The position numbers and the translations under genes are program-made. Positions 1-64,000 of a stretch of DNA of 64,000 bases are shown here, in pieces; within the stretch, counting starts at the first letter, position 1; every line of letters starts with the position of its first letter. This DNA comes from a virus, in IMG/VR virus record IMGVR_UViG_3300023202_000135, positions 26,693 through 90,692 of that record; one strand, 5' to 3'. Under the pieces are notes generated by a model. That model was not told the origin of the DNA and made no database searches. It worked only from the letters and a program-made list of their open reading frames with translations.

Positions 1-576
1 CTTCGGCTCCGGCACCTCCATCGTGATCGTGTCGGTGCCGACCGGGAGCGTGACGCCGAACGCGATGAACGGTGCGGGCTCCCCGAGCGCGATATTGGTC
101 AGCGGCGGGAAGGCGTTCGCCTTGCCGGTGACGGTCGGCGTCAAAACGTCAGCGGTGATGTTGACCGGCGCGCCGATCGGCACGACGACCTTCACGGTCG
201 GCGCGGGCTCATCGGCGGCGATGTCGATGGTCGACGGCGTATCGACGTAGGGGAAGCTGATGACCGGGGCCGGGTCGTTGATCGCGAGGGCGTCAGGAGT
301 CCCGGCAGGAACTACCACGGCGACGTTGGACGGCGGGTCTGCCATCGCAAAGTCGTCAGGCGTCCCAGCAGGAACCACCACGGCGGCGTTGGACGCGGGC
401 TCGTTGATCGCGAGGTCGTCAGGCGAACCGCCGTCGACGACCACGGCGACGTTCGGGGCGGGATCGTTGATCGCGATGTCTATGGTGGCCGGGGAGACCG
501 TCACCGCCCCTGTCACGGTCGGCGTTTCGTCCGTGATGGTGAGGCTGGTCAGTGGCGCGGTGACGGTAGTGGCCAT
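1..576 (-). CDS. Repetitive tail-associated protein, 3' end outside window
   Basis: The frame opens at ATG 576 behind an AAGGATCC-like ribosome site and stays open to the window edge, so at least 192 residues are present and the C-terminus is missing. The protein is a string of five or so degenerate repeats of about 20-21 residues. Each carries a core like 'NVAVVVPAGTPDD' followed by 'AINDPAP', encoded by imperfect 63-bp DNA repeats. It is rich in Ala, Val, Pro, Asp and Thr and has no Cys, membrane segment or catalytic motif. It is the last visible gene of the leftward tail/baseplate operon, 22 bp after a Gp80-like tail protein, which suggests a fibre or tail-tip surface protein. The repeats are read directly; the role is inferred from position. 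Confidence 0.7.
   Translation of the reverse strand, partial: MATTVTAPLTSLTITDETPTVTGAVTVSPATIDIAINDPAPNVAVVVDGGSPDDLAINEPASNAAVVVPAGTPDDFAMADPPSNVAVVVPAGTPDALAINDPAPVISFPYVDTPSTIDIAADEPAPTVKVVVPIGAPVNITADVLTPTVTGKANAFPPLTNIALGEPAPFIAFGVTLPVGTDTITMEVPEPK
75..500. repeat. 63-bp imperfect tandem repeats in tail gene
   Basis: Several consecutive units of about 63 bp recur, each containing variants of 'GGAACCACCACGGCGGCG' followed by 'TTGATCGCGA'. The copies at about 305-365, 366-428 and 429-480 are the closest to each other. Units outside this core are more diverged. They encode the 21-residue protein repeats of the gene at 1-576, and the period is a multiple of three so that changes in copy number keep the frame. 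Confidence 0.6.
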
Positions 577-598
577 GAGCCGGGATCCTTACGCGGAA

Positions 599-1024
599 TC
601 AGATAGCCTTGATGGTGGTGTCGCGGACCGTGATCGTCTCGCCCGCGCCGATGGAGACCGCACCGCCCGGTCGCGGGAACCACGCCAGAACGTTACCGGA
701 GCCGTCCGCTATGTAGGCGCCTGCGACGTTGGCGATTGTGCCGCCAGAGGCCTGGAACTGCGGGTCCACGCCGCCGGGCTTGAGGACCACCTGCTCGTTA
801 CCGCCATCGAGGCTACTCACCCAATCGCTCTCGCTGATGGCGATACCGCCGGTCGAGTAGCCATTGCCGTCAGGGACTTCGACGAAGCCTGTCCCATCCT
901 TGCTGGGCGTCGATGAGGAGGTGTAGAGGCGTAGTGAGGTCGCGATGCCGACGATGCCGTCGCCCGCTCCGGCCTCGACGCCGAGAGCGATTCGCTGACC
1001 GAGGTTCGTGGTGTTGTTCGCCAT
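599..1024 (-). CDS. Gp80-like small tail/fibre-associated protein
   Basis: A 141-residue protein without Cys or membrane segments. Its layout matches the small tail proteins often annotated as phage Gp80-like or tail-fibre-like. An N-terminal segment resembles 'SLRLYTSSSTPSKDGTGF', a central Gly/Ser-rich stretch includes the word 'GGIAI', and the C-terminal beta-rich part holds 'AYIADGSGNVLAWF' and ends 'GETITVRDTTIKAI'. The family builds small beta-sandwich virion proteins near the baseplate or fibres. It starts 5 bp after the stop of the J-like baseplate gene and is followed by a repetitive protein, consistent with a tail-tip position. The family assignment is by recognition of the overall pattern, without a database search. 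Confidence 0.5.
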   Translation of the reverse strand: MANNTTNLGQRIALGVEAGAGDGIVGIATSLRLYTSSSTPSKDGTGFVEVPDGNGYSTGGIAISESDWVSSLDGGNEQVVLKPGGVDPQFQASGGTIANVAGAYIADGSGNVLAWFPRPGGAVSIGAGETITVRDTTIKAI

Positions 1025-1028
1025 GGGA

Positions 1029-3119
1029 TCAGCCCTTCACGAGTTCAAAGAAGAGTCCGCGGAGGTTGATCGCCTGGACCGCAGAGTCCAGGACGATGCC
1101 TCCGTTGTAGAGGATCTCGTTGTTGTAGAGGAAGCTGTCGTCGTAGAACTGACGACGGTCGACGGCCGCTTGGACGCGAACGTCTTGCAGCGGGAGGTAG
1201 GGAAGGGACCCGGCCGCGTCGCCTGATTGCGTGGCGAAGTCCGGGTGCGCGGGCGGGAGCACAGGAAGGGGTGATCCGCCAGACGGCCACGGGTCGACGG
1301 GCGGCGCAACGTCCCGGCGGTAGTCTTCGTGGGTCAGCGCCAGGGTGTCGTCGCCGCCAGACATGCCGGTTATGGCCACGGGCCCACCGGTCGAGGTGAT
1401 CGGCTCGTTGAAGTCCGCGCCTGCGAGCTGGTGCGTGAGGTTGATGATCGACGGGTCGTTGTCGTCCTGACGCGCGGTGATCTGCACGTGACCGTTGATG
1501 GCGTTGGTCAGGTTCTCCACGGTCTCGTCGATGGTCCCGCCGATCTGCACGAGGACGCTGCCGCCGGCCACGGCGCCGTTGTCGTCGAACTCGAACGTGC
1601 GCGGGAATCCGCCCGTCTTATCGTCGATGGTGATGCTCTGCGCCTCCAGACCTACAAGGCTCGTGACCTGGATCGAGCCGGTCGCCTTGGCCTTGCGGAC
1701 GTGGCTGAACAGGATGCGGTCGATGAGGCACGACAGCACGCCCGTCGCGTTGTCGATGGCTGCGTAGATGTCGGACAGGCGGATGAGGAACCCGCTGCTG
1801 TTCTCGAACAGGGATACCAACGACGTCACGATCGCCGCGTGCACAGCTTGCGGCTCGAACCGCTGATCGTAGACGACCGGCGCGAGGTAGATGTCGACGT
1901 AGGCCTGATCGGGCGTCGCGACGGCGTTGTGGACTGTGACCATGGTCCGATCGCGAAGAAACTGCTGGATCTCGAAGGGCTGCGTCCCTGAGATTTGCGC
2001 ATACCGCGTGTAGGGGACCACGGTGTCCTGGGCCACGCTTCCGGAGCTGACCACCATGTCGACCGCTTCGCTCGCCCACGCGTAGATGATGACGAGGTTG
2101 GTCGCGTAACTGGCTTGAAGGATGTCCGCGAATCCGAGGGCGATACCGGGAACCCGGCGGATGGCGAGGTCGTAGTCGTCGCGTGTGACCACGCGATCGG
2201 ACGAGCGCAGGAACGCGGGGATGTTCACCCGCATCTCCTCCAGGCTCTCTCGGTCGATACCGCCGCGGGCCGCAGTCGAAGAGGTGAACGACATTTGCAC
2301 CGTCCCCGACGTCTCGATCAAGGCCGCCGTGACAGCGCCCGTCACGTTCCCCGGGCCGCTGGTATTGCCTCCGGTGCCGGTTGTCCGGCGGAAGCGGACG
2401 GTGATCTCGCCGTCCGGGATCTTTCCGGCGTTGGACCCATCACCGAAGGTGAAGACGACCGACCCGTTCGGAGCGTACTGCGCCGTGTAAACCTGCTCGG
2501 TAGATTCGCGAAGCGCGAGGTTCTCCACCTCGACCCACCGGTTGAGCGGGTCGCTCGGGTCCCCGACGAACACCTCCCAGGATCCGTCAGCGACGCCGGT
2601 CGAGGAGAGCTGCACCGTCTGGTTAGGGAGGTTGTTGGTGTCGAACGTCTCCGTCAGCTCCGCACCTTCGGTCAGGAGGAGCGAGGCCGTAGTTGACCCG
2701 GCCGGAATCACGACGTCATCGAGCAGCTCGTACGACCGGCCGTTGGCGCCGGTGAAGACCTCGCCCTTGGTGATGAGAGCGCCGTTGGTGGTCACCTCCG
2801 CGGGCATCTCGTCGATGGTGACCGTGACGGCGGCGGCGACGGGTCCTCGGGGGCGGTAGCCGACGCTTTGAGCGAACCGGAGCGCGCTCTCGTACCGCCG
2901 GGCGGTGGCTAGGAAAATCTCGGTGGCGACGCTGTCGATGTTGAAGGAGACGATGTCGCCCACGTAGCCCAGGAGTTCGATGAGCGTTGTCCCCAACGTG
3001 CTCTCGAAGAAGTCGGACCAGTCCTCGGGACGCGTCTTCTTGACGACGTCGGTGAGTTCTTCGACGATCGTCTCGAACTCTCGCTTGGTATAGCTCGTCG
3101 GCTTGAGCGCAGTCGTCAT
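1029..3119 (-). CDS. Baseplate wedge protein, J/gp6-like
   Basis: 696 residues. The N-terminus ('DWSDFFESTLGTTLIELLGY', then 'RRYESALRFAQSVGYRPRG') is the classic start of baseplate J / T4 gp6-like proteins, which form the baseplate wedge ring that senses receptor binding and starts sheath contraction. The middle ('FGDGSNAGKIPDGEITVRF', 'DYDLAIRRVPGI', and further on the two segments around residues 390-470) also fits J. Residues of about 490-600 contain an inserted Ig-like module with the FEFDD word and a terminal G-x-SGG, which recurs in sheath and other virion proteins here. The ATG overlaps the gp25-like stop by 4 bp (ATGA), indicating translational coupling. The J assignment is strong; the inserted module is unusual. 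Confidence 0.9.
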   Translation of the reverse strand: MTTALKPTSYTKREFETIVEELTDVVKKTRPEDWSDFFESTLGTTLIELLGYVGDIVSFNIDSVATEIFLATARRYESALRFAQSVGYRPRGPVAAAVTVTIDEMPAEVTTNGALITKGEVFTGANGRSYELLDDVVIPAGSTTASLLLTEGAELTETFDTNNLPNQTVQLSSTGVADGSWEVFVGDPSDPLNRWVEVENLALRESTEQVYTAQYAPNGSVVFTFGDGSNAGKIPDGEITVRFRRTTGTGGNTSGPGNVTGAVTAALIETSGTVQMSFTSSTAARGGIDRESLEEMRVNIPAFLRSSDRVVTRDDYDLAIRRVPGIALGFADILQASYATNLVIIYAWASEAVDMVVSSGSVAQDTVVPYTRYAQISGTQPFEIQQFLRDRTMVTVHNAVATPDQAYVDIYLAPVVYDQRFEPQAVHAAIVTSLVSLFENSSGFLIRLSDIYAAIDNATGVLSCLIDRILFSHVRKAKATGSIQVTSLVGLEAQSITIDDKTGGFPRTFEFDDNGAVAGGSVLVQIGGTIDETVENLTNAINGHVQITARQDDNDPSIINLTHQLAGADFNEPITSTGGPVAITGMSGGDDTLALTHEDYRRDVAPPVDPWPSGGSPLPVLPPAHPDFATQSGDAAGSLPYLPLQDVRVQAAVDRRQFYDDSFLYNNEILYNGGIVLDSAVQAINLRGLFFELVKG

Positions 3120-3538
3120 AAGAAGTTCTCCGCGATCAGCATGAGTTCCGTATCTCGGTCGATGGCCACAGCCCGCTCCTGCGTCAGGCGGTCACTGACG
3201 AGGCCGAAGGTGATGTGTAGTTGGATCTTCCGCGCGTTCGTGCGGACCTGGACCTGCTCGACATACACGTGCGGCGCGTGGCGGGCCACCGCCTCCTGGA
3301 CCGCGTACTCGACGACCGCCTCGTTGCTGGAGAGCTGGGGCTCCAATAGCGAGAAGTGCAGGCCGGACCCGAACGACCTCCGCCCGGGGCGGGACCCGAT
3401 AGGGGTGAGGATCGCCACCAGCACGTCGCCCCACGCCACGTCGTACTTGCCGGCGGCGCGGAAGTACCCGCCGGACTTGCGCAGGGCCGGGAGCGCAAGC
3501 CCTCGAAGAGCTATATCGGTGGTGGCGTTGTCCGGCAT
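3116..3538 (-). CDS. Baseplate wedge protein, gp25/GPW-like
   Basis: 140 residues, a typical length for the gp25/GPW family (often labelled lysozyme-like), which joins the sheath base to the baseplate wedge. Diagnostic features are 'AILTPIGSRPGRRSFGSGL', corresponding to the conserved turn 'T..G.R...P.FG..L', and the C-terminal 'DTELMLIAENFL'. It sits immediately upstream of baseplate J with a 4-bp ATGA overlap, the usual gp25-J gene order in contractile systems. The start at ATG 3538 is preceded by 10 bp after the previous stop. Confidence 0.9.
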   Translation of the reverse strand: MPDNATTDIALRGLALPALRKSGGYFRAAGKYDVAWGDVLVAILTPIGSRPGRRSFGSGLHFSLLEPQLSSNEAVVEYAVQEAVARHAPHVYVEQVQVRTNARKIQLHITFGLVSDRLTQERAVAIDRDTELMLIAENFL

Positions 3539-3548
3539 GCCTCGAATC

Positions 3549-3851
3549 CTACTGCGAGTTGAGGAAAGAACCAGCGGTCATGGACGGATTCACAACCCCC
3601 GAAAACCCGTCGACGGTAGTGATGGTGGCACCCTCCAAGATCAGCGGCTCCCCTGCGATGAAAACGATGAGGCTGACGATCGACGCCGCCGTAATCAGAC
3701 GGCCGCCAATCCTGGCGCTTCCGAACGTGACCAGCGGGTTCCCCGACGACACCACGAACGGGGCCGGCGGAACGTCGAACGGGGCCGAGAAGCTGTCGCC
3801 GCCCCGCGCCATGACTGCCGACCCAATTCCCGCCACGGCGACCAGCGTCAT
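3549..3851 (-). CDS. Small Gly/Val-rich baseplate protein, possibly spike-tip
   Basis: 100 residues from ATG 3851. This start is chosen because its ATGA overlaps the stop of the preceding gene; an upstream extension of the frame reads as Arg-rich antisense-type sequence. The protein is beta-rich and glycine-spaced ('SSGNPLVTFGSARIGGRLIT', 'GEPLILEGATITTVDG') with no Cys. It lies between the spike gene cluster and gp25, where many contractile tails encode a PAAR or other spike-tip protein. However, I do not see the conserved PAAR Gly/Pro/His pattern, so the name is only a hypothesis. Confidence 0.5.
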   Translation of the reverse strand: MTLVAVAGIGSAVMARGGDSFSAPFDVPPAPFVVSSGNPLVTFGSARIGGRLITAASIVSLIVFIAGEPLILEGATITTVDGFSGVVNPSMTAGSFLNSQ

Positions 3852-4573
3852 ACCCCGATCCCCCCGAGCGTCGCCCCGCCTGCGGCTATCTGCTTCCAAC
3901 CTTCCAGCTTGACCGTGGCCTGGGCCATCAGTGACAAAACGTCACCGAGCCCCCCGCCGACGCCCGAGGAGACGCCGGCGTTGATCGAGAAGTCGGTGGT
4001 CTCAGCGAGGAACTCCTCGAACACGGAGCCCGCGAACACGGCGGGACACGTCGTCTGAACCTGGGTCGCGGCCGTAGTGGCGATAGCCAAGCTGTCCGCG
4101 TCGAGGTCGATGGACTTCAACTCGTCCTGGTATTGCTGCGCGAGGCCGATGGCCGGAGCCTCGTCTAGGCCCTGTATCCCGTCTCGGTAATCAGATTCGA
4201 GCTGGGACGAGTAATCGCGCGCCATCCCCTCGATCAGCTTCTTCTGCGTCTCGGGGTCGATGCCTTGGAACGTGTCGAGGAGCGCCGTCTCGTCCTGTGC
4301 GGTCCGCGACGCCTCGTACTGCTTGATCGCGAGCGCGGTCGGGAACAGAGGGCACGTGATGTAGCTGACGAGGTCGGTGAAGGAGATGCCGATCGGGTCG
4401 GGGATGATGTCGACGATCCCTTCTATCTTGGCGACTGTATCGACCGTGATACTGCCGACTGCCGCGTTGAGCGCGTTCTCGTAGAACTTGGCTTGGCGCA
4501 CCTTCCCCAGCTCCCGGCTGACGTACGCCTGGAGAACCGTGATGACAATGTCGGGGCACCCGCAAACGGCCAT
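3848..4573 (-). CDS. Baseplate-cluster protein of unknown function
   Basis: 241 residues, mostly predicted alpha-helical. The N-terminus contains Cys residues ('MAVCGCPDIVITVLQAYVSR'), the middle has an acidic Gln/Asp-rich helical region, and the C-terminus is Gly-rich ('GVSSGVGGGLGDVLSLMAQ'). I recognise no family. It is placed directly after the OB-fold spike gene (1-bp gap) and is coupled by a 4-bp overlap to the next gene, so it is almost certainly co-expressed with the central baseplate parts. A hub or needle-associated role is inference from position only. Confidence 0.6.
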   Translation of the reverse strand: MAVCGCPDIVITVLQAYVSRELGKVRQAKFYENALNAAVGSITVDTVAKIEGIVDIIPDPIGISFTDLVSYITCPLFPTALAIKQYEASRTAQDETALLDTFQGIDPETQKKLIEGMARDYSSQLESDYRDGIQGLDEAPAIGLAQQYQDELKSIDLDADSLAIATTAATQVQTTCPAVFAGSVFEEFLAETTDFSINAGVSSGVGGGLGDVLSLMAQATVKLEGWKQIAAGGATLGGIGV

Positions 4574-4574
4574 G

Positions 4575-5591
4575 TTACACCTGCTCGAAGGAGATGAGGG
4601 GGGCGCGCACGGTCACCTGCGCGGATGAGTTGACGTCGACCTGACCCACGGCCTCGATGCTGGCCTGACCTTCCGACTTGACGACCGCCTCGATTGCGGC
4701 CTCGATCCGGGCAACTTGAGCCTTGACGTCGACGTCCGCATCGGACTCGATTCTGACGCCGGCCACGCCCTTGATCGAGATGGTGCCGTCCGCCTCTACG
4801 GTCAGCTCGCCCCCGGACTGAATGGCAACGGACTGGAGGGCGCGAAGCGAAGCGACCAGCGTCTTCGCCTGCGCGGTGTCCTCGTATTGGCCCAGCACCA
4901 GCTCCTCCGGCTGTAGTGACGCTTTGTCAGCCTGGGTCGAGAGTCCGGTGACCGGATCCACGTCGTGGCCAACCTTGACCTCGTTGTCCGCGGACAGGAC
5001 GGCGTCCTTGCCGGTGAGGCGCATGAGGTCTGCGCGCAGCAGCAGCGTTGCAGCCTCGACGAGCAGCGACGCCGCCATGCGGATCTCGCCGCCGGCGCCC
5101 TGCATCTGGAGCGGCCCCGTGGAGCGGAGGCGGACGCTGTTGTCGCGCTTCGAGACCATCACCTCAGCCCGCCCGGAGCGGAGGCGCACCCACATCTCGT
5201 CGCTCTTCTCGGACAGCTCGACCAAGTTCCCCTGGCGGTCCTGCCGACGCCACCGCTTGCGGTTCTGTGCGTAGTCGCTCGTGACGGCCGTTGGGAGGTC
5301 CGGGAAGTTGGCGGATCGCGACGGCGCGGCCCCGACGATGACCGGGTGCTCGCGACGGCCGCGCTCGAACATGACCCACACCACGTCGCCGGTGCTGAGG
5401 GGCGGGCTGTCCCCTGCGTTCTTCGACGCCATCCCGAGCGCGCTCTCGGCCCAAGGAAGATGGTCTACCGGGATGCTTTCCGCGAAGAACTCCGGGACGC
5501 GCACCTTGTACCGTGCGCGGAACTGCTCGTCGTCGGTGCTGACGATGACGCCGCGCCACAGGCCCGCGATGTTGTCAGGGTCCGGTGTCAT
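4575..5591 (-). CDS. Baseplate spike protein, gpV/gp5-like OB-fold
   Basis: 338 residues. The N-terminal 100 residues show the phage baseplate V / gp5 OB-fold pattern: 'GLWRGVIVSTDDEQFRARYK', 'LPWAESALG' and 'GDVVWVMFERGRREHPVIVG'. The C-terminal half is made of regular Val/Ala/Ile-alternating segments such as 'VDVKAQVARIEAAIEAVV', as expected for an intertwined beta-helix needle. There is no lysozyme domain, unlike T4 gp5. The protein would form the trimeric membrane-piercing spike. It overlaps the hub gene by 4 bp, and this spike-hub adjacency supports both calls. Confidence 0.85.
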   Translation of the reverse strand: MTPDPDNIAGLWRGVIVSTDDEQFRARYKVRVPEFFAESIPVDHLPWAESALGMASKNAGDSPPLSTGDVVWVMFERGRREHPVIVGAAPSRSANFPDLPTAVTSDYAQNRKRWRRQDRQGNLVELSEKSDEMWVRLRSGRAEVMVSKRDNSVRLRSTGPLQMQGAGGEIRMAASLLVEAATLLLRADLMRLTGKDAVLSADNEVKVGHDVDPVTGLSTQADKASLQPEELVLGQYEDTAQAKTLVASLRALQSVAIQSGGELTVEADGTISIKGVAGVRIESDADVDVKAQVARIEAAIEAVVKSEGQASIEAVGQVDVNSSAQVTVRAPLISFEQV

Positions 5592-6940
5592 TCGATCCCT
5601 CGCTCAATTCGTTCGTGCCTGCCGACCGACTCCTGGTTGACGCCTTGCGCCTGCTCCTCGGTAGGAACGATCGTCTCGGTGGGCTGGAGCTGTGTCGACC
5701 CGGGCTGCGGGTTCGCACCCTCCCGCACGATCAGGCAGCGCGTGGTCCACCCGCCGGTGCTGACGTCATGCTCCACCTCCATCACGCGGAATGTACCGCT
5801 GAGGTAGTGGAGGTCGCCGTTCTCTCGTAGGTACTCGACGCGGATGTAATCGTACTGCCGGATAGCGTGCGTTCCTCGCACTTCCAGCTCGGCCTTGTAG
5901 GTAAACTCGCGCATGCGGTCGTGCAACGCGACGACGCGACGCTGGAACTCGGCCGCGTCCCGGGCCTGGATGTTGATTCGGTAGAGCGCTGTGCCCTCAA
6001 ACGACGGCACGGCGACCGCGTCACCAAGGGTCGTAAGCGGTATGCCGGGCACTCCTTCGGTTTGCGACGTGGTTATCTTGAGAGCGGTGCCGTCGAGACT
6101 ATTGAACCCGACAAACTCCGTGTTCCCCCCGCCGAACAAAGTCTTGAAGAATGATTCGTCGCTGGGGGCGAAGTTGATGACGTCGCCGTCGACTCCGCGG
6201 GCGAACACGTACCGAGCCCGTACCGCTCGCCGGTCGGACGCACGCACACCACGCTGGTCGACCCGGTGGTCGAAGGTTCGGAAGTGCGTGCGTCCGTCAC
6301 GGTCCTCGACGAGGAACAGAAAGTGCTTCCCGTTTTTCCCTTTCGTCTGCGTGGCCAGCCGGAGGAGGAACTCGACGTCGCTCTCTCCGTTCGTTGTCGC
6401 AGATTCGGTCAACTTGTCGGAGCTATCCTCGACCGTGTTCTCGTCGTAGTTCCACCCGCGGGCCGCGGCGATCTGCTGGAAGACGCCCGGGTCGCCCGGG
6501 TCGTTGCTGCTGATGAAGGTGCCGGCAGCGAAGGAGCGGATCTTCCGGTCGCGGTACTGCTGTGCCGCTTTCACCCCCGACAACTCCAGGGTCAGCGTCA
6601 CGCCTTGTGGTGTGAACTGCGGTAGTGGCTTGGTGATGACACCGAGGAACTTCGGGTATTGTCCTATGTCGACCCCGGCCTTTTCCCACCCCCAGCTCAC
6701 GCGCACGCGCCTGCGGTCGCCCGCGGCGAACAGGAGCGCGTCGAGGGCATCTCCTTGGCGATCGAACAGGACCACGGTCCCTGTCCACGCCGCTTCCTTC
6801 AACTGGATGTTGATCGACTGGAGGAACTGATCCGCCCGGAGCGCTACTTCGACGTCGCGCCCTTGCGCGTCCACGCCCAGGAAGGCGAGGTCGAACACAA
6901 GGGACTGTCGACTGTCTCTAGTGTTATCAAGTACCCCCAC
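5588..6940 (-). CDS. Baseplate hub protein, late control D/gp27-like
   Basis: 450 residues, in the size range of gpD/gp27 hub proteins. Diagnostic stretches are 'ADQFLQSINIQLKEAAWTG', a wedge-like beta domain with 'VRVSWGWEKAG', and 'FQQIAAARGWNYDENTVEDS' followed by 'DVEFLLRLATQTKGKNGKHF', the hallmark of gpD-type hubs. The protein forms the trimeric ring that threads the spike to the tail tube. The C-terminal 50 residues are Gln/Glu-rich and probably flexible. It is coupled to the spike gene (4-bp overlap) and starts inside the end of the LysM gene (14-bp overlap). Confidence 0.85.
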   Translation of the reverse strand: MGVLDNTRDSRQSLVFDLAFLGVDAQGRDVEVALRADQFLQSINIQLKEAAWTGTVVLFDRQGDALDALLFAAGDRRRVRVSWGWEKAGVDIGQYPKFLGVITKPLPQFTPQGVTLTLELSGVKAAQQYRDRKIRSFAAGTFISSNDPGDPGVFQQIAAARGWNYDENTVEDSSDKLTESATTNGESDVEFLLRLATQTKGKNGKHFLFLVEDRDGRTHFRTFDHRVDQRGVRASDRRAVRARYVFARGVDGDVINFAPSDESFFKTLFGGGNTEFVGFNSLDGTALKITTSQTEGVPGIPLTTLGDAVAVPSFEGTALYRINIQARDAAEFQRRVVALHDRMREFTYKAELEVRGTHAIRQYDYIRVEYLRENGDLHYLSGTFRVMEVEHDVSTGGWTTRCLIVREGANPQPGSTQLQPTETIVPTEEQAQGVNQESVGRHERIERGIE

Positions 6941-7274
6941 GTCCGGCCCTCGCTAGAAACTGCATGACGAGCGGACGCGGTGGAATCACCAGGACGTCCC
7001 CAGGTTGAAGATCGAACTCCGGGTCGGTGACGCCATTGGCGAAGGCGACGGCAACCCACAAGGACTCGAAGCCTTCGCCGTAGTAGGCGACGGCCAACCG
7101 ATCCAGGAATCCGATCTCATGCTGTGCGAGGGTGTGACGTTTCGAGTTCGGGTCAGTCTGGTAGAACTCGGGCGGCACCTCGATGAGGGCGGTAATCACC
7201 TTGTCGACCTCCGCACGGAAGATCGCGGTGTCCTTGAATCGGCTCGTCTTGAGGAGTGAGACGGTCTCGGCCAT
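6927..7274 (-). CDS. LysM-domain baseplate wedge protein, gp53-like
   Basis: 115 residues. The central part 'FLDRLAVAYYGEGFESLWVA' followed by 'NGVTDPEFDLQPGDVLVIPP' is a LysM fold as found in T4 gp53 and XkdP-like proteins. In contractile tails this fold binds inside the baseplate rather than peptidoglycan. The protein sits between the hub gene and a predicted tube-end protein, the conserved position for this family. The ATG at 7274 shares one base with the stop region of the preceding gene. Confidence 0.75.
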   Translation of the reverse strand: MAETVSLLKTSRFKDTAIFRAEVDKVITALIEVPPEFYQTDPNSKRHTLAQHEIGFLDRLAVAYYGEGFESLWVAVAFANGVTDPEFDLQPGDVLVIPPRPLVMQFLARAGRGGT

Positions 7275-7966
7275 TATGTGTCCACCTGAGAGGCGAACGC
7301 ACCTGTCCGCTTGATGAGGTCGCGCGTCACCGTGAAGGTGATGTCGACCTCCGCCCCGGACGGTAGGACGTCGTCAGTCGTGAACGGCCCCATCCACCGA
7401 ACGCTAGCGTCCGATACGATGCACCGTGCGGCCAGCAACCGGCCAACGGTGAGGATCACCGGCGGCGGCGCGATGGACAGGGGAGGGTCCTTGCGGTCGT
7501 CAACGAGCGGCTTCTTGAGCTGCTCGATCCAACGGACCGGCACCAGGACTTCCTGTTTGATGATGTCGGTGATGCGGTTGGGGCTGGTCGCGCGACCCTG
7601 GGCCCAAAACCGTAGTCGTAGGGGGATCTCCTTGTTCTGTGCGCCGACGAACACCTTGAAGTTCTCGGCGCGCCCGAGCACCTCGATGTCGGCATAGTTC
7701 GGTGTGAGGTTCTCCTCGATACCGTCTTCGAGGTCGAGGAACACCACTTGGAGGGAATCGGACTTGTCGCCGTTGGCCTCACGAAGGCCGGAAGGCCAAA
7801 TGTCCTGATGGCGCCCCCACCACGTCGATTCGATCGCGATCTTGAACTGGCTCGACTGGAGGCGCGGGGCGAGGCATTGGGTATAGTCGATGCCTCGCGG
7901 GGCTGCCCGCGAGTTGAGGGGGCGCCCGCCTACGCCTAGAACTTGGGATCCACCTTCGGCTGCCAT
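7274..7966 (-). CDS. Baseplate/tube-proximal protein, gp48/gp54-like position
   Basis: 230 residues, beta-rich, with an N-terminal Gly/Ser segment and 'TWWGRHQDIWPSG' and 'EIPLRLRFWAQGRAT' motifs. The C-terminal sequence 'GAEVDITFTVTRDLIKRTG' resembles the tail-tube-like fold of proteins that cap or initiate the tube (T4 gp54/gp48, Mu and P2 equivalents). Its place between the tape measure gene and the LysM/hub genes is where tube-initiator proteins are encoded. The sequence resemblance is weak, so this is a positional call. Confidence 0.5.
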   Translation of the reverse strand: MAAEGGSQVLGVGGRPLNSRAAPRGIDYTQCLAPRLQSSQFKIAIESTWWGRHQDIWPSGLREANGDKSDSLQVVFLDLEDGIEENLTPNYADIEVLGRAENFKVFVGAQNKEIPLRLRFWAQGRATSPNRITDIIKQEVLVPVRWIEQLKKPLVDDRKDPPLSIAPPPVILTVGRLLAARCIVSDASVRWMGPFTTDDVLPSGAEVDITFTVTRDLIKRTGAFASQVDT

Positions 7967-10900
7967 TAGCTTCCACCCGCTATGTTTCGCGTGTCAGGTC
8001 CGGGGCGCGGTAGCGTCGCGCCTTGCGGGGCCTGCTGAATCTGAATCGTACCCTGTCCGCTGCTCTTGAGCAAGGTCGCGATGTTACCGAGTAGTCGATT
8101 CGTCTCCTGTTGCTGCTTCACGAGCGGGCTGTTCTCGCCCACCACGACCTCGATCAGACTGCGGATCTCGGACCCGGACGGCACATTGGCGAGGCCGGCG
8201 GCCTGGAAGTCATCGGCGGTCGGGATGTCGAACCCGATGGCCGCCATCGTCTCCATCACGAACTGGAGCTTCCCGCGCATGCGCTCGCGCTCGCGATCGT
8301 TCATCGCGTCGAAGTCGATGTTGTCGAGCGCGCGGAACCCACGGACGATGCCGCCCAGGCTGCTCATCATGTCGCCGGCACTGGCCAGACGCGCGGTCGC
8401 GCGTGCGCTGATCCGCATACCGCGGAACGTCTCGGACAGCTTCTCCATCGCATCGCGGATGTTGTCCGACTGCGCCAGCACCGGCTCGATGCTGCCCTCG
8501 TCTCCGAACATGCCGAAGAGCCACTCGGTATTCCCCAGCTTGTTGGCGATGGGCTCCAAGTCGTTAAAGCCCTGCATGAGTAGTCCGAGCGAGCTGAGGA
8601 ACTGGCCGGTTGGGCTGAACTTCTCCGCGGTGCTCGTCAGGGCGTCCGTGTTGAGGGCGGCAAAGGTAGTCACGATCTCGTTGATCGCGGTCACCATGTC
8701 CGCGCCACCCGCGGCAATGCGTTTGCCGGGCGTCTCTTCGCCGCCGAAGATGGTTGCGAACTTGTTCGCAACCGCGGCCCAAACGCCCGGGTCCACGTCG
8801 TCGAACAGCTCGCGCAACCGCGTGAAGTTGCGCAGGAACGCCCCGGTGGTGCGGAAGGCCTGGACCGTCGTACCGAACGCATCGGCCGTGTCCTTGCCGC
8901 TGATGGGGCCGAAGATGGTCGCGAGCTTCGGAGCCGTAGCGGCGATGTCCTTGCCTACCGCTACTATGCGGCCGGTCGCGGTGCTGTCCGACCAGAAGTC
9001 GCCGGCCGTGCTGAGCATCTCCTTGATCGCACCTGGGTCCGCGCGGTCGAAGGCATCACTGACCTCCTCGAAGGCGAGGAACAGCTCGCCACTCGCCTCG
9101 AACACCTTGATGGTGGAGTCGAACCCCTTGTAGGTGGCAGTGCTATCGAGCGCGCGGAAAGTGTCGCTGAGCCCGGTGACACTGCGTCGAATGTCCCGGC
9201 CGTTCTTGACGATGTGACTCGCCATATCCCGGCCGGTCCAGAACTCGACCGATGTGTCGATCGCGCCCATGACCGATGCACCGAGACCGATGCCGGCGAC
9301 GAGGGCGGCGGTGCGGGCGAACTTCGCCATGAAGTTGCCCATTCCCGCGAACACCTTGTTGGCGGTCTGTAGTCCGTCCACGGCGACCTTGCTGGGGTCG
9401 AACTCGGTTGCGAGGTTGTTGATGACGCCGGTAATGCGGCCTGCAAAGTCGGTGAGCTGGTCGAACGGACTGCGACCCCCGAACAGGGACGTGATCTTGT
9501 CGACGCCGTTGACGACGGTCGATACAGCGACACCGACGAGCGCACCAGTCGAAATGGCGGCGAAGGCTCCCATGAATACCGCGGCGCTCTTGATGACGCC
9601 GAGCGACTTGTCGAGTTGGCGTTGGTCCACGTCGAACCCAGCGATGAGGCCCATGACGACGTCGCTCATGGTAGACCCGACTCCGGTGACCCCGCCGAAC
9701 TTCTCCATCGCCGCGCTGAACGCGATCATGGCCGGCGCCGCAACAAGCATGCCGGTCGCCATGACGGCGGTGCCCGTGCCGATGGCGGCGAGGCTCGGGC
9801 CGAGTAGTGCGAGCGCGGCCGTGCTGGCAACGATCTGCCCCGGGTCCATCTCCTGGAAGACCGCCACGATCCCCTGCATGCCGTTGAGGATCACCTCGAA
9901 GGCCGGCGCGGCGACCTTGGCGGCGAACCCGAGGCCGATGATAGCGCCGGTGATGACGGCGGTGCCGAGGATGACCGGCGGTGCGGCGAACGCGGCGAGG
10001 CCTTTGGCGACACCCGCGAACATAGCTCCAAGGCCGCCCCCGCGCGCGCCCGCGCCCGCGACGCTGGAGACCGCGGCACCCTTGGCCGCCCTCTGGAACA
10101 TGAACAGCTTCTTAATGGCGCCGCCAAGAGCGGGGAGCATGGCGCCGGTGGCCCGCGCCGCGAAAACGACCGCCCCTTTAGCCATCTGACCAAGATAGAA
10201 CGCGGACGCGATCATCTGGAAGTTCATCCCGTCGAGGGCTTCAATGACGTCGAAGCCGACCTTGTCCGCGACAAATCGCTGCGCCGCGTTGGTCCACTCG
10301 CTCCACACGGGGACCTGACCCGCGACGGCCTTCTCCAATTTCTCCGCCGCTCCGGTGGTTTCGACCAAGGAGTCGCGCACCTTCCCCGCCGTGTCTATAG
10401 TTTCTTCTTGCCGCTCCGTGAAACTGCGGAACGCGGTCGGGTCAACCTGCGCGATCTCCGCAAACCCTTCCGCGGCGAGGCCTTTGATCCCAAGACGGTT
10501 CGCCTTGTCGGCCATTGCGCGGACGACGTCCTCGATGTTGCCTTCCTGCACCATCTTCTGTATTTGCTGCGGATCCAAGTCGGTCAGTGTGCGCAACGAC
10601 TGCCTCGCGGCGATCCCGGCCTCCGAATCTTCGAGGCTCAGCGCGATCTTCTCGGTCAAGTCCTTGCCGAGGTCCAGGAACTCCTCCCCGAACGCGGCCC
10701 TAACACCCACCAGACCTTGCACCATGCTGGATCGCATACGCTCCGGTAGTTGCTTGAGCGCCAAGCCGGTGGCGGACGTTGGGTCGATGATCTCGGCAAG
10801 CGCTTGTTGGGCGCCTTCCAACCCCAAAGCCGTGCTTGCCCCGAGATTCCTCGTGGCGAGGGCGGTGGCGATGGACTCTTCACGCGTGAACTTGAGGGCG

Positions 10901-12213
10901 TCACCCATCTGGTACATTTGCTCTGCGACATTCAACCCGATCTTAGCCGTGGCAGCGAGGTCCGAGTTGTGCCGGCGGATGAACTCTTCCCCTGCGCCGA
11001 ACTCGCGCAGCACACCGGCGGATTCGATCTGCTCCGACGCCGAGATGAGATTACCGTACCTATTATCCGTAGTAATGAGTTCGCGCCCGAACTTCACCGC
11101 TTCGACACGCGTCTTCCCCATATTCCTGCCGACTTCAAACAAACCGTCAGCCATGCTGTCCAACGTCCCGGTACCGGCCTCCGCGGTATCGAGGAACTGG
11201 CCGCTGGCTTGGAAGAGGCCCCGGACGCCGTCCTGCACGTGCTCCAGGGCTTCGCTCACGCCGAGGAAGCTGAGCGACGTGTTCTTGACTTCCTGCGCCT
11301 CGTCACCGATGCGCTCGATGTCGTCGGCGGTGGAGTGCAGCGGTCGCTTGAGGTCGCGCACAACGTCGTGCATGTCCTCCATCTGCGGGAGGATTCGCTT
11401 CTTGAGCTTCGTTTCGAGTTCGCCGTACTCCCTGCCAAGCATGGAGCTGACTTCCTCGACCTCCATGAGCTTCGCGTTGAAGCGGTCAGGAGCTTTGGGG
11501 TCGAGACCGAGCTTCACTTCCGACTGTAGTACAGACAGCTCCTCAGTGACGAGGCGCAGCGACTTGAACGTGTCGCGGAACTGCTTGGGCATCGAGCTGA
11601 TCTTGCCCAAGGCTTGCTTGCTTATCACCAGCTCGCCCGGCTCAGCCAAGATCAACGTCTTGTCCCGGCCCGCACCGCGTGGCGTTCCCGGTGAGGGCGG
11701 GGGCACTTCGCCGCCCGTCTGGAACCGAGGCAGGTTGCGCATCATGCCGGCGAGGTCCGGAGGCTGGGTCATCTGACCGTAGGCCTGTGACAATGAGACA
11801 GAGCGGTCGAAGAGCGGGTTGCGGCGCGTGGGCTTCTTCGCCGTCAGCACGAGCTTGGCCCGGCCGAGTGCCTCTCCGACCGACTTCTTCATCATCGTAG
11901 TCAGCTTGCGCTCGGTCTCCGCCGCGATGACGAAGTTGACCCGCTGCGTGATCGGCTTCGCCGCCTTCTTCTCGATCTCCTTGAGCGCGCTCGCGTACCC
12001 GCGACCGGCGTTCTTCGCGACGTTTTGACCGAACGCGTCGGCCATTCCCCCGAGGTCAGTGAACAGCTTCGACGACGACTTGAAGGCGCGCTTGTTGGAC
12101 GCCTCCATCTGGTCCGTGAACTTCTTGTAGTTAGTCCCCGCCTTCTTGAGCTTGGGGCTCATCTGGTCGTCGAGTTGCAGGAAGAACCCGATGGCTTGGT
12201 CACCGAACGGCAT
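7966..12213 (-). CDS. Tail tape measure protein
   Basis: 1415 residues, by far the longest tail gene. It is helical and has hydrophobic Ala/Gly-rich central segments (about residues 710-770 and 790-845, such as 'AVITGAIIGLGFAAKVAAPA') typical of tape measures that form a membrane channel. It begins 'MPFGDQAIGFFLQLDDQMSP' and has a Lys/Arg-rich coiled N-terminus. The C-terminal half contains four or more diverged repeats built on 'F..TGQFL..F..L...F' patterns (about residues 1010-1300). At roughly 0.15 nm per residue, the family rule of thumb, the tail would be near 210 nm. Its ATG overlaps the TAA stop of the preceding gene by one base. Confidence 0.93.
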   Translation of the reverse strand: MPFGDQAIGFFLQLDDQMSPKLKKAGTNYKKFTDQMEASNKRAFKSSSKLFTDLGGMADAFGQNVAKNAGRGYASALKEIEKKAAKPITQRVNFVIAAETERKLTTMMKKSVGEALGRAKLVLTAKKPTRRNPLFDRSVSLSQAYGQMTQPPDLAGMMRNLPRFQTGGEVPPPSPGTPRGAGRDKTLILAEPGELVISKQALGKISSMPKQFRDTFKSLRLVTEELSVLQSEVKLGLDPKAPDRFNAKLMEVEEVSSMLGREYGELETKLKKRILPQMEDMHDVVRDLKRPLHSTADDIERIGDEAQEVKNTSLSFLGVSEALEHVQDGVRGLFQASGQFLDTAEAGTGTLDSMADGLFEVGRNMGKTRVEAVKFGRELITTDNRYGNLISASEQIESAGVLREFGAGEEFIRRHNSDLAATAKIGLNVAEQMYQMGDALKFTREESIATALATRNLGASTALGLEGAQQALAEIIDPTSATGLALKQLPERMRSSMVQGLVGVRAAFGEEFLDLGKDLTEKIALSLEDSEAGIAARQSLRTLTDLDPQQIQKMVQEGNIEDVVRAMADKANRLGIKGLAAEGFAEIAQVDPTAFRSFTERQEETIDTAGKVRDSLVETTGAAEKLEKAVAGQVPVWSEWTNAAQRFVADKVGFDVIEALDGMNFQMIASAFYLGQMAKGAVVFAARATGAMLPALGGAIKKLFMFQRAAKGAAVSSVAGAGARGGGLGAMFAGVAKGLAAFAAPPVILGTAVITGAIIGLGFAAKVAAPAFEVILNGMQGIVAVFQEMDPGQIVASTAALALLGPSLAAIGTGTAVMATGMLVAAPAMIAFSAAMEKFGGVTGVGSTMSDVVMGLIAGFDVDQRQLDKSLGVIKSAAVFMGAFAAISTGALVGVAVSTVVNGVDKITSLFGGRSPFDQLTDFAGRITGVINNLATEFDPSKVAVDGLQTANKVFAGMGNFMAKFARTAALVAGIGLGASVMGAIDTSVEFWTGRDMASHIVKNGRDIRRSVTGLSDTFRALDSTATYKGFDSTIKVFEASGELFLAFEEVSDAFDRADPGAIKEMLSTAGDFWSDSTATGRIVAVGKDIAATAPKLATIFGPISGKDTADAFGTTVQAFRTTGAFLRNFTRLRELFDDVDPGVWAAVANKFATIFGGEETPGKRIAAGGADMVTAINEIVTTFAALNTDALTSTAEKFSPTGQFLSSLGLLMQGFNDLEPIANKLGNTEWLFGMFGDEGSIEPVLAQSDNIRDAMEKLSETFRGMRISARATARLASAGDMMSSLGGIVRGFRALDNIDFDAMNDRERERMRGKLQFVMETMAAIGFDIPTADDFQAAGLANVPSGSEIRSLIEVVVGENSPLVKQQQETNRLLGNIATLLKSSGQGTIQIQQAPQGATLPRPGPDTRNIAGGS

Positions 12214-13577
12214 TAGATGCGCCTCCTACGAAGGGGCGTGCCGGAGAAGTCCTGCACCGGCTTGCGGAACACGCCCGGCCCTGGCTTACCGAGGGTGTCG
12301 CGCAGCGGATCTCCCAGCGGCGGGCCGGGCGGTAGCGGATCGGGGGTGAACTCCCCGGAGTCCGTGTTGTCGAAGTTGTCGCCCTCCATGACGAACCATT
12401 CCGAAAACCATTCGATGTTCGCGTTCTCGGCCGCCCGCGCCACGTAGCGGATCTGCATACCGTTGAAGTTGAACCCGAACGGGATCTGGAATATGAAGTT
12501 CTGGAATATCCGCGTGTTGAAAATGGCCGGCTCTTGCAGCTCGATTAGGACGCGCTCCCCGCTCTCGCCGGTGTCAATCTCGAAGTAGGTGAACAACGCG
12601 CCTTCCGGCGTCGGCCCGATCTGCGTGGTCACCTGCATGAGGTGATCGGTGTTGACCGTCACGTCGACGAGCTGCGGCGCCGGGTCGCTGAACTGTAGTG
12701 GTTCGAGGATCGGGTACGGCGACCCGGTCCTCCCAAGAACGCCCGGGGGCGACTCAATCGACAGAACGTCGAACGTGCCGTAGACGAGCTGCTCTTGCGG
12801 CGTGTAGAACTGCGAGAAGTCCAGGTCGAAGTCGCTATCCGACTTGATGATCTCGGCGTAATCGACCGAGGTCGTGGTAACCTGCGGCGTCCCCTCGCCT
12901 GCGAGGTCCATCGACGCCATCGCTTGCACGTCGATCTCCTGACCAGCGCCCGCGTTGTACAAGTCGCTGATCTCCGACGAGGACAGCTCCCGACGCCACA
13001 CAGCCAGCTCGTCGATCACGCCCTCGAACCCGAGACCGATCGTCCGCGGTGTCCCGAGGTCGTCGTTGAGGTCGCCGTTGAACGACCCGCTCGCAACCTG
13101 GGTGCCGTTGCGGTACAGCACGGCCGCAGTCGGCGTGGCTACGCCGACGTAGTGGATCCAGCCGCTCGTGGCAGCTTCGGTGTAGACCGCACTGGCCGGG
13201 TTGTTGGCGAGGTCGAAGACGCGGAAGGTGATGTCGTCGTTGCCGTCGATCCAGCCAAGCAGGTAGCCCTGGTCGACGAACCCGGAGTCGGTCTTGTCGA
13301 CGATGATGTGGTTGGTGCCGAACATGGTGCTCGGCGCCTTGTCGAGGTTGACCCACACCGACACCGTAACCTTCGGGATCGGCCGGTACCGCTTGTTTCC
13401 GGGGACTTCGGCCTTACCCGTCGAGAGGTCCGTGCGGAGTCCGGAGGCGAAGAACTCCGCGCTGTCTATGGAGGCGTCCGTCAGAACAGCGTCTTCGGTG
13501 TAGACTTCGTCCTTGACCACACCGCCGGGTGCTTCGTCGAACTTAAAGTAGTGAATGAGCCCGTCGTACAGGGCCAT
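12213..13577 (-). CDS. LamG/concanavalin-domain tail protein
   Basis: About 454 residues from ATG 13577, which overlaps the TGA of the upstream gene; a GTG one codon earlier is also possible. Residues 65-215 read as a laminin-G/concanavalin-like jelly roll: 'KVTVSVWVNLDK', 'DITFRVFDLANN', 'GWIHYVGVATPTAAVLYRNG', and the closing 'GVIDELAVWRRELSSSEI', which is the standard end of LamG_3 domains. The C-terminal half is beta-rich and ends in a Pro/Arg-rich tail. LamG domains in virions bind glycans or other surface polymers, so adsorption to the host surface is likely. It lies between tail structural genes and the tape measure. Confidence 0.75.
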   Translation of the reverse strand: MALYDGLIHYFKFDEAPGGVVKDEVYTEDAVLTDASIDSAEFFASGLRTDLSTGKAEVPGNKRYRPIPKVTVSVWVNLDKAPSTMFGTNHIIVDKTDSGFVDQGYLLGWIDGNDDITFRVFDLANNPASAVYTEAATSGWIHYVGVATPTAAVLYRNGTQVASGSFNGDLNDDLGTPRTIGLGFEGVIDELAVWRRELSSSEISDLYNAGAGQEIDVQAMASMDLAGEGTPQVTTTSVDYAEIIKSDSDFDLDFSQFYTPQEQLVYGTFDVLSIESPPGVLGRTGSPYPILEPLQFSDPAPQLVDVTVNTDHLMQVTTQIGPTPEGALFTYFEIDTGESGERVLIELQEPAIFNTRIFQNFIFQIPFGFNFNGMQIRYVARAAENANIEWFSEWFVMEGDNFDNTDSGEFTPDPLPPGPPLGDPLRDTLGKPGPGVFRKPVQDFSGTPLRRRRI

Positions 13578-15457
13578 CACTCATCCCAAACGAGCCGGAC
13601 GTTGCTGAGCTTGATGTACCTGTTCGGTCGGCTGCTGGTATGGACGCTCCGCACGCGGATGATGATCTTTCCGTCATCCCGGCGGACCTTGTGCCCATCG
13701 GCGTCGGTCAACGTGACCTCGATCTCCTCGCCGGTATAGCGGTCGTCGCCGCTGTTGTTGGTCTGGTAGAAGTTGCCGTCGCTGTCCTTGCCGCCGTTGT
13801 CGAGTGACAGGTAGACCTCGCCGTCGCCGTCGAGGGCCTTGAACTCGACACGAAGCGGGTTGTAGACGAAGTCCGACCCGCCGTCGTTGCGGTTGATGAG
13901 GTTGAATCGGAGCCGCCAGTTCTGCGCGCTCAGCGAGATGTCCGCGGTGTCGATGATGAACTCAAGGTCGCGGGTGGTATTGGAGCTGGTGTCACGGTCG
14001 ATCTCATCCTGCCCGCTGACGTACTCCCATGGAACGCCAGACGTGACGTCATATCGGATGATACTTCCGTCGTGGCCCAGGTCCGTAGTTGAGTCCGCCT
14101 GGAAGTCGTTGCCGCCGATGTCGGTCTCGGACGTTGCCCCGAACACGTCCATCGGCCAGTGGTCGACGGTCTCGCTCAGCGAGATGGAACCAGACACGAA
14201 GCTGGAGAAGTCCGTAATACCTTCGATGTTTATGGCGGCGAGAACGCCGATGTTGTTGAGGAGCCATGCGTGGTACTGCTCGCCGCCGATCGCATCGACG
14301 AAGTCGCCCTTCGGCGCCGTCTTGTCGATCCACCGGAATCCGGGGATGTCCCACCAGTCTTCCCACTCCTGGATCGGTGCCGGGCTGACGCGCACGTCGA
14401 GGGGGCCGATGTAGTCATTGCCGTCCTGATGATTATCCCACGTGCGGTACACGCACCGGTTGAGAATGTGCGCGAGCGTTCCCGCCTCATCGCGCGGCGA
14501 CGGGAGCGTTTCTTGGTTCTGAAACGCCCGGTGCGGGCGGCTGATGTTCTCCAGGCTCCGAAGGTGCAGACGGAACGCGTTGTCGGTCTCAGCGCGGAAG
14601 TCGTGCTGGATTCCGACGACCCATGACTCAATGCGTTCAGGGCCGGTGGGTCGCCAGTCCGGGTCCTCTGTGTGCCCGTCGATAATGACAATCGGGTTTA
14701 TGCGGTCGAGGTTGTCGTCGTCCAACACCGGCCGTGCCTTGGTCGGGATCCGCCCCCCGCCGAAAGCCGCGTAGAAGTTCATGAGGTCAGCTTCGGTGAC
14801 CTTCGTGGTCCCCTGCCCAACCTTGATGAGGAGCCCGCCCTTCGATAGGACCACCTCGAAGTTCCGTATCAGCATCGTCGTTTGCTGCGACGAATTGCCG
14901 GCGAAGCTGTCGTAAGGCTTCCACGCCCACTGGTCGAACGGTGAGTTCCCGGGGTGTCCGCCTACAGCCGCCAACGTGCCGCCGAGCCACTGCGAGGTGA
15001 AGTACGTGCTGAACGAGTCGTTAAACAGACCTAGGCCGTTGTTGCTTTCGCGCTCGATGGCCTTCATGAAGTTGATGTAGTTATTGAGCGGGTCCCCATC
15101 ACGGATGGAACCGTCTCCGCGCAACCACACCCCGATCGACATCTCCTCGCCCGGGTCGCTGGTGCTCTCCCACCACGGGGCGTACACGATGAAGATAGGC
15201 CGGTAATCGACGCCGTCGACCGTGAAGGTCTCGGAGGTCGGATACCAGTAGGCCCAAAACACCGAAGAGTTGGTGTCGGGCGGTGCAGCGTCGACGAGGT
15301 CGGTCTCGGGGTCGTTGATGGACAACGCTGGAATGAACTCCATGCCCACCGTGACCAGAGCGCGGTGGAGGTCGTGGATGAAGCCGTACTTCGTGTAGAA
15401 CTTCGGCTCCTGGAGCCGCCAACGCTTCGCCGGGATCGCTTGTCCGAAAGTCGCCAT
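13577..15457 (-). CDS. Large tail-associated structural protein
   Basis: 626 residues, Trp/Tyr-rich and beta-strand rich, with no Cys except one and no membrane segment. It starts 'MATFGQAIPAKRWRLQEPKF' behind a GAGGGG ribosome site. The C-terminal third ('WRLRFNLINRNDGGSDF', 'YIKLSNVRLVWDE') resembles a galactose-binding-like beta sandwich, but no family can be named with confidence. It belongs to a three-gene block (12.2-17 kb) of beta-rich proteins lying between the tube/chaperone genes and the tape measure. Tail-surface or fibre function is inferred. Confidence 0.6.
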   Translation of the reverse strand: MATFGQAIPAKRWRLQEPKFYTKYGFIHDLHRALVTVGMEFIPALSINDPETDLVDAAPPDTNSSVFWAYWYPTSETFTVDGVDYRPIFIVYAPWWESTSDPGEEMSIGVWLRGDGSIRDGDPLNNYINFMKAIERESNNGLGLFNDSFSTYFTSQWLGGTLAAVGGHPGNSPFDQWAWKPYDSFAGNSSQQTTMLIRNFEVVLSKGGLLIKVGQGTTKVTEADLMNFYAAFGGGRIPTKARPVLDDDNLDRINPIVIIDGHTEDPDWRPTGPERIESWVVGIQHDFRAETDNAFRLHLRSLENISRPHRAFQNQETLPSPRDEAGTLAHILNRCVYRTWDNHQDGNDYIGPLDVRVSPAPIQEWEDWWDIPGFRWIDKTAPKGDFVDAIGGEQYHAWLLNNIGVLAAINIEGITDFSSFVSGSISLSETVDHWPMDVFGATSETDIGGNDFQADSTTDLGHDGSIIRYDVTSGVPWEYVSGQDEIDRDTSSNTTRDLEFIIDTADISLSAQNWRLRFNLINRNDGGSDFVYNPLRVEFKALDGDGEVYLSLDNGGKDSDGNFYQTNNSGDDRYTGEEIEVTLTDADGHKVRRDDGKIIIRVRSVHTSSRPNRYIKLSNVRLVWDE

Positions 15458-15478
15458 GTTACCCCCTCATCGCGCCGC

Positions 15479-16957
15479 TTACGAGGGCGTCGCTGCAATC
15501 GACACGGTGTCACCGGGCCACTCGATGGCCATATTCCATTGACGGCCGTCGTCGTCGACCTGGGCGATCCGATACGGGATCCCGGTGACTTGGTCGGTGA
15601 TCTGGTTGAACGGGAGGAGACTCGAAGACGTAGCGGCGAACCGCGGGACGTCCCATACCGCCCGTACGTCCTGGACGATGGCTATGCTGGTGTCCGGGGC
15701 CACGTTGTTGTCCGTGCTGCCCGTCACCACGCCGGACGCCACGGCGTGCCCCGCACTCGTGGGGCCGCCGGTCGGCAGAACGACCACGGGCGATATGCGG
15801 AAAACGTCATCGCGCTCCGCGAACGGCACGCCGAACGTCTCCTTGATGTAGAGGCTCTCCGTGACGTTGTTGTGCACCCACAGCGAAAACAGGACGTCCC
15901 TGTTCGAGACTCCGATCTTGGGGTCGTCGACTTGGCTCTGCAAGTCGAGCCGGGGGTTCCCGTCTGTCTGTAGTTGGTACCCTCGGACAATGTGCGGCTG
16001 TAGGGCCGCGGTAATGTTCTTGTCGGAGCCCCCGTCGTCGACGAATCGGTAGCTTCTACTGTCTGTGAATGGGATGGCTCCGAACAGTTGCAGGCCCGCA
16101 CCTTGCGTGAACCACCGGCGGGTATGGTCGCGGTCCGAGTGGAGATCCGGGTTGGGCTGGAACGTCAGAACCGCACCGTGACCGACGTTCACCGCCTCGC
16201 CGGCCTTACCCGCCTCGACGTAGAAGCCTTCCCGGCCGCCGACGAACAGGAACTCGTTGTCGAGGGTCATGTCCAGGGTTATCTGGATGCGGTGCGCCAC
16301 GACCTGCAAGCGTTGCGAGTCGTCCTTGTTCTGGTTTTGCAGCCACGGGATTACGTCGACCCGGTCCGTCGCGCCGTCCGCGTTGATGAGGAGCCCACAG
16401 TGCTGGACGACGCCGTCCCCGTCGTACCACCAGAGGTCGTTGAGGAAACTGGTGACGTCGAAGGCATGGGCGTTGATCGCGTCGTGAAGGTTCTGTAGCG
16501 ATACCTCGAAGGTAGACCCGATAGCGACCGAGATGTTTCCGGCGCCGACCGTCGCGTCGTTGTCGAACTCGAAGGTGACCGACGTCGTCCCGTCGCTGAT
16601 GGTGATGGTATCGCCATCGGTCACTTGCCCGGTGATGGTAATGTCGCCGCGGGCGGGTGACGCTCCGTCACCCCCGGACATGCCGTTGGTGGTGATGACA
16701 GCACCGGCTTCGCTGTGCGTGATAGCGACGTTGCCGCCGCTCCCGTTGCTGTCGTTTTCCAGGTCGATCGTGAACCGCTTGCCGTCCAGGAGGTAGTAGT
16801 CTCCGGACCCGCCCGAGGCGGTACTCCCGGTGACGTTCTCGAACCCAACGTCGAGCAGGAAGTCGCGGAATGCTGCGGTCACGGTCTCCTTGGTGTGGCT
16901 CAGGTCCACCGGAGAGAACGTCCAGGTCGCGCGCTTCCAGTCGATAGGTGGTGCCAT
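15479..16957 (-). CDS. Tail structural protein with two recurrent FEFD-type modules
   Basis: 492 residues behind an AAGGAG ribosome site. The first 50 residues form a distinct N-terminal domain ('WKRATWTFSPVDLSHTKETV'). Residues of about 55-100 ('GGNVAITHSEAGAVITTNG', ending in M-SGGDG) and about 108-175 ('TSVTFEFDNDATVGAGNIS' followed by the pattern S-LQNLHDAINAH) are copies of the module also found in sheath and baseplate J. The C-terminal region is beta-rich with 'RSYRFVDDGGSDKNITAALQ'. It is probably a virion protein of the tail. The exact role is unknown, and the module repeats are the best clue. Confidence 0.6.
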   Translation of the reverse strand: MAPPIDWKRATWTFSPVDLSHTKETVTAAFRDFLLDVGFENVTGSTASGGSGDYYLLDGKRFTIDLENDSNGSGGNVAITHSEAGAVITTNGMSGGDGASPARGDITITGQVTDGDTITISDGTTSVTFEFDNDATVGAGNISVAIGSTFEVSLQNLHDAINAHAFDVTSFLNDLWWYDGDGVVQHCGLLINADGATDRVDVIPWLQNQNKDDSQRLQVVAHRIQITLDMTLDNEFLFVGGREGFYVEAGKAGEAVNVGHGAVLTFQPNPDLHSDRDHTRRWFTQGAGLQLFGAIPFTDSRSYRFVDDGGSDKNITAALQPHIVRGYQLQTDGNPRLDLQSQVDDPKIGVSNRDVLFSLWVHNNVTESLYIKETFGVPFAERDDVFRISPVVVLPTGGPTSAGHAVASGVVTGSTDNNVAPDTSIAIVQDVRAVWDVPRFAATSSSLLPFNQITDQVTGIPYRIAQVDDDGRQWNMAIEWPGDTVSIAATPS

Positions 16958-17030
16958 GCCCGCACTCCTTGCTGGGTGTTATACCCGCGGCGTCGGCGGG
17001 TGCCACTCGTAGTCGCTCAGTGGCGCCTTG

Positions 17031-17216
17031 TCATCGGCGGCCCTTGGCCTTCTTCATCGCCTGCTCATGAGCGCGCTTCTCCTCCTGGAGCTGTTCGTAT
17101 AGGCGAGTGACGTGAGCGTTGATCTCACTCGTCGGCATTCGCCACAGCGCTTCAAGCGTGTACGCCCCCTTCCCGTGATATATGAGGAAGAACTCCTTCT
17201 GCTGGAGGTCTTCCAA
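17031..17216 (-). CDS. Small protein after gp26-like gene, possible frameshift extension
   Basis: 61 residues. The only initiation codon is a TTG at 17216, three bases after the stop of the gp26-like gene, and the frame is open further upstream without a better start. It is helical and charged ('LYEQLQEEKRAHEQAMKKA'), and its first half ('LIYHGKGAYTLEALWRMPTS') resembles the C-terminal extension that many phages add to a tail assembly chaperone by programmed frameshifting. It may be an independent gene or a +1-frame extension of the gene at 17218-17991. Confidence 0.5.
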   Translation of the reverse strand: MEDLQQKEFFLIYHGKGAYTLEALWRMPTSEINAHVTRLYEQLQEEKRAHEQAMKKAKGRR

Positions 17217-17217
17217 A

Positions 17218-17991
17218 TCACACGAGGGCTGGTCGAAAAAACTCCGAATCCAGCGGAAGGGCCATTTCGTTGTCGGCGCCGCAATACCGGCACGTCGGGT
17301 AGATGGTCAGGTCGATGCCCGGCTCCATCTTCTCGATCGCCTGCTCGAAGCGCAGGCGGTCAGCGTAGCTGAGGGAGCGGACGAACTCTTCGGCATCACC
17401 CGCGTTGACCGGCACCTCGTTGACGGACTGGATGTGGAGGCCGAGGCGGAAGAACCGACCGCCGTCTTCCACTTGTCCCTGCGCGCCGCGCTGCTTCAAG
17501 TTGCGCCGGATGGTCTCCTCATCCTTCACCCGGAGGAAGCGGCACAGCACCGTCTTGTCGGTGTCCTTGAGCGGCACCGGGAAGGGCTCCAACGCGTCGT
17601 TGTCGGGGAGCTTCTCGTCGAGGTCCGCGCCCAAGTTGACCGGGAACTTGCGGTTGGTCTGGCCGCACTCCTGGCACTTGAAGCTGATGTGGTAGTCGGT
17701 CGTGCCCAGCGTGAACGACCGGATGGCGAGCAGGATCGCGAAGCGGTCAGTGGCCAGGAGGTCGTCGTGCTTGAGCCCCTCGGGCAGGCGGCAGCAGTTG
17801 CGGATCACGTTGTTCATCCGCTGTCCGAAGCCGAGGGCGTTGTTGAAGAGGATCGACTCCTCACGCGAGGTGAGCTTCCGGACCTCGACAGTCCCCTCTT
17901 CGTCCATGAGGCCGTCGTAGAAGAGGCCGCGAGACGGGAGTTGAATGGCGACGTACTCGACGTCGTTGGTGGCGGGTGCGGTGTCAGTCAT
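17218..17991 (-). CDS. T4 gp26-like baseplate hub/tail assembly protein
   Basis: 257 residues behind a GGAG site. It matches the T4 baseplate protein family that includes gp26 (Pfam T4_baseplate): 'IQLPSRGLFYDG', 'VEVRKLTSREESILFNNA', then 'RFAILLAIRSFTLGTTDY' followed by a CQEC pair and a late CRYC pair that could hold one zinc. In T4 the homologue acts in baseplate hub assembly. In other phages the same locus encodes tail assembly chaperones. It is encoded directly after the tube gene and before the tail structural block. The family match is good; hub component versus chaperone is not decided by sequence. Confidence 0.75.
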   Translation of the reverse strand: MTDTAPATNDVEYVAIQLPSRGLFYDGLMDEEGTVEVRKLTSREESILFNNALGFGQRMNNVIRNCCRLPEGLKHDDLLATDRFAILLAIRSFTLGTTDYHISFKCQECGQTNRKFPVNLGADLDEKLPDNDALEPFPVPLKDTDKTVLCRFLRVKDEETIRRNLKQRGAQGQVEDGGRFFRLGLHIQSVNEVPVNAGDAEEFVRSLSYADRLRFEQAIEKMEPGIDLTIYPTCRYCGADNEMALPLDSEFFRPALV

Positions 17992-18035
17992 GTGGGTCTC
18001 CAGCGTTGCAGGAGGGTTGTCGTGTGATGTCAGAC

Positions 18036-18074
18036 GGCACGAGGATGAGCAGCGCTGCTACCGATCCTCGTGCC
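18036..18074 (-). other. Strong stem-loop between tube and gp26-like genes
   Basis: An 11-bp perfect stem (GGCACGAGGAT pairing with ATCCTCGTGCC) encloses a loop that contains AGCAGCGCTGCT, itself self-complementary. There is no U-tract on either side, so it is not a classic intrinsic terminator. It lies in the 125-bp gap after the highly expressed tube gene. A partial terminator or RNA-processing/stability element that lowers expression of the downstream gp26-like gene is the likely role. Confidence 0.6.
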
Positions 18075-18116
18075 GAGTAGTGGTGCGCAGGTTACGCGGC
18101 CCAGGTCAGCGGGCAA

Positions 18117-18689
18117 TCACTGGTTGCCAACGGGGCGGAGACCGTCCCGCGGGATGACCTTGTCGATGACCAGACCCATGGTGACCCGGAGGGCGTCCTC
18201 GCCGTCCATGTCGATGTCGCCCGGATCGTAGCTGTTGGGCCAGATGCCGACGAGGTCGAGGCGGCGCTCGATGGTCCCCTCCGGCGAGAAGAGGCTGACC
18301 CAGCCGGCCATCTTGTAGTCGCGGGCGAGGCCTGTCTGTCCGTTCTCCGGGTTGTGGACGAGGTAGTTCCACTTCCAGAGGACGCTGTGCACCTGCCGGT
18401 CGACGTAGTCCTGGTAGACCACGGACAAGTCGTCGTAGGTCGGGTTCCCTGCGAACTTCCGCTTCTCGTTGAGGTACCCGATCTCGACGATGCCCACCTG
18501 TCGCTTCGGCACCGGGAAGGTACGGAGCGACAGAAGGAGGACGTCGTCCTGACCGCCGGAACCCTGGCCGCCGCCCTGCACCGCCGAGTTGAGACCCGTG
18601 ATGTAGAGCAGCGCGTTGTTCTGGCGCTGGGGCTCGTGGTTGCCGCCACGAGCGCCGATGTGGTTGGCGAAGAGGTTTTCGAGGGCCAT
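18117..18689 (-). CDS. Tail tube protein, gp19-like
   Basis: 190 residues, close to the 160-190 residues usual for T4 gp19-type tube proteins. Family features include an N-terminal 'NLFANHIGARGGNHEPQRQN', the central 'VGIVEIGYLNEKRKFAGNPT' followed by 'LSVVYQDYVDRQVHSVLWKW', and the late 'GTIERRLDLVGIWPNSYDPG'. The protein polymerises into hexameric rings forming the inner tube through which DNA passes. It follows the sheath gene at 44 bp, with a GGAGAG ribosome site and one copy of the window's 15-bp palindrome in the gap. Confidence 0.9.
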   Translation of the reverse strand: MALENLFANHIGARGGNHEPQRQNNALLYITGLNSAVQGGGQGSGGQDDVLLLSLRTFPVPKRQVGIVEIGYLNEKRKFAGNPTYDDLSVVYQDYVDRQVHSVLWKWNYLVHNPENGQTGLARDYKMAGWVSLFSPEGTIERRLDLVGIWPNSYDPGDIDMDGEDALRVTMGLVIDKVIPRDGLRPVGNQ

Positions 18690-18711
18690 GGGGCTGCTCT
18701 CCTGTGCTGCG

Positions 18712-18726
18712 GTGACGTGATGTCAG
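18712..18726. repeat. 15-bp palindrome copy upstream of tube gene
   Basis: GTGACGTGATGTCAG, one mismatch from the dispersed palindrome GTGAC-N5-GTCAC. It occupies the 44-bp gap between the sheath stop and the tube ATG, close to the ribosome-binding site. One of six intergenic copies. Confidence 0.5.
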
Positions 18727-18733
18727 CGGACGG

Positions 18734-21436
18734 TCAGACCGACGCTTCCGTGAACTCGGCGCCCGACTGGAACACCGCGAAGTCGATCTCGACGATCTCG
18801 GCCGCCTCGATCGGGATGAGCTGGATCCGGCCGCGCATCGTCTTCTGCCGACGCACTTCCGGCGGGTTGGTCGTCTCGTCGCACCGGACCGAGAACCGCT
18901 CCAGGCCGCGATCGGCCTGGATGGTTGCCAGGATCGGGTTGACGAGCTGCACGAACCGGTTCCAGGTCACCGGGTCGTTGGGCTCGAACACCAGGAAGCG
19001 CACCGCGGTCGCGATCAGCTTCTCAGCGTGGAGCAGGAGGCGGCGGATGTGGAGCGAGTTGAGCGCCGAGTCGCGCCGCAGGGCCGTGCGGTTGCCGAAG
19101 AAGGTGATCCCGGTCGGGAACTGCACGAAGGGGTTGACCCGGTTGGTGTCGCCCACCAGCAGGTCGCGGTCGGTGAGGGTGGGGCTGTACTCCAGCTTGA
19201 GGCCTTCGACCACACCGCGGGCGTGACCGGCGATCGGGAACTGCGGCCCGGCCACCGCGTCGGTGTAGGCCATGAGCGCCGTCAGCTTGCCGGACGGCGG
19301 AGTCCACACCTTGCGCTTGTTGTAGTCATCCTGGATCTGCGTCCACGGCCACGCGATGACGGCGTAGGACGTGTCGATCGCGTTGACCGGGCTGTTGGGT
19401 AGGGCCGAAACCCCGTTGTGCCAGTCGACCACCTCGTCCCGGCTGAGGCCGAACGGCACGTCGATGACGGCGAGCGCGTCGGCCCGGCTCTCGGCCACGT
19501 CGATCATCTCGTTGATGACCTGATAGTGCGTGGCTCCCGGGATGGTGATGACGTTGGTCTCGATCAGCTCGGCGTTGCGCAGGGCTTGCAGGCCGGTGGC
19601 CTTCTGCCCAGTGACGCTGCCGATGTAGTCGGCCGAGGTCACGATCGAGTTGCCGCTGCCGTCGACGAGACCATCGCGGCCCGCGGTGCCGGGGGCGACG
19701 CCGAGTTGGTAGGTGCCGACCGAAGGCGACCCGTTGTCCTCCAGGACGTCGGCGCGCACGTAATCGGACGGCACGGCCTCGTTGCCCAGGCCCTCCTCCA
19801 GCACCAGCTCGATGTTGCGGTCGCTGTTCGGGTCGAGGTTGAGGCCGCGGTAGCGCTCGACGGTCACCAGCGTCCCGGTCTGGTCGGCCGGGGCGCGAAC
19901 GACGAAGTCGAAGCTGCCGGCCGGGGAGCCCAGCAGGGTCGACTGCTTGACCTCGACCTCCAAGTCGTTGCCCCAGGTGCCGGGGCTGATCGCGGTGATA
20001 CCGACCACGGACGCGGTCACGCCGGGGAGCCCTTCGGCACCGCCGGAGAGGCCGGTCACCGTGATGTTGGCGCCCGTAGTGGTGATGTCCTGATTGCCCT
20101 GCTCGCCCGGATCCTCGGCGGTGAGGTCGGCGGCCGGGACGGTCACGGTGGCGTCGACGGCCGTGACGGCGGTCTGTTGGTTGATGGCCACGATGAGGTT
20201 GGCCATGGTCGTCGCGGCGTCGGGGCCGATCAGGACCGGGACGTTGCCCGAGACCCAGGCGTTGTCGTCGTCGAACTCGAAGGTGACGCCCGCGCCGTCC
20301 GCGCCGCCGGTGAGCTGCGTGAGGACGAGGTCAGCGTCAGCGTCGATGGTCGACAGGTTGGCGTTGTCGCCGTCCGCGCCCTCGACGTCGTGGACCAGCT
20401 TGACGGTCGGGGTGCCGCCCTGGTTGGCGGTGTCGTCGCTGGCGGTGATCTGGAGCAGGCCGACTCCGTTGATGGCCTGCACGAGATTGAAGAGGGTGTC
20501 CGCGATGGTCGCGCCGATCCCGCCCGCGACGGATCCGGGGGTAGTGGACGAGTCGTTGTCGAACTCGAAGGTGACGGCGTGCTCATCGGCGCCCGAGAGC
20601 GTGGACGGGGCAGTCGGCGGCGTGGCACCGGCGACCGCGATGGTCGCGCTGTTGCCCTTGTTGGTGACGATGTCGTGCGTGAGCAGGACGTCGTAAGGGC
20701 CGGCGCCGGTCGGGGCGCCTGCGGTGATGTTGAGGGCCGAGCCGTTGACGGCTGCCTGGAACTCGGAGGCGCCGTTGTCGACGGTCGCGCTCTTGTCCAC
20801 TTCGATGTCACCGGTGGTGAGGCCGCCGCCATCGGTGAACTCGAAGATCACCTCGTTGTCGAAGGCGTCGTTGAGCGTGACGGTGTCGTTGGTGGTCGGG
20901 GTCGACGCGAAGCTGGCCGTGGCGCTGGCCGCGACGCCGTTGCCGTCGTCGATCGTGAGGTAGTCGGCGTCATCGGCATTGTCGGAGAAGACGATGTCGC
21001 CTTCGGAGGCCACGGCGCCGCTGCCGTCATTGACGCTGACCAGCTCGCCATCGGTCGGGTTGAGCGAGCTGTCGAAGGAGACCGTGCCGGTGGCAGCGAC
21101 GGGGTCGGTACCACCCGAGAGGCCGGGCAGGGGCCGGTCGGCCTCGATCGCCCCGTAGGTGGGGTTGTCGGTGTTGGCGATGCGGAGGAAGATCGCGTTG
21201 TTGCCCTTCTTGAGGTACTGGACGAGGGCTTGCAGCCCGTGGTCGTCCAGACGAGGGCGTCCGAGCTTGCGGACCATGTCCGCCTCGCTCGTGATCTCGA
21301 TGGGTTCGCTGAGGGCGCCCTTGCTGGCGCCGCCGATGAAGGTCGGCCGGGTCAGGCCCAGGTTGAGCGCGTACTCGGTGAAGTCGAACTCGTTCGTGAA
21401 GATGCCGGGGCTGAGGCGGGCGGTTGGGATGGGCAT
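18734..21436 (-). CDS. Tail sheath protein with three inserted modules, gp18-like
   Basis: 900 residues from ATG 21436, chosen because CAGGAG lies 6 bp upstream; an earlier in-frame start gives 18 extra residues without a ribosome site. The N-terminus 'SPGIFTNEFDFTEYALNLG' and the C-terminal half ('IDVAESRADALAVIDVPFG', 'YAVIAWPWTQIQDDYNKRKV', 'LNSLHIRRLLLHAEKLIATA', 'NPVTWNRFVQLV'-type ending) are standard contractile sheath. T4 gp18 is 659 residues; the excess is explained by residues of about 190-480, which hold three tandem copies of a module with VIFEFTD, VTFEFDND and VTFEFDDD words. These probably decorate the outer surface of the tail. The sheath call is strong. Confidence 0.92.
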   Translation of the reverse strand: MPIPTARLSPGIFTNEFDFTEYALNLGLTRPTFIGGASKGALSEPIEITSEADMVRKLGRPRLDDHGLQALVQYLKKGNNAIFLRIANTDNPTYGAIEADRPLPGLSGGTDPVAATGTVSFDSSLNPTDGELVSVNDGSGAVASEGDIVFSDNADDADYLTIDDGNGVAASATASFASTPTTNDTVTLNDAFDNEVIFEFTDGGGLTTGDIEVDKSATVDNGASEFQAAVNGSALNITAGAPTGAGPYDVLLTHDIVTNKGNSATIAVAGATPPTAPSTLSGADEHAVTFEFDNDSSTTPGSVAGGIGATIADTLFNLVQAINGVGLLQITASDDTANQGGTPTVKLVHDVEGADGDNANLSTIDADADLVLTQLTGGADGAGVTFEFDDDNAWVSGNVPVLIGPDAATTMANLIVAINQQTAVTAVDATVTVPAADLTAEDPGEQGNQDITTTGANITVTGLSGGAEGLPGVTASVVGITAISPGTWGNDLEVEVKQSTLLGSPAGSFDFVVRAPADQTGTLVTVERYRGLNLDPNSDRNIELVLEEGLGNEAVPSDYVRADVLEDNGSPSVGTYQLGVAPGTAGRDGLVDGSGNSIVTSADYIGSVTGQKATGLQALRNAELIETNVITIPGATHYQVINEMIDVAESRADALAVIDVPFGLSRDEVVDWHNGVSALPNSPVNAIDTSYAVIAWPWTQIQDDYNKRKVWTPPSGKLTALMAYTDAVAGPQFPIAGHARGVVEGLKLEYSPTLTDRDLLVGDTNRVNPFVQFPTGITFFGNRTALRRDSALNSLHIRRLLLHAEKLIATAVRFLVFEPNDPVTWNRFVQLVNPILATIQADRGLERFSVRCDETTNPPEVRRQKTMRGRIQLIPIEAAEIVEIDFAVFQSGAEFTEASV

Positions 21437-21452
21437 CGGTAGCTCCTGTAGG

Positions 21453-21632
21453 TCAGGCTGGGATGATTCGTAGGTGTCCCTGTCGCGCAAGCGACCACGT
21501 CAAATCTCCGATCAAGTTCCGGCCGTGAACAACGCTTTCGGCGGCGGGGATGGTGTAGTTGAAGGGGAACCCGTTGGCGTCCTTCAACACGATCGCGATG
21601 CTCTGTCCGAGCAGGTTCCTGATCTCCACCAT
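21453..21632 (-). CDS. Small protein upstream of sheath
   Basis: 59 residues starting 'MVEIRNLLGQSIAIVLKD' and ending 'RQGHLRIIPA'. The ATG at 21632 overlaps the TGA of the preceding gene (TGATG arrangement), and the stop lies 16 bp before the sheath ATG, so it is a tightly coupled member of the operon. There is no Cys and no membrane segment. I do not recognise a family. The precise gene packing and natural amino-acid composition support it being real. Confidence 0.65.
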   Translation of the reverse strand: MVEIRNLLGQSIAIVLKDANGFPFNYTIPAAESVVHGRNLIGDLTWSLARQGHLRIIPA

Positions 21633-23230
21633 CAGACCGTGTGTCCGTTGTAAGGTCCGGTGTACTTGGCGGCGTAAACCGCGGAGAGGAGGAGGGCGTC
21701 AGGCACCACGAGCGCCAGAGAGTCCTCCTTGGGCCGCGCGAGCAGCGCGAATCCTACATTCACTGCCGAGTCGATTTGCTCCTGCTTCGTGTAGGTCGGA
21801 GCAGAAACGTCGTCCTCAACTGTGACCATCGCATCCCCGACGATGCCGGGTTGGAGCAGACCAACGACGAGATACGGGTGCGGAGCAAGTCCATGCCACT
21901 CGTACCGAACGCTGGAACCGAGGTCAACTGTAGTAGTCTGACCTATCTTGTCCAGCGAGAGCACCTGTCTCACATCGGGCCCCATGACGGTCAGGAGCCG
22001 CGGTGCGCCCCCCGGCGTTCCGGCGAATCCGGGCTGGTACATCTGGTCCGCAACGACGGTGAAAATGTGGACGTTCTTGGGCGGCCCGGAGCCCGTGGGA
22101 GGCAAAAGAAGCTCGTAGGTCGACGTTATGTCACCGGCCTCGTTGCGTTGAAGGCCCTCGAAAGACAGTGGATCGGGGTCCGGGGCGAGGTACCGGAACG
22201 CAGTGGAGAAGATCCCCACGCCCAGGTTGTCCTCGGTCACCGGAGCATCAGCAATCGTGACGCTGTCGTCGTCGTCCCCAAGGACCAAATCCAAGCCGGC
22301 GGCGGGCTTGGGCTTGTGATACGCCAACTCGTTCCAGGCGACCTCCGCATCTCCGGTCTTGGGCCACTTGCCCGCGAACTCGGCCGGCTCCCAGGGAATG
22401 TGGTAGAGGTTCGGCGTCGTGTGGGCCTTGTCCTCGCTGAACCGCGACGCGGGTGACGTAGTGTCACTGACCCCGAATATGGGAGCCTCGATCGAAGTGA
22501 CCGGGTGCGCCGACACGGTCGGGTTGCGCATGATCCACGTGCGCAGCTCGACGGTCATGATCGTCCGGATATACCGCTGGTCGGGGCCCTCCAAGTCGGA
22601 CTGCTCCGCGAAGCTGAGCCACCTGAGCTGTTGCTTCCACTCCCCAAAAGGGTCGCGGTGGTCGACGGACAGGAGCATCTCCTGGTCCTGCATGCCGAGC
22701 GTGCCGAGCTGACCGAGCACCCACTCGCGGAAATAGTTGTCGGTGTATCGCTTGAGGCACCAGAAGGTGATGTCGTAAGTTGTGCGGTACGGCGCGGGCC
22801 AGGGGTGAATCTCCCACTGTTCGGTCTCGACGTTGTAGTGGACCTTGCGCAAACGCTTCGGCACCCCACGCACGCCTTGATCCGGCACGGGCTCGCGCCG
22901 CTCGATGATGGCGATCGGAAGCGGGAGCACTTCCAGGTCGAAGCGGCTCGCGACCGCCGACTTCATCTTGGCCGCGACCTCATCGACGGTCCCCGACGTG
23001 TCAGTCGGCTTGATCCAGTCCATCGCGACGAGCAGGTCCACGACAGCGGCGAAGCCTTGCTGCGGCCCGCCCAGGCCCAGGCCGACGAGGAGCGGCTGTT
23101 CCCCCGGAGGCGGCTGCAACGGGCTCTCGTTCGGCCACGTGCCGTAATCGACCAGCAACGATCGCAACCACCGCCACATGGCGACGTCGTGTGTCCTGAT
23201 CGAATCCTCGTAGGTGTACGGCTGACTCAT
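21632..23230 (-). CDS. Neck/tail-terminator region protein, large
   Basis: 532 residues. The N-terminal half ('DVAMWRWLRSLLVDYGTWPN', 'RKVHYNVETEQWEIHPWPAP') is Trp-rich and contains 'TYDITFWCLKRYTDNYFREW', 'EWKQQLRWLSFAEQSDLEG' and 'RYIRTIMTVELRTWIMR', resembling large tail-terminator/neck proteins encoded just before the sheath in some jumbo myoviruses. The C-terminal half is beta-rich. It is coupled by ATGA overlap to the preceding gene and is followed by a small gene and the sheath. The neck/terminator role is inferred from gene order. Confidence 0.55.
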   Translation of the reverse strand: MSQPYTYEDSIRTHDVAMWRWLRSLLVDYGTWPNESPLQPPPGEQPLLVGLGLGGPQQGFAAVVDLLVAMDWIKPTDTSGTVDEVAAKMKSAVASRFDLEVLPLPIAIIERREPVPDQGVRGVPKRLRKVHYNVETEQWEIHPWPAPYRTTYDITFWCLKRYTDNYFREWVLGQLGTLGMQDQEMLLSVDHRDPFGEWKQQLRWLSFAEQSDLEGPDQRYIRTIMTVELRTWIMRNPTVSAHPVTSIEAPIFGVSDTTSPASRFSEDKAHTTPNLYHIPWEPAEFAGKWPKTGDAEVAWNELAYHKPKPAAGLDLVLGDDDDSVTIADAPVTEDNLGVGIFSTAFRYLAPDPDPLSFEGLQRNEAGDITSTYELLLPPTGSGPPKNVHIFTVVADQMYQPGFAGTPGGAPRLLTVMGPDVRQVLSLDKIGQTTTVDLGSSVRYEWHGLAPHPYLVVGLLQPGIVGDAMVTVEDDVSAPTYTKQEQIDSAVNVGFALLARPKEDSLALVVPDALLLSAVYAAKYTGPYNGHTV

Positions 23231-23673
23231 GCTGCGGACTGCTTACGCTTCTTCTTCTTGGAGTTGATGACCTTGTGCACGGCGTTGACGTCGTAGTCGA
23301 CCGTCGCTAGGCACTCCATGAACTTCGTGACTTCGAGGTACGGTTCGACCAAGCCGTAGGGAACGGCGGTGTACTCCGCGCTGAGGTCTATGCTGCGGTC
23401 GTCGACGAATATCCGGGCGGGGACGTGGCCGTCGAGGTTGTCGGCGTCGCTTATGTGCGCGAGCAAGTTCTTGCCGCCGAGCAGAACGATGAGGCAGTGC
23501 TGCGCGTTGTTGCGGTGCTTCATCGGGATGCGGCGCGGGTTGAAGCCTTCCAGCAACACGTGCTTGGTCGACACGACACCGAACCCGAGCTTCAACTCCA
23601 CCTCGACTCGTCCGACCGTGTGGACGCGAACCGTTCGGGCATTGAACACGCGCGAGGGCAGCTTAGTGGGCAT
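23227..23673 (-). CDS. Nuclease-like OB-fold protein in neck cluster
   Basis: 148 residues from ATG 23673, which overlaps the preceding stop; upstream extension of the frame is antisense-like. The order of elements ('RVFNARTVRVHTVGRVEVEL', then 'HVLLEGFNPRR', 'NAQHCLIVLLGGKNLLAHIS', 'DGHVPARIFVDDRSIDLSAE', 'VEPYLEVTKFMECLA') resembles staphylococcal-nuclease-type OB folds. The catalytic Arg/Glu positions are not clearly conserved, so it may be a structural derivative. A Lys-rich tail (KKKKRK) closes the protein. It is unusual to find this between neck and sheath genes. Confidence 0.45.
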   Translation of the reverse strand: MPTKLPSRVFNARTVRVHTVGRVEVELKLGFGVVSTKHVLLEGFNPRRIPMKHRNNAQHCLIVLLGGKNLLAHISDADNLDGHVPARIFVDDRSIDLSAEYTAVPYGLVEPYLEVTKFMECLATVDYDVNAVHKVINSKKKKRKQSAA

Positions 23674-24281
23674 CACGCACCCCTCCGCCGATGCTCGCAG
23701 TTGAACACGCGGTAGAGAGGCACGTTGGTGTTCTTCCAGTACCCGACGTTGTTGGCAGCGACGACGATGTAAATCTCGCCTTGGTAGGTGAACTTGTCGC
23801 CCTCCAGACCTTCGATGCCGGCCGCGTCGAGGAGCGCGCGCGGCGTAGTTATCACGACGTCGCGAAGTTTGTCGAACCCCCACCGCTGGAGGTCGCGCTG
23901 CTTGGCCTCTCGGAAGAACCGGAAGTGGATCCGGCACGGGTCAGCGAACTGCTCCTCCTCGCTGGCGTCGTGTGCGTCGTTCTGGTGTGGCTGTTGCCAT
24001 CCGGTCGTCTTCATCGACTGCCCGACCGATTCGCCGTAGAGTAGGTCGTACCCCGTATTGCCGTCCGCGCCGGTGATGAGGTTCTGTCCGTCGATCGTTT
24101 GCTCAGTGTCGACCTCAGTGTCCTGAACCGGCGTGGTGCATTTGAGGAGCGGGTAGTAGTTGATGCACGGATAGAACCGACGCCACTTCTCCACGATCAT
24201 GCGGATCTGGAACTGGAGGTCTTTGTCGAGCGCCTTGGGGAACGCGGTGTCCTGGACAATGGGCGGGGGATTGGTAGTCAT
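23673..24281 (-). CDS. Head-closure/neck protein
   Basis: 202 residues. The N-terminal helix ('DLQFQIRMIVEKWRRFYPCI'), a loop region with 'YDLLYGESVGQ', and a beta-rich C-terminus ('PCRIHFRFFREAKQRDLQRW', 'GDKFTYQGEIYIVVAANNVG') match the layout of head-closure (stopper) proteins that sit below the connector. It is encoded between an HK97 gp10-like gene and the nuclease-like gene, coupled on both sides by 4-bp or 1-bp overlaps. The family is inferred from pattern and position. Confidence 0.55.
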   Translation of the reverse strand: MTTNPPPIVQDTAFPKALDKDLQFQIRMIVEKWRRFYPCINYYPLLKCTTPVQDTEVDTEQTIDGQNLITGADGNTGYDLLYGESVGQSMKTTGWQQPHQNDAHDASEEEQFADPCRIHFRFFREAKQRDLQRWGFDKLRDVVITTPRALLDAAGIEGLEGDKFTYQGEIYIVVAANNVGYWKNTNVPLYRVFNCEHRRRGA

Positions 24282-24808
24282 TGCGCTGCGATCCTCCGCC
24301 GGATGTTGTGGACGATCTGGCGCACGATCTCGGGTCGGAGCGTCCGGGCGCGCTCGCGCATCTGATCGAGGTGGTTACGCCAGTGCGGGCGCGCGGGCAC
24401 GTTGGCCTTGGCCGATCCGAACTCATGGACCCGGGCCAGCTCGTCGAGCAGGAGCGGGACGATCTCGCCCTTGAGGTTGCGGGCGCGCTTCGCGTGGTGG
24501 AACCCGATGCGGAATATCGCACCGTCCTTCACGAGGCGCCGAAACACGCGGATCGAATCCTTGTAGGTGCCGGTCGCAATCATCACGCGCAGGTCGCGCT
24601 CGGCCATCTCCTTGCGCCGCTTCCACGCGGGCGTGAGGGGGGTGGAGTCGAAGCTCGGGAAGTCCTGCGCTTCGATGCGTCCGACGAACCCATCCTTCTC
24701 GGCCTCCGCAAACTGCGCGACCTCGGCCAACGCCGTAGTGGTCGCCTCTGCCTTGATGGCGGCGGCGATCGGACTGAATGACGGAACCTTCGAGCGCTTG
24801 TACGGCAT
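24278..24808 (-). CDS. HK97 gp10/neck-type tail completion protein
   Basis: 176 residues. The C-terminal 'HEFGSAKANVPARPHWRNHL' is the typical 'E.G......PARPF.R' signature of HK97 gp10-like and Mu gpG-like morphogenesis proteins that join head and tail. The N-terminal region is helical and Ala/Glu-rich. It overlaps the following gene by 4 bp (ATGA) and is 2 bp from the preceding gene. Confidence 0.65.
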   Translation of the reverse strand: MPYKRSKVPSFSPIAAAIKAEATTTALAEVAQFAEAEKDGFVGRIEAQDFPSFDSTPLTPAWKRRKEMAERDLRVMIATGTYKDSIRVFRRLVKDGAIFRIGFHHAKRARNLKGEIVPLLLDELARVHEFGSAKANVPARPHWRNHLDQMRERARTLRPEIVRQIVHNIRRRIAAQ

Positions 24809-24810
24809 GG

Positions 24811-25581
24811 CTACTCAATGACGGGGACCAGTGGCCGGCGTCGACGCCGGATCTCTTCTTTGAGTTCGCGTTCCTCCTCCTTGCCTTCCTGGAGCATCTC
24901 GCGTCCGTCAACTTCCTGGACGCCCCCTTGGTCGTCCGCGATGCCGCCGAACTTCGCACGCGCGCGCCCGAGGCTCTGCTTCACGCGGGCCGTGACCATG
25001 TTGATGATCCAGTCCACGTCGCTCTCGGGGATGAGCTGCATACCCGTCTTCGGGTGGCTGTCAGAGGTGAAATGGAACGCGTACTCGAACATCACGTCGT
25101 ACGGAATGGTCGCGGCGATGTCGACGTAGAGGTAGTAGTCCGATCCCTCCCACTGCGCGCGCCAGTCAGGCTCGGAGCTGAGCACGCGCCGAACGTCCTC
25201 CCGAAAGTATAGCTGCTGCGCGTACTCACCGAAGGTCAAGCCCTCAGCACCCACGACGGTAGTTGACAGGATGGTCGATGGATCGAACGGGTCGATGGCG
25301 GGCGGGTTGGTGGGCTTGTTGACGAAGTGGACGTGGGTCACGCCTTGGAACCCGGGCAGCGCCGAGGGGCCCGAGTTGAGCGGCCCGTACCGTTTCTGGC
25401 TCGCGGTCGCGGAGAGTTTCGCGACGCCGCGCCCGGGCCGGTTCCGGTTGTGCAGGCGCAGGGTATGCCGAAGAGCAACCTTGATGTCCTTATCGACTGC
25501 CTCGACCTCGACATTGGACGCGCCCAAAGTGGTGCGCACTTCCTCGTTGAGGTTCTCCAGGGTCAGTTCTTGGTTCGGCAT
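24811..25581 (-). CDS. Head-tail connector/neck protein
   Basis: 256 residues behind an AGGAG site. The N-terminal segment ('VEAVDKDIKVALRHTLRLHN') is the helix typical of connector/neck adaptors. The middle contains 'WRAQWEGSDYYLYVDIAAT' and 'YDVMFEYAFHFTSDSHP', and the C-terminus is a charged coiled region ('EREMLQEGKEEERELK'-like) ending in a run of Arg. It is first of the neck gene block after the 241-residue basic-tailed protein. The connector role is inferred from gene order and helix pattern. Confidence 0.5.
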   Translation of the reverse strand: MPNQELTLENLNEEVRTTLGASNVEVEAVDKDIKVALRHTLRLHNRNRPGRGVAKLSATASQKRYGPLNSGPSALPGFQGVTHVHFVNKPTNPPAIDPFDPSTILSTTVVGAEGLTFGEYAQQLYFREDVRRVLSSEPDWRAQWEGSDYYLYVDIAATIPYDVMFEYAFHFTSDSHPKTGMQLIPESDVDWIINMVTARVKQSLGRARAKFGGIADDQGGVQEVDGREMLQEGKEEERELKEEIRRRRRPLVPVIE

Positions 25582-25595
25582 ACCCTGCTCCTACC

Positions 25596-26321
25596 TCAGC
25601 GGTTCTTCCGGCGCGTGGTGCGCTTCGCCGCCTTCTTCCGCGTAGTGGTCTTCTTCGCTGCGGTCTTCTTCGATGCGGTCTTCTTCTCGGCGGGCGTGCG
25701 CTTGGCGGGCAGTTTCACCCGGTCCTTGAGGGAGGTGGCGGTCTCTTCCTCCTCTTCGCCTTCTCCTTCTTCCTCCTCGCCCTCGTGGTCGGATGCGTCA
25801 GCGGGATCGCCCTCGTCCTCGGCGTCTCCAGCTTCGTCATCGTCGGTGCCAAGGGCAGCGTCGGCTTCGGACTCGTCTCCGTCGCCCGACCCGTCAGCGT
25901 TGAAAGGATCGGTCGCAGTAGCAGCGCGGGTCTGGTTCGCCACAGGACGGCGCTTACCGCCGCCATCGCCAGCGCCGCCGACAGGATCGCCGCCGCCGGC
26001 CTCGGAACCCCGGCTGCCACCAGCGCCGCTGTCCGTGCTCTCCTCCTGGGCAGGTGAGAGAGCAGCAGCTTGCGCCATTGGTTCCGGGGGAGCGCGAAAC
26101 AAGGGCCCGCAGTCCTCGTTGTGGTAGCGCTCGTAGAACGCGCCCTCAACGACGTAGGTCGCGTCGCCGCGCTTGGGGGATTCGCTGTAGGGGCGGACGT
26201 CGATCCGTCGCCCCTCGGGGTTCTGGATCGTGACAGTGAGCCGGCCGCGGTTGATGAAGCGCGGTTGCGGTTGCGGCGCTTCTGCGGCTTCGGCCTCTGG
26301 TTGCGTGGTGGTCTCGGTCAT
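25596..26321 (-). CDS. Acidic protein with histone H1-like C-terminal tail
   Basis: 241 residues behind AGGGAG. Residues 20-85 form a small domain ('RGRLTVTIQNPEGRRIDVRP', 'GDATYVVEGAFYERYHNEDC'). Residues 90-200 are disordered and very acidic (runs of Glu/Asp/Gly). The last 40 residues are a Lys/Ala/Thr/Arg tail with repeated 'KKTA' words, as in histone H1 or bacterial AlgP/HU-PAP tails. The tail would bind DNA or other polyanions. It heads the neck operon downstream of a terminator and a palindrome, so it is probably a head/neck protein contacting packaged DNA. No catalytic motif. Confidence 0.65.
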   Translation of the reverse strand: MTETTTQPEAEAAEAPQPQPRFINRGRLTVTIQNPEGRRIDVRPYSESPKRGDATYVVEGAFYERYHNEDCGPLFRAPPEPMAQAAALSPAQEESTDSGAGGSRGSEAGGGDPVGGAGDGGGKRRPVANQTRAATATDPFNADGSGDGDESEADAALGTDDDEAGDAEDEGDPADASDHEGEEEEGEGEEEEETATSLKDRVKLPAKRTPAEKKTASKKTAAKKTTTRKKAAKRTTRRKNR

Positions 26322-26406
26322 GGCTTCTCCCTTGTGAATCGGCGCTGCCGATGGTTCAGGCCTTATGGTCGCGGGGAAGCGGCGACCTGCAAGCAGTAGT
26401 AGTGGG
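26322..26406 (-). promoter_or_regulatory. Leader region of neck operon
   Basis: Between the palindrome at 26407 and the ATG at 26321 the minus strand carries CCACTACTACTG directly beside the palindrome, then TTGCAG and CCATAA 18 bp apart, then the AGGGAG ribosome site. A promoter here is plausible because a terminator lies just upstream, but the -10 and -35 matches are weak. Confidence 0.35.
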
Positions 26407-26421
26407 GTGACGCTTTGTCAC
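26407..26421. repeat. 15-bp palindrome, exact copy, neck-operon leader
   Basis: GTGACGCTTTGTCAC, a perfect copy of GTGAC-N5-GTCAC. It lies between the terminator at 26428-26455 and the first gene of the neck operon, next to a GTAGTAGTGG motif. The stretch GTCAC-N2-CATGAAGAAG that follows it recurs beside the copy at 32606, suggesting a shared regulatory module. Confidence 0.7.
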
Positions 26422-26427
26422 TCCATG

Positions 26428-26455
26428 AAGAAGCCCGGCGACGGGGCCGGGCTCT
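26428..26455 (-). terminator. Intrinsic terminator after accessory operon
   Basis: Minus-strand stem AGCCCGGC with loop CCCGTC and arm GCCGGGCT, followed by TCTTCTT. The stem is 8 bp and fully paired. It lies 28 bp after the stop of the 26483-26956 gene and would end the leftward transcript of the accessory operon. Confidence 0.7.
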
Positions 26456-26482
26456 AAGTCAAGTCTCGATTTGAGGGGCGGC

Positions 26483-26956
26483 CTATGCGGGGGGCCACGC
26501 GCTCCGCGCACCGGGCCACGCGATCATCACGTCGAAGGCATTGCCGAGCGGGGCATCGGGGTGCTTCTGTTCGCTCCATAGCTCCTGGTACGCGTCTTCG
26601 GTCGGGACGCCGTGCGGGAAGTAATCCGTGGCGTAATCGAGCAACGTCGCCGGGCGTCCGAGCCGCGCCGTCATCACGTGGAGAGTGTAGCACCACATGA
26701 CAACCTTGGCCGGGTTGTTGCACAAGCTGGCGCAGAACGTCAGCAGGCTGCGGTCGTAGGCGACGTTGGTGGCCTCGAACCGTTTGACGGCGATGCCTAT
26801 AGCGAACTCACCTCGCACCTCGCGCCACAAGTCGTCAGACATGGTCGGGTGCACGAGCGGATTGAGGCCGACGAACAGCTCGGCCTCCTCCGCGGTCATT
26901 TCACGCACCGGGCAGCCGATCAGACCGGCGCCCAGGGGTAGTTCTTCGTCGCTCAT
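26483..26956 (-). CDS. Accessory protein of unknown function
   Basis: 157 residues from ATG 26956, overlapping the preceding stop by 4 bp. It starts 'MSDEELPLGAGLIGCPVREM' and contains 'LWREVRGEFAIGIAVKRFEA' and 'FCASLCNNPAKVVMWCYTLH', a helical core with four Cys in the middle region. No family is recognised. It is the last gene of the four-gene leftward accessory operon that begins with the ADP-ribosylglycohydrolase. Confidence 0.6.
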   Translation of the reverse strand: MSDEELPLGAGLIGCPVREMTAEEAELFVGLNPLVHPTMSDDLWREVRGEFAIGIAVKRFEATNVAYDRSLLTFCASLCNNPAKVVMWCYTLHVMTARLGRPATLLDYATDYFPHGVPTEDAYQELWSEQKHPDAPLGNAFDVMIAWPGARSAWPPA

Positions 26957-27441
26957 GTGTCGAGCTTCCTCTGCTTCGATCCGGTCACTTTGGCGTCGTC
27001 CGCGTCGACCTTGAGGCCTTCGCGCCAGCCGACCGGGATGGTTGCTTCTGCGTCCTTGAGTACCCACAGGTGGAACTGGTTCGCGGTATCGACAACCCGG
27101 CTCTCCGCGGGGTACAGCTCGAACGCCTCGTGCTCGGGACCTACGATCTCGTTCTTGATGCGCTGGAGGTCGCGCCAGTCATGGATCGGTTCCTTGTCGA
27201 GGCGCTTGACCGACAGGTGGACGAAGTCGCCGCGGTCTCGGTCGACGTTCACTTGGTATCGGCTGTTCTTGTAAACCTCGGACCGGTTCAGCGCAATAGC
27301 TTCGGACTGCCACTCCTCGTCAAGGGCCTCGGGACGCAAGTGCCCCATGCGGCGCTTCAACTCCGCACCGGTGGTGCGTACGTACGCGCGCTCGAACGGA
27401 GTCCAAGGCGGCGGGCGCGCAGCCCCCTTGCGCTTGCTCAT
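26953..27441 (-). CDS. DUF7694-like protein
   Basis: 162 residues from ATG 27441, coupled by 4-bp overlaps on both sides. The core 'FVHLSVKRLDKEPIHDWRDL' followed by 'QRIKNEIVGPEHEAFELYPA' and 'ESRVVDTANQFHLWVL' matches a conserved phage/bacterial family annotated as DUF7694, whose biochemical function is not known. The N-terminal 50 residues are basic ('MSKRKGAARPPPWTPFERAY'). The family is widespread in phages of GC-rich hosts and typically lies among early or accessory genes, as here. Confidence 0.7.
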   Translation of the reverse strand: MSKRKGAARPPPWTPFERAYVRTTGAELKRRMGHLRPEALDEEWQSEAIALNRSEVYKNSRYQVNVDRDRGDFVHLSVKRLDKEPIHDWRDLQRIKNEIVGPEHEAFELYPAESRVVDTANQFHLWVLKDAEATIPVGWREGLKVDADDAKVTGSKQRKLDT

Positions 27442-27758
27442 CGAACCGCGCGCCTGTGGTCTTCGAGGACGCGCAAGCACTCCGGGCACGAGGCCTTCAT
27501 GACGCACGTCGGGCTGTCGGTCCGGACCAACGCGGACGGAAGGCCACACAGGGTCATCGCGCCCTGCTCCTCGCGGTCGGTGATGCACACGTCGCCGCAA
27601 AGCTGCTCGACGACGTCGCGCCGTCGCGCGTTGAACTCCGCTGCGATGTCGTCGCGCTCCTCCGCGGGGTAGCTGCCGGCGAAGGCATGGACGTCGGTGG
27701 CGTTGATGAGGCGGTCGACCAGCTCGATGGCCTCGCGATTGGATCGGCGTCGGGACAT
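27438..27758 (-). CDS. Small Cys-containing accessory protein
   Basis: 106 residues from ATG 27758 behind a strong GGAGGT site. The N-terminal half is helical and Arg/Glu-rich ('SRRRSNREAIELVDRLINAT'). The C-terminal half has six Cys, including CPEC near the end, so a small metal-binding domain is likely. No family is recognised. It starts 2 bp after the ADP-ribosylglycohydrolase stop. Confidence 0.6.
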   Translation of the reverse strand: MSRRRSNREAIELVDRLINATDVHAFAGSYPAEERDDIAAEFNARRRDVVEQLCGDVCITDREEQGAMTLCGLPSALVRTDSPTCVMKASCPECLRVLEDHRRAVR

Positions 27759-27759
27759 G

Positions 27760-28794
27760 TCAAACCTCCACGAACAGGCGCGGGTGAAACTCCCACAGAC
27801 GGTGGTCCCGGTCGAGGGCGTTGATGACCGCGATCTCCCAAGCGCCCGGAAGCGCCTCCGGCCCTTGGTGCGCACCGAGGAGGCCGCCGACGATTGCGGC
27901 GTTGGTGTCCGAGTCCCCGCCGCGATTCGTGATGTCGATGATCGCGTCGCGGTAGGGGGTGCCGTGGTACAGATGCCAGAAGGCGAGGCGGAAGGCCACG
28001 CGGACGAAGCCTTGCGCGCCGTACATGTCGAGCGCGATGCCGTGATCCTCGCCCATCACGAGGGCATCATCCTGCTCCGCCATGAGGAGGTCCTCGCTCA
28101 GCGCGCCGGCCGCCTCGTTGACTTCATCATCCGAGTACCGACCGGTGACGCGCAGCCGGGTCGCGGCCATCGTGATCGCGGCCTCGGCCGCCGCGGTGAC
28201 CTTGGTGACGGGCTCCTCGCGCAGCGCGTGGGCGATGGCGGTGGCGTAGGCCGCGCAAGCGCTCACGCACTTGGGGTCCGCGTGCGTGAGCGCTGCATCG
28301 GTGATGGCAAGCTGGATCCGCTCGTGATCGCGCTCCTCGTCCTGCCATCGCCATGCGCCGATGGGGGCGCACCTCATGAGCGAGCCATTGCCCGCCGCGC
28401 GCCGGCCACCCTGATCCCAGGAGATGTACCCTTGGTCGACGTTGGCGCTCGCCAGGGCGGCACTGGTCTGCCCGCCGATGTCGAAGGTGACATTGCACCA
28501 AGCGCGGTACAGCTCGTGGAGGACCTCGGGGTCGATGCCGTCTTCCAGGCACAGGTGGACGTGCAGGACGGTCGCCATCATGGTGTCGTCCGTGACCTGC
28601 CCCTTGGCCACGTTGAACGGGCCGCCGCCGACCAGCTCGGTCTGCGGGCCGTCCAAGAGCGTGTCCTTGGTCAGTGGGGGGAGGTCGCGGGGTCGGGCGA
28701 ACTCGTTGGTGGTTCCGAAGGCGTCGCCGCAGGCGAGGCCCAAGAGGGCGCCGTTACGGCGCTTTTTGATGGGGATAGCAGGGGTCTGCGTCAT
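27760..28794 (-). CDS. ADP-ribosylglycohydrolase (DraG/ARH family)
   Basis: 344 residues, normal for the family. The binuclear metal site motifs are all present: 'GLACGDAFG' at about residues 19-27, TDDTMM at 68-73, GNGSLMR at 135-141 and 'NRGGDSDTNAAIVGGLLGA' from residue 290 with Asp294, Asp296 and Thr297. The enzyme removes ADP-ribose from modified side chains or nucleic acid, or acts on free ADP-ribosyl compounds. In a phage it could reverse ADP-ribosylation made by the host (defence) or by the phage itself. It is first gene of the leftward accessory operon, transcribed from the divergent promoter region. Confidence 0.9.
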   Translation of the reverse strand: MTQTPAIPIKKRRNGALLGLACGDAFGTTNEFARPRDLPPLTKDTLLDGPQTELVGGGPFNVAKGQVTDDTMMATVLHVHLCLEDGIDPEVLHELYRAWCNVTFDIGGQTSAALASANVDQGYISWDQGGRRAAGNGSLMRCAPIGAWRWQDEERDHERIQLAITDAALTHADPKCVSACAAYATAIAHALREEPVTKVTAAAEAAITMAATRLRVTGRYSDDEVNEAAGALSEDLLMAEQDDALVMGEDHGIALDMYGAQGFVRVAFRLAFWHLYHGTPYRDAIIDITNRGGDSDTNAAIVGGLLGAHQGPEALPGAWEIAVINALDRDHRLWEFHPRLFVEV

Positions 28795-28841
28795 GTTGGT
28801 CTCCGTGTCTTGAGCCGGCGGCTCTCCGTTTCTGACACTTT

Positions 28842-28870
28842 CAATATGCCGCGTGACGCGGGGGTGTCAA
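28842..28870 (-). promoter_or_regulatory. Leftward promoter for accessory operon
   Basis: Minus-strand TTGACA (28865-28870) and CATATT (28843-28848) are 16 bp apart, a good sigma-70-type promoter. It lies 48 bp upstream of the ADP-ribosylglycohydrolase ATG. Its -10 region is part of an inverted pair with the rightward promoter (CAATATGCC and GGCATATTG). Confidence 0.6.
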
Positions 28871-28871
28871 C

Positions 28872-28899
28872 TTGATTTCCCGGTGGCGGGGCATATTGC
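28872..28899 (+). promoter_or_regulatory. Rightward promoter for plus-strand gene pair
   Basis: TTGATT (28872-28877) and TATTGC (28894-28899) with a 16-bp spacer face the 28954 gene. The -35 regions of the two divergent promoters nearly touch, so the two directions probably share a control region. Confidence 0.45.
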
Positions 28900-28953
28900 G
28901 GGCATCACCTCCAGCAACAGAGGCGCCACGCGCCGAGACCCAAGGAGCCAGAC

Positions 28954-29583
28954 ATGGCCAAGTTCCTCACCCGAGAAGAGGCGATCGAGCGGGCACAGCG
29001 CGCCGTTGCCGAGATCAAAGCCGCGCTCAAGAAGCGCGACGACGCGGCCCGGCCGCGCGTGACCTGGGCCCCGGAGAAGCGCGCCGCGAGTGAAAGCGTC
29101 GGAGGGGCTTGGTTCCGCTGGACGACTGCAAGGGGCGAGCGCGCCGAATGGGTCCTGGTGTTCAAGGGGCGCGAGACGCCGGTCTCCTGCGACCGCGATG
29201 CGTGGTACTGCACCAACGTGCAGGCGAGCCTGCACTCGTCCCTGCCGTTCCTGCGCGCGACCGCGAACGTAACGTGGACCGTAACGCGAAAGAACTTCGC
29301 CACCGACTTCGCGGCCAAGATGGTCGAGGCCTGGGACGCGGAGCTGGAGCAGGCGCGCGAGCAGGAAGACCGATCCGAGAAGGCGCTCGATCGCTGGCGT
29401 GAGAAGGTGCTGGGCCTCAAAGGTGACGACGTCTACGGCTGCGACCCGCAAGGTATCGACCTTGAGCGCGACAGCACCTTCGGTTCCATCACGCTGACCG
29501 TCCGATACCATTCCCGTCCCGTTCTGGAAAAGGCCATCGCTGCATTGCGCAGCGTACTCCCTCCCAAGCACGAAGATGATTAA
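28954..29583 (+). CDS. Plus-strand accessory protein 1, unknown
   Basis: 209 residues behind AAGGAG. The N-terminal 45 residues are a charged helix ('TREEAIERAQRAVAEIKAAL'), the middle is beta-rich and Trp-containing ('GGAWFRWTTARGERAEWVLV'), and a second charged helix ('AWDAELEQAREQEDRSEKAL') precedes a C-terminal beta segment. There is no catalytic motif or membrane segment. It is one of only two rightward genes in the window and is transcribed away from the accessory operon; its function is unknown. Confidence 0.7.
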   Translation: MAKFLTREEAIERAQRAVAEIKAALKKRDDAARPRVTWAPEKRAASESVGGAWFRWTTARGERAEWVLVFKGRETPVSCDRDAWYCTNVQASLHSSLPFLRATANVTWTVTRKNFATDFAAKMVEAWDAELEQAREQEDRSEKALDRWREKVLGLKGDDVYGCDPQGIDLERDSTFGSITLTVRYHSRPVLEKAIAALRSVLPPKHEDD

Positions 29584-29599
29584 CAAGGAGATACTCACC

Positions 29600-30088
29600 A
29601 TGCACCCACTCCTACAGATGATCGGCGGTTCCCCGCCAAAGTCGCCACTCGACGTGCTGCCCGTCCCGACGAACCGCATCGAAGACCTGTACACCGACAT
29701 GCAGGCGATGGAAGAGGACGGCAGCCACCGGGCTCAGTGGGACTTCTGGCGAAGCGTCCACCGCCATTTCCCTGCCCTGCACGGCAAGGAGTTCCGCCTC
29801 AACGTCGACCACATCACGCGGCCTGTGTGGGAAGTCACAGGGGACAAGAAGCCTCCGGTCGTCGGCCGCAAGAACCGGCACGTGATCGAAGTCGAGGCCG
29901 AACACATCTACCCGATCCTGGAGATGCTCGACCGCGTCGACTCGGTGCTGGGGCGGTATCGTCTGTGGGCCTTCGTGGAGAAGGAATACCCGGCCACACG
30001 CGACCGTCTCCCCTGGCACATCCATCACGACATGGGTCGAGGCATGTGGCTCGTCGGCCGGCACGCGGACGAGGAAGAGGACGACTGA
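29600..30088 (+). CDS. Plus-strand accessory protein 2, unknown
   Basis: 162 residues from ATG 29600. This start has AAGGAG 8 bp upstream, while an earlier in-frame ATG at 29576 overlaps the preceding gene and has no ribosome site. It starts 'MHPLLQMIGGSPPKSPLDVL', contains 'FWRSVHRHFPALHGKEFRLN' and 'GRYRLWAFVEKEYPATRDRL', and ends in an acidic tail. It is His/Trp-rich, with no recognised family. It is followed by a strong stem-loop at 30124 that ends the rightward transcript. Confidence 0.7.
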   Translation: MHPLLQMIGGSPPKSPLDVLPVPTNRIEDLYTDMQAMEEDGSHRAQWDFWRSVHRHFPALHGKEFRLNVDHITRPVWEVTGDKKPPVVGRKNRHVIEVEAEHIYPILEMLDRVDSVLGRYRLWAFVEKEYPATRDRLPWHIHHDMGRGMWLVGRHADEEEDD

Positions 30089-30123
30089 TTCCGTAGGTCG
30101 GATTCAACGGAGCGCCAAAAGAC

Positions 30124-30155
30124 AGAGCCCCGGGGAACGCCCCCGGGGCTCTTTG
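30124..30155. terminator. Bidirectional-type terminator after plus-strand genes
   Basis: The pair AGAGCCCCGGGG / CCCCGGGGCTCT forms a 12-bp stem with a short loop, followed on the plus strand by CTTTG and on the minus strand by GTCTTTTGG. It separates the rightward genes from the leftward tRNA region and can serve both strands. Confidence 0.7.
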
Positions 30156-30191
30156 CGCATGAATCGGCTGAAAGGTGCGCGGTCGCTGAAC
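30124..30191 (-). ncRNA. Possible short leftward transcript
   Basis: A promoter at 30198-30226 (TTGACA, 17 bp, TACGGT) points leftward into the stem-loop at 30124-30155 with no leftward gene between them, giving a predicted RNA of about 70 nt ending in a 12-bp hairpin. It would be antisense to nothing but the end of the rightward transcript. Only the promoter and hairpin are seen; the RNA is inferred. Confidence 0.3.
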
Positions 30192-30197
30192 GGCACA

Positions 30198-30226
30198 ACC
30201 GTAGTGGCCCTGTGACGAAGTGTCAA
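30198..30226 (-). promoter_or_regulatory. Leftward promoter overlapped by palindrome
   Basis: Minus-strand TTGACA (30221-30226) and TACGGT (30198-30203) with 17-bp spacing. The -35 box is embedded in the palindrome copy at 30212-30226 (GTGACGAAGTGTCAA), and the -10 box is part of a CCACTACGG motif. A protein bound to the palindrome would block the promoter, making this the best candidate operator in the window. Confidence 0.45.
30212..30226. repeat. 15-bp palindrome copy on promoter
   Basis: GTGACGAAGTGTCAA, one mismatch from GTGAC-N5-GTCAC, overlapping a predicted -35 box. Confidence 0.55.
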
Positions 30227-30375
30227 CGACGAATATGGCTGACCACTTTCGCCAGCGCCTCGGACGTCGCGAGCACAGCTTCGGCCCAGGAGCGGTAGGT
30301 GCCGCTCCAGATATACAGGCTGCCGTCTCCTAGACGCTCTGCGATAATTGCCACCCAACAGAGCGTGTCGACCAT
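30223..30375 (-). CDS. Small protein downstream of tRNA cluster
   Basis: 50 residues from ATG 30375 ('MVDTLCWVAIIAERLGDGSL', then 'WAEAVLATSEALAKVVSHIR'). The frame continues upstream through the tRNA-Gln gene, so the start must lie after 30455; a GTG at about 30396 is an alternative start. The composition is natural and amphipathic. The stop overlaps the predicted promoter at 30198-30226. No family is recognised. Confidence 0.45.
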   Translation of the reverse strand: MVDTLCWVAIIAERLGDGSLYIWSGTYRSWAEAVLATSEALAKVVSHIRR

Positions 30376-30455
30376 GTATATGCGGACCTCGTACACGAGC
30401 CGATTCTGGCACCACGGCAAATGCTGCAACCGCGTCAATATGGCGTAGTGCCGAG

Positions 30456-30526
30456 TTGCCTCCCCTGGACTCGAACCAGAACTAGCAGAGCCAAAATCTG
30501 CTGTGCTACCATTACACCAGGAGGCA
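30456..30526 (-). tRNA. tRNA-Gln (TTG)
   Basis: 71 nt with acceptor stem TGCCTCC/GGAGGCA fully paired, T-arm with TTCGAGT loop, and anticodon loop ATTTTGG giving anticodon TTG. The discriminator is A and CCA is not encoded. It reads CAA, a codon avoided in GC-rich hosts but useful to a phage. Confidence 0.9.
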
Positions 30527-30590
30527 TTGCGTCCGCGCCCCCTTATCCCTGTACTTCGGGGCTTGCGATTGGAGGGCCGGCGTTCCAACC

Positions 30591-30624
30591 CTCGCGCGCG
30601 CGTAGGGGCGCCCGGGCGCGCGAG
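30591..30624. other. GC-rich hairpin in tRNA spacer
   Basis: CTCGCGCGC and GCGCGCGAG pair across a GTAGGGGCGCCCGG-like loop in the 118-bp spacer between tRNA-Gln and the tRNA 3' half. There is no U-tract. It could be an RNA-processing or terminator-like element; the rest of the spacer (30527-30590) shows no gene. Confidence 0.4.
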
Positions 30625-30644
30625 AGGAGCAGGGACCGGCCAAA

Positions 30645-30687
30645 GCTGCCAAGGGAGGGGTCGAACCTCCGACCAGCGGATTAACAG
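30645..30687 (-). pseudogene. 3' half of a disrupted tRNA-Asn
   Basis: The minus strand contains an anticodon loop CTGTTAA with its 3' stem TCCGC, a variable loop, a perfect T-arm (GGAGG, loop TTCGACC, CCTCC) and a 3' acceptor strand CTTGGCA with G discriminator. The 5' half is missing here. The acceptor strand is the exact complement of TGCCAAG, the start of the orphan 5' half at 31164-31187. The two halves are separated by an HNH endonuclease gene and an intact tRNA-Asn. Confidence 0.6.
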
Positions 30688-30690
30688 AAG

Positions 30691-30763
30691 CAGCCGGTGT
30701 GGGACTCGAACCCACTTCTCGCGGTTAACAGCCGCGCGTAAAGACCTGCTATACTATCCGGCT
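30691..30763 (-). tRNA. tRNA-Asn (GTT)
   Basis: 73 nt with acceptor AGCCGGA/ACCGGCT (one A-A mismatch at the base), anticodon stem CGCGG/CCGCG, loop CTGTTAA with anticodon GTT, T-stem GTGGG/CCCAC and T-loop TTCGAGT. G discriminator, no encoded CCA. It overlaps the last 10 bp of the HNH gene. It appears to be the functional replacement for the disrupted tRNA whose halves flank it. Confidence 0.85.
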
Positions 30764-31125
30764 TGACGTGCGTTGTACCTGCCTGCGCATTTGCGTCCGC
30801 AGAACAGCAAGCCTGACCGACGCTGCGCCGCGAATCGAACCCTTGCGCGTGTCCGTTGGAATGCCTTACCGCATTCCGGGCATTCGAGATCAACCGCAGG
30901 ATGCGCATGGCGCGAACCATGATCCGCTCGCTTCACGAGTTCCAAGTTACCCGGTCGATTGTCCCGCTTCTTCCCGTTCATGTGATGGATCAGCTCGCCG
31001 GGCCCGGGGACCACTCCGTGCGTCTCCCAGTAGACGAGGTGATGCTCATAGCAGTACAGGCCTCGGTACCGCTTTCCGGGGTACCCTTCCGGGGCTTTCA
31101 CCAGCTCGTACGGCCCGTTCCTCAT
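30754..31125 (-). CDS. HNH homing endonuclease in tRNA cluster
   Basis: 123 residues. The HNH core is 'EHHLVYWETHGVVPGPGEL' followed by LIHHMNGKKRDNRPGNLEL, with the metal-binding His-Asn-His pattern intact. The C-terminus carries a four-Cys zinc-binding segment (CPEC ... FCGRKC). Such free-standing enzymes cut related DNA lacking the insertion and spread by repair. It lies precisely between the two halves of a disrupted tRNA, and its 3' end runs 10 bp into tRNA-Asn, indicating that gene and tRNA travel as a unit. Confidence 0.85.
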   Translation of the reverse strand: MRNGPYELVKAPEGYPGKRYRGLYCYEHHLVYWETHGVVPGPGELIHHMNGKKRDNRPGNLELVKRADHGSRHAHPAVDLECPECGKAFQRTRARVRFAAQRRSGLLFCGRKCAGRYNARQAG

Positions 31126-31138
31126 TCGGGTAGTGTAG

Positions 31139-31187
31139 AACCGGAGTTAACACCGGCAAGCCCGCTCTACCGCTGAGCTACTTGGCA
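31139..31187 (-). pseudogene. 5' half of a disrupted tRNA-Asn
   Basis: The minus strand begins TGCCAAG-TA-GCTC-AGCGGTA-GAGC, a complete acceptor 5' strand and D-arm. It is followed by a region with CCGGTGTTAACTCCGG that no longer forms a normal anticodon arm, and no T-arm or matching acceptor strand follows. The partner strand CTTGGCA is found 450 bp downstream at 30645-30651. Confidence 0.6.
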
Positions 31188-31190
31188 ATA

Positions 31191-31276
31191 TGGCGGAAGG
31201 TCAAGGAATCGAACCCTCATGCTTTCACATGGCCCGGTTTTCGAGACCGGTTGGACGCCGTTGTCCGCGACCCTCC
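31191..31276 (-). tRNA. tRNA-Ser (CGA)
   Basis: 86 nt including an encoded CCA. Acceptor GGAGGGT/ACCTTCC with one G-T pair, long variable arm (GCCATGTGAAAGCATG) typical of class II tRNA, anticodon stem CCGGT/ACCGG with loop CTCGAAA giving CGA. It reads TCG, the favoured Ser codon of GC-rich genomes. Confidence 0.88.
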
Positions 31277-31282
31277 GTAGTA

Positions 31283-31357
31283 TTGCTGCGAGGAGGAATC
31301 GAACCCCCGACCCGTCGATTACGAAACGACCGCTCTGCCGGCTGAGCTACCGCAGCA
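31283..31357 (-). tRNA. tRNA-Thr (CGT)
   Basis: 75 nt with acceptor TGCTGCG/CGCAGCA, D-arm GCTC/GAGC, anticodon loop TTCGTAA giving CGT, and T-loop TTCGATT. A discriminator, no encoded CCA. It reads ACG. Lies 6 bp from tRNA-Ser. Confidence 0.88.
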
Positions 31358-31390
31358 TGAAATGATCGTCCCTGCCCGTCAGGGTAAAGC

Positions 31391-31478
31391 TCCGTCGCGG
31401 CCTCGAACCGCGTCCTTCCGTTCCGGGTGGGGATCGAACCCATGGGGGAGGTCGACGCCTCCCGAAGCCCATCGAACG
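31391..31478 (-). pseudogene. Degenerate tRNA remnants
   Basis: Two T-arm-like elements occur in the 136-bp space between tRNA-Thr and tRNA-Gly. One is CGCGG, TTCGAGG, CCGCG (31393-31412) with a 3' strand ACGGAGC but no 5' half. The other is GGG-TTCGATC-CCC (about 31427-31445), preceded by a stem GGGAGG/CCTCCC with a six-base loop and a weak GTTC/GAAC acceptor. Neither folds into a full cloverleaf, so decayed tRNA genes are likely. A short CCCTG/CAGGG hairpin follows at about 31370. Confidence 0.45.
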
Positions 31479-31493
31479 AAGCAACGATCGTAG

Positions 31494-31570
31494 TGGAGCG
31501 CGCAGTCGGATTTGAACCGACGTCTCCTGCTTGGAAGGCAGGGGCCCTAGGCCAACTGGACGATGCGCGC
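31494..31570 (-). tRNA. tRNA-Gly (TCC)
   Basis: 77 nt including CCA. Acceptor GCGCGCA/TGCGCGC perfect, anticodon stem CCTGC/GCAGG with loop CTTCCAA giving TCC, T-arm GTCGG-TTCAAAT-CCGAC. It reads GGA. A GTAGTGG motif coincides with the CCA end. Confidence 0.92.
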
Positions 31571-31573
31571 GCG

Positions 31574-31649
31574 TGGTACTCGTGGGCGGACTCGAACCAC
31601 CAACCTTCCGCGTATCAGACGGACGCTCTGACCATTGAGCTACACGAGA
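31574..31649 (-). tRNA. tRNA-Ile (GAT)
   Basis: 76 nt including CCA. D-arm GCTC/GAGC, anticodon stem TCCGT/GCGGA with loop CTGATAC giving GAT, T-arm GGTGG-TTCGAGT-CCGCC, acceptor with a mismatch at the first pair. Three bases from tRNA-Gly. First tRNA of the leftward array. Confidence 0.85.
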
Positions 31650-31654
31650 TCGTG

Positions 31655-31679
31655 ACTTGCCACTGTGATAGGTTGTCAA
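31655..31679 (-). promoter_or_regulatory. Possible promoter of tRNA array
   Basis: TTGACA (minus, 31674-31679) directly follows the U-tract of the terminator at 31678-31712 and is 19 bp from CACGAT. The spacing is long, but the position just upstream of tRNA-Ile is right for the array promoter. Confidence 0.35.
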
Positions 31680-31712
31680 AGAAAAAGCCCCGAGCTTTGT
31701 AGGCCCGGGGCT
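31678..31712 (-). terminator. Intrinsic terminator upstream of tRNA array
   Basis: Minus-strand AGCCCCG / CGGGGCT stem followed by TTTTTCTTT, a textbook intrinsic terminator. It isolates the tRNA array from the genes at 31.7-32.5 kb. Confidence 0.85.
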
Positions 31713-31738
31713 TGGTTGGTCCTTGAAGCGAATGCGCG

Positions 31739-31816
31739 TTAGACCATGCAGCCCCGGTCGGTCCATCCCTGGATCGAATTACCGCCGGTGATCTGCGTGG
31801 GTTGCGTGAAGCGCAT
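31739..31816 (-). CDS. Possible 25-residue ORF in short transcript
   Basis: ATG 31816 to TAA 31739 encodes 'MRFTQPTQITGGNSIQGW' plus seven residues. It lies between a good promoter (31823-31850) and the terminator at 31678-31712 but has no visible ribosome site and starts almost at the predicted transcription start, so a leaderless peptide or a non-coding RNA of about 105-140 nt are both possible. The remainder of 31713-31875 shows nothing else. Confidence 0.25.
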   Translation of the reverse strand: MRFTQPTQITGGNSIQGWTDRGCMV

Positions 31817-31822
31817 GGTCGA

Positions 31823-31850
31823 ATCGTAGTGGTGCGGGGGGCGCAGTCAA
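31823..31850 (-). promoter_or_regulatory. Leftward promoter with TACGAT box
   Basis: Minus-strand TTGACT (31845-31850), 16-bp spacer, TACGAT (31823-31828). The -10 box is inside a CCACTACGAT copy of the dispersed GTAGTG motif. The next downstream features are the 25-residue frame and the terminator at 31678-31712. Confidence 0.5.
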
Positions 31851-31875
31851 CGAAACTGTCTCGCGGGCTGAGGTG

Positions 31876-32466
31876 TCAGTCGCCCGGGAGGGCGTCGTAC
31901 AGCGCAGAGATTTGCGCCGGGGTGAGGGTCAGGTAATCCGTGCCCTCCGGCAACAGGCCGCATTCGATTGCGGCTTCGCACACGCGCTGATCGTGAGCCA
32001 GGAATAGCGGCATTGGATCCGGCATGCCCCGACGCTCCCACTCCTGGCGTATCTTTCTTCGGTACTCCGCGTCGTCCTGTTCCTCGGCCGCGTGCGCATC
32101 GGCGGCCGTGTTGAAGGCCTGCACCACTTTGACCTCGGTGGCCTCGAAAACCGGAATGGTCAGGTCCTTGGCCAGCTCATCGTCGTACTCGTGTACCTCT
32201 GTCATCACGTACGTGGCCTGAACCATGAGGTAATCAGCGAACTCATCGGCATCCTCTCGAAGTTCGATGTCATCGGCGTCGTACACGTCCATCGCGTAGT
32301 CCCACCACAGGTCCAGCAAGTCGTGCAGGTCGTCCCACGCCACTGACCCCGGGTCGGGCGGCCATGCAGTTCCAGCAATCGGGTCGAGGGTATCCAATCC
32401 CCCTGAGAAAATAATCCTTCCGACGAGGGTAATCGGTGCCTTGGTGGGTCGGTTGTGCGCGATCAT
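31876..32466 (-). CDS. Acidic accessory protein
   Basis: 196 residues behind AAAGGAG. Strongly acidic and helical, with 'VAWDDLHDLLDLWWDYAMDV' and 'EEQDDAEYRRKIRQEWERRG' and a C-terminal 'LTPAQISALYDALPGD'. There is no Cys cluster or membrane segment except a single N-terminal hydrophobic patch. No family is recognised. It is a single-gene unit between the tRNA array and the second HNH gene. Confidence 0.65.
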   Translation of the reverse strand: MIAHNRPTKAPITLVGRIIFSGGLDTLDPIAGTAWPPDPGSVAWDDLHDLLDLWWDYAMDVYDADDIELREDADEFADYLMVQATYVMTEVHEYDDELAKDLTIPVFEATEVKVVQAFNTAADAHAAEEQDDAEYRRKIRQEWERRGMPDPMPLFLAHDQRVCEAAIECGLLPEGTDYLTLTPAQISALYDALPGD

Positions 32467-32531
32467 GGCGACTCCTTTCAGCCGGTGTGAGTATTCGAGC
32501 GTGACGCGCGCGGTGCAAGTCTTTTCTCGCG

Positions 32532-32612
32532 TTACTCGGTATTATCGAGTATTCGCTTGAACGGGCCGTGTTCGTCGTCGGGGCGAACACCTGTGCGTAG
32601 TCGCTGTGTCAT
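32532..32612 (-). CDS. Possible 26-residue leader peptide
   Basis: ATG 32612, with GAGGTG 8 bp upstream, reads 'MTQRLRTGVRPDDEHGPFKR' plus six residues to TAA 32532. The start codon lies within a palindrome copy (32606-32620, GTGTCATTGCGTCAC). It could be a leader for the 31876-32466 gene. The gap 32467-32651 holds no other gene. Confidence 0.35.
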   Translation of the reverse strand: MTQRLRTGVRPDDEHGPFKRILDNTE

Positions 32613-32620
32613 TGCGTCAC
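32606..32620. repeat. 15-bp palindrome copy over small leader ORF
   Basis: GTGTCATTGCGTCAC, one mismatch from GTGAC-N5-GTCAC. It is preceded by GTAGTC at 32597 and followed by CATGAAGAAG, the same surroundings as the exact copy at 26407. Confidence 0.5.
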
Positions 32621-32651
32621 CTCATGAAGAAGGGGGCGAGCCAAAGCCCGG

Positions 32652-33323
32652 TCACTTCACCGCGCGGTACGCGATGCGCTTGCCGATCCGGTTGATGGAT
32701 GCCCCGCTGAGTCCGTACTCCTCGCCCAGTTCCCGCTGGTTCTCGCCGGCATCGTACCGAGCGCGGATATCGCGGACCTGCGCGTCGGTCAAGGCTCCGC
32801 GACGCGATCCGCGACCTACCTTGGTAATCGGCCCCCCAACCGCAGGCCACGTGACTCCCGTGACAAGCTGCCCGATGGTGGGCTGGCTTACCCCGAACTC
32901 GACGGCAAGGTCGGACTGCTTGGATCCGGCCGCGTACCTCTTTCTAATGTCGACGATATTCTCGTCGGACAGCTTTCGCCCGTTGCCGAGCACAGCACGC
33001 GAGTGGAGATTGTTCGTCGTTGGCGTAGTCCACTCCAAGTTTGCCGGTCGGTTGTTCTGTCGGTCACCGTCGATGTGGTTGACCGGGGAGTCGGCGTGAG
33101 ATGGTGGGCCGTTGAATGCGCGGCAGACGAGGCGGTGAACCAGCACCTGCTTCTGCTCGTTGCGGTGGCTCAACGTCACCCGCAGATAACCCATCGTGTG
33201 GTTCTTGAGGGCGAGCACACCGCCGCCGGATCCCCGGCTTTTCGACACGCGCCGCACGTTGCCGTGGTCGCTGACCTCGTAGACGCCTTCATAGCCGTCG
33301 ACGGGCTTCCAGGATTCGGACAT
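32652..33323 (-). CDS. HNH homing endonuclease with NUMOD4 and HTH repeats
   Basis: 223 residues. It begins with NUMOD4 ('WKPVDGYEGVYEVSDHGNVR'), followed by the HNH core ('LVHRLVCRAFNG', then VNHIDGDRQNNRPANLEW) and two tandem helix-turn-helix repeats ('SDLAVEFGVSQPTIGQL' and 'RELGEEYGLSGASINRI') for DNA recognition. It is complete and apparently functional. It sits immediately 3' of the major capsid gene, separated by a terminator, a typical place for a phage homing endonuclease that targets a conserved structural gene. Confidence 0.9.
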   Translation of the reverse strand: MSESWKPVDGYEGVYEVSDHGNVRRVSKSRGSGGGVLALKNHTMGYLRVTLSHRNEQKQVLVHRLVCRAFNGPPSHADSPVNHIDGDRQNNRPANLEWTTPTTNNLHSRAVLGNGRKLSDENIVDIRKRYAAGSKQSDLAVEFGVSQPTIGQLVTGVTWPAVGGPITKVGRGSRRGALTDAQVRDIRARYDAGENQRELGEEYGLSGASINRIGKRIAYRAVK

Positions 33324-33326
33324 GAA

Positions 33327-33356
33327 ATGACCCCCGCAGGTTGAGTGCGGGGGTCA
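33327..33356 (-). terminator. Terminator after major capsid gene
   Basis: ATGACCCCCGCA and TGCGGGGGTCAT form a 12-bp stem with a seven-base loop, followed on the minus strand by TTTC. It would end the abundant capsid transcript before the HNH gene. Confidence 0.8.
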
Positions 33357-33385
33357 TCGTGAAGCACGAACGTAAATGGTCAATG

Positions 33386-33464
33386 CCCAATTACGTAAGA
33401 ACTATCTCTTCCTTGAACTTGGTCAAGGCGACGGGGTGAGATTGATCCTTACGTAAAAATTGGG
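33386..33464. repeat. Inverted repeat across 3' end of capsid gene
   Basis: CCCAATTACGTAAG (33386-33399) and CTTACGTAAAAATTGGG (33448-33464) are inverted copies differing by three A/T bases and enclose about 48 bp that include the capsid stop codon at 33423-33425. Each arm contains the 8-bp palindrome TTACGTAA. The region is AT-rich compared with its surroundings. Possible RNA structure, recombination scar or homing site. Confidence 0.6.
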
Positions 33465-34928
33465 GTTGACCATCTTCGTCGCGTAGCGGCTGGCGAGGCC
33501 CTTCTGATGCAGGAAGTCGGCCGTGACCAGGGTCTCGGTCGTGTACATCATCTGGTAGGGCGACCAGACGAGGCCCGCTTGGTAGAAGTCGTTGCCCTTG
33601 TAGCCCATGAGGACGTTGCCGTCCGGGCTGGCATTCGGCTCCTTGTCCAGGTGGATGTCCTTGTACACGCGGAACTTGTTGAGCAGCGTTCCGATGTAGT
33701 GGAGACCCTGGACGTTCGCGGGGCGCGGCGCGGCCTGGAACATGCCGGCGGGGAGGGACTCGATGAGGGTCGAGGCCTGCTCGTCGACGATGAGCCAGTT
33801 GCCATACCCCTTCTGCGTCGCCGCCCAAATCTTGTTGGAGGCGTTGTTGAGGGGGATGGCGAAGTCCCGGTAGTGGTCGGTGATGTTGAAGCCGGGGCTC
33901 GCACCGGGGGTCTTCGCGAACGTGTCGACGACCGGCGCCACCTGCCACATCTCGTGGATGAGCTGGCGGGCGATCTCGAAGTTCATCTGCTCGGCCGCAC
34001 CGGTGATGAGGTTGGGCTCCAGCGAGACGCCGAACTCCTGGAGGATGTCGTGGACGGCCTCCATGCTGTAGTTCAGCTTCATGGCCCGACGCTCGGTCTC
34101 CACGGTGGAGGTCGTGATCTGCACGTCCACCTGCGGGGTGAGCTGCGACCCCTCGCTGTCCCAGCGGTAGCGGGCGATGATCGGCTGGGAGTTGTCGACG
34201 GCACCCGAGAAGGTGACGCTGACCGCACCGGTCTTGTAGTCGATGCTGCCGGTGACGCCGCTCAGGAACCCGCCGTTGCCGTTGTCGTAGACGGTCTCGG
34301 CGGTGCCGGAGACGATCGCCGTGACGGACACGGTGCCCGGAGCCACGCCGCCGCCGTCGTGGTAGACGAGCGTTCCGGCGTAGGTCGCGGCGGCGCCGTC
34401 ACCCTGGGCGATGACCTCGGCGTCGATCACTTCGTTGGAGAAGTTGAAGCCGCTGTCCTGCTTGCCGGTGTTGGCGTCGAAGAGGCGCATGCCGGGGGTG
34501 TAGCTGCCCTTGGCCTGATCTCCGCCGACGATCCAGTTCCAGTAGACGACGGTCGCGATCTTGCGGGTCGTCACCTGGACCGAAACGAGGTCGGTGATCG
34601 GGTTGGTCGGGAAGCCGGCCCGGATGATGGGGAAGATGTAGTCGGAGAAGCCGCCGACCAGCGCGGAGCGGGTGGCCTCGTCGAGAGTGACGAGCCCGTT
34701 CTCGTTGAGCTTGCGGCGGGACTTCGACGCCATCCAGCGCTTGGCATTCTCCATCACCAGGGCGGTGGAGGCGCGCATGTAGTCGTCGTCGATTCGGAGG
34801 TCACCGTAGTCAGACTCCGTGAAATACTCGGCCCAGCCGCCTTCGGATTCGGGGAGTTCCGACAGACGCAGACCGGCTTCCAGGACGCCCTCGAAGATGC
34901 CTCCCTGTTGCAGAGCAAGTTCGCTCAT
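33423..34928 (-). CDS. Major capsid protein, gp23-like precursor
   Basis: 501 residues behind AAGGAA. It has the T4 gp23 (HK97-fold) layout: a long N-arm, 'DYIFPIIRAGFPTNPITDLV' and 'TTRKIATVVYWNWIVGGDQA', a beta-rich insertion (about residues 165-265, 'VTGSIDYKTGAVSVTFSG'), then 'RRAMKLNYSMEAVHDILQEF', 'NFEIARQLIHEMWQVAP' and 'VLMGYKGNDFYQAGLVWSPY'. The delta-like N-terminal propeptide contains four [LIVF]-x-E-[GSA] sites; cleavage at TLDE84-A85 would place the mature N-terminus where T4 gp23 is cut. It is encoded immediately after the protease/scaffold gene. Confidence 0.92.
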   Translation of the reverse strand: MSELALQQGGIFEGVLEAGLRLSELPESEGGWAEYFTESDYGDLRIDDDYMRASTALVMENAKRWMASKSRRKLNENGLVTLDEATRSALVGGFSDYIFPIIRAGFPTNPITDLVSVQVTTRKIATVVYWNWIVGGDQAKGSYTPGMRLFDANTGKQDSGFNFSNEVIDAEVIAQGDGAAATYAGTLVYHDGGGVAPGTVSVTAIVSGTAETVYDNGNGGFLSGVTGSIDYKTGAVSVTFSGAVDNSQPIIARYRWDSEGSQLTPQVDVQITTSTVETERRAMKLNYSMEAVHDILQEFGVSLEPNLITGAAEQMNFEIARQLIHEMWQVAPVVDTFAKTPGASPGFNITDHYRDFAIPLNNASNKIWAATQKGYGNWLIVDEQASTLIESLPAGMFQAAPRPANVQGLHYIGTLLNKFRVYKDIHLDKEPNASPDGNVLMGYKGNDFYQAGLVWSPYQMMYTTETLVTADFLHQKGLASRYATKMVNPNFYVRINLTPSP

Positions 34929-34986
34929 GGGAAGTTCCTTTCGGATGTTGGTTGGTGTGCTTGGTTGAGGAAGAACGAGGTGATGT

Positions 34987-36870
34987 TCAGCGGCCGATCT
35001 TGGACACCGCCGCAGCCGCTTGCTTCACGCCGGGGCTGACTTGGTGCCCGTTCGCGGGTCGGTCGGGGACATCGGAGGTCGATTCGACCATGAGCCCTCG
35101 ACGTAGCGCGGAGCGTTGCGGAACAGGCGAGTCTTCTGGCTCATCCTCCCCTTCGGCCAGGACCGGCTCGGCCGTCTTGTCCTTGGGGGCCTGCCCGACG
35201 ATCATGGGCGCGAGGCCCTCGACCATCTCCGCAAGCTGTTCGAGCGTAGTGGCCTCCTCCAGAACCTTGCGGTAGCGCGCCAAGGCGGGCTGGGCCGCAA
35301 GGACCAGTTCGAGGGCCTCGTCCACCGGTTCTCCGGTTTCGGGGGTCTCCACGATGGGCGCAGGCGCCCGGGTCCGCTCGATCAGTTGGTTGGCAAGTTC
35401 TCGGTGGCCGCTCGACTCGCGTCCCGCCGCTTCTGCGGCCTCAGCCAGTCGCCATGCCTCGTCGCGGTTCGCTTCTGCTTCCGCAACCTTCTGCCGGAGT
35501 TCGCCCGCGCCTTCACGCAGGCGACGATTCTCAGATGTTAGCTGCTTGAGTCGCGATTGCAACTCCTCGACTACGGCCTTGAAGCCGGCTTCGTGTTTGG
35601 CTGTCGCAGCCTCCGTCACCGCGCCGATCGACTCGTCGATCGAGGCCCCGACCGTGATCCCATCCAGCATCGGGCCGATGGACTCGGCCACCTTGCCGAG
35701 GAGCCAGTCGCTCAGGGCGGCCTTGTCGCTATCAGAGAGGTCTTCCCGGGCCCGTGCCTGGGACCACTTCCGGTGGAGCTGGGCCGTCAGCTCGATGGGG
35801 TTGCCGGAGACCTCCTGGAGGGCCTCCAGGAGGGGCAGGAAAGGCTCCTGGAGGCCCTCCTCGGACACCTCGGCGCCCTGGGCCGCCTCGCCAGATAGGC
35901 CCTCAGCGGCGCTCTCTGCGAACTTGAGCATGATGGGCTGGCCGTTGGCCGGGCAGGCCGCGAAGTGGGTCAGGTCGCCGCAAGGCTGGTCCAGGGCCTC
36001 GAACACGAGGTCGACGTGGTCCTGCCCGCAGCGCGCGCAAGTCTTGACCGTAGTGGTGTGGGTGTCGTCGCCCTCCTTGAGCGACTTCTTGCGCTGCACG
36101 GCCGGGGCGTCGGCGCCGGCACCTTTGGACAGGTTGGCGTAGGCGCCTGGGGTGGACGGGCGCATGACCGCGTCCCAGCACTCCAGGATGTAGGTCTCGG
36201 GGCTGACCTTGCCGCTCTCGTCGACCTCGCCGTTGCCGCGAGTCGACACGCCCCAGCGCACGCCCTTGCGGGTGAGTTCCTGGAGGATGAGGCCAGACGG
36301 GGTATCGAGCAGCTCGTGACGAGCCCACACCACGCCGTCCTCCTGGAGCTTGGCCTGGGTAGTGACGAGGGCGACCTCCTTGCCGTCCGTGCGGCCGTCC
36401 TTCGGGTGCTCGAAATGGCCGGTCATCCCGCGCTCGTTGATGCGCTCCAGGATCGGTGACTTTTTGTCACCGAACAGCTTCTCCCAAATCTCCTTCGGGT
36501 AGTAGCGCTTGTTCGCGTTGCGGACGCCGGACCGCTGGCCGGGGCCTTCGACGAACCACCGGCCGTCTTTGGGTAGGGGTACGGTCTCGCCGTTGGGGAG
36601 CTTGCGCTCGACAAGTTCGAGGTCGTTGAAGTTCTCGACCAGCGTCAGGTTGTCGTTCTGCTGGAAGCTCTCGCAGAGCGAGTTGCCCTGCTTGGTGGCC
36701 CGCCCTTCCGCGAACCAGACCTTGTCCTTCTGTGTGACGTACGAGACCTCGGGGGTGAACACGAGGTTGAGGTCGCCGCCCGATTCGAGGAGGCCCTGGT
36801 AGCTGTCCCAATCCTCGATCCAGCCTTCGCAAAGGAGCCGGCGATTAGTAGCTGGGGTACGGGGTGGCAT
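34987..36870 (-). CDS. Prohead protease fused to scaffold-like region (gp21-gp22 type)
   Basis: 627 residues behind AAGGAG. Residues of about 100-225 match prohead core protease: 'NANKRYYPKEIWEKL', GHFEHP with His152/His155, 'DGVVWARHELLDTPSG' and GVSTRG with Ser209, the expected nucleophile. Around residues 280-310 is a CARCGQDH-type zinc-like segment. Residues 330-560 are acidic and include a heptad-rich coiled coil ('LQSRLKQLTSENRRLREGAG'), as in gp22 scaffold cores. Candidate self-cleavage sites include LLCE15-G16, SLKE-G, RLRE-G and LMVE-S. In T4 these are two genes; the fusion is unusual. The enzyme should mature the head and cut the precursor proteins at 39-64 kb. Confidence 0.85.
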   Translation of the reverse strand: MPPRTPATNRRLLCEGWIEDWDSYQGLLESGGDLNLVFTPEVSYVTQKDKVWFAEGRATKQGNSLCESFQQNDNLTLVENFNDLELVERKLPNGETVPLPKDGRWFVEGPGQRSGVRNANKRYYPKEIWEKLFGDKKSPILERINERGMTGHFEHPKDGRTDGKEVALVTTQAKLQEDGVVWARHELLDTPSGLILQELTRKGVRWGVSTRGNGEVDESGKVSPETYILECWDAVMRPSTPGAYANLSKGAGADAPAVQRKKSLKEGDDTHTTTVKTCARCGQDHVDLVFEALDQPCGDLTHFAACPANGQPIMLKFAESAAEGLSGEAAQGAEVSEEGLQEPFLPLLEALQEVSGNPIELTAQLHRKWSQARAREDLSDSDKAALSDWLLGKVAESIGPMLDGITVGASIDESIGAVTEAATAKHEAGFKAVVEELQSRLKQLTSENRRLREGAGELRQKVAEAEANRDEAWRLAEAAEAAGRESSGHRELANQLIERTRAPAPIVETPETGEPVDEALELVLAAQPALARYRKVLEEATTLEQLAEMVEGLAPMIVGQAPKDKTAEPVLAEGEDEPEDSPVPQRSALRRGLMVESTSDVPDRPANGHQVSPGVKQAAAAVSKIGR

Positions 36871-37222
36871 TCCGCTTCTCCTTGAAGACGTCGGGAACCT
36901 TAGGGGTTCGATCGAAGAGCGCGATGACCGCTCCGTTGTGGAAGATGGCCTGGGCCGCCCCGAACTCTCGGGCCCGGTCTACCGATTCCAGGCCGATCTC
37001 GTGGTGACCCCACAGACGAAACTGCCGGGCGATGACGGTGGGGTTGGAGCCGAGTGCGAACGACGGAACGTCACCGTCATCACCTTCGTCGATGTAGATC
37101 GTGTAGGACTCCATGTAGTTGTCGTACACGAGCACAAAGAAGTCGCCCGGAAGTTCGGGCGGAAGTTCGGCGTCGATGCCTACCCGCGGGCCGAGGCCTC
37201 TACGCTTCTTCTTCGTCGCCAT
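36845..37222 (-). CDS. Head-cluster protein of unknown function
   Basis: 125 residues. Basic N-terminus ('MATKKKRRGLGPRVGIDAEL'), then a beta-rich acidic region ('FFVLVYDNYMESYTIYIDEG') and a helix ('RAREFGAAQAIFHNGAVIAL'). It overlaps the protease gene by 26 bp and the zinc-ribbon gene by 23 bp, so translation is coupled. No family is recognised. Confidence 0.6.
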   Translation of the reverse strand: MATKKKRRGLGPRVGIDAELPPELPGDFFVLVYDNYMESYTIYIDEGDDGDVPSFALGSNPTVIARQFRLWGHHEIGLESVDRAREFGAAQAIFHNGAVIALFDRTPKVPDVFKEKRNATPYPSY

Positions 37223-37397
37223 GCTCGGACACCAGAACGTGATCGGGTGAGAGGTCGGTCGTGCAGTGCGGACACGACCGCGGGCCCTCCTGCAAGGGAA
37301 GCGGGAATCCGCACGACGGACACACCGTGCGGTTCCCTTCTTCGAGCCCCTCGTCGAGGCGGGGCTTCCGGACGGTGAGGTAACGCGCCGCCGTCAC
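37200..37397 (-). CDS. Small zinc-ribbon protein
   Basis: 65 residues from GTG 37397, whose GTGA overlaps the preceding stop. The pattern CPSC-x14-CPHC ('TVCPSCGFPLPLQ', 'SCPHCTTDLSP') is a zinc ribbon, flanked by a short basic N-terminus and acidic C-terminus. It is probably a small accessory or structural factor; its function is unknown. Confidence 0.65.
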   Translation of the reverse strand: MTAARYLTVRKPRLDEGLEEGNRTVCPSCGFPLPLQEGPRSCPHCTTDLSPDHVLVSEHGDEEEA

Positions 37398-37924
37398 GAC
37401 ACCGACCGGTTGAGGTGGCCTTCGTCACCGAGCGGGCGGCCCACGGCGGCGGCTCCCGCGAGCGCGAACAGGCCGTTGGCGTAACGGACCTGGACCCGAC
37501 CCCGGGCCGTCTCCGCTTCGTCAGCGTCGGTGAGGCGGAAGAGGTGGTAGGGGAACTGCGCGTCCTGCACCGTGAACACGACCTTGCCCCCCGGCTCCAC
37601 CTGGATCGACGCGACGTCGGCACCGTTGTGGTGCACGTCGGCCGCGACGTAGTCGGTCCCGTCCCCGACGCCGGTTGCGTTCGGGTCGGTCTCATCGACG
37701 TCGACCTGATAGTCGTTGTCGGGGCTCTTGTCGACGAAGATGGAGAAGGGGCTGGAGCCGTCGTTGATGACGGTGCACTCCAGCGGGGCGTCGGCCACGT
37801 TGCCGGCCCCGAGGTCGCTTCCGAGCGGGAACCGGGACCGCTTGACCACGCCGATGTGGTGGGGGGTGTCGAACCGCTCACCGGGGAACCCGATGAGGAA
37901 CTCGGTGTAGTGGGGGTCAGCCAT
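37394..37924 (-). CDS. Probable head surface protein
   Basis: 176 residues behind AGGAG. Beta-rich and acidic, with 'NVADAPLECTVINDGSSPFS', 'YVAADVHHNGADVASIQVEP' and 'GGKVVFTVQDAQFPYHLFRL', a pattern like a small beta-sandwich. Its position between a module-bearing protein and the capsid/protease genes suggests a head decoration or vertex protein, but the sequence alone does not decide this. Confidence 0.55.
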   Translation of the reverse strand: MADPHYTEFLIGFPGERFDTPHHIGVVKRSRFPLGSDLGAGNVADAPLECTVINDGSSPFSIFVDKSPDNDYQVDVDETDPNATGVGDGTDYVAADVHHNGADVASIQVEPGGKVVFTVQDAQFPYHLFRLTDADEAETARGRVQVRYANGLFALAGAAAVGRPLGDEGHLNRSVS

Positions 37925-37945
37925 GGCCGGCTCCTGTAACAGAAG

Positions 37946-37989
37946 AAGGGCGGGAAGCCAGCGGGTCGTCGTCGCTGACCCCCCGCCCT
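37946..37989 (-). terminator. Terminator in head gene cluster
   Basis: AGGGCGGG and CCCGCCCT form an 8-bp stem across a GC-rich loop, followed on the minus strand by TCTTCTGTT. It lies after the abundant-looking 38021-38773 gene and would partly insulate it. Confidence 0.55.
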
Positions 37990-38020
37990 AGGGGTTCGAG
38001 GTCTGTCCCTGACCGTCCGC

Positions 38021-38773
38021 TCAGATGCGGACGATGTCCAGGTTGTTCGCCTCGCGGACCTGGAACCGGCCGCGGCCACCGCCGAGGGCGGCGAGGCCGA
38101 GGTAGTTGTCCTTGCCCTGCCGGAGGATGACCTTGAAGGACTTGCTCGCGCCGGGCTTGACCGCCACGCTGGTCACGGCCTCGGTGTTGTTCGGCGCCGT
38201 GGTGGCCGCCCAATTCTTGCCGTCCTCGGAGACGAGGAGCGACACGGTGAGGTCGTCCTGGTTCTGGATGTCGGCCTCGACGCCGATCGTCAGCGGACCG
38301 CCGCGGTCGTCCTTGGACCGGAAGATCAGCGGCAGGTCGGTGCCGCCCTCGCGGGGGTCGGCCTCGCCGGTGCCGCCGGAGAGGTTGGTCGGGGCGATCT
38401 CGAAGGCGACGTCGGCGCCGGTCGAAGCGCCCTCGTCGGCGGCGGTGACCAGAGCCGAAGCCTCGGTGTCACCGTTGATGGCGTTGATGACCTCCTCGAT
38501 GGTCGAGGTGGCGGCGCCGGCGCCATCGGTGGCGGAGTTGACGATGATGGTCTCGCCTTCGACGACGACGCTGAGCGGGGTGTCCTCGCCTGCGACGCGC
38601 AGCTCGAAGACGATGTCGTTGCCCTCTTCGCCGTCGTCCACGGCGGTGAGGTTGAAGTCGTCGTTGGTGAGGGGGCCGTCGAACACGGCGGTCGCGGCGG
38701 CCACCGACAGAGCACCCGTTGCGGGGGCGCCGAAATCGTAGTTGGCCACGTGGGCTACCTGGGTCTGAGGCAT
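38021..38773 (-). CDS. Head/decoration protein with recurrent module
   Basis: 250 residues behind AAGGAG and with its own promoter and terminator, suggesting high expression. Residues of about 35-140 are a copy of the recurrent module ('NDDFNLTAVDDGEEGNDIVF', 'TSTIEEVINAINGDTEASAL', ending LSGGTGEAD). Residues 145-250 are a second beta domain ('DLTVSLLVSEDGKNWAATTA', 'GASKSFKVILRQGKDNYLGL'). No Cys. An independently expressed beta-rich protein in the capsid cluster is most likely a decoration or fibre protein of the head. Confidence 0.6.
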   Translation of the reverse strand: MPQTQVAHVANYDFGAPATGALSVAAATAVFDGPLTNDDFNLTAVDDGEEGNDIVFELRVAGEDTPLSVVVEGETIIVNSATDGAGAATSTIEEVINAINGDTEASALVTAADEGASTGADVAFEIAPTNLSGGTGEADPREGGTDLPLIFRSKDDRGGPLTIGVEADIQNQDDLTVSLLVSEDGKNWAATTAPNNTEAVTSVAVKPGASKSFKVILRQGKDNYLGLAALGGGRGRFQVREANNLDIVRI

Positions 38774-38841
38774 GGGTGCTCTCCTTGGTTAGTTCCAGGA
38801 CGGTGAATCGAAGTAGGCGCGTTACGCCTGTAGTGGACTCG

Positions 38842-38869
38842 ATTGTGCGACACGCTCAATCAAAGTCAA
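38842..38869 (-). promoter_or_regulatory. Promoter of decoration-like gene
   Basis: Minus-strand TTGACT (38864-38869) and CACAAT (38842-38847), 16 bp apart, with a GTAGTGG motif (38830) just downstream at about the transcription start. The downstream gene begins 69 bp later behind AAGGAG. Confidence 0.55.
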
Positions 38870-39612
38870 AGGGAAGTGACAGAGGAAGCGAGCCGCCGGA
38901 GAATCTCCTGGGCGTCCTCTTGAGGTCCGCGATTCGACTCGAACTGTTGGACCTCGCCGTAGGTGACGTCGGCTCGATCGAGCCGCTCGTAGGGCCGGAG
39001 AAGTGACACAGCGTCACCGGCGACCCGACCCCACCCTTCAATCAGGGTGAGGAAAAAGGGGTGCTGGTATGTTGCACAGGCGGATCCGCCATCATCCGCC
39101 AGCACCAGCACATCGACAGGATACCCGTCCTTGTAGGCAGGCAAGGCTGCGATGCGACGATCGCCACCCTGTGTCGTAGTTGGCTCCTCTTGGTCGCGGA
39201 TCAGCTCGATCCACTGCGGGATGGCGTAGGGCTTGTTCTCGTAACGGAATGCCGCGTCCACTTGGCGGAGCCGGGCGACGTACTCCTCGCGCTCCAGTAG
39301 GGTTGCGGTGCGGTGTTCCTGGAGCGCGTCTTCCTGCTCCGAGCTATCAGGGCCGAGGATGGCGATGGCTTCTTCGTTGTTGTAGAGCACCCACTCGCCT
39401 TCGTCGCGCACGGGCTTGATGATGCCCGGGGCTTCGTTGAGGCCGTAATAGGGCTGTGGCGTGTCCGTCTGCCACCACCCAGCGTAGAGGAGCAGCGTGC
39501 GCCCCGACTGCTCGTCGTGGAACGCCGCGTCGAGGAGCCACTGGTCGCCGGTGCCTCCGACGACTATGCGGCGGCCGGCGAGGCAAGATCGGAATAGTAG
39601 TGCGTGGTCCAT
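38866..39612 (-). CDS. Head-region protein of unknown function
   Basis: 248 residues. It starts 'MDHALLFRSCLAGRRIVVGG' behind GAGG, contains 'GRTLLLYAGWWQTDTPQPYY' and 'TATLLEREEYVARLRQVDAA', and has mixed alpha/beta composition with no motif. It contains an exact 15-bp palindrome copy at 39003. It lies directly after the 2925-residue protein gene, so it may act in the same complex. No family recognised. Confidence 0.6.
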   Translation of the reverse strand: MDHALLFRSCLAGRRIVVGGTGDQWLLDAAFHDEQSGRTLLLYAGWWQTDTPQPYYGLNEAPGIIKPVRDEGEWVLYNNEEAIAILGPDSSEQEDALQEHRTATLLEREEYVARLRQVDAAFRYENKPYAIPQWIELIRDQEEPTTTQGGDRRIAALPAYKDGYPVDVLVLADDGGSACATYQHPFFLTLIEGWGRVAGDAVSLLRPYERLDRADVTYGEVQQFESNRGPQEDAQEILRRLASSVTSL

Positions 39613-39620
39613 GGGTTACC

Positions 39621-42600
39621 TCACAGCTTGAGCGCGGCGTGCTTCTTCTTCGCGGTGGCGGCCGTGACGACAACATCCTCCAGCCCGCGGCCGAACGCAA
39701 ACTTGGTGATACCCCGTTGCTTGAGCGCCTCGCGTGCCTGGACGACGCTCATCGACGGGATGATGAACAAGCACCGCCGTAGGTCGATGCCGTGCCGGAA
39801 TATGATCTGGTGGCTCGACCCGATCGACGCCTGTGACCGCAGCATCGACTTGCCCATCTCCAGCCACACCTCGGGCGTGTTGTACCGGGTCGAGGACAAG
39901 TTGGCAAAACTGTCGCCGGTGCCGCACATCTTGGTGTCGGTCTCCAGCATAGCGTCTATCGAGAAGTACAGGTACCCGGATCCGCCCGTGATGCTATGTA
40001 CCGCGTTGGTGAACGCGTGGTCCCCGCCACCGTTGTTGGCGTCCTGCGACTGCGACCCCGAGCCCGCGCCGCCGCCGGGGGGCACGCCGTAGAAGGGTAG
40101 TCGGTTCGCGGTCGGGGCGAGCATCGGCACGCCGCCGAGGATCATCTTGTCGACGTTGCCAGAGTGGGAGACCATCGCCTCCTTGCCTCCGTTGATCTTC
40201 CGCCACGCCTCGCGGTAGGCCTCGGACGTCCACCCGAGGAAGTGGTGTTTGCGGTACCCGCCTTCCCCGTCGACGGCCGAGAGCTGGCCGTCGATCTGAC
40301 CGGCAGTGAGTTCCTGGAGCTTCGACACGCTGACGCCGAGCTGCTGGGCGAGGAAAGCCTGCATCTTCTCGATCACTTCGTCGGGCACGTCCTGGTCCGG
40401 GTCCGAGGACATGTAGGTGTTGAGCGCGTCCTGGAGGCCTCCGGTCGGGACGATGCTGCCGGCGCTGCTGGGGTTGGCTGCGGCGACCTCTGCCACGGTC
40501 AGCGTGTCTCCCGCGTTGATTTTCTTCTGGTAGCTCGGCTTGATGAGGATCTTGGTGCCTTCGACCTCGTAGTGTTCCCCGCGCACGAGCACGCGACCGT
40601 TGTGGCGCACGCCGTATTTGTCCGGGTCGATCGCGCCGTTCCACCCCGCAGGTAAGGATGCCTGAACGCCTTCGGGCAAATCGCCTGAGACGCTGATGTC
40701 ATAAGTGTCCTTGTTCGGGTCCGCGGCGATCGTCCGGCGGGATTTGACGTTCATGTACGCCGCCGATTGCTTCGACCAGAACAAGGCCTCGCGATCCTTC
40801 TTCGTCGACGGGCGCATCGGGATCTGCGACGCAACCTCGAACAGAGCCAGGGCGCGCTTCACGGTGGCCGGCGAGGGCGTCCCGGGGACATAGGCCCAGC
40901 AGAATCCGTGCCACGTCTTGGCGCCGCCGACCTGGACAGGGGAGAAGAACATCTTGGCCCCGCCCTGCTTCTCGCCAATGCGGAACGATCCGCGGTGATT
41001 GAGCGATTGCGAGGTCGAGGCCTCCAGGAGCTTGATGCGCATAATGCCGGCGTCGTCGACGTAGGCGTCGGGACCGGGCGTGGACGTCGAGAAGTCGACC
41101 TCGATGTTGGGGAGATCCTGGGGTAGTGGCTCTTCGACTTCCTCGCCTTGGGCCTGCGCGAGCCACGCATCGTAATCGAAGGTGAACGGCGAGAAGATCG
41201 CGCCGTCGTTGACCTTGGGGTAGCTCTTCCAATCGTCCTTCGGTTCCGTCGCGCCGGCCGCGACTGACTTGATCTCGCTGATCCACTGGAGGTAGGTACC
41301 GGCCATGTTGAAGACGGCCTCGGGGGCGTCTTTCGGTGCGCCGGCCTTGCCCGCCTTCACCTTGTACAGCTCGCCCGATCCGAGCTTCCCCTCGGCCTCG
41401 TCCTGGAGCGCGGTGAGGACGGCGGTGAGAACATCGACGGCGGTGAGCGTGTCCTGGTTGAACTTCGGCGGGTTCTCCTCCCCGGCGATGGCCTTGTTGA
41501 GGTGGAAGTTCACGGTCTTCACGGCCTTCGTGATGGCGTCCGCGAAGCCGTTGTGCGAATCCGTAGTGGATGGCTGGACGCCGATGGGCTGGAGCGTACC
41601 GATCCCGCCGCCCTTCGTCACGGACATAGGGTTGACGGTGATCTTGTTGAGCGCCTCGACGGCCGCGACGGACGCGTACTCCGTGACCTTCCACGTGAGG
41701 ATAGTGACGTCGGAGTCGTCCTTCATCTTCGCGTGCTTGACCCATACCTCCTGGTTCTCGATTGAAGCCTTGTCGACGCGCACCGTGCGTCCGGCCCACT
41801 TCGCGTCGATCGCCTTCTTGATGTCGAGCGCCTCCTCTTCGGTCATGCCGAATTGCTCCGGGCTCGCATCGAGCACCTGGACGGGCGCGCTCTTGACCGG
41901 GACGGTCTCGGGCCACGCGAACAGCTTGTTGAGCTTCTTGAGTGCCTTGGTCCACGCGTCGAAGTAGTTATCCCGCCACGCCACCACGTCCGCGATGACC
42001 TCGGCCCGCTTCTTGGGCTTGTAATCGAGCGCATCGAAGAGGGGCTGGAGCGCCCCCTCGATCGCGACGTCGGGGATGGACTGGATGTCCGCGATGGTGC
42101 GGCGCATCGACACGAAGGCCGAATCAGGGATCACGGACGGGTCCTTGGCGTAGGCCAAGAGCAGGGTCTTGGTGACGGCTTGCCCGTGAACGCCGCTGGG
42201 GGTGAACTTGGGGTCGAGCTTCGGCGCCATCTTGTTCGTAGTGAAGAAGCGGAAGCTCTGCCCCTTGTCGATCGGCCGCAGTTTGCCGTTGACGAGGATC
42301 CAATTGGACGGGTTGCCGTCGTGGTCCTGCGTGAACATGTCCAGCGCATGCTGCTGGAGGAGGATCACCTTGTTCTGGTTGTCGAGCCCGGTCGGGTCGT
42401 CCGGCACCGGCGACTGCTCGCCCTCCCACAGCGGTTGCAGCGCCCACTTCTTGCCCTCGAACTCCACGACGCGCACCGGGTTGGTGTTGCTGGTCACGAG
42501 GCCGAACAGCTTCGATGCCGCTTCTTCCGCGTGGAGGCGCGCGGTGTTCCCGTTGTCGACGCCCTTGAGGCCCTTGGCGATAAAGTTGAGGCCCGTCTCG

Positions 42601-45600
42601 GGATCGTTGAGCTTGAGGTTCGGCGTGGAGCCGCCGCCGAGGTTGCCCTTCTTCACCAGCTTCGACGCGTCGAGCTTGTGCAGGTAATCCTTCCGGCTCT
42701 GGTAGTCAAAGCCGACCTTCGGCGTGACGACGACAGGGCTGGGCTCCTCAAACGAGACCTCTGCCTCGCCGCCGACCGCGCCCGTCTTGACCTTTTTCTT
42801 CGGCGCGTCGACCGGGGCTTTGGCGGCCGGCTTCTTCTTCGCCTTCGCCTTGCTGCTGATGACCTTGAGCAGAGCAGTGTACTGCCCCTTCTTGAGCATG
42901 CCCGGCACGAAGGACTGCGCCATCACAGGAATCAGCGAGGACGGCGCGTAGGACGCCGCCTCCATCCCCGCGTCCTCGCAATACTGCTTGAACGTGATCG
43001 GGTTCATGCCGACCGAGTCGAGCGTCGACCCGTAGGCGATCTTCTTGATTCCCGCGTTGATGAGCGACTTGGGGTGTGTGTGGAACGCGTAGTGGGTACC
43101 GAATGACTCTTTGTCATCGGCGGCCTCAATAATGCCCCACTCCGTGTGCTCCTTCTGGCGCAGCACGTGGTACTTGCCGAGGGAGTCGACGAAGAGCGCG
43201 ATGTTGAGGTTGCGGTCCTGGCCCTTGTTCGGGCCCGAATCCTGCGCGCCCGTGATCGACAGGTACCCAATCAGCGTGGCGTTGATCGGCACGCTGATCT
43301 TGGTGCCGGGCGCGGGGTGGTTGTCGAGGAACAGGTAGCTGGCCGCGTACTTGAACTTCGCGAGGCCCTTGGACCCCGCAAAGCTCTTGATCTGGTCGAC
43401 GGCTTCGGGCGGGATTGGGAACTGGCTCTTATCGGCCAGCAGCGCCCACGTGTCTTCTTCCGTAGTGGCCTCGGCCGCCGCGATGGCCGTTGACATGCCC
43501 AGCGGCTTGAACGCCTCGGGGGGAGTCTCGACCGAGGCGTTCTCGGTGAGGATGAGGACATCGAAGTCGATCGCGACGGTAGCCTCTCCGGTCTCCTCGT
43601 CGATCTCCTCGAAGTCATTCTTGTTGCGGTATGCGAGGTAGAGGTTCTTCGATCCATCCGCCATCTCCGCGCGGATGTAACCCACGCACCAAGCGGTTAT
43701 CTCCTCGCCGCCTTCGACGGCCACGGTGAATCCGGCGCCCGGAGGCGGGTACTGTTCTTCGGGTCCCTGGTCGGGGTTGAGGACGGACTTGTTGCCGCCG
43801 AGGTCCTGGAGGTACGGCACCCACTTCCAGGATTCCCAATCGTCCTGGTCCCCCAGCACTTCCTCGAACCACGTGTCGACGCTGTCGCCGCTTTCATCGC
43901 CATCGGTGTAGGGGGCCTCCGTGTCGACGTCGTAGTCGACGACCGAGGCATCCTTGTTGGCCACCGCTTGCACGGAAAACGGAGCTTGCCCTTCGTCGAT
44001 GATCTTGACGCCCGGTACAGGGAACGGCGGCTTGAACTCCGGAACCTGGACCGACGCCAGCGCGGTGACGTCGCCTTCCTCAGACGGCACGTTGTCGATC
44101 GCCGTCTCCTTGTTCTTGAGCAGGGAGCTGAGCGCAGCGTCGATCGCCTTGACTTGCCAATCGTTACCCGACTTGCTGGTGAGCTTGCCGGGGTCCGCCT
44201 TGCTTTCGCGGATCACGACGCCGTCCGTGCCCTTGCCCGCCTTGGTCGGGTTTCCGCTGGTCACGCGAGCGATGAACATGCGGTGAACGGCCGCGTCACC
44301 CTCGAAGTCCCCGACGCTTCGCACCAGCTCGACGTTGAGCCCGAGGTGTTCCTTGGCCGCTCGCTGCGCTGCGTACTCGATGCTCTCCCCGTCGCGGATG
44401 CGAGCGGAAGGAAGGCGGAAGTGGTACCCGCCGTGGCCGGGCTGCGTCGGGTCCTTCGCCCCGGTCGGGCGGTACAGCACGTAGAAGAGGCCGTCCGTAG
44501 TGACGGACTTGCCGCCCATAGTGATCGCAGCGGTGCTGGGCATGTACGCGATCACACCCGCGCAGAGGTGCTTGCCCTTCGGGATCTTCTTGAACGGGGT
44601 CTGCTTGATCGGCTTGACGGAGATAGGCGCGAGGTCCGCATCGGGTCCGATGCTCCCGTCTGCGCTGCTGAACGCCGAGTCTGCTCCCTTGCCGAAGGTG
44701 ATCTCCGGGTTGTCGCCGTCCAAGTATGCGAGGCCCGTGGCGGTATGCAGCACGGGGGTGAGGAGGTCGAGCCACTCCCCGAGGTCCATGACCGTCATGC
44801 CGCCGGCCTCGGTCACCGCAACGGCCGACAGCTTCTCCTCGCCGTTCGGGTTCTTCCGGCGCACCCACGCGACGAGTTGGAGGAGCGCCTCGGTGTCCTC
44901 CTCGACCGCCTTGGCCCACGACCCGACCAGCACCTTCGAGACGCTAGGGGCGTTGACGAGGTACGACCCCATGTTGTGCAGGGCGCCCTCTTCCAGCTCC
45001 TTCTGGATCATGCCGATGTGCTCGTCCGGCACCATGTAGTTGAGACGAGGGAACGGGTACTCGCCCGCATGGCTGGCGCCGATGAGCACGAAGTCGGGCC
45101 ATGCAGGGGCGGTGATCCAGTCGCTATCCGCGCCGTCCTGCGAGACACCGACGAAGGCCTTGACCTTGTTGTTGACGAGCACGTAGGCCGCGACGTTCCA
45201 CACGAAGCCAAGCTCTTCATGCTTCACCGTGGATCCGACCGGGAACGGCTCGCTGCCATCGGTCGGCGCCAGTACCATGTCGCCGGCCAGGGCCATCTGC
45301 TCCGTGATGATCCCCCAATGGCCCGCCTCGATGCCGTAGTTAACGGCCTTGAGCTGGTCCACGAGCGGAATCTTCGGCGGCGTCTCGGAAGGGCCGAACC
45401 CTCCCGTATCATCCGCGAGGGCCACTTGCAGCGAGTCGATGTGCTCGGCCAGGACGAACCCCTCCCCTACCTTATCAGTCCGGTAGAAGAGGTAGACCGC
45501 GGCGCCGTGCATCGTGTTGGCGAATGCGATGATCTTGTTGGGCTTGCCCGCCCACTCGACGACGTCACCTACCTTATGATCCGCTCCGAGAGGCGTGTTG

Positions 45601-48398
45601 ATGGGGCCGGTCATGTCGTGGTTGGACAGGTACGAGGACAGTCCGGCCCAGGCTTCCTGCGGCACCACGTAGTTGGTTGCCGAGAATGGGTACCCGAGCG
45701 GGGTCTTGGGGAGCTTGGGCTGGCTGATGCCGGCGGGCGTCGCGTCGGCGTCGCCTTCGTCTCCTTCGTCGCCGGTGGCGGTCCCCTGCCCCACGGGTGT
45801 CACGACGTCACCGGAGGGGATCAGGGCGTCGACGGTCTCCTGGTCGAACTGGATCTCGCCTTGCTCTTCGATCTCACTCTCGATCGCATTCCACGCGGTG
45901 TTCGCGGCCTGCCACCAAAAGGGGCTCTTTTTCTTCGAGCCGCCGATCTGCTTCCGGACAATGGCCAAGAACTTCTTGCCGCCCTTGACGGCGTTGACGT
46001 AGGCGACGACGACGTGCTGCGTGCCCTTGTAGGTATAGATCGTTCCCAAGTCGAACGGGAAGCCATCGGCTTTGACGCCGGGCTTCATCGTGTCGCCTTC
46101 GCCCGCGTTGATGAGGAGGAACTTCGAGACCTCGGGGTCGACCCACTCCGGCGGCGGGTTCTTGATGAGGTCGATCGCGCGCTTGGTGCCCGACAGGTTC
46201 GTAGTGGGGTCGACGCCATTCTCGACGTGGCTTCCGTCCTCGGGCTCCGGAGGTTGCGCGGCGCCGGGGTTCTGCGCGGGCTGCGGGGCTTGTCCCGGAG
46301 GGGCCGCCTGGATGAGGCCGAACGTGGGCATCCCGCTGATGAACCCTGACGTGAGCGCCCACAGGCTGTTGTCCTTCTTGGACAAGTAGGTGGCGACCAC
46401 CGGCGTATTACCGAACGCCTGGGGCTTGTCGGCGTCCGGAACGTGCACCATCTTGAAGTGGGGTCCGTCCGCGATCATGGCCGGGAGCGCCCCGACGTTG
46501 TCGGGGCCGACCTTGCCGCCGATCTCCGCGTCCTTTACCTCCGCCTTCGGCATGTGCTTGGTCAGGAACGGCAGCCCGGGGTCGTCTTGCAGCACAAGAT
46601 CGTAGTAGCTGATCTGGTCACCCGTCACCATGTAGACGAGAATCGGGTTCCCGACCGGCGGCATGATGATCGTGCCCGGCTCGATGTCCGGCCCCGGGTC
46701 GCTGCCCGCGCCCATGACGTCAAGGACGCCCGTGTTGTTCGCGCTCTCCAGGCCTTGGGCACCGCCCGCAGGCATAGCAAAGGTCTTGCCGAAGGAGTCT
46801 CGGACAATGTAGAACAGCGTATCGCCGTTAACCCCGATGCCGGCGAGCACCTGGATCCACTCCTGCGTCATGTCCTGGTGGACCCACTTCGTGCTGGGAT
46901 CCGTGACGCCGTTCTCGACGCCGAGGTAGGTGTCCTTGAGCGCGATGAGCTGTCCCTGGTGAAACGTGGCCATCTGCTCGAAGAAGTCGATCTGGTTCTG
47001 CGGAATGCCCGCCTTCGCGGACATATCGTCCTTGGCCGTGCCGTGCGTGCCCTTCGGCGGCGTCGCGCCGGGGCCCTCAGCGCCGGGGTCTTTGGCGGGC
47101 GCAAACGTAGTGATCTTGACGTTGTCATCGTTCGGTTTCGTAGTGGGAGAGCCGGGCTCATTGGCGTTGGGCGGCGGTGCGGGCTTGTTCTGTGAGACCG
47201 ACTTGAGCTGGTCCTTGATGTTGCCGGTGGTGGTCGGCTGCGTGTCGAGGTGCGGGAACGCCTGGAGGAAGAGCGGGTAGATGTCACTGTTGGGGTCGAG
47301 CGCGTCCTTGATGGTTTCGAGGTCGCCCTTGATCGCTGAGTTCACGAGCGACTTGAAGATGGTCCCCTGCCACTTGTTCTTCGCGGCCCACTTTTGGAGC
47401 GTGAGCAAGAACGCTCTCGTCTGACTGGTAGTGATCTTCTGACCGAGGCGCATCTTCGACATGTGCGTGTAGAGCGCCTCGGGCAGCGTGGCGAAGTCGG
47501 TGGCGGCGGGGTCGACGTAATGCTTGCCGCCGGGGTGCAGGAATTGGGAGTAGACCTGGATGAGGTCGTTGTACTTCGGCGGGTGGATGTGCTGCGTCAG
47601 CTCCGGGACCGGCTTGTCGAACAGCGCCTTGAGCAGCTTGTTGTCGTGGAGGTGCACAGCGTAGTAGGCCACCACGATCGGCCACGCGGCCTTCGATGCC
47701 TGGGTCTTGGGCTTCTTGCCGTGGTCCAGCCAGAAGTGTTCGTCGAGCTGGCAGTTCGCCATCTCGTTGAGGTCTTCGCGCGCGTACTCGCTGACCTCGT
47801 CGTCGGACTCGCCCATGAGCCGAGCCGCCAGCACGAGCGGGTTGGCGGCCGTGTGGTACCGGCGGAAGATCGCGTTGCCCACAGCACCTGCGCTTTCACC
47901 GAAGGCCTTGCGGTAATCGAGCTGCGTGCCCGTGGCCTGGACGTAATCCTCGCAGAACCGAGCGGCCTTCTCGGGGGTGAGGCCGTACTCCCACCGCCAC
48001 GCGTCGAGCTGGAACGCGTTGTAGACCTCATCCGGCTCCGCGTTGAGTAGTGACGTAATGTCATCGGTCTCGTCGAGCAGGCCGGCGTCGATGGCCTCCG
48101 CGCGCACCGACTCAACCCACCGATGCGCGGCGTCGCCGCCGTGCAGCTTCCAGGACCGGAGGTACGCGTCGTCGGCGGTCGTGTGCAGGGCTTGCTCCGC
48201 CAGCTCCTTGTTGCGCTCGTTGATCGCGAAGAACCGGCCCATCTTGCGGATGTCGTCGAGGGTTGCGACGCCTTCCTTGAGAGCCTTCGCGATCGACACG
48301 CCGTGGACGTCGAGGAGCTTCTCGCCCTGCTCGTGCTCCTCCAGCGCCGCGGCTGCGGCTTCCTGGATGTTCTCCGGCACTTCGTAGGTCAGTCGCAT
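39621..48398 (-). CDS. 2925-residue multidomain virion protein with kinase-like domain
   Basis: N-terminal 400 residues are helical. Residues of about 480-1250 hold five or six diverged copies of a ~110-residue unit ('YVVPQEAW', 'PLGADHKVGDVVEWAGKP', 'IIAFANTMHGAAVYLFYR' type). About 1270-1415 is NUDIX-like ('CAGVIAYMPS', 'GESIEYAAQRAAKEHLGL'), but two catalytic Glu are lost. After a Lys/Ala linker (about 1840-1880), residues 1894-2190 resemble HipA/PI-kinase folds: Gly-rich loop 'KKGNLGGGSTPNLKL', Lys in NFIAKGLK, catalytic loop 'FTQDHDGNPSNW', metal site PIDKGQSF. The last 220 residues ('FTNAVHSITGGSGYLYFSID', 'IIFRHGIDLRRCLFII') resemble ADP-ribosyltransferase-like C-termini of some phage head proteins. 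A packaged, multi-enzyme head protein is the best reading. Confidence 0.7.
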   Translation of the reverse strand: MRLTYEVPENIQEAAAAALEEHEQGEKLLDVHGVSIAKALKEGVATLDDIRKMGRFFAINERNKELAEQALHTTADDAYLRSWKLHGGDAAHRWVESVRAEAIDAGLLDETDDITSLLNAEPDEVYNAFQLDAWRWEYGLTPEKAARFCEDYVQATGTQLDYRKAFGESAGAVGNAIFRRYHTAANPLVLAARLMGESDDEVSEYAREDLNEMANCQLDEHFWLDHGKKPKTQASKAAWPIVVAYYAVHLHDNKLLKALFDKPVPELTQHIHPPKYNDLIQVYSQFLHPGGKHYVDPAATDFATLPEALYTHMSKMRLGQKITTSQTRAFLLTLQKWAAKNKWQGTIFKSLVNSAIKGDLETIKDALDPNSDIYPLFLQAFPHLDTQPTTTGNIKDQLKSVSQNKPAPPPNANEPGSPTTKPNDDNVKITTFAPAKDPGAEGPGATPPKGTHGTAKDDMSAKAGIPQNQIDFFEQMATFHQGQLIALKDTYLGVENGVTDPSTKWVHQDMTQEWIQVLAGIGVNGDTLFYIVRDSFGKTFAMPAGGAQGLESANNTGVLDVMGAGSDPGPDIEPGTIIMPPVGNPILVYMVTGDQISYYDLVLQDDPGLPFLTKHMPKAEVKDAEIGGKVGPDNVGALPAMIADGPHFKMVHVPDADKPQAFGNTPVVATYLSKKDNSLWALTSGFISGMPTFGLIQAAPPGQAPQPAQNPGAAQPPEPEDGSHVENGVDPTTNLSGTKRAIDLIKNPPPEWVDPEVSKFLLINAGEGDTMKPGVKADGFPFDLGTIYTYKGTQHVVVAYVNAVKGGKKFLAIVRKQIGGSKKKSPFWWQAANTAWNAIESEIEEQGEIQFDQETVDALIPSGDVVTPVGQGTATGDEGDEGDADATPAGISQPKLPKTPLGYPFSATNYVVPQEAWAGLSSYLSNHDMTGPINTPLGADHKVGDVVEWAGKPNKIIAFANTMHGAAVYLFYRTDKVGEGFVLAEHIDSLQVALADDTGGFGPSETPPKIPLVDQLKAVNYGIEAGHWGIITEQMALAGDMVLAPTDGSEPFPVGSTVKHEELGFVWNVAAYVLVNNKVKAFVGVSQDGADSDWITAPAWPDFVLIGASHAGEYPFPRLNYMVPDEHIGMIQKELEEGALHNMGSYLVNAPSVSKVLVGSWAKAVEEDTEALLQLVAWVRRKNPNGEEKLSAVAVTEAGGMTVMDLGEWLDLLTPVLHTATGLAYLDGDNPEITFGKGADSAFSSADGSIGPDADLAPISVKPIKQTPFKKIPKGKHLCAGVIAYMPSTAAITMGGKSVTTDGLFYVLYRPTGAKDPTQPGHGGYHFRLPSARIRDGESIEYAAQRAAKEHLGLNVELVRSVGDFEGDAAVHRMFIARVTSGNPTKAGKGTDGVVIRESKADPGKLTSKSGNDWQVKAIDAALSSLLKNKETAIDNVPSEEGDVTALASVQVPEFKPPFPVPGVKIIDEGQAPFSVQAVANKDASVVDYDVDTEAPYTDGDESGDSVDTWFEEVLGDQDDWESWKWVPYLQDLGGNKSVLNPDQGPEEQYPPPGAGFTVAVEGGEEITAWCVGYIRAEMADGSKNLYLAYRNKNDFEEIDEETGEATVAIDFDVLILTENASVETPPEAFKPLGMSTAIAAAEATTEEDTWALLADKSQFPIPPEAVDQIKSFAGSKGLAKFKYAASYLFLDNHPAPGTKISVPINATLIGYLSITGAQDSGPNKGQDRNLNIALFVDSLGKYHVLRQKEHTEWGIIEAADDKESFGTHYAFHTHPKSLINAGIKKIAYGSTLDSVGMNPITFKQYCEDAGMEAASYAPSSLIPVMAQSFVPGMLKKGQYTALLKVISSKAKAKKKPAAKAPVDAPKKKVKTGAVGGEAEVSFEEPSPVVVTPKVGFDYQSRKDYLHKLDASKLVKKGNLGGGSTPNLKLNDPETGLNFIAKGLKGVDNGNTARLHAEEAASKLFGLVTSNTNPVRVVEFEGKKWALQPLWEGEQSPVPDDPTGLDNQNKVILLQQHALDMFTQDHDGNPSNWILVNGKLRPIDKGQSFRFFTTNKMAPKLDPKFTPSGVHGQAVTKTLLLAYAKDPSVIPDSAFVSMRRTIADIQSIPDVAIEGALQPLFDALDYKPKKRAEVIADVVAWRDNYFDAWTKALKKLNKLFAWPETVPVKSAPVQVLDASPEQFGMTEEEALDIKKAIDAKWAGRTVRVDKASIENQEVWVKHAKMKDDSDVTILTWKVTEYASVAAVEALNKITVNPMSVTKGGGIGTLQPIGVQPSTTDSHNGFADAITKAVKTVNFHLNKAIAGEENPPKFNQDTLTAVDVLTAVLTALQDEAEGKLGSGELYKVKAGKAGAPKDAPEAVFNMAGTYLQWISEIKSVAAGATEPKDDWKSYPKVNDGAIFSPFTFDYDAWLAQAQGEEVEEPLPQDLPNIEVDFSTSTPGPDAYVDDAGIMRIKLLEASTSQSLNHRGSFRIGEKQGGAKMFFSPVQVGGAKTWHGFCWAYVPGTPSPATVKRALALFEVASQIPMRPSTKKDREALFWSKQSAAYMNVKSRRTIAADPNKDTYDISVSGDLPEGVQASLPAGWNGAIDPDKYGVRHNGRVLVRGEHYEVEGTKILIKPSYQKKINAGDTLTVAEVAAANPSSAGSIVPTGGLQDALNTYMSSDPDQDVPDEVIEKMQAFLAQQLGVSVSKLQELTAGQIDGQLSAVDGEGGYRKHHFLGWTSEAYREAWRKINGGKEAMVSHSGNVDKMILGGVPMLAPTANRLPFYGVPPGGGAGSGSQSQDANNGGGDHAFTNAVHSITGGSGYLYFSIDAMLETDTKMCGTGDSFANLSSTRYNTPEVWLEMGKSMLRSQASIGSSHQIIFRHGIDLRRCLFIIPSMSVVQAREALKQRGITKFAFGRGLEDVVVTAATAKKKHAALKL

Positions 48399-48429
48399 CG
48401 CGAACAGTCTCCGTCAGGATCGTAGTCGA

Positions 48430-49275
48430 TCAGTCGTCCTGGGCCAGCTTTGCTCGGGGCCCCCGCTGGTATTCGTTGAGCAGGATAGCCCGCTCCTTCA
48501 CCAGACGCGGGGCGCGTGTCAGGTCGACCATCGTTCCCTGCGTGTGCTCCTGGATGAGGTCGTCGATCTGGTCATCGCTCATGTCCTGGAGTTCCTCCAG
48601 TCGATGATAGTAGGTGACCCGAACCGGCGGGGATCCGGTCTCGACGAACTTCTCAACGATCGTGCTGTAGGGCTCCGGCATGCCTTGCGGATTCTCGATG
48701 CGCGTGCCGCGCTCGACCAGAGGGGCGCGTGCCACGGGGGCGGGGTCCGGGGTGAGCGTCTCGACGTCGACGTAAGAATCGGTGTCCACGTCGACACGAT
48801 CATCGTCGTCCTCGAACAGCGGGGTGATGTTCCCGTCGTCGTCATCGTAGTGGTCGAGTCGGCTGTTGGCCTGGAGCGCGTGGTGCTCGCCCAAGTGCAC
48901 CCACGACGCGGCGATCTCGGTCGGCGTATAGCTGAGAGAGAGCGACCGTGCAGCGGCTTCGACGACTTCCTCGCCGTACTTCTCGGCCGCCTCCTGATAC
49001 TTCGCCTCGGTGTTCTCCCCCGGGCTCGTGCCCGACGCGCGCGCGCACGCGCATGCCGCGTCGAGGGCTTCGCTGACCTCGTAGATGAGCATGGCCCGGG
49101 CGAGGCGCTCGCGCGCAGGTTCGTTGAGGTTCTCGGGCAGCTCGCACGACTGGTTCGCGACGTCGTAGGCGAACCACTTGCCGTTGGGGCTGCGCTGCGG
49201 GAGGTAGCCGTCGATCTCGGGGTACGCGTAGTTGGCGTCGAGCGCGGCGAACGTGTGCGGGCACGTGAGGATCAT
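48430..49275 (-). CDS. Acidic head-cluster protein of unknown function
   Basis: 281 residues. The N-terminus has 'MILTCPHTFAALDANYAYPE' and a helical Ala-rich region with CACA ('SEALDAACACARASG'). The centre is very acidic ('HYDDDDGNITPLFEDDDDRV'), and the C-terminus is helical ('RLVKERAILLNEYQRGP'). The ATG overlaps the preceding stop by 4 bp. No family recognised. It lies between two genes for charged proteins and before the 2925-residue protein. Confidence 0.6.
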   Translation of the reverse strand: MILTCPHTFAALDANYAYPEIDGYLPQRSPNGKWFAYDVANQSCELPENLNEPARERLARAMLIYEVSEALDAACACARASGTSPGENTEAKYQEAAEKYGEEVVEAAARSLSLSYTPTEIAASWVHLGEHHALQANSRLDHYDDDDGNITPLFEDDDDRVDVDTDSYVDVETLTPDPAPVARAPLVERGTRIENPQGMPEPYSTIVEKFVETGSPPVRVTYYHRLEELQDMSDDQIDDLIQEHTQGTMVDLTRAPRLVKERAILLNEYQRGPRAKLAQDD

Positions 49276-49739
49276 GGGGCGGTCCTGTTCGTGAGCTTAC
49301 CGACAGCCTTGCCGAGGGCGGCCATCGGGTTACTGACTTGCGGTGCGCTATTCTTGAGGACCGGAGCTGCGTGCCAATCGGCATCCCCGCTCTCGGTCAA
49401 GTCGCCACTTCCAAAGGCCCCCTCGAACTCCTCGAAGCTCATCGTGACCTCTTCACCTTCGCTCACCTTCCGGCGATTCTCCCGTCCGCTGAGGCGCTTG
49501 GTGGCGCTGATGATCTCCTCCGCATCCTCGCTGATCTTCGGGACGCGCGGCTCGTGATGCTCGTCGATGTCCCCGGGCTCCGGGCGGGGCGGGGGCCTGC
49601 GTTTCGTAGTGGGCGCGGACTCGCTGACCTCGCGAGCCCCCACACGACCAAGGGCAGCGCCCATGCTGGCGATGCCTTGGCTGCCGGCGGCCTTCACGGG
49701 CGGTAGCTCGTGGTTCGGAGGCAACGGCGTATCTCCCAT
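49272..49739 (-). CDS. Disordered head-cluster protein with cleavage-type sites
   Basis: 155 residues, low complexity, Pro/Glu/Ser-rich and probably disordered. It contains 'VGAREVSESAPTTKRRPP', KVSEGEEV and DLTESGDAD, each with the [LIV]-x-E-[GS] form cut by T4-type prohead proteases. It is likely a small internal head protein or peptide precursor; inference from motif and location. Confidence 0.55.
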   Translation of the reverse strand: MGDTPLPPNHELPPVKAAGSQGIASMGAALGRVGAREVSESAPTTKRRPPPRPEPGDIDEHHEPRVPKISEDAEEIISATKRLSGRENRRKVSEGEEVTMSFEEFEGAFGSGDLTESGDADWHAAPVLKNSAPQVSNPMAALGKAVGKLTNRTAP

Positions 49740-49753
49740 GAGATTCTCCTACT

Positions 49754-49790
49754 GAAAAACCCCCCGCCCCGGTTGTGGGACGAGGGGCTT
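49754..49790 (-). terminator. Terminator after histone-like head protein gene
   Basis: Minus-strand CCCCTCGTCCC pairs with GGGGCGGGGGG across ACAACC and is followed by TTTTTC. Strong intrinsic terminator in the gap between the 49817-52381 and 49272-49739 genes. Confidence 0.8.
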
Positions 49791-49805
49791 GTCTCTCCCT
49801 GCGCG

Positions 49806-49820
49806 GTGACGCTGCGTCAA
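49806..49820. repeat. 15-bp palindrome copy at gene end
   Basis: GTGACGCTGCGTCAA, one mismatch from the consensus, overlapping the stop codon of the histone-like protein gene. Confidence 0.5.
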
Positions 49821-52381
49821 CGCTTGGCGGCGATGAGCATCCGGTCCTTGAGGAACACCAGCTCGGCCTCCTCCAAGCCGTCATGCTGCATGCGCGAGGT
49901 GGTGACCTTCTTGAAGCCCGCCTGCGCAGCGGACTCGCGGAGCACCTTCTCGTGCTTGTCGTCGTGGTACTTCACGCCGACGTCGCCGTTGCCGAACACC
50001 GTGGGCTTGAGTTCGGTCTCGTCGAGGAAGCTGCGCAGCGCGTCGTTCTCCTTCGCCACGCTCTCCATGAGGGCGGGGTTCCGGACATGGTGCTGCGTGC
50101 GCCCCAGCATGCCGGCGGCCATGGCCGGGCCCGAGTTCCGTTCGGACACCTGCCCCGTGTTGCCACGGCGCATGATGTGCGCGCCGCCGTGGGTTCCTTC
50201 CTTGAGCATGCCGCTGACGAGGCGCTGGCCTTCGTGCAGCGGGGCCTTGGGCTTGCCGTTCTGATCGGCGGACTCGGCCTTGAGGCCCTTCTTCTTGCCG
50301 ATCTTCTTCTTGCCCTTGGCCTTCTTCTTGGCGCCCGCGGCCTGCTTCTTCGCAGCGCCGGCCTTCTTCTTGGCGCCCGGCGAGGGCTTGCCCTTGGCCT
50401 GCTGCTTCTTCACGGCCTGCTTGGCGGCGGACTTGCCCTTGAGCTTCTTGCCCTTCGCCTTGCCGCCGGCAGCGGCCTTCTTCTTGCCGTGCTTCTTGGC
50501 TGCGGCCTTGCCGATGCCGCCCAGCGCTTGCTGCTGCTCCTTGGTGCGGCCAGTGGCCGCCATCCAGGCCTTGACGCCGGCCGGGGAGCCGGGTCCGGGG
50601 CCGCCCTTGCCGGACTTGTTCCCGAGCTTGCCCTTGAGCTTCTTGCCGCCCACCTTGCCGGTGGGTTTGGAGCCCGGGTCCGCGGTGTAGTCACCTCCCT
50701 TGTCGCCCTGCCCCTTGCCGGCCGCGCGGTTGATCGACCGCTTGACGAGCATCGCACCCAGCATGCGGTTGACCATGCCCTTCGCGCCGCCCTTGTGCAG
50801 CGCCTTGAAGGCCTTGCGCCCCCAGCGCCCGCCGAACGCGCGGGCATTGGCGACGGGGGCGGAGACAGCCTTGGCCTCGCTGATCGCCTTGGTGGCGATC
50901 TCGTCGATGTCGGCGTCCTCCATCTCGACGTCGGCGTCTTCGTGGATGCCCAGCTCGAAGCCGTCCTCCTCGACGGCCAGGGCGACGTGCTCGGGGTCGA
51001 TGCCGAGGGCTTCCGCGATGTCGGTTCGGGCCTTGTCGATGTCGACCTCGCCCTCCTCCATCTCGTCGTCGTAGTCGTCGTCCTTGTCCTTCTTGCTCTT
51101 GCTCTTGCTCTTGCTCTTGCCCTTGCCGCGCTCGTCGAGTTCCTCCTCGTCCATGCCGAAGAGGTGCTCGAAGGCCGCGAGGGTGGCCTTCTCCTGGAGG
51201 GTAGTGGCCTTGGCGCCCTCCGCGCCGAGCCACTGGCAGAACATCTCGACGATGTCGTCCTCATCGAGCGCCTCGGCCACGGCGTCGCCGTTGTAGCTGA
51301 CGGTCTCGTCGACGTTGGCCCCGTTGACGTAGGCGAAGTAGCCCTCGGCCACGCCCTCGGGGAGGGTCAGCTCGAACCAGTCCTCGGACTCGACCATCTT
51401 CTCGGCGGGCGAGTAGAAGTCGGGGTACCGAGCGCCGTTCGGGGTCGCCCTGCCGGTCTTCACCGGCTTGCCGTCGTTGCCCTTGGAGCCGGCCGGCGTC
51501 TTGGACGGGCGCTCCTTCTGGAGGTCGCCGCCGTAGCCCTTCTTCTCGTTCTCGGAGAGGTCGCGGGCGATGTCCTCGATCGCCTCGTCGCGCTCCTCCT
51601 CGTCGAGGGTGGTGACGTCGTAGTCGATGTCGTCCAGGCCGATCTCGGCCAAGTCGTCGAGCACGGTCTCCAGGAGGCTCTCCGGGACCAGGAGGGTGTC
51701 GTCGTGGCTCATCTCGCTCTCGTGGAGCGTGAACCACGCGTCCTCCTCGGACGAGCTGATGGTGCCGCCACGGCGCTTGCGGGCCATGGCCTGCCGGCGG
51801 CCGTACTTCCGCGTGTTCCGGCGGCGACGCATCTTGACCTTGGCCCGGTTCTTCCGGCGGCTGATGCGGCGCTTGCGGTTCTTGCGGCGCTCGTCGCTGG
51901 TCTGGATGCGCGCATTGCGCATGCGCTTCATGAGCTGGGTCTTCGACAGGGTCTTGCCCGCCTTGACCTCGTTGAGCATCTCGGGGTCATCACCCTCGTC
52001 GAGGTCGTCCTCGGTCAGCTCGGGGTCCTCTTCGATCGACTCGCGGATCGCCTCCACGAGGTCGCTATCGGTGAGGCAAGCGAGGGTCAGAAGGCCCAAG
52101 GTGCCCAGCGGCACGTCGCCGTAGGCCTCGCCGTCCTCGTCGATGAGCACGGCGTTGATGACGGGCTCGTGCTCGTACTCGATGTCCTCGGCCTCTTCGA
52201 GCCCCTCGTCGATCGCGGCGACGAGGGAACCGTAGTCGAGGCTCTCCAGGAAGCGCTCGACGGCGATCCCTTCGAGGGTGAACGAGCCGTCCTCGTTGTA
52301 GAGGATCTCGTCCGGCGCGACGGCCAGCGGCAGGCTGCCGGTGCCGTGGTCGGATTCGAGGAGGGGCGTGTCGTAAGGCAT
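49817..52381 (-). CDS. 854-residue histone-like internal head protein
   Basis: Behind AAGGAG. It starts 'MPYDTPLLESDHGTGSLPLA' with an LLE9-S10 cleavage-type site. A very basic Arg-rich block (about residues 165-205, 'RRKNRKRRISRRKNRAKVKM') follows an acidic region. A central acidic part ('FELTLPEGVAEGYFAYVNGA') precedes a long Lys/Ala/Gly block at about 560-710 built of 'KKK', 'GKA' and 'AAKK' words, like histone H1. The last 140 residues form a compact domain ('ELKPTVFGNGDVGVKYHDDK'). Alternating strong acidic and basic blocks suit DNA packaging or core assembly. Candidate protease sites: TLHE-S, PLHE-G, MLKE-G, VLRE-S. Confidence 0.65.
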   Translation of the reverse strand: MPYDTPLLESDHGTGSLPLAVAPDEILYNEDGSFTLEGIAVERFLESLDYGSLVAAIDEGLEEAEDIEYEHEPVINAVLIDEDGEAYGDVPLGTLGLLTLACLTDSDLVEAIRESIEEDPELTEDDLDEGDDPEMLNEVKAGKTLSKTQLMKRMRNARIQTSDERRKNRKRRISRRKNRAKVKMRRRRNTRKYGRRQAMARKRRGGTISSSEEDAWFTLHESEMSHDDTLLVPESLLETVLDDLAEIGLDDIDYDVTTLDEEERDEAIEDIARDLSENEKKGYGGDLQKERPSKTPAGSKGNDGKPVKTGRATPNGARYPDFYSPAEKMVESEDWFELTLPEGVAEGYFAYVNGANVDETVSYNGDAVAEALDEDDIVEMFCQWLGAEGAKATTLQEKATLAAFEHLFGMDEEELDERGKGKSKSKSKSKKDKDDDYDDEMEEGEVDIDKARTDIAEALGIDPEHVALAVEEDGFELGIHEDADVEMEDADIDEIATKAISEAKAVSAPVANARAFGGRWGRKAFKALHKGGAKGMVNRMLGAMLVKRSINRAAGKGQGDKGGDYTADPGSKPTGKVGGKKLKGKLGNKSGKGGPGPGSPAGVKAWMAATGRTKEQQQALGGIGKAAAKKHGKKKAAAGGKAKGKKLKGKSAAKQAVKKQQAKGKPSPGAKKKAGAAKKQAAGAKKKAKGKKKIGKKKGLKAESADQNGKPKAPLHEGQRLVSGMLKEGTHGGAHIMRRGNTGQVSERNSGPAMAAGMLGRTQHHVRNPALMESVAKENDALRSFLDETELKPTVFGNGDVGVKYHDDKHEKVLRESAAQAGFKKVTTSRMQHDGLEEAELVFLKDRMLIAAKR

Positions 52382-52449
52382 GAGGTGCTCCTTCTGGAGT
52401 CGGGGTCAGTTGGCGGCGCGTTTCTACACGCCGCGGAGGGGTGATGCCG

Positions 52450-54360
52450 TCAGGCGGCAGGTTCGGGGGTGAGGATCTCGTCGAGACTGTCGACCTTGAA
52501 GTAGGCGTGCAGGGCCATGGCCGTGTCCTCGTCGACCGAGACGACGGCGGTGTCGCCCGCGATCTTGACCTCCGCGTCCTTGTCGACACCGAAGTCCTTG
52601 AGGAACGCGACCGACTCGGTGAATAGGCTGCGCGGCACCGTGACCGTCTTGCCCTCGACGACGAGCTGTCCCTTGGCGTGCATGCCGACGAAGACGTCGC
52701 GGTGCTCCCCGGGCGTGCTGTCGAAGGCCTCGGCCAGCTTGGCGTGGGCGCCCTCGCTGAGGTAGAACGGGGTTCCGTCCTCGTCCTCGTAGTAGCCCTT
52801 GTGCTTCTCGGGCTCCGCGGCGAAGCCGTAGGCGTGGCCCTTGGTCTTCTTGCCCTTCTTGTTGTGCATGTGGTCGTTCTTGGGCGCTTCGTCGTCGCCC
52901 TCCTTCACGGCCAGCTTGACCTTCCGCATGCGGCGGGTCTTGCGGTCCTTGAAGTCCTTGGGCTTCTTCATCTTCTTGGTGGTGGCGTGCGGGTCGTAAC
53001 CGCGCTCGCTGATCTCCTGCGCGACGGCCAAGGCGTCCTCGGCCTCGACGATTTCGCGCTCGATGCCCTCGACCTTCTCGGCCTCCTTGAGCCGGCGGTT
53101 GGCAGCGGTCACGCCCATGCCCCCGGAGATGGTGATCGGGAAGCCATTGACCACGGTCTTGATGTGGACCGCGCGCTCATCGGAGAAGGACTCGTTGAGG
53201 TCGTTGCTGCCTTCGGCGCCCTCGTTGAGTTCGATCTCCAGGGCGTCGAGCTTGCCGCTCTTGGCCAGCTCGTCCTTGACGGCCTTCACGAACTGCTCGC
53301 CCAGCGGGCTCTCCATAACCTCGCGCATGGCCCACGACATGAGGTACTCGCTCACACCGTAGTGGGGGCTGCCCTTGAACATGTCGTAGGAGCTGAGGCG
53401 GCAGGACCCGCCGTAGCAATCGACGTTGATGCCGTCGACGACGAGCGGGCCCTTGGCCTTGGCTTCGGTGATGTAGCTGTTGTCGGCCTTCACGGGCTCA
53501 CCGCAGCAGTATTCGAGCAGAGCGGCGGCGGCTTCGATCTCCTCGCTCTCGTTGCTGTCACCGCGGATCATGTCGACGGCAATCTCGATCGCATCCTCGG
53601 TGCTCTTGCCGCGCTTGACGGCCTTCTTCACGATCTCGTTGACGATCTTCTCGTCGGCGTCCTCGCCGTGCACCTTCTGCGCGGTCTTCCAGGCAGCATC
53701 CTTGACGTCGCCCTTGTCAACGGCCTCGTCGATGGACTCCTTCATGTGCGGGGCGCCGACCGGGCGCTTGTTGGCGCGCGCCTTCGAGGGCATCGCGTCG
53801 TTCTTGATCTCCTCGCCCTGCTTCTTGGTGCCGATGGACTCGGGGATGAAGACGCGGCACTCGTGGTTGTTGATGGCGTAGACCGGCATCTCGTCGCGGT
53901 CCTCCTCATCGACCTCACTGATGCGCGGGATGCCAGCCTCTTCGATGAAGGCCTCGGCGTGCTCGCGATCCGGGAACGTGATGTGCATGAGGATACCGTC
54001 GTCGCTCTCCTGCGTAGTGGTGATGGCCCCTTCGTTCTGGTCGGCCACCTCCTCGATCGACTCGGCTGTGTGGCGCTTGAAGTGGCCGTGCGGGTTGTCG
54101 CTGGCGGGGCGCTGCGGGCTCTTGAGCGCGCTGCCGCTGGCCTTCTTCGCCTCATCCCCGCCGCCGCTGCCGTAGGCCTCGTTGAGGCGCTTGACAGTGG
54201 GCAGGGCGACGCCCGCCTCTTCCGCGACCTCAGCGGCGATCTCCAGGGCCTCGTCGTCGTCCTCGGCCTCGGACAGGTCCGTGGCGAGGCCGGGGCGCAA
54301 CCGCAGACCGTCGAGGCCTTCGTTCATCGCCCAGGCTTCGAGCAGCTTCTTGATGTCCAT
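52450..54360 (-). CDS. 636-residue head precursor protein with CTS-like leader
   Basis: Starts 'MDIKKLLEAWAMNEGLDGLR', closely resembling T4 capsid-targeting leaders that are removed after x-x-E (here LLE8-A9 or MNE14-G15). More than ten further sites of the same type occur (KRLNE-A, MKE-S, ITE-A, ELNE-G, DLNE-S, RLKE-A, YLSE-G, KLAE-A, LFTE-S), dividing the protein into segments. One segment holds a Cys-containing region ('GINVDCYGGSCRLSSYDMFK') and one a helical region. Others are Lys-rich ('KKMKKPKDFKDRKTRRMRKV'). Likely a packaged polyprotein. The gap 52382-52449 has only a weak hairpin. Confidence 0.65.
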   Translation of the reverse strand: MDIKKLLEAWAMNEGLDGLRLRPGLATDLSEAEDDDEALEIAAEVAEEAGVALPTVKRLNEAYGSGGGDEAKKASGSALKSPQRPASDNPHGHFKRHTAESIEEVADQNEGAITTTQESDDGILMHITFPDREHAEAFIEEAGIPRISEVDEEDRDEMPVYAINNHECRVFIPESIGTKKQGEEIKNDAMPSKARANKRPVGAPHMKESIDEAVDKGDVKDAAWKTAQKVHGEDADEKIVNEIVKKAVKRGKSTEDAIEIAVDMIRGDSNESEEIEAAAALLEYCCGEPVKADNSYITEAKAKGPLVVDGINVDCYGGSCRLSSYDMFKGSPHYGVSEYLMSWAMREVMESPLGEQFVKAVKDELAKSGKLDALEIELNEGAEGSNDLNESFSDERAVHIKTVVNGFPITISGGMGVTAANRRLKEAEKVEGIEREIVEAEDALAVAQEISERGYDPHATTKKMKKPKDFKDRKTRRMRKVKLAVKEGDDEAPKNDHMHNKKGKKTKGHAYGFAAEPEKHKGYYEDEDGTPFYLSEGAHAKLAEAFDSTPGEHRDVFVGMHAKGQLVVEGKTVTVPRSLFTESVAFLKDFGVDKDAEVKIAGDTAVVSVDEDTAMALHAYFKVDSLDEILTPEPAA

Positions 54361-54374
54361 GGAACTGTCCTCCG

Positions 54375-54389
54375 GTGACGCTTTGTCAG
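54375..54389. repeat. 15-bp palindrome copy in head-gene spacer
   Basis: GTGACGCTTTGTCAG, one mismatch, in the 86-bp gap upstream of the 54360 start codon and beside a GTAGTAGG motif at 54391. Confidence 0.5.
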
Positions 54390-54446
54390 CGTAGTAGGTA
54401 CTTCGGTTTCGGCCAGGGGCAACTCAGCGTGCCGCCCGGAAGGGTC

Positions 54447-56434
54447 TCAGCCCTCGTCGAACGCGGCGAGGGTCTCCGCGACGTCCGCCTTTTTGCTGCG
54501 GCGCTTGTCGCGCGGGTACTTAGGAGCAACCGTCTCCAGCGTAGCCCCGTCCGACTTCGGAGGGGCGCCGCGGTGGCTGATGATCCGGTACTTGTCCTTG
54601 TGCTTGGCCATGCCGCCGTACACGCCGGTCATGCCCGCCGTCTCGTCCACCCCGATGGGGTGGGTGTGGTCGTTGGCTTCGTCGACCGAGACCTCGATGT
54701 TCTCGCCCGCTTGGGGGTTGAAGTGCACTTCGTGTGCATGGTTCTCATCGGTGGTGCTCACGACGCGCACCACCTTGTCGGCCAGGATCGAACGAGCCTG
54801 GGCGCCGCTGATGCTGACGGTGTGCGTGTGCGGGTACTCGCCCGCTTCCTCCAAGCGGATGTCGACGTCGTCGCCCGCCGCTTCCTCCAGCTCGTCGCGG
54901 TCCACGACGTAGTGGTCTTCGTTCTTCTTGCGGCGCAGGATCCGGGAGAGCAAACCGCCGCGGCTTCGACTCTTGGTCTTGATCTTGGGCGTGCGCCGGC
55001 TCTTCTGCATCGTGCGCATCGTGTTCTTGATCGCGCGACTCTGCGCGACCTCGTCGACGCCTTCGAGCTTCGCGTAGGACGTCTCGGCCTTGTTCTTGTC
55101 GTCGCTGTCCTTCGCGGAGAGCGCAGTGATGTAGGACTTGGCGTCGCCGCTCTTCTTCGACCATCCGGAACCGGTCCAGTAGCGCATGCTGCCGTCACGG
55201 CCCTTGATGACGAGGGCGTAGCCCTTCCCCACCTTCGCAGTGGTGACGCGATCCCGGGAAGAGCGACCTTCGTCGAAGTCTTCGAGTGATTCGCTCATTT
55301 TGCCGCGCGCCCCTACACCGTAGTAGCTCTGGAGCGGCTCTCCGCAGTTGGGGCACTTCTTCGGGTACCGGCCCGGATACTTGAACACGCGGAACGTGCA
55401 GTGCGGGCACACGTGCTTCGCATCCTGGGTCATGTCGTTCATCCGGCGCAGGAGGCCGGGCGACATGGCTTCGGTCAGCTTGCGGACGTTCACGCCCTTC
55501 TTGACGTCCTTGACCCACTTCTTCGCGATCTTGATCGCTTCGTCTTCGTCGTCGATGCTTTTGCGCATGTTGATGGTGAGCCAGCCCTTGCCGTCCTTGC
55601 TGCGGATGTGCGCAACGTAGTGGTCCCGGTGGTAGGACAGGTTGTACCCTGGTCCGCGCAGGCGCGCTTCGTCGAGGCTCTCCTTGAGCTTGCCGGCGGC
55701 GAACTTCTTGCCCTTGTCGGTGACTTCGCCCGCGGCGTCGACGTAGCCCATCTTGATGAGCTTGCCCATGACGGACGAGCCCACATTGGCGCGGCCCTTG
55801 ATGATGCCCTGGACCTTCTTGCGCAGCGAGACCGCAGACGAGCCTTCGTCGATGATCGACGCGCCCGTCGATTCCTTGAGCAGGTCCTTGAGGCGCTGTC
55901 CTCCCTTGAGCTTCACCTCGTGCTTGCGGACGTTGATCCACTGCGGCTTGCCGATCACCTTGACCTTCACCTGGATCATGTCCTTTGTCTGGCCGCGCGG
56001 CAGCCGTCGAGCGATCTTGTCCGGCAGCGGGCGCACGTCGAATACCTTATTCTTGAGCTGGATGCCGGACGTGCCCTGGGGAGGGTAGTAGGTGCCGACG
56101 TCGCGGGCTTCGTCGAGGCGGGCTTCGGTGATCTTGCTGCCGTCGTCCCAATCGCCCAGCTCGTCGACGGGTGACACTTCGTCACCGGCGTCGTCGTAAT
56201 CCATCGGAGTCATGGTGCCGTCGTCGGAGATGAGCAGGGCGCGCTGTTGGCCCTGGACGATGAAGCCGGCCTCCGACTCATGGACAGCGGTGGCCTCGTC
56301 ACCGTTGCGGCGCATGAAGGCGCGCCCGCTTTCTGCGGCGAGCAGGGCGAGGGTGCCGAGGTTATGCGCCTCGGTCAGCGGGGCGCTCTCGTTGATGTCG
56401 GTCTGGAAGAGCGTGGCGAGTTGGGAAGCGTTCA
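54447..56434 (-). CDS. 662-residue head precursor protein with zinc and His motifs
   Basis: Start at ATG 56434 is preferred: its leader 'MNASQLATLFQTDINESAPL' has cleavage-type sites INE16-S17 and LTE22-A23, while the 20-residue upstream extension runs through a promoter. About residues 341-365 form a zinc ribbon (CPHC ... CPNC). The C-terminal region has three His clusters (PHTHTV, NHAHEV, NDHTHP) that look like a metal-binding repeat. Additional sites: LKE-S, ITE-A, LTE-A, LEE-A, MSE-S. A Lys/Arg-rich stretch ('SRSRGGLLSRILRRKKNEDH') links domains. Probably processed and packaged. Confidence 0.65.
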
Positions 56435-56467
56435 TGGTGGCCGTCCTGTGGGGCAGCGTAGTGGTTG

Positions 56468-56495
56468 ATAGTCTCTGATTCGGGCGCGAAGTCAA
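56468..56495 (-). promoter_or_regulatory. Possible promoter before 662-residue head protein
   Basis: Minus-strand TTGACT (56490-56495) and GACTAT (56468-56473) 16 bp apart, with CCACTACG just downstream, as at the promoter at 38842. The -10 match is weak. Confidence 0.4.
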
Positions 56496-56533
56496 CGAAG
56501 GCGTGCCCTCTCAATCGTCGTCGAGGCCCTCGA

Positions 56534-56881
56534 TCACGAACCACTCGTCGGGTCCATCGGCTGGGGGTGCGGCCGGCGGTAGGGGTGTGTCGGAGGCCTC
56601 CGTGATGGGAGGAGCTTGAAAGGCTGGGCGAATGGGCTGGATATGAGGGTCTGGTACATGAGATGCGTCTCGGGCTCGATCTCCGCGATCTTGTCGGAAC
56701 CTCGCTGGAGCACGCGTTCGAGAAGGCCAAGTGCGGCGCTTGACGGATCGCACCTCACGAACATCCGCACCTTGTACGGGCTCGACATGATCCGGTCCCA
56801 CAAGTCACGCTCCTCCGGGCCGCCGTCGACGGGGAACCATAGTCCAGGGAAGCCGAAGATGATCTCGGTGATATGGTTCAT
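56534..56881 (-). CDS. Small protein with possible frameshifted C-terminus
   Basis: 115 residues from ATG 56881 (ATGA overlap with the preceding stop). The first 85 residues look natural ('MNHITEIIFGFPGLWFPVDG', 'LGLLERVLQRGSDKIAEIEP'). The last 30 are Pro/Arg/His-rich and look out of frame. The -1 frame from about 56640 reads 'ITEASDTPLPPAAPPADGPD' and ends EWFVIEGLDDD at 56511, which looks genuine and includes a cleavage-type ITE-A. A programmed -1 shift or a sequence error is possible. No clear slippery heptamer is visible. Confidence 0.5.
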   Translation of the reverse strand: MNHITEIIFGFPGLWFPVDGGPEERDLWDRIMSSPYKVRMFVRCDPSSAALGLLERVLQRGSDKIAEIEPETHLMYQTLISSPFAQPFKLLPSRRPPTHPYRRPHPQPMDPTSGS

Positions 56882-57579
56882 GGCGCATGCAAAGCCCCGT
56901 CGTTGATGGTGATGCCCGGGACGTAGCCGTTCTTGATCCCGCGCGACAAGGCCCCGATCGCGGATCGGTCGTGTGCGTAGTGGTGCTCGATCCCAGCAAC
57001 AGCTTCCTTGAGCGTGATTCCGGGGTGGCCCCGCACGTGCAGCAGAAGTCGGTGGCACGTGCCTTTGAACGGGGACCAGCTTACGCCACCGGCCGATCCT
57101 GCGGGCTTAAAGTTCTTGGCGATGTCGACGAGCCAAGGGTCCAGGCGGTTAGTACGCTTGTCCCGATGTTCCGGGTCGCTCAGTGACCGGACCTTGTAGC
57201 GGTAGCTCTCGATGACGTCGTCGACGATCACGTCCGCGCCCTTCGACACGGTCAGCATTCCGACGCCTCGTTCCCGCGCGATCCGGCAGCCGAGGACCCA
57301 CGCCCTGCGCTGAGTCGAGCAGTTGTTGAAGTACGGTACCGCGATCGAGGAGCGGTTGACGTCGCGGTGGCGGCGCAGGCTTTGAGAGAGGACTTCCAAG
57401 GACAGGGCGCGCTTGCACTCGATGCCCCACAGCACGTCGCCCTTCTGCGCCACCATGTCGATGTGTGCGATCTCTTGATAGACCGACCAGCCATTTGCAC
57501 GCAGCCAACCGACGACGCGCTCAGCGAGTTCGCACTCACTGTCGAATCGTAGTGGCTTGTGCTTGGCGCGTCGCGGCAT
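56878..57579 (-). CDS. PD-(D/E)XK-type nuclease-like protein
   Basis: 233 residues. 'ELAERVVGWLRANGWSVYQE' followed by IDMVAQKGDVLWGIECKRA has the order Glu, Asp and ECK of restriction-endonuclease-like folds. 'SLRRHRDVNRSSIAVPYFN' would complete the core. The C-terminal 90 residues contain 'LLLHVRGHPGITLKEAVAG', a winged-helix-like segment that may bind DNA. It is part of a coupled block of small genes. Recombination, Holliday-type cleavage or host DNA degradation are possible roles; the sequence does not choose. Confidence 0.6.
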   Translation of the reverse strand: MPRRAKHKPLRFDSECELAERVVGWLRANGWSVYQEIAHIDMVAQKGDVLWGIECKRALSLEVLSQSLRRHRDVNRSSIAVPYFNNCSTQRRAWVLGCRIARERGVGMLTVSKGADVIVDDVIESYRYKVRSLSDPEHRDKRTNRLDPWLVDIAKNFKPAGSAGGVSWSPFKGTCHRLLLHVRGHPGITLKEAVAGIEHHYAHDRSAIGALSRGIKNGYVPGITINDGALHAP

Positions 57580-57582
57580 CGC

Positions 57583-57864
57583 TCAGGGTTCCTCCCCTGG
57601 CAACAGGCACACGTCCTCGCTGCCGGCGACGCCGGGGTCGCACGCCACGTGATACCCAATCGGTTGGGCGAGGTGATTGATGAGGTCGATGACGGTGACG
57701 TAGGTCTGGTCGTCCTCCATCGTCACGTTGTCACCGAAGGCCTCGACCAAGTCCGGCTCGCTGGTGATGTTCACCTGCTCGTCGAGGAAGTCCGCGATGG
57801 ATGAACGGTTGATGGCGGTGATCCGATTGCGGACCAACCCGGCCGAGGCAGCGTTCAGTGACAT
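57583..57864 (-). CDS. Small conserved-looking protein
   Basis: 93 residues, acidic, with 'TAINRSSIADFLDEQVNITS' and 'YVTVIDLINHLAQPIGYHVA' and two Cys near the C-terminus. It overlaps the preceding gene by 10 bp and is 3 bp from the nuclease gene. No family recognised. Confidence 0.55.
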   Translation of the reverse strand: MSLNAASAGLVRNRITAINRSSIADFLDEQVNITSEPDLVEAFGDNVTMEDDQTYVTVIDLINHLAQPIGYHVACDPGVAGSEDVCLLPGEEP

Positions 57865-58103
57865 TGGGCCTCCAGCTCTTCGAGCGGGTCGAAGATGTCG
57901 ACGTGTTTGTTGGTGATGGGGTTGAGCACGCGGATGCGGCGAACCACGGTATGTCGACGGTCGGGGTTGCGCATCACGCCGTGGCCGATCTCAGCAAGAG
58001 CTTGGACTCGGTCGCTTCCGCCCGGGGCGTTCACGCGCAGGATCCCGTCCTTGGTCTCGACAGCGAGGTCCCCGGGCATCGGGTCGTTCATGTTGATTCG
58101 CAT
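57855..58103 (-). CDS. Small protein with strong ribosome site
   Basis: 82 residues from ATG 58103 behind AAAGGAG. Between the ribosome site and ATG lies CCACTACG, a copy of the dispersed motif. The sequence ('PGDLAVETKDGILRVNAPGG', 'HTVVRRIRVLNPITNKHVDI') is beta-rich with an acidic end. No family recognised. Confidence 0.6.
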   Translation of the reverse strand: MRINMNDPMPGDLAVETKDGILRVNAPGGSDRVQALAEIGHGVMRNPDRRHTVVRRIRVLNPITNKHVDIFDPLEELEAQCH

Positions 58104-58117
58104 CGTAGTGGCTCCTT

Positions 58118-58480
58118 TCAAGCGGATTGACGGTTGGGCCATAGGAAGTGCCCGGCGATGAAGCCTGTGATGAACTTCCCGGGGAGTATGAGCCAGTGCG
58201 CGCCGAGGGTGAAGTCCAAGGCGACCATGCCGGCGAGGAGCGCAGTCAGCGGGGCGATGACCTGCCACGGCTTCCGGTCCTTGTCGATGGGCCAGAAGAA
58301 GTGCCCCATGAGCGCGCCGAGGGCGAAAGGGACCGCGCTGGTCTTGAGGCTGAGGCTGGTGATGACGGCGCTGATCGTGTTGCCCTCAGTGCTGTCGAGG
58401 GCAAGGCCGATGTCCCAGGCGATGAGCCCGGCCGTCGCCACGAGGATGATGGATAGGGTGAGTATCTGTGCTTTGGTCAT
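58118..58480 (-). CDS. Membrane protein with four predicted helices
   Basis: 120 residues from ATG 58480, overlapping the preceding gene by 4 bp. Four hydrophobic stretches are visible: 'ILTLSIILVATAGLIAWDIG', 'TSAVPFALGALMGHFFWPI', 'VIAPLTALLAGMVALDFTL' and 'FITGFIAGHFLWP'. Helices 2 and 4 end in the same GHF-[FL]-WP word, suggesting an internal duplication. Size and topology would fit a holin or membrane-associated exclusion protein, but no lysin is nearby, so the role is open. Confidence 0.6.
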   Translation of the reverse strand: MTKAQILTLSIILVATAGLIAWDIGLALDSTEGNTISAVITSLSLKTSAVPFALGALMGHFFWPIDKDRKPWQVIAPLTALLAGMVALDFTLGAHWLILPGKFITGFIAGHFLWPNRQSA

Positions 58481-58776
58481 CGACTCTTCCGTCGCTGGTT
58501 GCGGTGCGCCTTCGTAGTGGCACGAGTGCACAACCGGTCGAACGTTTCGGACATGCCGTTGTCCTGCGGCAGCATGCACTGGCCGTCCGGCGGTGTGCCC
58601 TCGCCCTGCTCGATCTTATCCCTGCACCGGCGGAGGCTCTCGCGGTACGCGTCCTCGTCGCCGCCGTAGACCACGTCGATGATGCGGCGCTGTTCGGATT
58701 CGCGCTCCTCATCGGTGATGCCATAGACCTTCGGCTCCAGGGCCGGGTGTGTCTCGGTGGGGGTAGGCGTTCGCAT
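58477..58776 (-). CDS. Small charged protein
   Basis: 99 residues from ATG 58776 behind GGAGGTGA. Charged and helical ('GITDEERESEQRRIIDVVYG', 'YRESLRRCRDKIEQGEGTPP') with three Cys and a basic C-terminus. Overlaps the membrane protein gene by 4 bp. Upstream frame extension is antisense-like. No family recognised. Confidence 0.55.
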   Translation of the reverse strand: MRTPTPTETHPALEPKVYGITDEERESEQRRIIDVVYGGDEDAYRESLRRCRDKIEQGEGTPPDGQCMLPQDNGMSETFDRLCTRATTKAHRNQRRKSR

Positions 58777-58777
58777 G

Positions 58778-59122
58778 TCAGTCACCTCCGTCCTTGTTGC
58801 GGTGGATCGTCGCGGTGTCTGCCTTCGCTCGCTTCTCGTGGCGCGCGGACAGCTCCGCGTGGAGACGTTGCATCGCGATGTCGATGTGCTGCACCGGCGG
58901 CTGTCCGAGCATGATGAGCACGACGTTGAAGCCACTGAGCACGAGTCGGTAGTCCCACGAGTGGCCGCTCCCTTGCATCTGGTAGAGGAGCGGCATGTCC
59001 CCTGCGGTCTCGATCACGTCGTAGTTGCGCGCGCAGGCAGCGACGAACGACACGAGGTCCTCGCTCGGGTTACGTCCGATTGGTAGCTCGAACGATTCGT
59101 GGTTGCGGAGTAGCTGGATCAC
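58778..59122 (-). CDS. Small protein coupled to giant NUDIX protein gene
   Basis: 114 residues from GTG 59122, whose GTGA overlaps the stop of the giant protein gene. It contains 'LVSFVAACARNYDVIETAGD', 'SWDYRLVLSGFNVVLIMLGQ' and a Lys/Arg-rich end. The start is inferred from the overlap; an upstream frame extension is out of context. Function unknown. Confidence 0.55.
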   Translation of the reverse strand: MIQLLRNHESFELPIGRNPSEDLVSFVAACARNYDVIETAGDMPLLYQMQGSGHSWDYRLVLSGFNVVLIMLGQPPVQHIDIAMQRLHAELSARHEKRAKADTATIHRNKDGGD

Positions 59123-62100
59123 AAGTCCCCCTTCTCTTGCTTCTTGAGGACGGACGCGGCCCACCGCTTGCCGGGGTCGCCGCCGAACGCGAGGAACATG
59201 GCCTTGCCGCCTTCCGTGGACTTGTCGGCCTCGCACTCGAAGAACTCGTGGATGCGCTTGGCCTCGGACAGCGGCACAGCAGACGTCAGAGCAGGGGCCT
59301 TGAGGATGCCCTCGACCATGCCGAGCTTGGATATGCGCGTGATGCCGCGCTTATGGGCGCGCTCGACCGCAGACGGCGGTGTGAACGTCTCCTCGACCAA
59401 AGCGACGTGCTCCACGATGACTCCGAGCACCTCATCCGGGATGTCGAAGTCGCTTCGTAGTAGGCGGGCCTCCTTGAAGTATTGCTTGGGCGAGATGTAC
59501 GCGGCTTTGCCCTTCTCGGCCTTCTTGCGCGGCTTCGCCCCCTTCTTGTACATGTCCCATGCGAGGGCGAAGGCCTTGTCCTTGGCCATGCCCTTGGCCT
59601 TCATCGCCTTGACCGTTCCGCTGAATCCGGGAGGGGCCTTCTCGTCGAGGCTCTCCTCCTGTGACGCTTCGTCACCGGGCGCGGGCTCTTCCTCGGGCTC
59701 TTCGTCCTCCGGCGGTTCCTCGCCGCCCCCGCCGGCTCCTGGTTCCTGGCCGAGCTGGTCGGCCGTAGTGGTGACCGGTCGCGGCTCCAACGTGGGCACG
59801 GTGTTCGTGATGCGGCCGACCGGGTTGATCTCCAGCTTCTTGAGCTTGAACTTAATGCGCGTCTGCTGGATCGCCTTCTTCTCGTCCATGCCTCCGACGA
59901 TGAGCATGTTGAGCCAGTCCTGCACGTCATCGAGATAGAACCCGATCTCAGGGACCCCGTACACGTTGGCGTCGGCCTTCTGGTTCCCCTTGGCCTTCGT
60001 AGTGGTCTTGGGATTCGCGCCCTGGTTGTCCGCGCCCGCGTTGTTGGACGGGGCTTCGTTGAGGTCGTCGATGGATTCGCGCAGCTTGAGCTTCTTGCCT
60101 TTGAACTCGGGGTCGCCGTACTTCACGCTCACGATCTCGGCCCAATCACCGACCTTGTCGAGCCACGTGCGCATCGCGGAGCGGGAGCCGAATGCAGCGA
60201 CCGCCCGACCATCTGCCCAATGAACGACCCATGCCTTGCCCTTGGCGGCGCGGTCTTCGGGGCCCTCGGCCTTGTTGATCGCCTTGAGGTCGGCCGCGGT
60301 GGGTGGTGCGTTCTTCTCGAACAGGACGGCTTCGCCCTCGCCCTCGGAGGCACGCTTCTTCTTGGCCGCGGGGTTGTCGAGCTTGGAGCGGAACTGCGGC
60401 GGGACCACGCTCTCCTGCACCTGCGGGTCGCCCTCTCCGTAGTCGTCTGCCCACGGCATGGGGCGACCATTGTTCAAGGCCTTGTGCATCTCGTTGAAGG
60501 CCCACCAGAGCTGGAACTCATCGCTGGGGATCTCCATGATGACGCCTTCGTTGAGGCCCATGCAATCGAGGCACTCGATCTTCCATGCCCCCGAATAGGA
60601 CGGCATGCGGAAGCGCGTGTTGCGGCCCTCGCATACCGGGCAGGGCTTGTCGCAGGGCCGGGCGCCCTCATCGAGCGACTCTTGGGTCTGCCGGCGGCAG
60701 TCCTTGCACGTGAGGATCCAGTCGTTCTCGGCCGTGGACTCACGGTAGTAGGTGTCGGGGCTGCCGCACTTCGGGCAGGCCTTCGCCACTTCGTCGATCG
60801 CGGTCTCCCGGAGGCCCAGCTTCTTGAGGTACTTCTTCACCTTGCGCTTGGTCGGCAGGCGCGCGACGACGTTGCCGCCCATGAAGTCGGCCGTGTACCC
60901 TCCGACGTTGGTCGAGACGGTGACCTCATTGGGGGCTTCCGCGAGGTGACGGTCGATCTCGTCGAAGCCGTCCTGGATCAGCTCACCAGCGCAGGTGAGA
61001 CCCAGGCGATGCGCGAGGATGCCAAGCGAGAAGTTGTCAGCGCGCACCACCGCCACGCCCTGCACCTCTTCGCAAGGAATGCCGAGCTGCTGTGCGATGG
61101 GTGACACGTCGTCAAAGGGCTTCTCGTCGATCACGAGGCAGTGGCCGCGACGATCGTAGTTGACGCGGCTGAGCACGCTCTCGTTGTGCCGGCGAAAAGC
61201 CTTGGACAACGCGACCACTTCCTGTTCCGCATCGGTCAGACCTTCGATCTCCTCGCTCTCGTTGATCTCTGTACCGGTGCGGCGCAGCACGTAGCTCAGG
61301 TACTTGCGCAGTCCCATGTCGTTGTCGATGGCGAGGGGCTTGGATCGGGTGTAGCTACCGATCACCCCTTCCGACAACACACCACCGTGGTTCCACGCCT
61401 CATGGACCGCGTGTTCCATGATCTCGGCCGTCTCGTCGAGGCCCAGGCGATGCGCGGCGAGCGCAACGACGGCCGGGGCGCCCTCGATGACGTGGTGCTT
61501 GCCGATGGCGGACGCGTTGAGGCCGAAGAGCTTCGCGACCTTCGGTGCGTCCTCGTGCTCGGTCACCAGAACGTAGTGGTCCCCGGTCGTCGCTTCCACG
61601 AGCCGGGCCATGGCGCGGTCCTCATGGCGGCGCGTGTAATGATACCCGATCGTGTTCGCATGCTTCCCTTCGTGGATCGCGGTGCGGCGAACAACATACC
61701 GGCTGAGCACCTCGTGGCTCTCATTGAGTCGCTCGACGATGCGACGGTAGACGCGCCCGCGCTTCATTTTCTCGGCCGTCTCGTTCACTTCTTCGGTGAG
61801 GCGGGCCGGAGGGATGATGACGATGGCCTCGTCGATGTCGTACCACTCCAGGTGCCGGGCGAGGCCGTCGACCACCGTGTTGATGATCGGGATGGCGTCG
61901 ACCTCGTTGAGCAAGGTCTTGTGGTCGAGCTTGCCGTTGGCCGTGCGCACGCCGAAGTCGAAGGCGGTGATGTGCGGGTCGTTCTGTACTTCGATCATGG
62001 TCGATACGTAGTGGTGCTTGCCGACGTCGAACTCGTAGACGCTCTCGCGCTTTGCTTTGGCGTGTCGCTCTTTCTTGATGGTGTGCGTTCGGACGCGCCG

Positions 62101-63999
62101 GTACGCGGCCTTGGTGGCTTGGTCGTCGCTCTTGCCCGCCTTCTTCGCCTTCTTGAACGCGCCGTTCATCTCCAGCGCCTCAACATCGAACTCGTTGATG
62201 TGACCGGCGCGGTGCAGCTCATCCACTGCGATAGCCGTGACGCGCTTCACCTCGTCGACCGTGTGCTTGCTGAGGGCGGTCTGGATGTTGGCCTTGAGGT
62301 ACTCGTCGAGCCTGCCCTCCTTGTCGGCCGCCGCGGCGTTCCTGGCCATCGTCTCCCACGCCGCACCTGCTCCGGCGATGTGCTTGCGCAGCTCATCGTC
62401 GCTGGACTTGAGGAGGTCGATCCCTTCGTTGAGCGCATTCGGGATAACGGCGGCAAGGCTCTCGTTCTTCTTGCCCGCATCCGGCGTGCCAGGGGCCTTG
62501 CGCAGGCCGGCGGAGGCGCGCTTCTTGGCCCGGACCTTCTTGTCCTGCTCAGGGCCGTAGTGGCGGTTGCCGATGTTCACGCCGATCGAGCCGCCCTTAA
62601 TCCCCTTCACGAGGCTCGACCAGCGCATGATCTTGGGCTTCTGCTTCTTGACGCCGTCCTTGAGGGACCACTGCGACTGCGCGAGCAGGATGCGATCCGA
62701 GTTGAGGTCGCGCTTCGCGATCGTCCACCACTGGTTGCCCATCATCACGGACTTGCCCTGGACGAGGTACTCCTTGAGCTGCTCCTCGCTGGGCCCGCTC
62801 TCGTTGATGATGATACTCTCGGTGACGCCTTCGTTCTTCGCCTTCGGCTGGTAGAGTCCGCGGCTGGCCGCCTTCTTGAGCGCATAGCGCAGGGCCTTGA
62901 GGTCGCGCTTGCGAACCGTGCGGCTCTTGGACCGCTCCAGGAAGTCGATGGCGTCGGCCGGGTGTACCCACTTGATTTGCTCGGTCTCTCGGTCGTGGCG
63001 CCCGGAGCGGCCGATGACCTGCATGAGGTAGTAGGTCGTGATACTGGTCGTGCCCTTCAAGCTGGCGAGCTTGGTGAGGATCTTGGCCTTGTACCCTGTC
63101 TCTTCCTCAACCTCTCGGACCGCTGCTTCCTCGGCGGTCTCGCCCGGGTCGACAGTGCCCTTCGGCCACGTCCAGTGCGCACCGCCGAAGTGGTTGCGCG
63201 GCTCGCGAATCAGCACCTCGCCCTTCTTGTTGAACACGACGCCGCCGGCCGACAGCTTGGGCTGGTACTTCTTGGGCTTGAAGTGCTGCTTGGTCTTGGG
63301 GTCATCGGCCACGGCCTTCTTGCGGCCAGCGCCGAAGAAGCCTTCGTCGACGTCGTCGCCCACGCGGTCAGCGTAGTTGGCGATGAGCCACTCCTCAAAC
63401 TCCTCGGCGTTGCCTTCGTCGAGGTCGATGAGCCAGTTCCACCACACGTCGTCCGGGATGCCTTCGGGCTGATGGTCCCACTGCTCCTGCAACTCCGCGT
63501 CGAGCTTCTCAATGTCCTCGTCGGTGGGCGTGGCCGGGTCGTTGGCCGGGACACGTAGTTGGTGTGCGTCCTCCAGGAACCGGGCCGTGGTCTGGTCCAT
63601 GAGGTCGTCGGGGATGTCGATGACGTCGTAGGCGTCCTCGGTGATCTTGGTCTGGTCCTTCACCTTGACGTTGCGGTCCGCCTTCTGTTCGACGCCGACA
63701 CGGTACTCCGCGCGACCGTCCTTTCGGAGGCTGATGGTCGCGTCGCTGCTGGGGTGCCGGTAGATGAGCGCGTTGCCGCGCACGCTCGCCTTGAGCCAGC
63801 CCGCCTTGGACAGCGCCTTCTTCGCCTTGGCCGGGTCGAGCTTGCCGAGCGGTGCAACGGGCTTGCGGGCGTTAGGCAGTACGAGGCCTTCGCCTGCGTA
63901 GTGGTGCGTGAAGCGCTTGAGCGGTTGGTCGCCTCGGGCATAGGTTCCGGCGTAGGCTTCGACGATGATTCCTTCGGTCACCAACGCGTTCCAACGCAA
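59119..63999 (-). CDS. Giant packaged polyprotein with NUDIX domain, 5' end outside window
   Basis: At least 1626 residues; the frame is open to the window edge, so the true start is upstream. Residues of about 248-360 (numbered from 63999) are a complete NUDIX hydrolase: 'SAGGVVFNKKGEVLIREPRN', then the Nudix box with 'GETAEEAAVREVEEETGY', all catalytic Glu present. Two zinc ribbons lie at about 1070-1103 (CPKC ... CKDC) and 1116-1146 (CPVC ... CLDC). More than 20 [LIVM]-x-E-[GSA] sites are spread through it (VTE-G, VTE-S, ALNE-G, RLNE-S, VLSE-G, SLDE-G, GLNE-G, DLNE-A, PLSE-A). This suggests maturation into many peptides by the prohead protease and delivery with DNA. Confidence 0.7.
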   Translation of the reverse strand: MRWNALVTEGIIVEAYAGTYARGDQPLKRFTHHYAGEGLVLPNARKPVAPLGKLDPAKAKKALSKAGWLKASVRGNALIYRHPSSDATISLRKDGRAEYRVGVEQKADRNVKVKDQTKITEDAYDVIDIPDDLMDQTTARFLEDAHQLRVPANDPATPTDEDIEKLDAELQEQWDHQPEGIPDDVWWNWLIDLDEGNAEEFEEWLIANYADRVGDDVDEGFFGAGRKKAVADDPKTKQHFKPKKYQPKLSAGGVVFNKKGEVLIREPRNHFGGAHWTWPKGTVDPGETAEEAAVREVEEETGYKAKILTKLASLKGTTSITTYYLMQVIGRSGRHDRETEQIKWVHPADAIDFLERSKSRTVRKRDLKALRYALKKAASRGLYQPKAKNEGVTESIIINESGPSEEQLKEYLVQGKSVMMGNQWWTIAKRDLNSDRILLAQSQWSLKDGVKKQKPKIMRWSSLVKGIKGGSIGVNIGNRHYGPEQDKKVRAKKRASAGLRKAPGTPDAGKKNESLAAVIPNALNEGIDLLKSSDDELRKHIAGAGAAWETMARNAAAADKEGRLDEYLKANIQTALSKHTVDEVKRVTAIAVDELHRAGHINEFDVEALEMNGAFKKAKKAGKSDDQATKAAYRRVRTHTIKKERHAKAKRESVYEFDVGKHHYVSTMIEVQNDPHITAFDFGVRTANGKLDHKTLLNEVDAIPIINTVVDGLARHLEWYDIDEAIVIIPPARLTEEVNETAEKMKRGRVYRRIVERLNESHEVLSRYVVRRTAIHEGKHANTIGYHYTRRHEDRAMARLVEATTGDHYVLVTEHEDAPKVAKLFGLNASAIGKHHVIEGAPAVVALAAHRLGLDETAEIMEHAVHEAWNHGGVLSEGVIGSYTRSKPLAIDNDMGLRKYLSYVLRRTGTEINESEEIEGLTDAEQEVVALSKAFRRHNESVLSRVNYDRRGHCLVIDEKPFDDVSPIAQQLGIPCEEVQGVAVVRADNFSLGILAHRLGLTCAGELIQDGFDEIDRHLAEAPNEVTVSTNVGGYTADFMGGNVVARLPTKRKVKKYLKKLGLRETAIDEVAKACPKCGSPDTYYRESTAENDWILTCKDCRRQTQESLDEGARPCDKPCPVCEGRNTRFRMPSYSGAWKIECLDCMGLNEGVIMEIPSDEFQLWWAFNEMHKALNNGRPMPWADDYGEGDPQVQESVVPPQFRSKLDNPAAKKKRASEGEGEAVLFEKNAPPTAADLKAINKAEGPEDRAAKGKAWVVHWADGRAVAAFGSRSAMRTWLDKVGDWAEIVSVKYGDPEFKGKKLKLRESIDDLNEAPSNNAGADNQGANPKTTTKAKGNQKADANVYGVPEIGFYLDDVQDWLNMLIVGGMDEKKAIQQTRIKFKLKKLEINPVGRITNTVPTLEPRPVTTTADQLGQEPGAGGGGEEPPEDEEPEEEPAPGDEASQEESLDEKAPPGFSGTVKAMKAKGMAKDKAFALAWDMYKKGAKPRKKAEKGKAAYISPKQYFKEARLLRSDFDIPDEVLGVIVEHVALVEETFTPPSAVERAHKRGITRISKLGMVEGILKAPALTSAVPLSEAKRIHEFFECEADKSTEGGKAMFLAFGGDPGKRWAASVLKKQEKGDL
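59661..59675. repeat. 15-bp palindrome, exact copy inside giant gene
   Basis: GTGACGCTTCGTCAC. Example of the intragenic copies; others read exactly at 3931, 16657, 22453, 36456, 39003 and 56171, and with one or two mismatches at 4916, 43103, 45797, 48050 and 61101. Confidence 0.65.
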
Positions 64000-64000
64000 G

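Follow-up and report, generated by a model that had tools for sequence, protein, structure and literature searches.

The locus, in an uncultured T4-related phage, raises the question of whether several large neighbouring proteins, dense in short words that resemble the sites of the T4 prohead protease, are precursors that are cut into many products. A sequence-only reading of the window (the whole stretch of DNA that was analysed, 64,000 nucleotides) had listed five such proteins, all of which were confirmed as ORFs on the - strand; one pair of coordinates, 54447-56434, was out of frame, with the ATG located at 56435. The end of the window is also the end of the contig and is reached by the 1626-aa ORF, hence its N-terminus is only putative. 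A word was defined as [LIVM]-x-E-[GSA], and the expected number was taken as the mean of 5000 residue shuffles per protein (the arrow marks a candidate cut):

59119..63999, - strand: putative cargo polyprotein, at least 1626 aa, 24 words (6.7 expected); N-terminus at the contig end, TTG at 63999, possibly truncated
54447..56435, - strand: putative cargo polyprotein, 662 aa, 14 words (2.1 expected)
52450..54360, - strand: putative cargo/core polyprotein, 636 aa, 18 words (3.8 expected), leader MDIKKLLE↓AWAMNE↓G
49817..52381, - strand: putative core-type precursor, 854 aa, 20 words (4.3 expected)
49272..49739, - strand: 155-aa protein, 3 words (0.86 expected), membership only putative

When the words were counted against shuffled proteins, the claimed excess held in the four large proteins, where it was reached by none of the shuffles (0/5000 for each), whereas it was not significant in the 155-aa protein (p 0.05), which we found unconvincing as a member of the set. 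In the site-rich proteins of the window, the P3 position of Glu was occupied by Leu, Ile, Val or Met in 40% of the cases (background 20%) and the P1' position by Gly, Ser or Ala in 35% (background 25%), and the two preferences coincided 79 times, as compared to 51.7 under independence. No such preferences were seen in these proteins around Asp, Lys, Arg, Gln, Thr, Ala, Ser or Asn, and in 20 other proteins of the window there were none even around Glu. Paired junctions of the form E[SGA][LIVM]xE were found 69 times, against 6.6 in shuffled sequences (maximum 15 in 500 shuffles). The scan covered 3456 ORFs, and in each contig the excess was strongest in the polyproteins and in the protease-scaffold. 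When the T4 ORFs in 100-116 kb were tested likewise, gp21 and gp22 alone stood out. The proteins are acidic and show little other similarity, as would be expected if the words were a compositional artefact of Glu-rich, high-GC proteins without any processing. This explanation is hardly credible, as the excess is not reproduced by composition-preserving shuffles, around other residues or in the other proteins of the window, and scrambled-word controls fail. Chance or composition as the cause of the word excess was ruled out by the shuffles and the residue controls.

A gp21-like protease had been suggested at 34987, and the profile match and intact triad bear this out, within the same operon:

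34987..36870, - strand: gp21-type prohead protease (residues 82-245, triad H155/S209/D233) with a site-rich, scaffold-like C-terminal part, as identified by Pfam PF03420, alignment to T4 gp21 and word counts
33423..34928, - strand: gp23-type major capsid protein (Pfam PF07068, 3.5e-38)

The 627-aa protease ORF matched the Peptidase_S77 profile PF03420 above the cut-off (7.9e-12), and H155, S209 and D233 align with H85, S140 and D168 of T4 and are invariant in 11 sequences. The ORF is itself equally site-rich (18 words versus 3.6 in shuffled sequences; 14 versus 2.8 in its C-terminal part), a point absent from the sequence-only reading. In the capsid protein, [LIV][DN]E directly precedes the mature domain in 18 of 18 full-length relatives (E84 here). 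A T4 portal profile gave no match in this contig, but none in any of the controls either, and the negative is therefore uninformative. The exact cleavage rule is uncertain, because this site carries A, V or T at P1' among the relatives aligned, and P1' may not need to be small. Whole-word conservation in aligned relatives was 45%, which is not clearly better than the 38-44% of some control words.

Domains, modules and basic segments were located along the four large proteins as follows:

62938..63258, - strand: NUDIX domain of the 1626-aa protein, residues 248-354, Ap4A/Ap6A-hydrolase-like (Pfam PF00293, 9.8e-20; PDB sequence and fold matches to Ndx1)
62425..62799, - strand: module of the 1626-aa protein, residues 401-525, from INE400↓S to LNE525↓G, also in a different polyprotein of relative G007
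60691..60783, - strand: zinc-ribbon stretch of the 1626-aa protein, residues 1073-1103, Lar-like, below the Pfam cut-off, words 1021 and 1111 on either side
59518..59649, - strand: 45-aa module of the 1626-aa protein, residues 1451-1494, ESLDE↓K in front, present in relatives
56196..56435, - strand: N-terminal domain of the 662-aa protein, residues 1-80, candidate packaging domain, common to polyproteins of six other phage contigs
55290..55469, - strand: zinc-ribbon fragment of the 662-aa protein, residues 323-382, from LTE322↓A to MSE382↓S, with homologues encoded by small genes of their own in relatives G012 and G018
53221..53463, - strand: module of the 636-aa protein, residues 300-380, from ITE299↓A to LNE380↓G, within a different polyprotein of relative G011 (39% identity)
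51719..51994, - strand: Arg-rich protamine-like segment of the 854-aa protein, residues 130-221, net charge +22, a word at each side
50231..50875, - strand: Lys-rich segment of the 854-aa protein, residues 503-717, net charge +53, from ISE502↓A to LHE717↓G

The NUDIX domain has an intact Nudix box and contains no word, the flanking words being located at residues 219 and 394/400. In the AF2 model it is folded between low-confidence linkers (residues 212-223 and 388-402), and words 219, 394, 400 and 525 are all carried by low-confidence linkers. The module at residues 401-525 is 39% identical to the G007 polyprotein (residues 389-528 aligned), and the 45-aa module recurs with 75% identity in another giant ORF of G020 and is also found in G018 and G009, with no match among cultured phages.

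The AF2 model of the 662-aa protein has pLDDT values above 90 to about residue 80 and below 50 from residue 84 on, with words 104/109 in this latter part. Words 16, 22 and 53 lie in the confidently folded domain, for which a fold search gave no convincing match (best E 0.26). Three leaders ending in a word had been described, of which LLE9↓S (MPYDTPLLE↓S) is present among the five proteins and MNE14↓G in the 636-aa protein, where it is preceded by LLE8↓A, whereas INE16↓S of the 662-aa protein, being located inside this confidently predicted domain, is unlikely to serve as a leader cleavage site. Since words 16, 22 and 53 and a few others fall within domains, the real cutting sites are fewer than the words, and cutting at every word, as implied earlier, is not retained; the other recognised domains hold 4 words, as compared to 9.6 expected.

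In the 854-aa protein, acidic segments alternate with basic ones, and its family adjoins the operon or the polyproteins in nine relatives; it is possibly a core protein. Its genomic position is also consistent with a scaffold or core role of these proteins, comparable to that of T4 gp22, gp67 and gp68, in which they would be reduced to small peptides that exit the head, with the domains as mere structural filler and no cargo delivered. The 854-aa protein with its acidic stretches and the 636-aa protein with its dense words resemble such scaffold proteins, the word density of T4 gp22 is comparable (10 words in 269 aa), and most of the fragments to which gp22 is degraded are known to leave the head (PMC9026906). 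We nevertheless consider a scaffold role unlikely, as the NUDIX domain with its intact catalytic box and the zinc ribbons sit uncut between words, as do, in relatives, a P-loop kinase and a domain that also occurs in separate phage genes. The modules are also variable and shuffled between phages, unlike an essential scaffold, and the protease ORF already has a scaffold-like tail. A gp22-type scaffold would be coiled, cut small and free of folded enzyme domains, which is not what was found in the 1626-aa and 662-aa proteins.

Uncultured relatives encode giant site-rich proteins of up to 2619 aa with 37 words in the same place in the head operon, and the modules that these proteins have in common occur in different orders. 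The ends of homology blocks were located no more than 10 aa from a word in 44% of the cases, as compared to 24% by circular shift (0/1000), with no enrichment at block ends for [LIVM]xD[GSA], [LIVM]x[KR][GSA], [LIVM]x[AQNT][GSA] or the reversed [GSA]xE[LIVM]. The border signal is in part one of linker composition, since acidic runs (DD/DE) also gather at the module borders. The module set changes fast, as indicated by IMG/VR scans that gave one relative for the 1626-aa protein and none for the 636-aa protein. Among cultured phages, the 1626-aa protein has matches only through NUDIX, and no direct homologues of the 662-aa and 636-aa proteins or of a 2503-aa protein of G018 were identified at the limits used.

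A P-loop kinase module (AAA_33/zeta-like) was found in relatives G009 and G018, starting at E↓G (AVDE↓GVYDP and TDE↓GINDR, respectively). In the cultured Pelagibacter phages HTVC008M (MIPFILKE↓GLYDP) and Melnitz (MKTFAELQE↓GVYDP), the kinase is a separate gene and begins right behind a T4-like leader that ends at the same E↓G, and the module is also located inside gp053 of the Agrobacterium phage Atu_ph07 (SEVTE↓GVNDK). One module of G018 is a separate gene in G020, and predicted products that are also encoded by separate genes in relatives include the kinase, the zinc ribbon of the 662-aa protein and this G018 module. In Atu_ph07, gp053-gp062 all begin with a leader of the form M[KR]W-x2-L-x-E and belong to CDS 31-76, a cluster from which mass spectrometry detected 29 virion proteins (PMC6102473). 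Within the lineage of the window, such a leader is present only in the contig-end ORF, which reads MRWNALVTE↓G if TTG at 63999 is the start, and it was given no weight.

Two or more disparate domains per chain, here NUDIX, zinc-ribbon stretches and shared modules of no known function, fit the concept of polyvalent proteins (Iyer et al., 2017; PMC5512222), which would be injected as one chain or cut after injection by their own or host peptidases, the words then being due to acidic linker composition. The acidic runs at the module borders agree with this explanation, but it is quite improbable, as the enrichment requires Glu, together with a hydrophobic P3 and a small P1', and is lost when Asp takes its place. 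Furthermore, no peptidase domain was found in the polyproteins of the window (Pfam, PHROGs) or in those of the relatives (Pfam), and the stand-alone kinase counterparts have leaders ending in the same word.

The motif excess, the triad, the module shuffling at words and the stand-alone counterparts are features of the sequences, from which we infer cleavage, packaging and injection. The four large proteins are probably precursors of internal head proteins, that is, polyproteins cut by the protease in the prohead to deliver domains and basic peptides. A leader or a small domain at the N-terminus would draw them into the prohead core, and the gp21-type protease encoded in the same operon would cut them after L, I, V or M-x-E. 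Most of the cuts would lie in disordered acidic linkers, and paired sites (E↓S-V-D-E↓A) would often be used. The cuts would free folded domains (the NUDIX enzyme, zinc ribbons and domains of no known function) and basic DNA-binding peptides, and these products would remain with the packaged DNA and enter the host alongside it, while small acidic linkers would be lost, as in T4. The original proposal of precursors cut into many products is supported in part, by the word excess, the protease, the words at module borders, the NUDIX domain, the zinc ribbons, the basic stretches and the same architecture in relatives. We also lean towards the view that a T4-related lineage ships host-takeover proteins as shuffled cassettes, with a packaging domain first, interchangeable effectors behind and the paired sites as joints, in which case a new effector could be gained simply by insertion between two sites.

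If true, tailed phages would use a polyprotein strategy, which is better known from animal RNA viruses, and the capsid protease would also free co-packaged proteins in equal amounts. The set of injected proteins of uncultured phages would be readable from sequence, by cutting at paired sites and folding the pieces, and many of these proteins would be expected to target host defence or metabolism. The architecture would also suggest a natural cassette system by which several proteins could be loaded into a T4-like capsid, and the reason for the enormous size of some phage head genes would become testable.

We compared the proteins to known systems. T4 IPI-III and Alt are likewise leader-borne prohead cargo cut by an S77 protease after L/I-x-E, as predicted from the sequence here, but each of their genes encodes a single protein that is cut once or twice, Alt also being cut at the C-terminus (PMC5694885), whereas the present chains of 600 to >1600 aa, reaching 2619 aa in relatives, have many domains and many internal sites. 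T4 gp22, gp67 and gp68 similarly have several gp21-type words per protein and are located in the same operon, and gp22 responds to the same statistic; gp22 is a degraded scaffold, whereas the proteins described here contain folded modules, an enzyme and zinc ribbons, and such modules are shuffled between phages. In phiKZ and SPN3US, inner head proteins are cut at several sites after x-x-E by the prohead protease gp175/gp245 (PMC10052503). Several such cuts, which are predicted here, are the likeness to these ejection proteins, but only their long propeptides are cut in phiKZ and SPN3US, with one mature protein per gene and the motif S/A-x-E, and no multi-cargo chains were reported for them in the literature searched. 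Polyvalent proteins, which were likened to polyproteins by the authors themselves (Iyer et al., 2017; PMC5512222), also combine a number of unrelated biochemical domains in a single phage protein that is predicted to be injected. For these, an embedded peptidase (MPTase/zincin) is invoked (a common theme, not universal), whereas no embedded peptidase was found here, and we attribute the cutting to the capsid protease acting in trans. Atu_ph07 gp053-gp063 are consecutive leader-bearing genes, and gp053 is a chain of two or more domains with L-x-E/V-T-E joints and the same kinase module, but this phage has mostly one cargo per gene, few internal words and a different capsid lineage. The earlier statement that no described system has this many sites fits the literature searched, except for the comparable density in T4 gp22, and the novelty lies in the giant multi-domain cargo precursors rather than in site density.

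All genes of the head operon and all polyprotein genes treated here lie on the minus strand of the window, which makes up the right end (64 kb) of an uncultured virus contig of 90,692 bases:

33423-34928, minus strand, gp23-type major capsid protein (PF07068, 3.5e-38)
34987-36870, minus strand, gp21-type prohead protease (PF03420, 7.9e-12)
49272-49739, minus strand, 155-aa protein
49817-52381, minus strand, 854-aa protein
52450-54360, minus strand, 636-aa protein
54447-56435, minus strand, 662-aa protein
59119-63999, minus strand, protein of at least 1626 aa, N-terminus at the contig end

The gp21-like protease that the sequence-only reading had placed at 34987 was confirmed by the PF03420 match and by the alignment of H155, S209 and D233 with the T4 triad H85/S140/D168, which is invariant in T4, SP-15 and nine aligned sequences of this lineage. 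The 627-aa open reading frame looks like a protease-scaffold fusion, because the last 365 aa show no homology to proteases and are dense in words of the form [LIVM]-x-E-[GSA] (14 versus 2.8 expected). A comparable fusion in Maribacter phage Colly_1 is annotated as "prohead core scaffolding protein and protease".

Several other genes were recorded around this operon. A 2925-aa open reading frame (39621-48398, minus strand) sits between the polyproteins and the protease; it has conserved counterparts of 2400-2700 aa in relatives, shows no excess of protease words (13 versus 9.3) and contains a weak NUDIX match at residues 1323-1373, a position at which the relatives have a clearer NUDIX. Immediately behind the capsid gene is a NUMOD4/HNH homing-type endonuclease gene (32652-33323, minus strand) with an extra sigma-70 region 4-like helix-turn-helix, and tRNA genes for Gln, Asn, Ser, Thr, Gly and Ile form a six-gene cluster just downstream of the capsid gene (30455-31649, minus strand). 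The late region also encodes an ADP-ribosylglycohydrolase (27760-28794, minus strand; PF03747, 5e-57), possibly with a role in NAD/ADP-ribose conflict with the host, and the tail sheath protein (18734-21490, minus strand) is unusually long, at 918 aa.

The five proteins together had been described as rich in protease words. This held for the 854-aa (20 words versus a shuffle mean of 4.3), 636-aa (18 versus 3.8), 662-aa (14 versus 2.1) and 1626-aa (24 versus 6.7) proteins, with each count reached by 0 of 5000 shuffles, but the excess in the 155-aa protein was not convincing (3 versus 0.86). Around Glu, P3 is hydrophobic in 40% (background 20%) and P1' small in 35% (background 25%), the two co-occur 79 times versus 51.7, and D, N, S and T are preferred at P2. 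No P3/P1' preference was seen for eight other residues tested in place of Glu, or around Glu in 20 other window proteins. T4 gp21 and gp22 are known self-cut and degraded proteins, and they were the only ones flagged by the word statistic in the T4 100-116 kb region, used as positive control; in SP-15 and Colly_1, the protease-scaffold alone was flagged. Among 3456 open reading frames on 14 contigs, the strongest signals belonged to the protease-scaffolds and to giant proteins encoded next to the head operon.

Capsid proteins with 53-68% identity are encoded at nineteen loci. Several of these loci lie on contigs with giant site-rich proteins, namely those of uncultured relatives G009 (2619 aa, 37 words), G018 (2503 aa, 33 words), G003 (2081 aa, 22 words) and G012 (at least 1656 aa, 21 words), with three more, of 1173, 1112 and 671 aa, divided between G007 and G011. 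In relatives whose contig reaches far enough, and likewise in the window, the genes follow the order polyprotein(s), core-type protein with acidic and basic parts similar to the 854-aa protein, open reading frame of 2400-2900 aa, protease and capsid protein.

Blocks recur among the polyproteins, but their order varies and so does the parent protein that holds them. For example, a G007 polyprotein has a counterpart of residues 389-528 of the 1626-aa protein, residues 305-384 of the 636-aa protein reappear in a polyprotein of the 662-aa type in G011, and a zinc ribbon at residues 1051-1098 in G009 is located elsewhere in the G018 chain (1373-1422). For 158 block ends, the distance to a word is at most 10 aa in 44% versus 24% under circular shifts (0 of 1000 reach 44%), with no excess for control words in which Glu was replaced by Asp, Lys/Arg or other residues, or for the reversed word. 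Acidic DD/DE runs are also in excess at block ends (1.7-fold), and the joints are thus acidic linkers as well. The paired joint E[SGA][LIVM]xE, typically E/SVDE/A (slashes mark predicted cuts), occurs 69 times in 13 proteins versus 6.6 when shuffled.

The strongest single evidence is a P-loop kinase (AAA_33; 1.6e-12, 5.4e-12) that is a module inside the G018 and G009 chains and a separate gene of 220 or 222 aa in Pelagibacter phage HTVC008M and Methylophilales phage Melnitz. The separate genes open with MIPFILKE/GLYDPGIFKAFFLAGGPGSGKT (HTVC008M) and MKTFAELQE/GVYDPNIFKAIFLAGGPGSGKS (Melnitz), and the kinase joints read ELAVDE/GVYDPFALKAVFMTGGAGSGKS in G009, DETDE/GINDRYILKAVFMTGGAGAGKS in G018 and SEVTE/GVNDKHIFKAIFTAGGPGSGKT in gp053 of Agrobacterium phage Atu_ph07, so that an identical E/G serves as leader end in one phage and module joint in another. 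In G012 and G018, the zinc ribbon of the 662-aa protein likewise stands alone as a small gene, a G018 module is a separate 137-aa gene in G020, and Aeromonas phage 65 carries a ParB-like module of G018 as a gene of its own.

Ten genes in succession in Atu_ph07 (NC_042013, record L099), gp053-gp062, all start with M[KR]W-x2-L-x-E, in a near-identical leader of 8 residues, M[KR]W-x2-L-[TN]-E, of which gp063 has a variant. Annotated merely as hypothetical, gp053-gp063 are probably capsid-targeted internal proteins. The genes gp053-gp062 fall within CDS 31-76, a range for which, taken as a whole, 29 products were identified in virions by mass spectrometry, nearly all functionally unassigned (PMC6102473).

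Residues 200-530 of the 1626-aa protein were modeled with AlphaFold2, which predicts a confident NUDIX fold (about 247-379) that matches Ap6A/Ap4A hydrolases and has an intact Nudix box, GTVDPGETAEEAAVREVEEETGY, in agreement with the NUDIX enzyme suggested among the products. Confidence is low at 212-223, 388-402 and from 478 onward, the sites of words 219, 394, 400 and 525. For the 662-aa protein, the model of residues 1-130 has a compact domain (pLDDT >90 until about residue 80) with a disordered stretch after it. This domain is a candidate packaging domain, since it also heads polyproteins in G011, G007, G018 and G009 and, as identified by HMM, stands at the front of shorter proteins in G015 and G003. 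Words 16, 22 and 53 fall within the modeled domain and are probably not cut; the word counts therefore overstate the sites, and the short leader ending at word 16, as previously suggested, is not favored.

In the 854-aa protein, pieces with a strong acidic charge (net -10 to -15) alternate with a Lys-rich piece of 215 residues (net +53) and an Arg-rich piece of 92 residues (net +22), both with words at both bounds, and the acidic-then-basic order recurs in nine relatives. Cutting would part neutralizing acidic linkers from putative DNA-binding peptides, and this family may be core instead of cargo. Arg-rich protamine-like peptides with protease words at their bounds were also observed at residues 840-925 in G018 (L056:2004-7967) and, similarly, in G009 (L025); they resemble residues 130-221 of the 854-aa protein.

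The protease, the words, the exchange of modules at words and the equivalence with leader-bearing separate genes are all evident in the sequences. We propose that the precursors enter the prohead core via a leader or N-terminal domain and that the gp21-type protease would cut them in linkers, after L/I/V/M-x-E, once the shell has closed. Folded modules and basic peptides would be retained in the head while small acidic linkers exit, and the products would pass into the host together with the DNA.

Multi-cargo chains cut by a capsid protease would be the new part of this proposal, since no description of them was found in the open-access library searched, whereas gp21 specificity, leaders and multi-site cutting are already known. 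In T4, the L/I-x-E specificity of gp21, the leaders of internal proteins and the multi-site cutting of the scaffold are established (PMC9026906). In SPN3US, propeptides are cut at multiple sites (PMC10052503), and a 2017 proposal concerned "polyvalent proteins", injected proteins that have multiple domains and carry embedded peptidases (PMC5512222).
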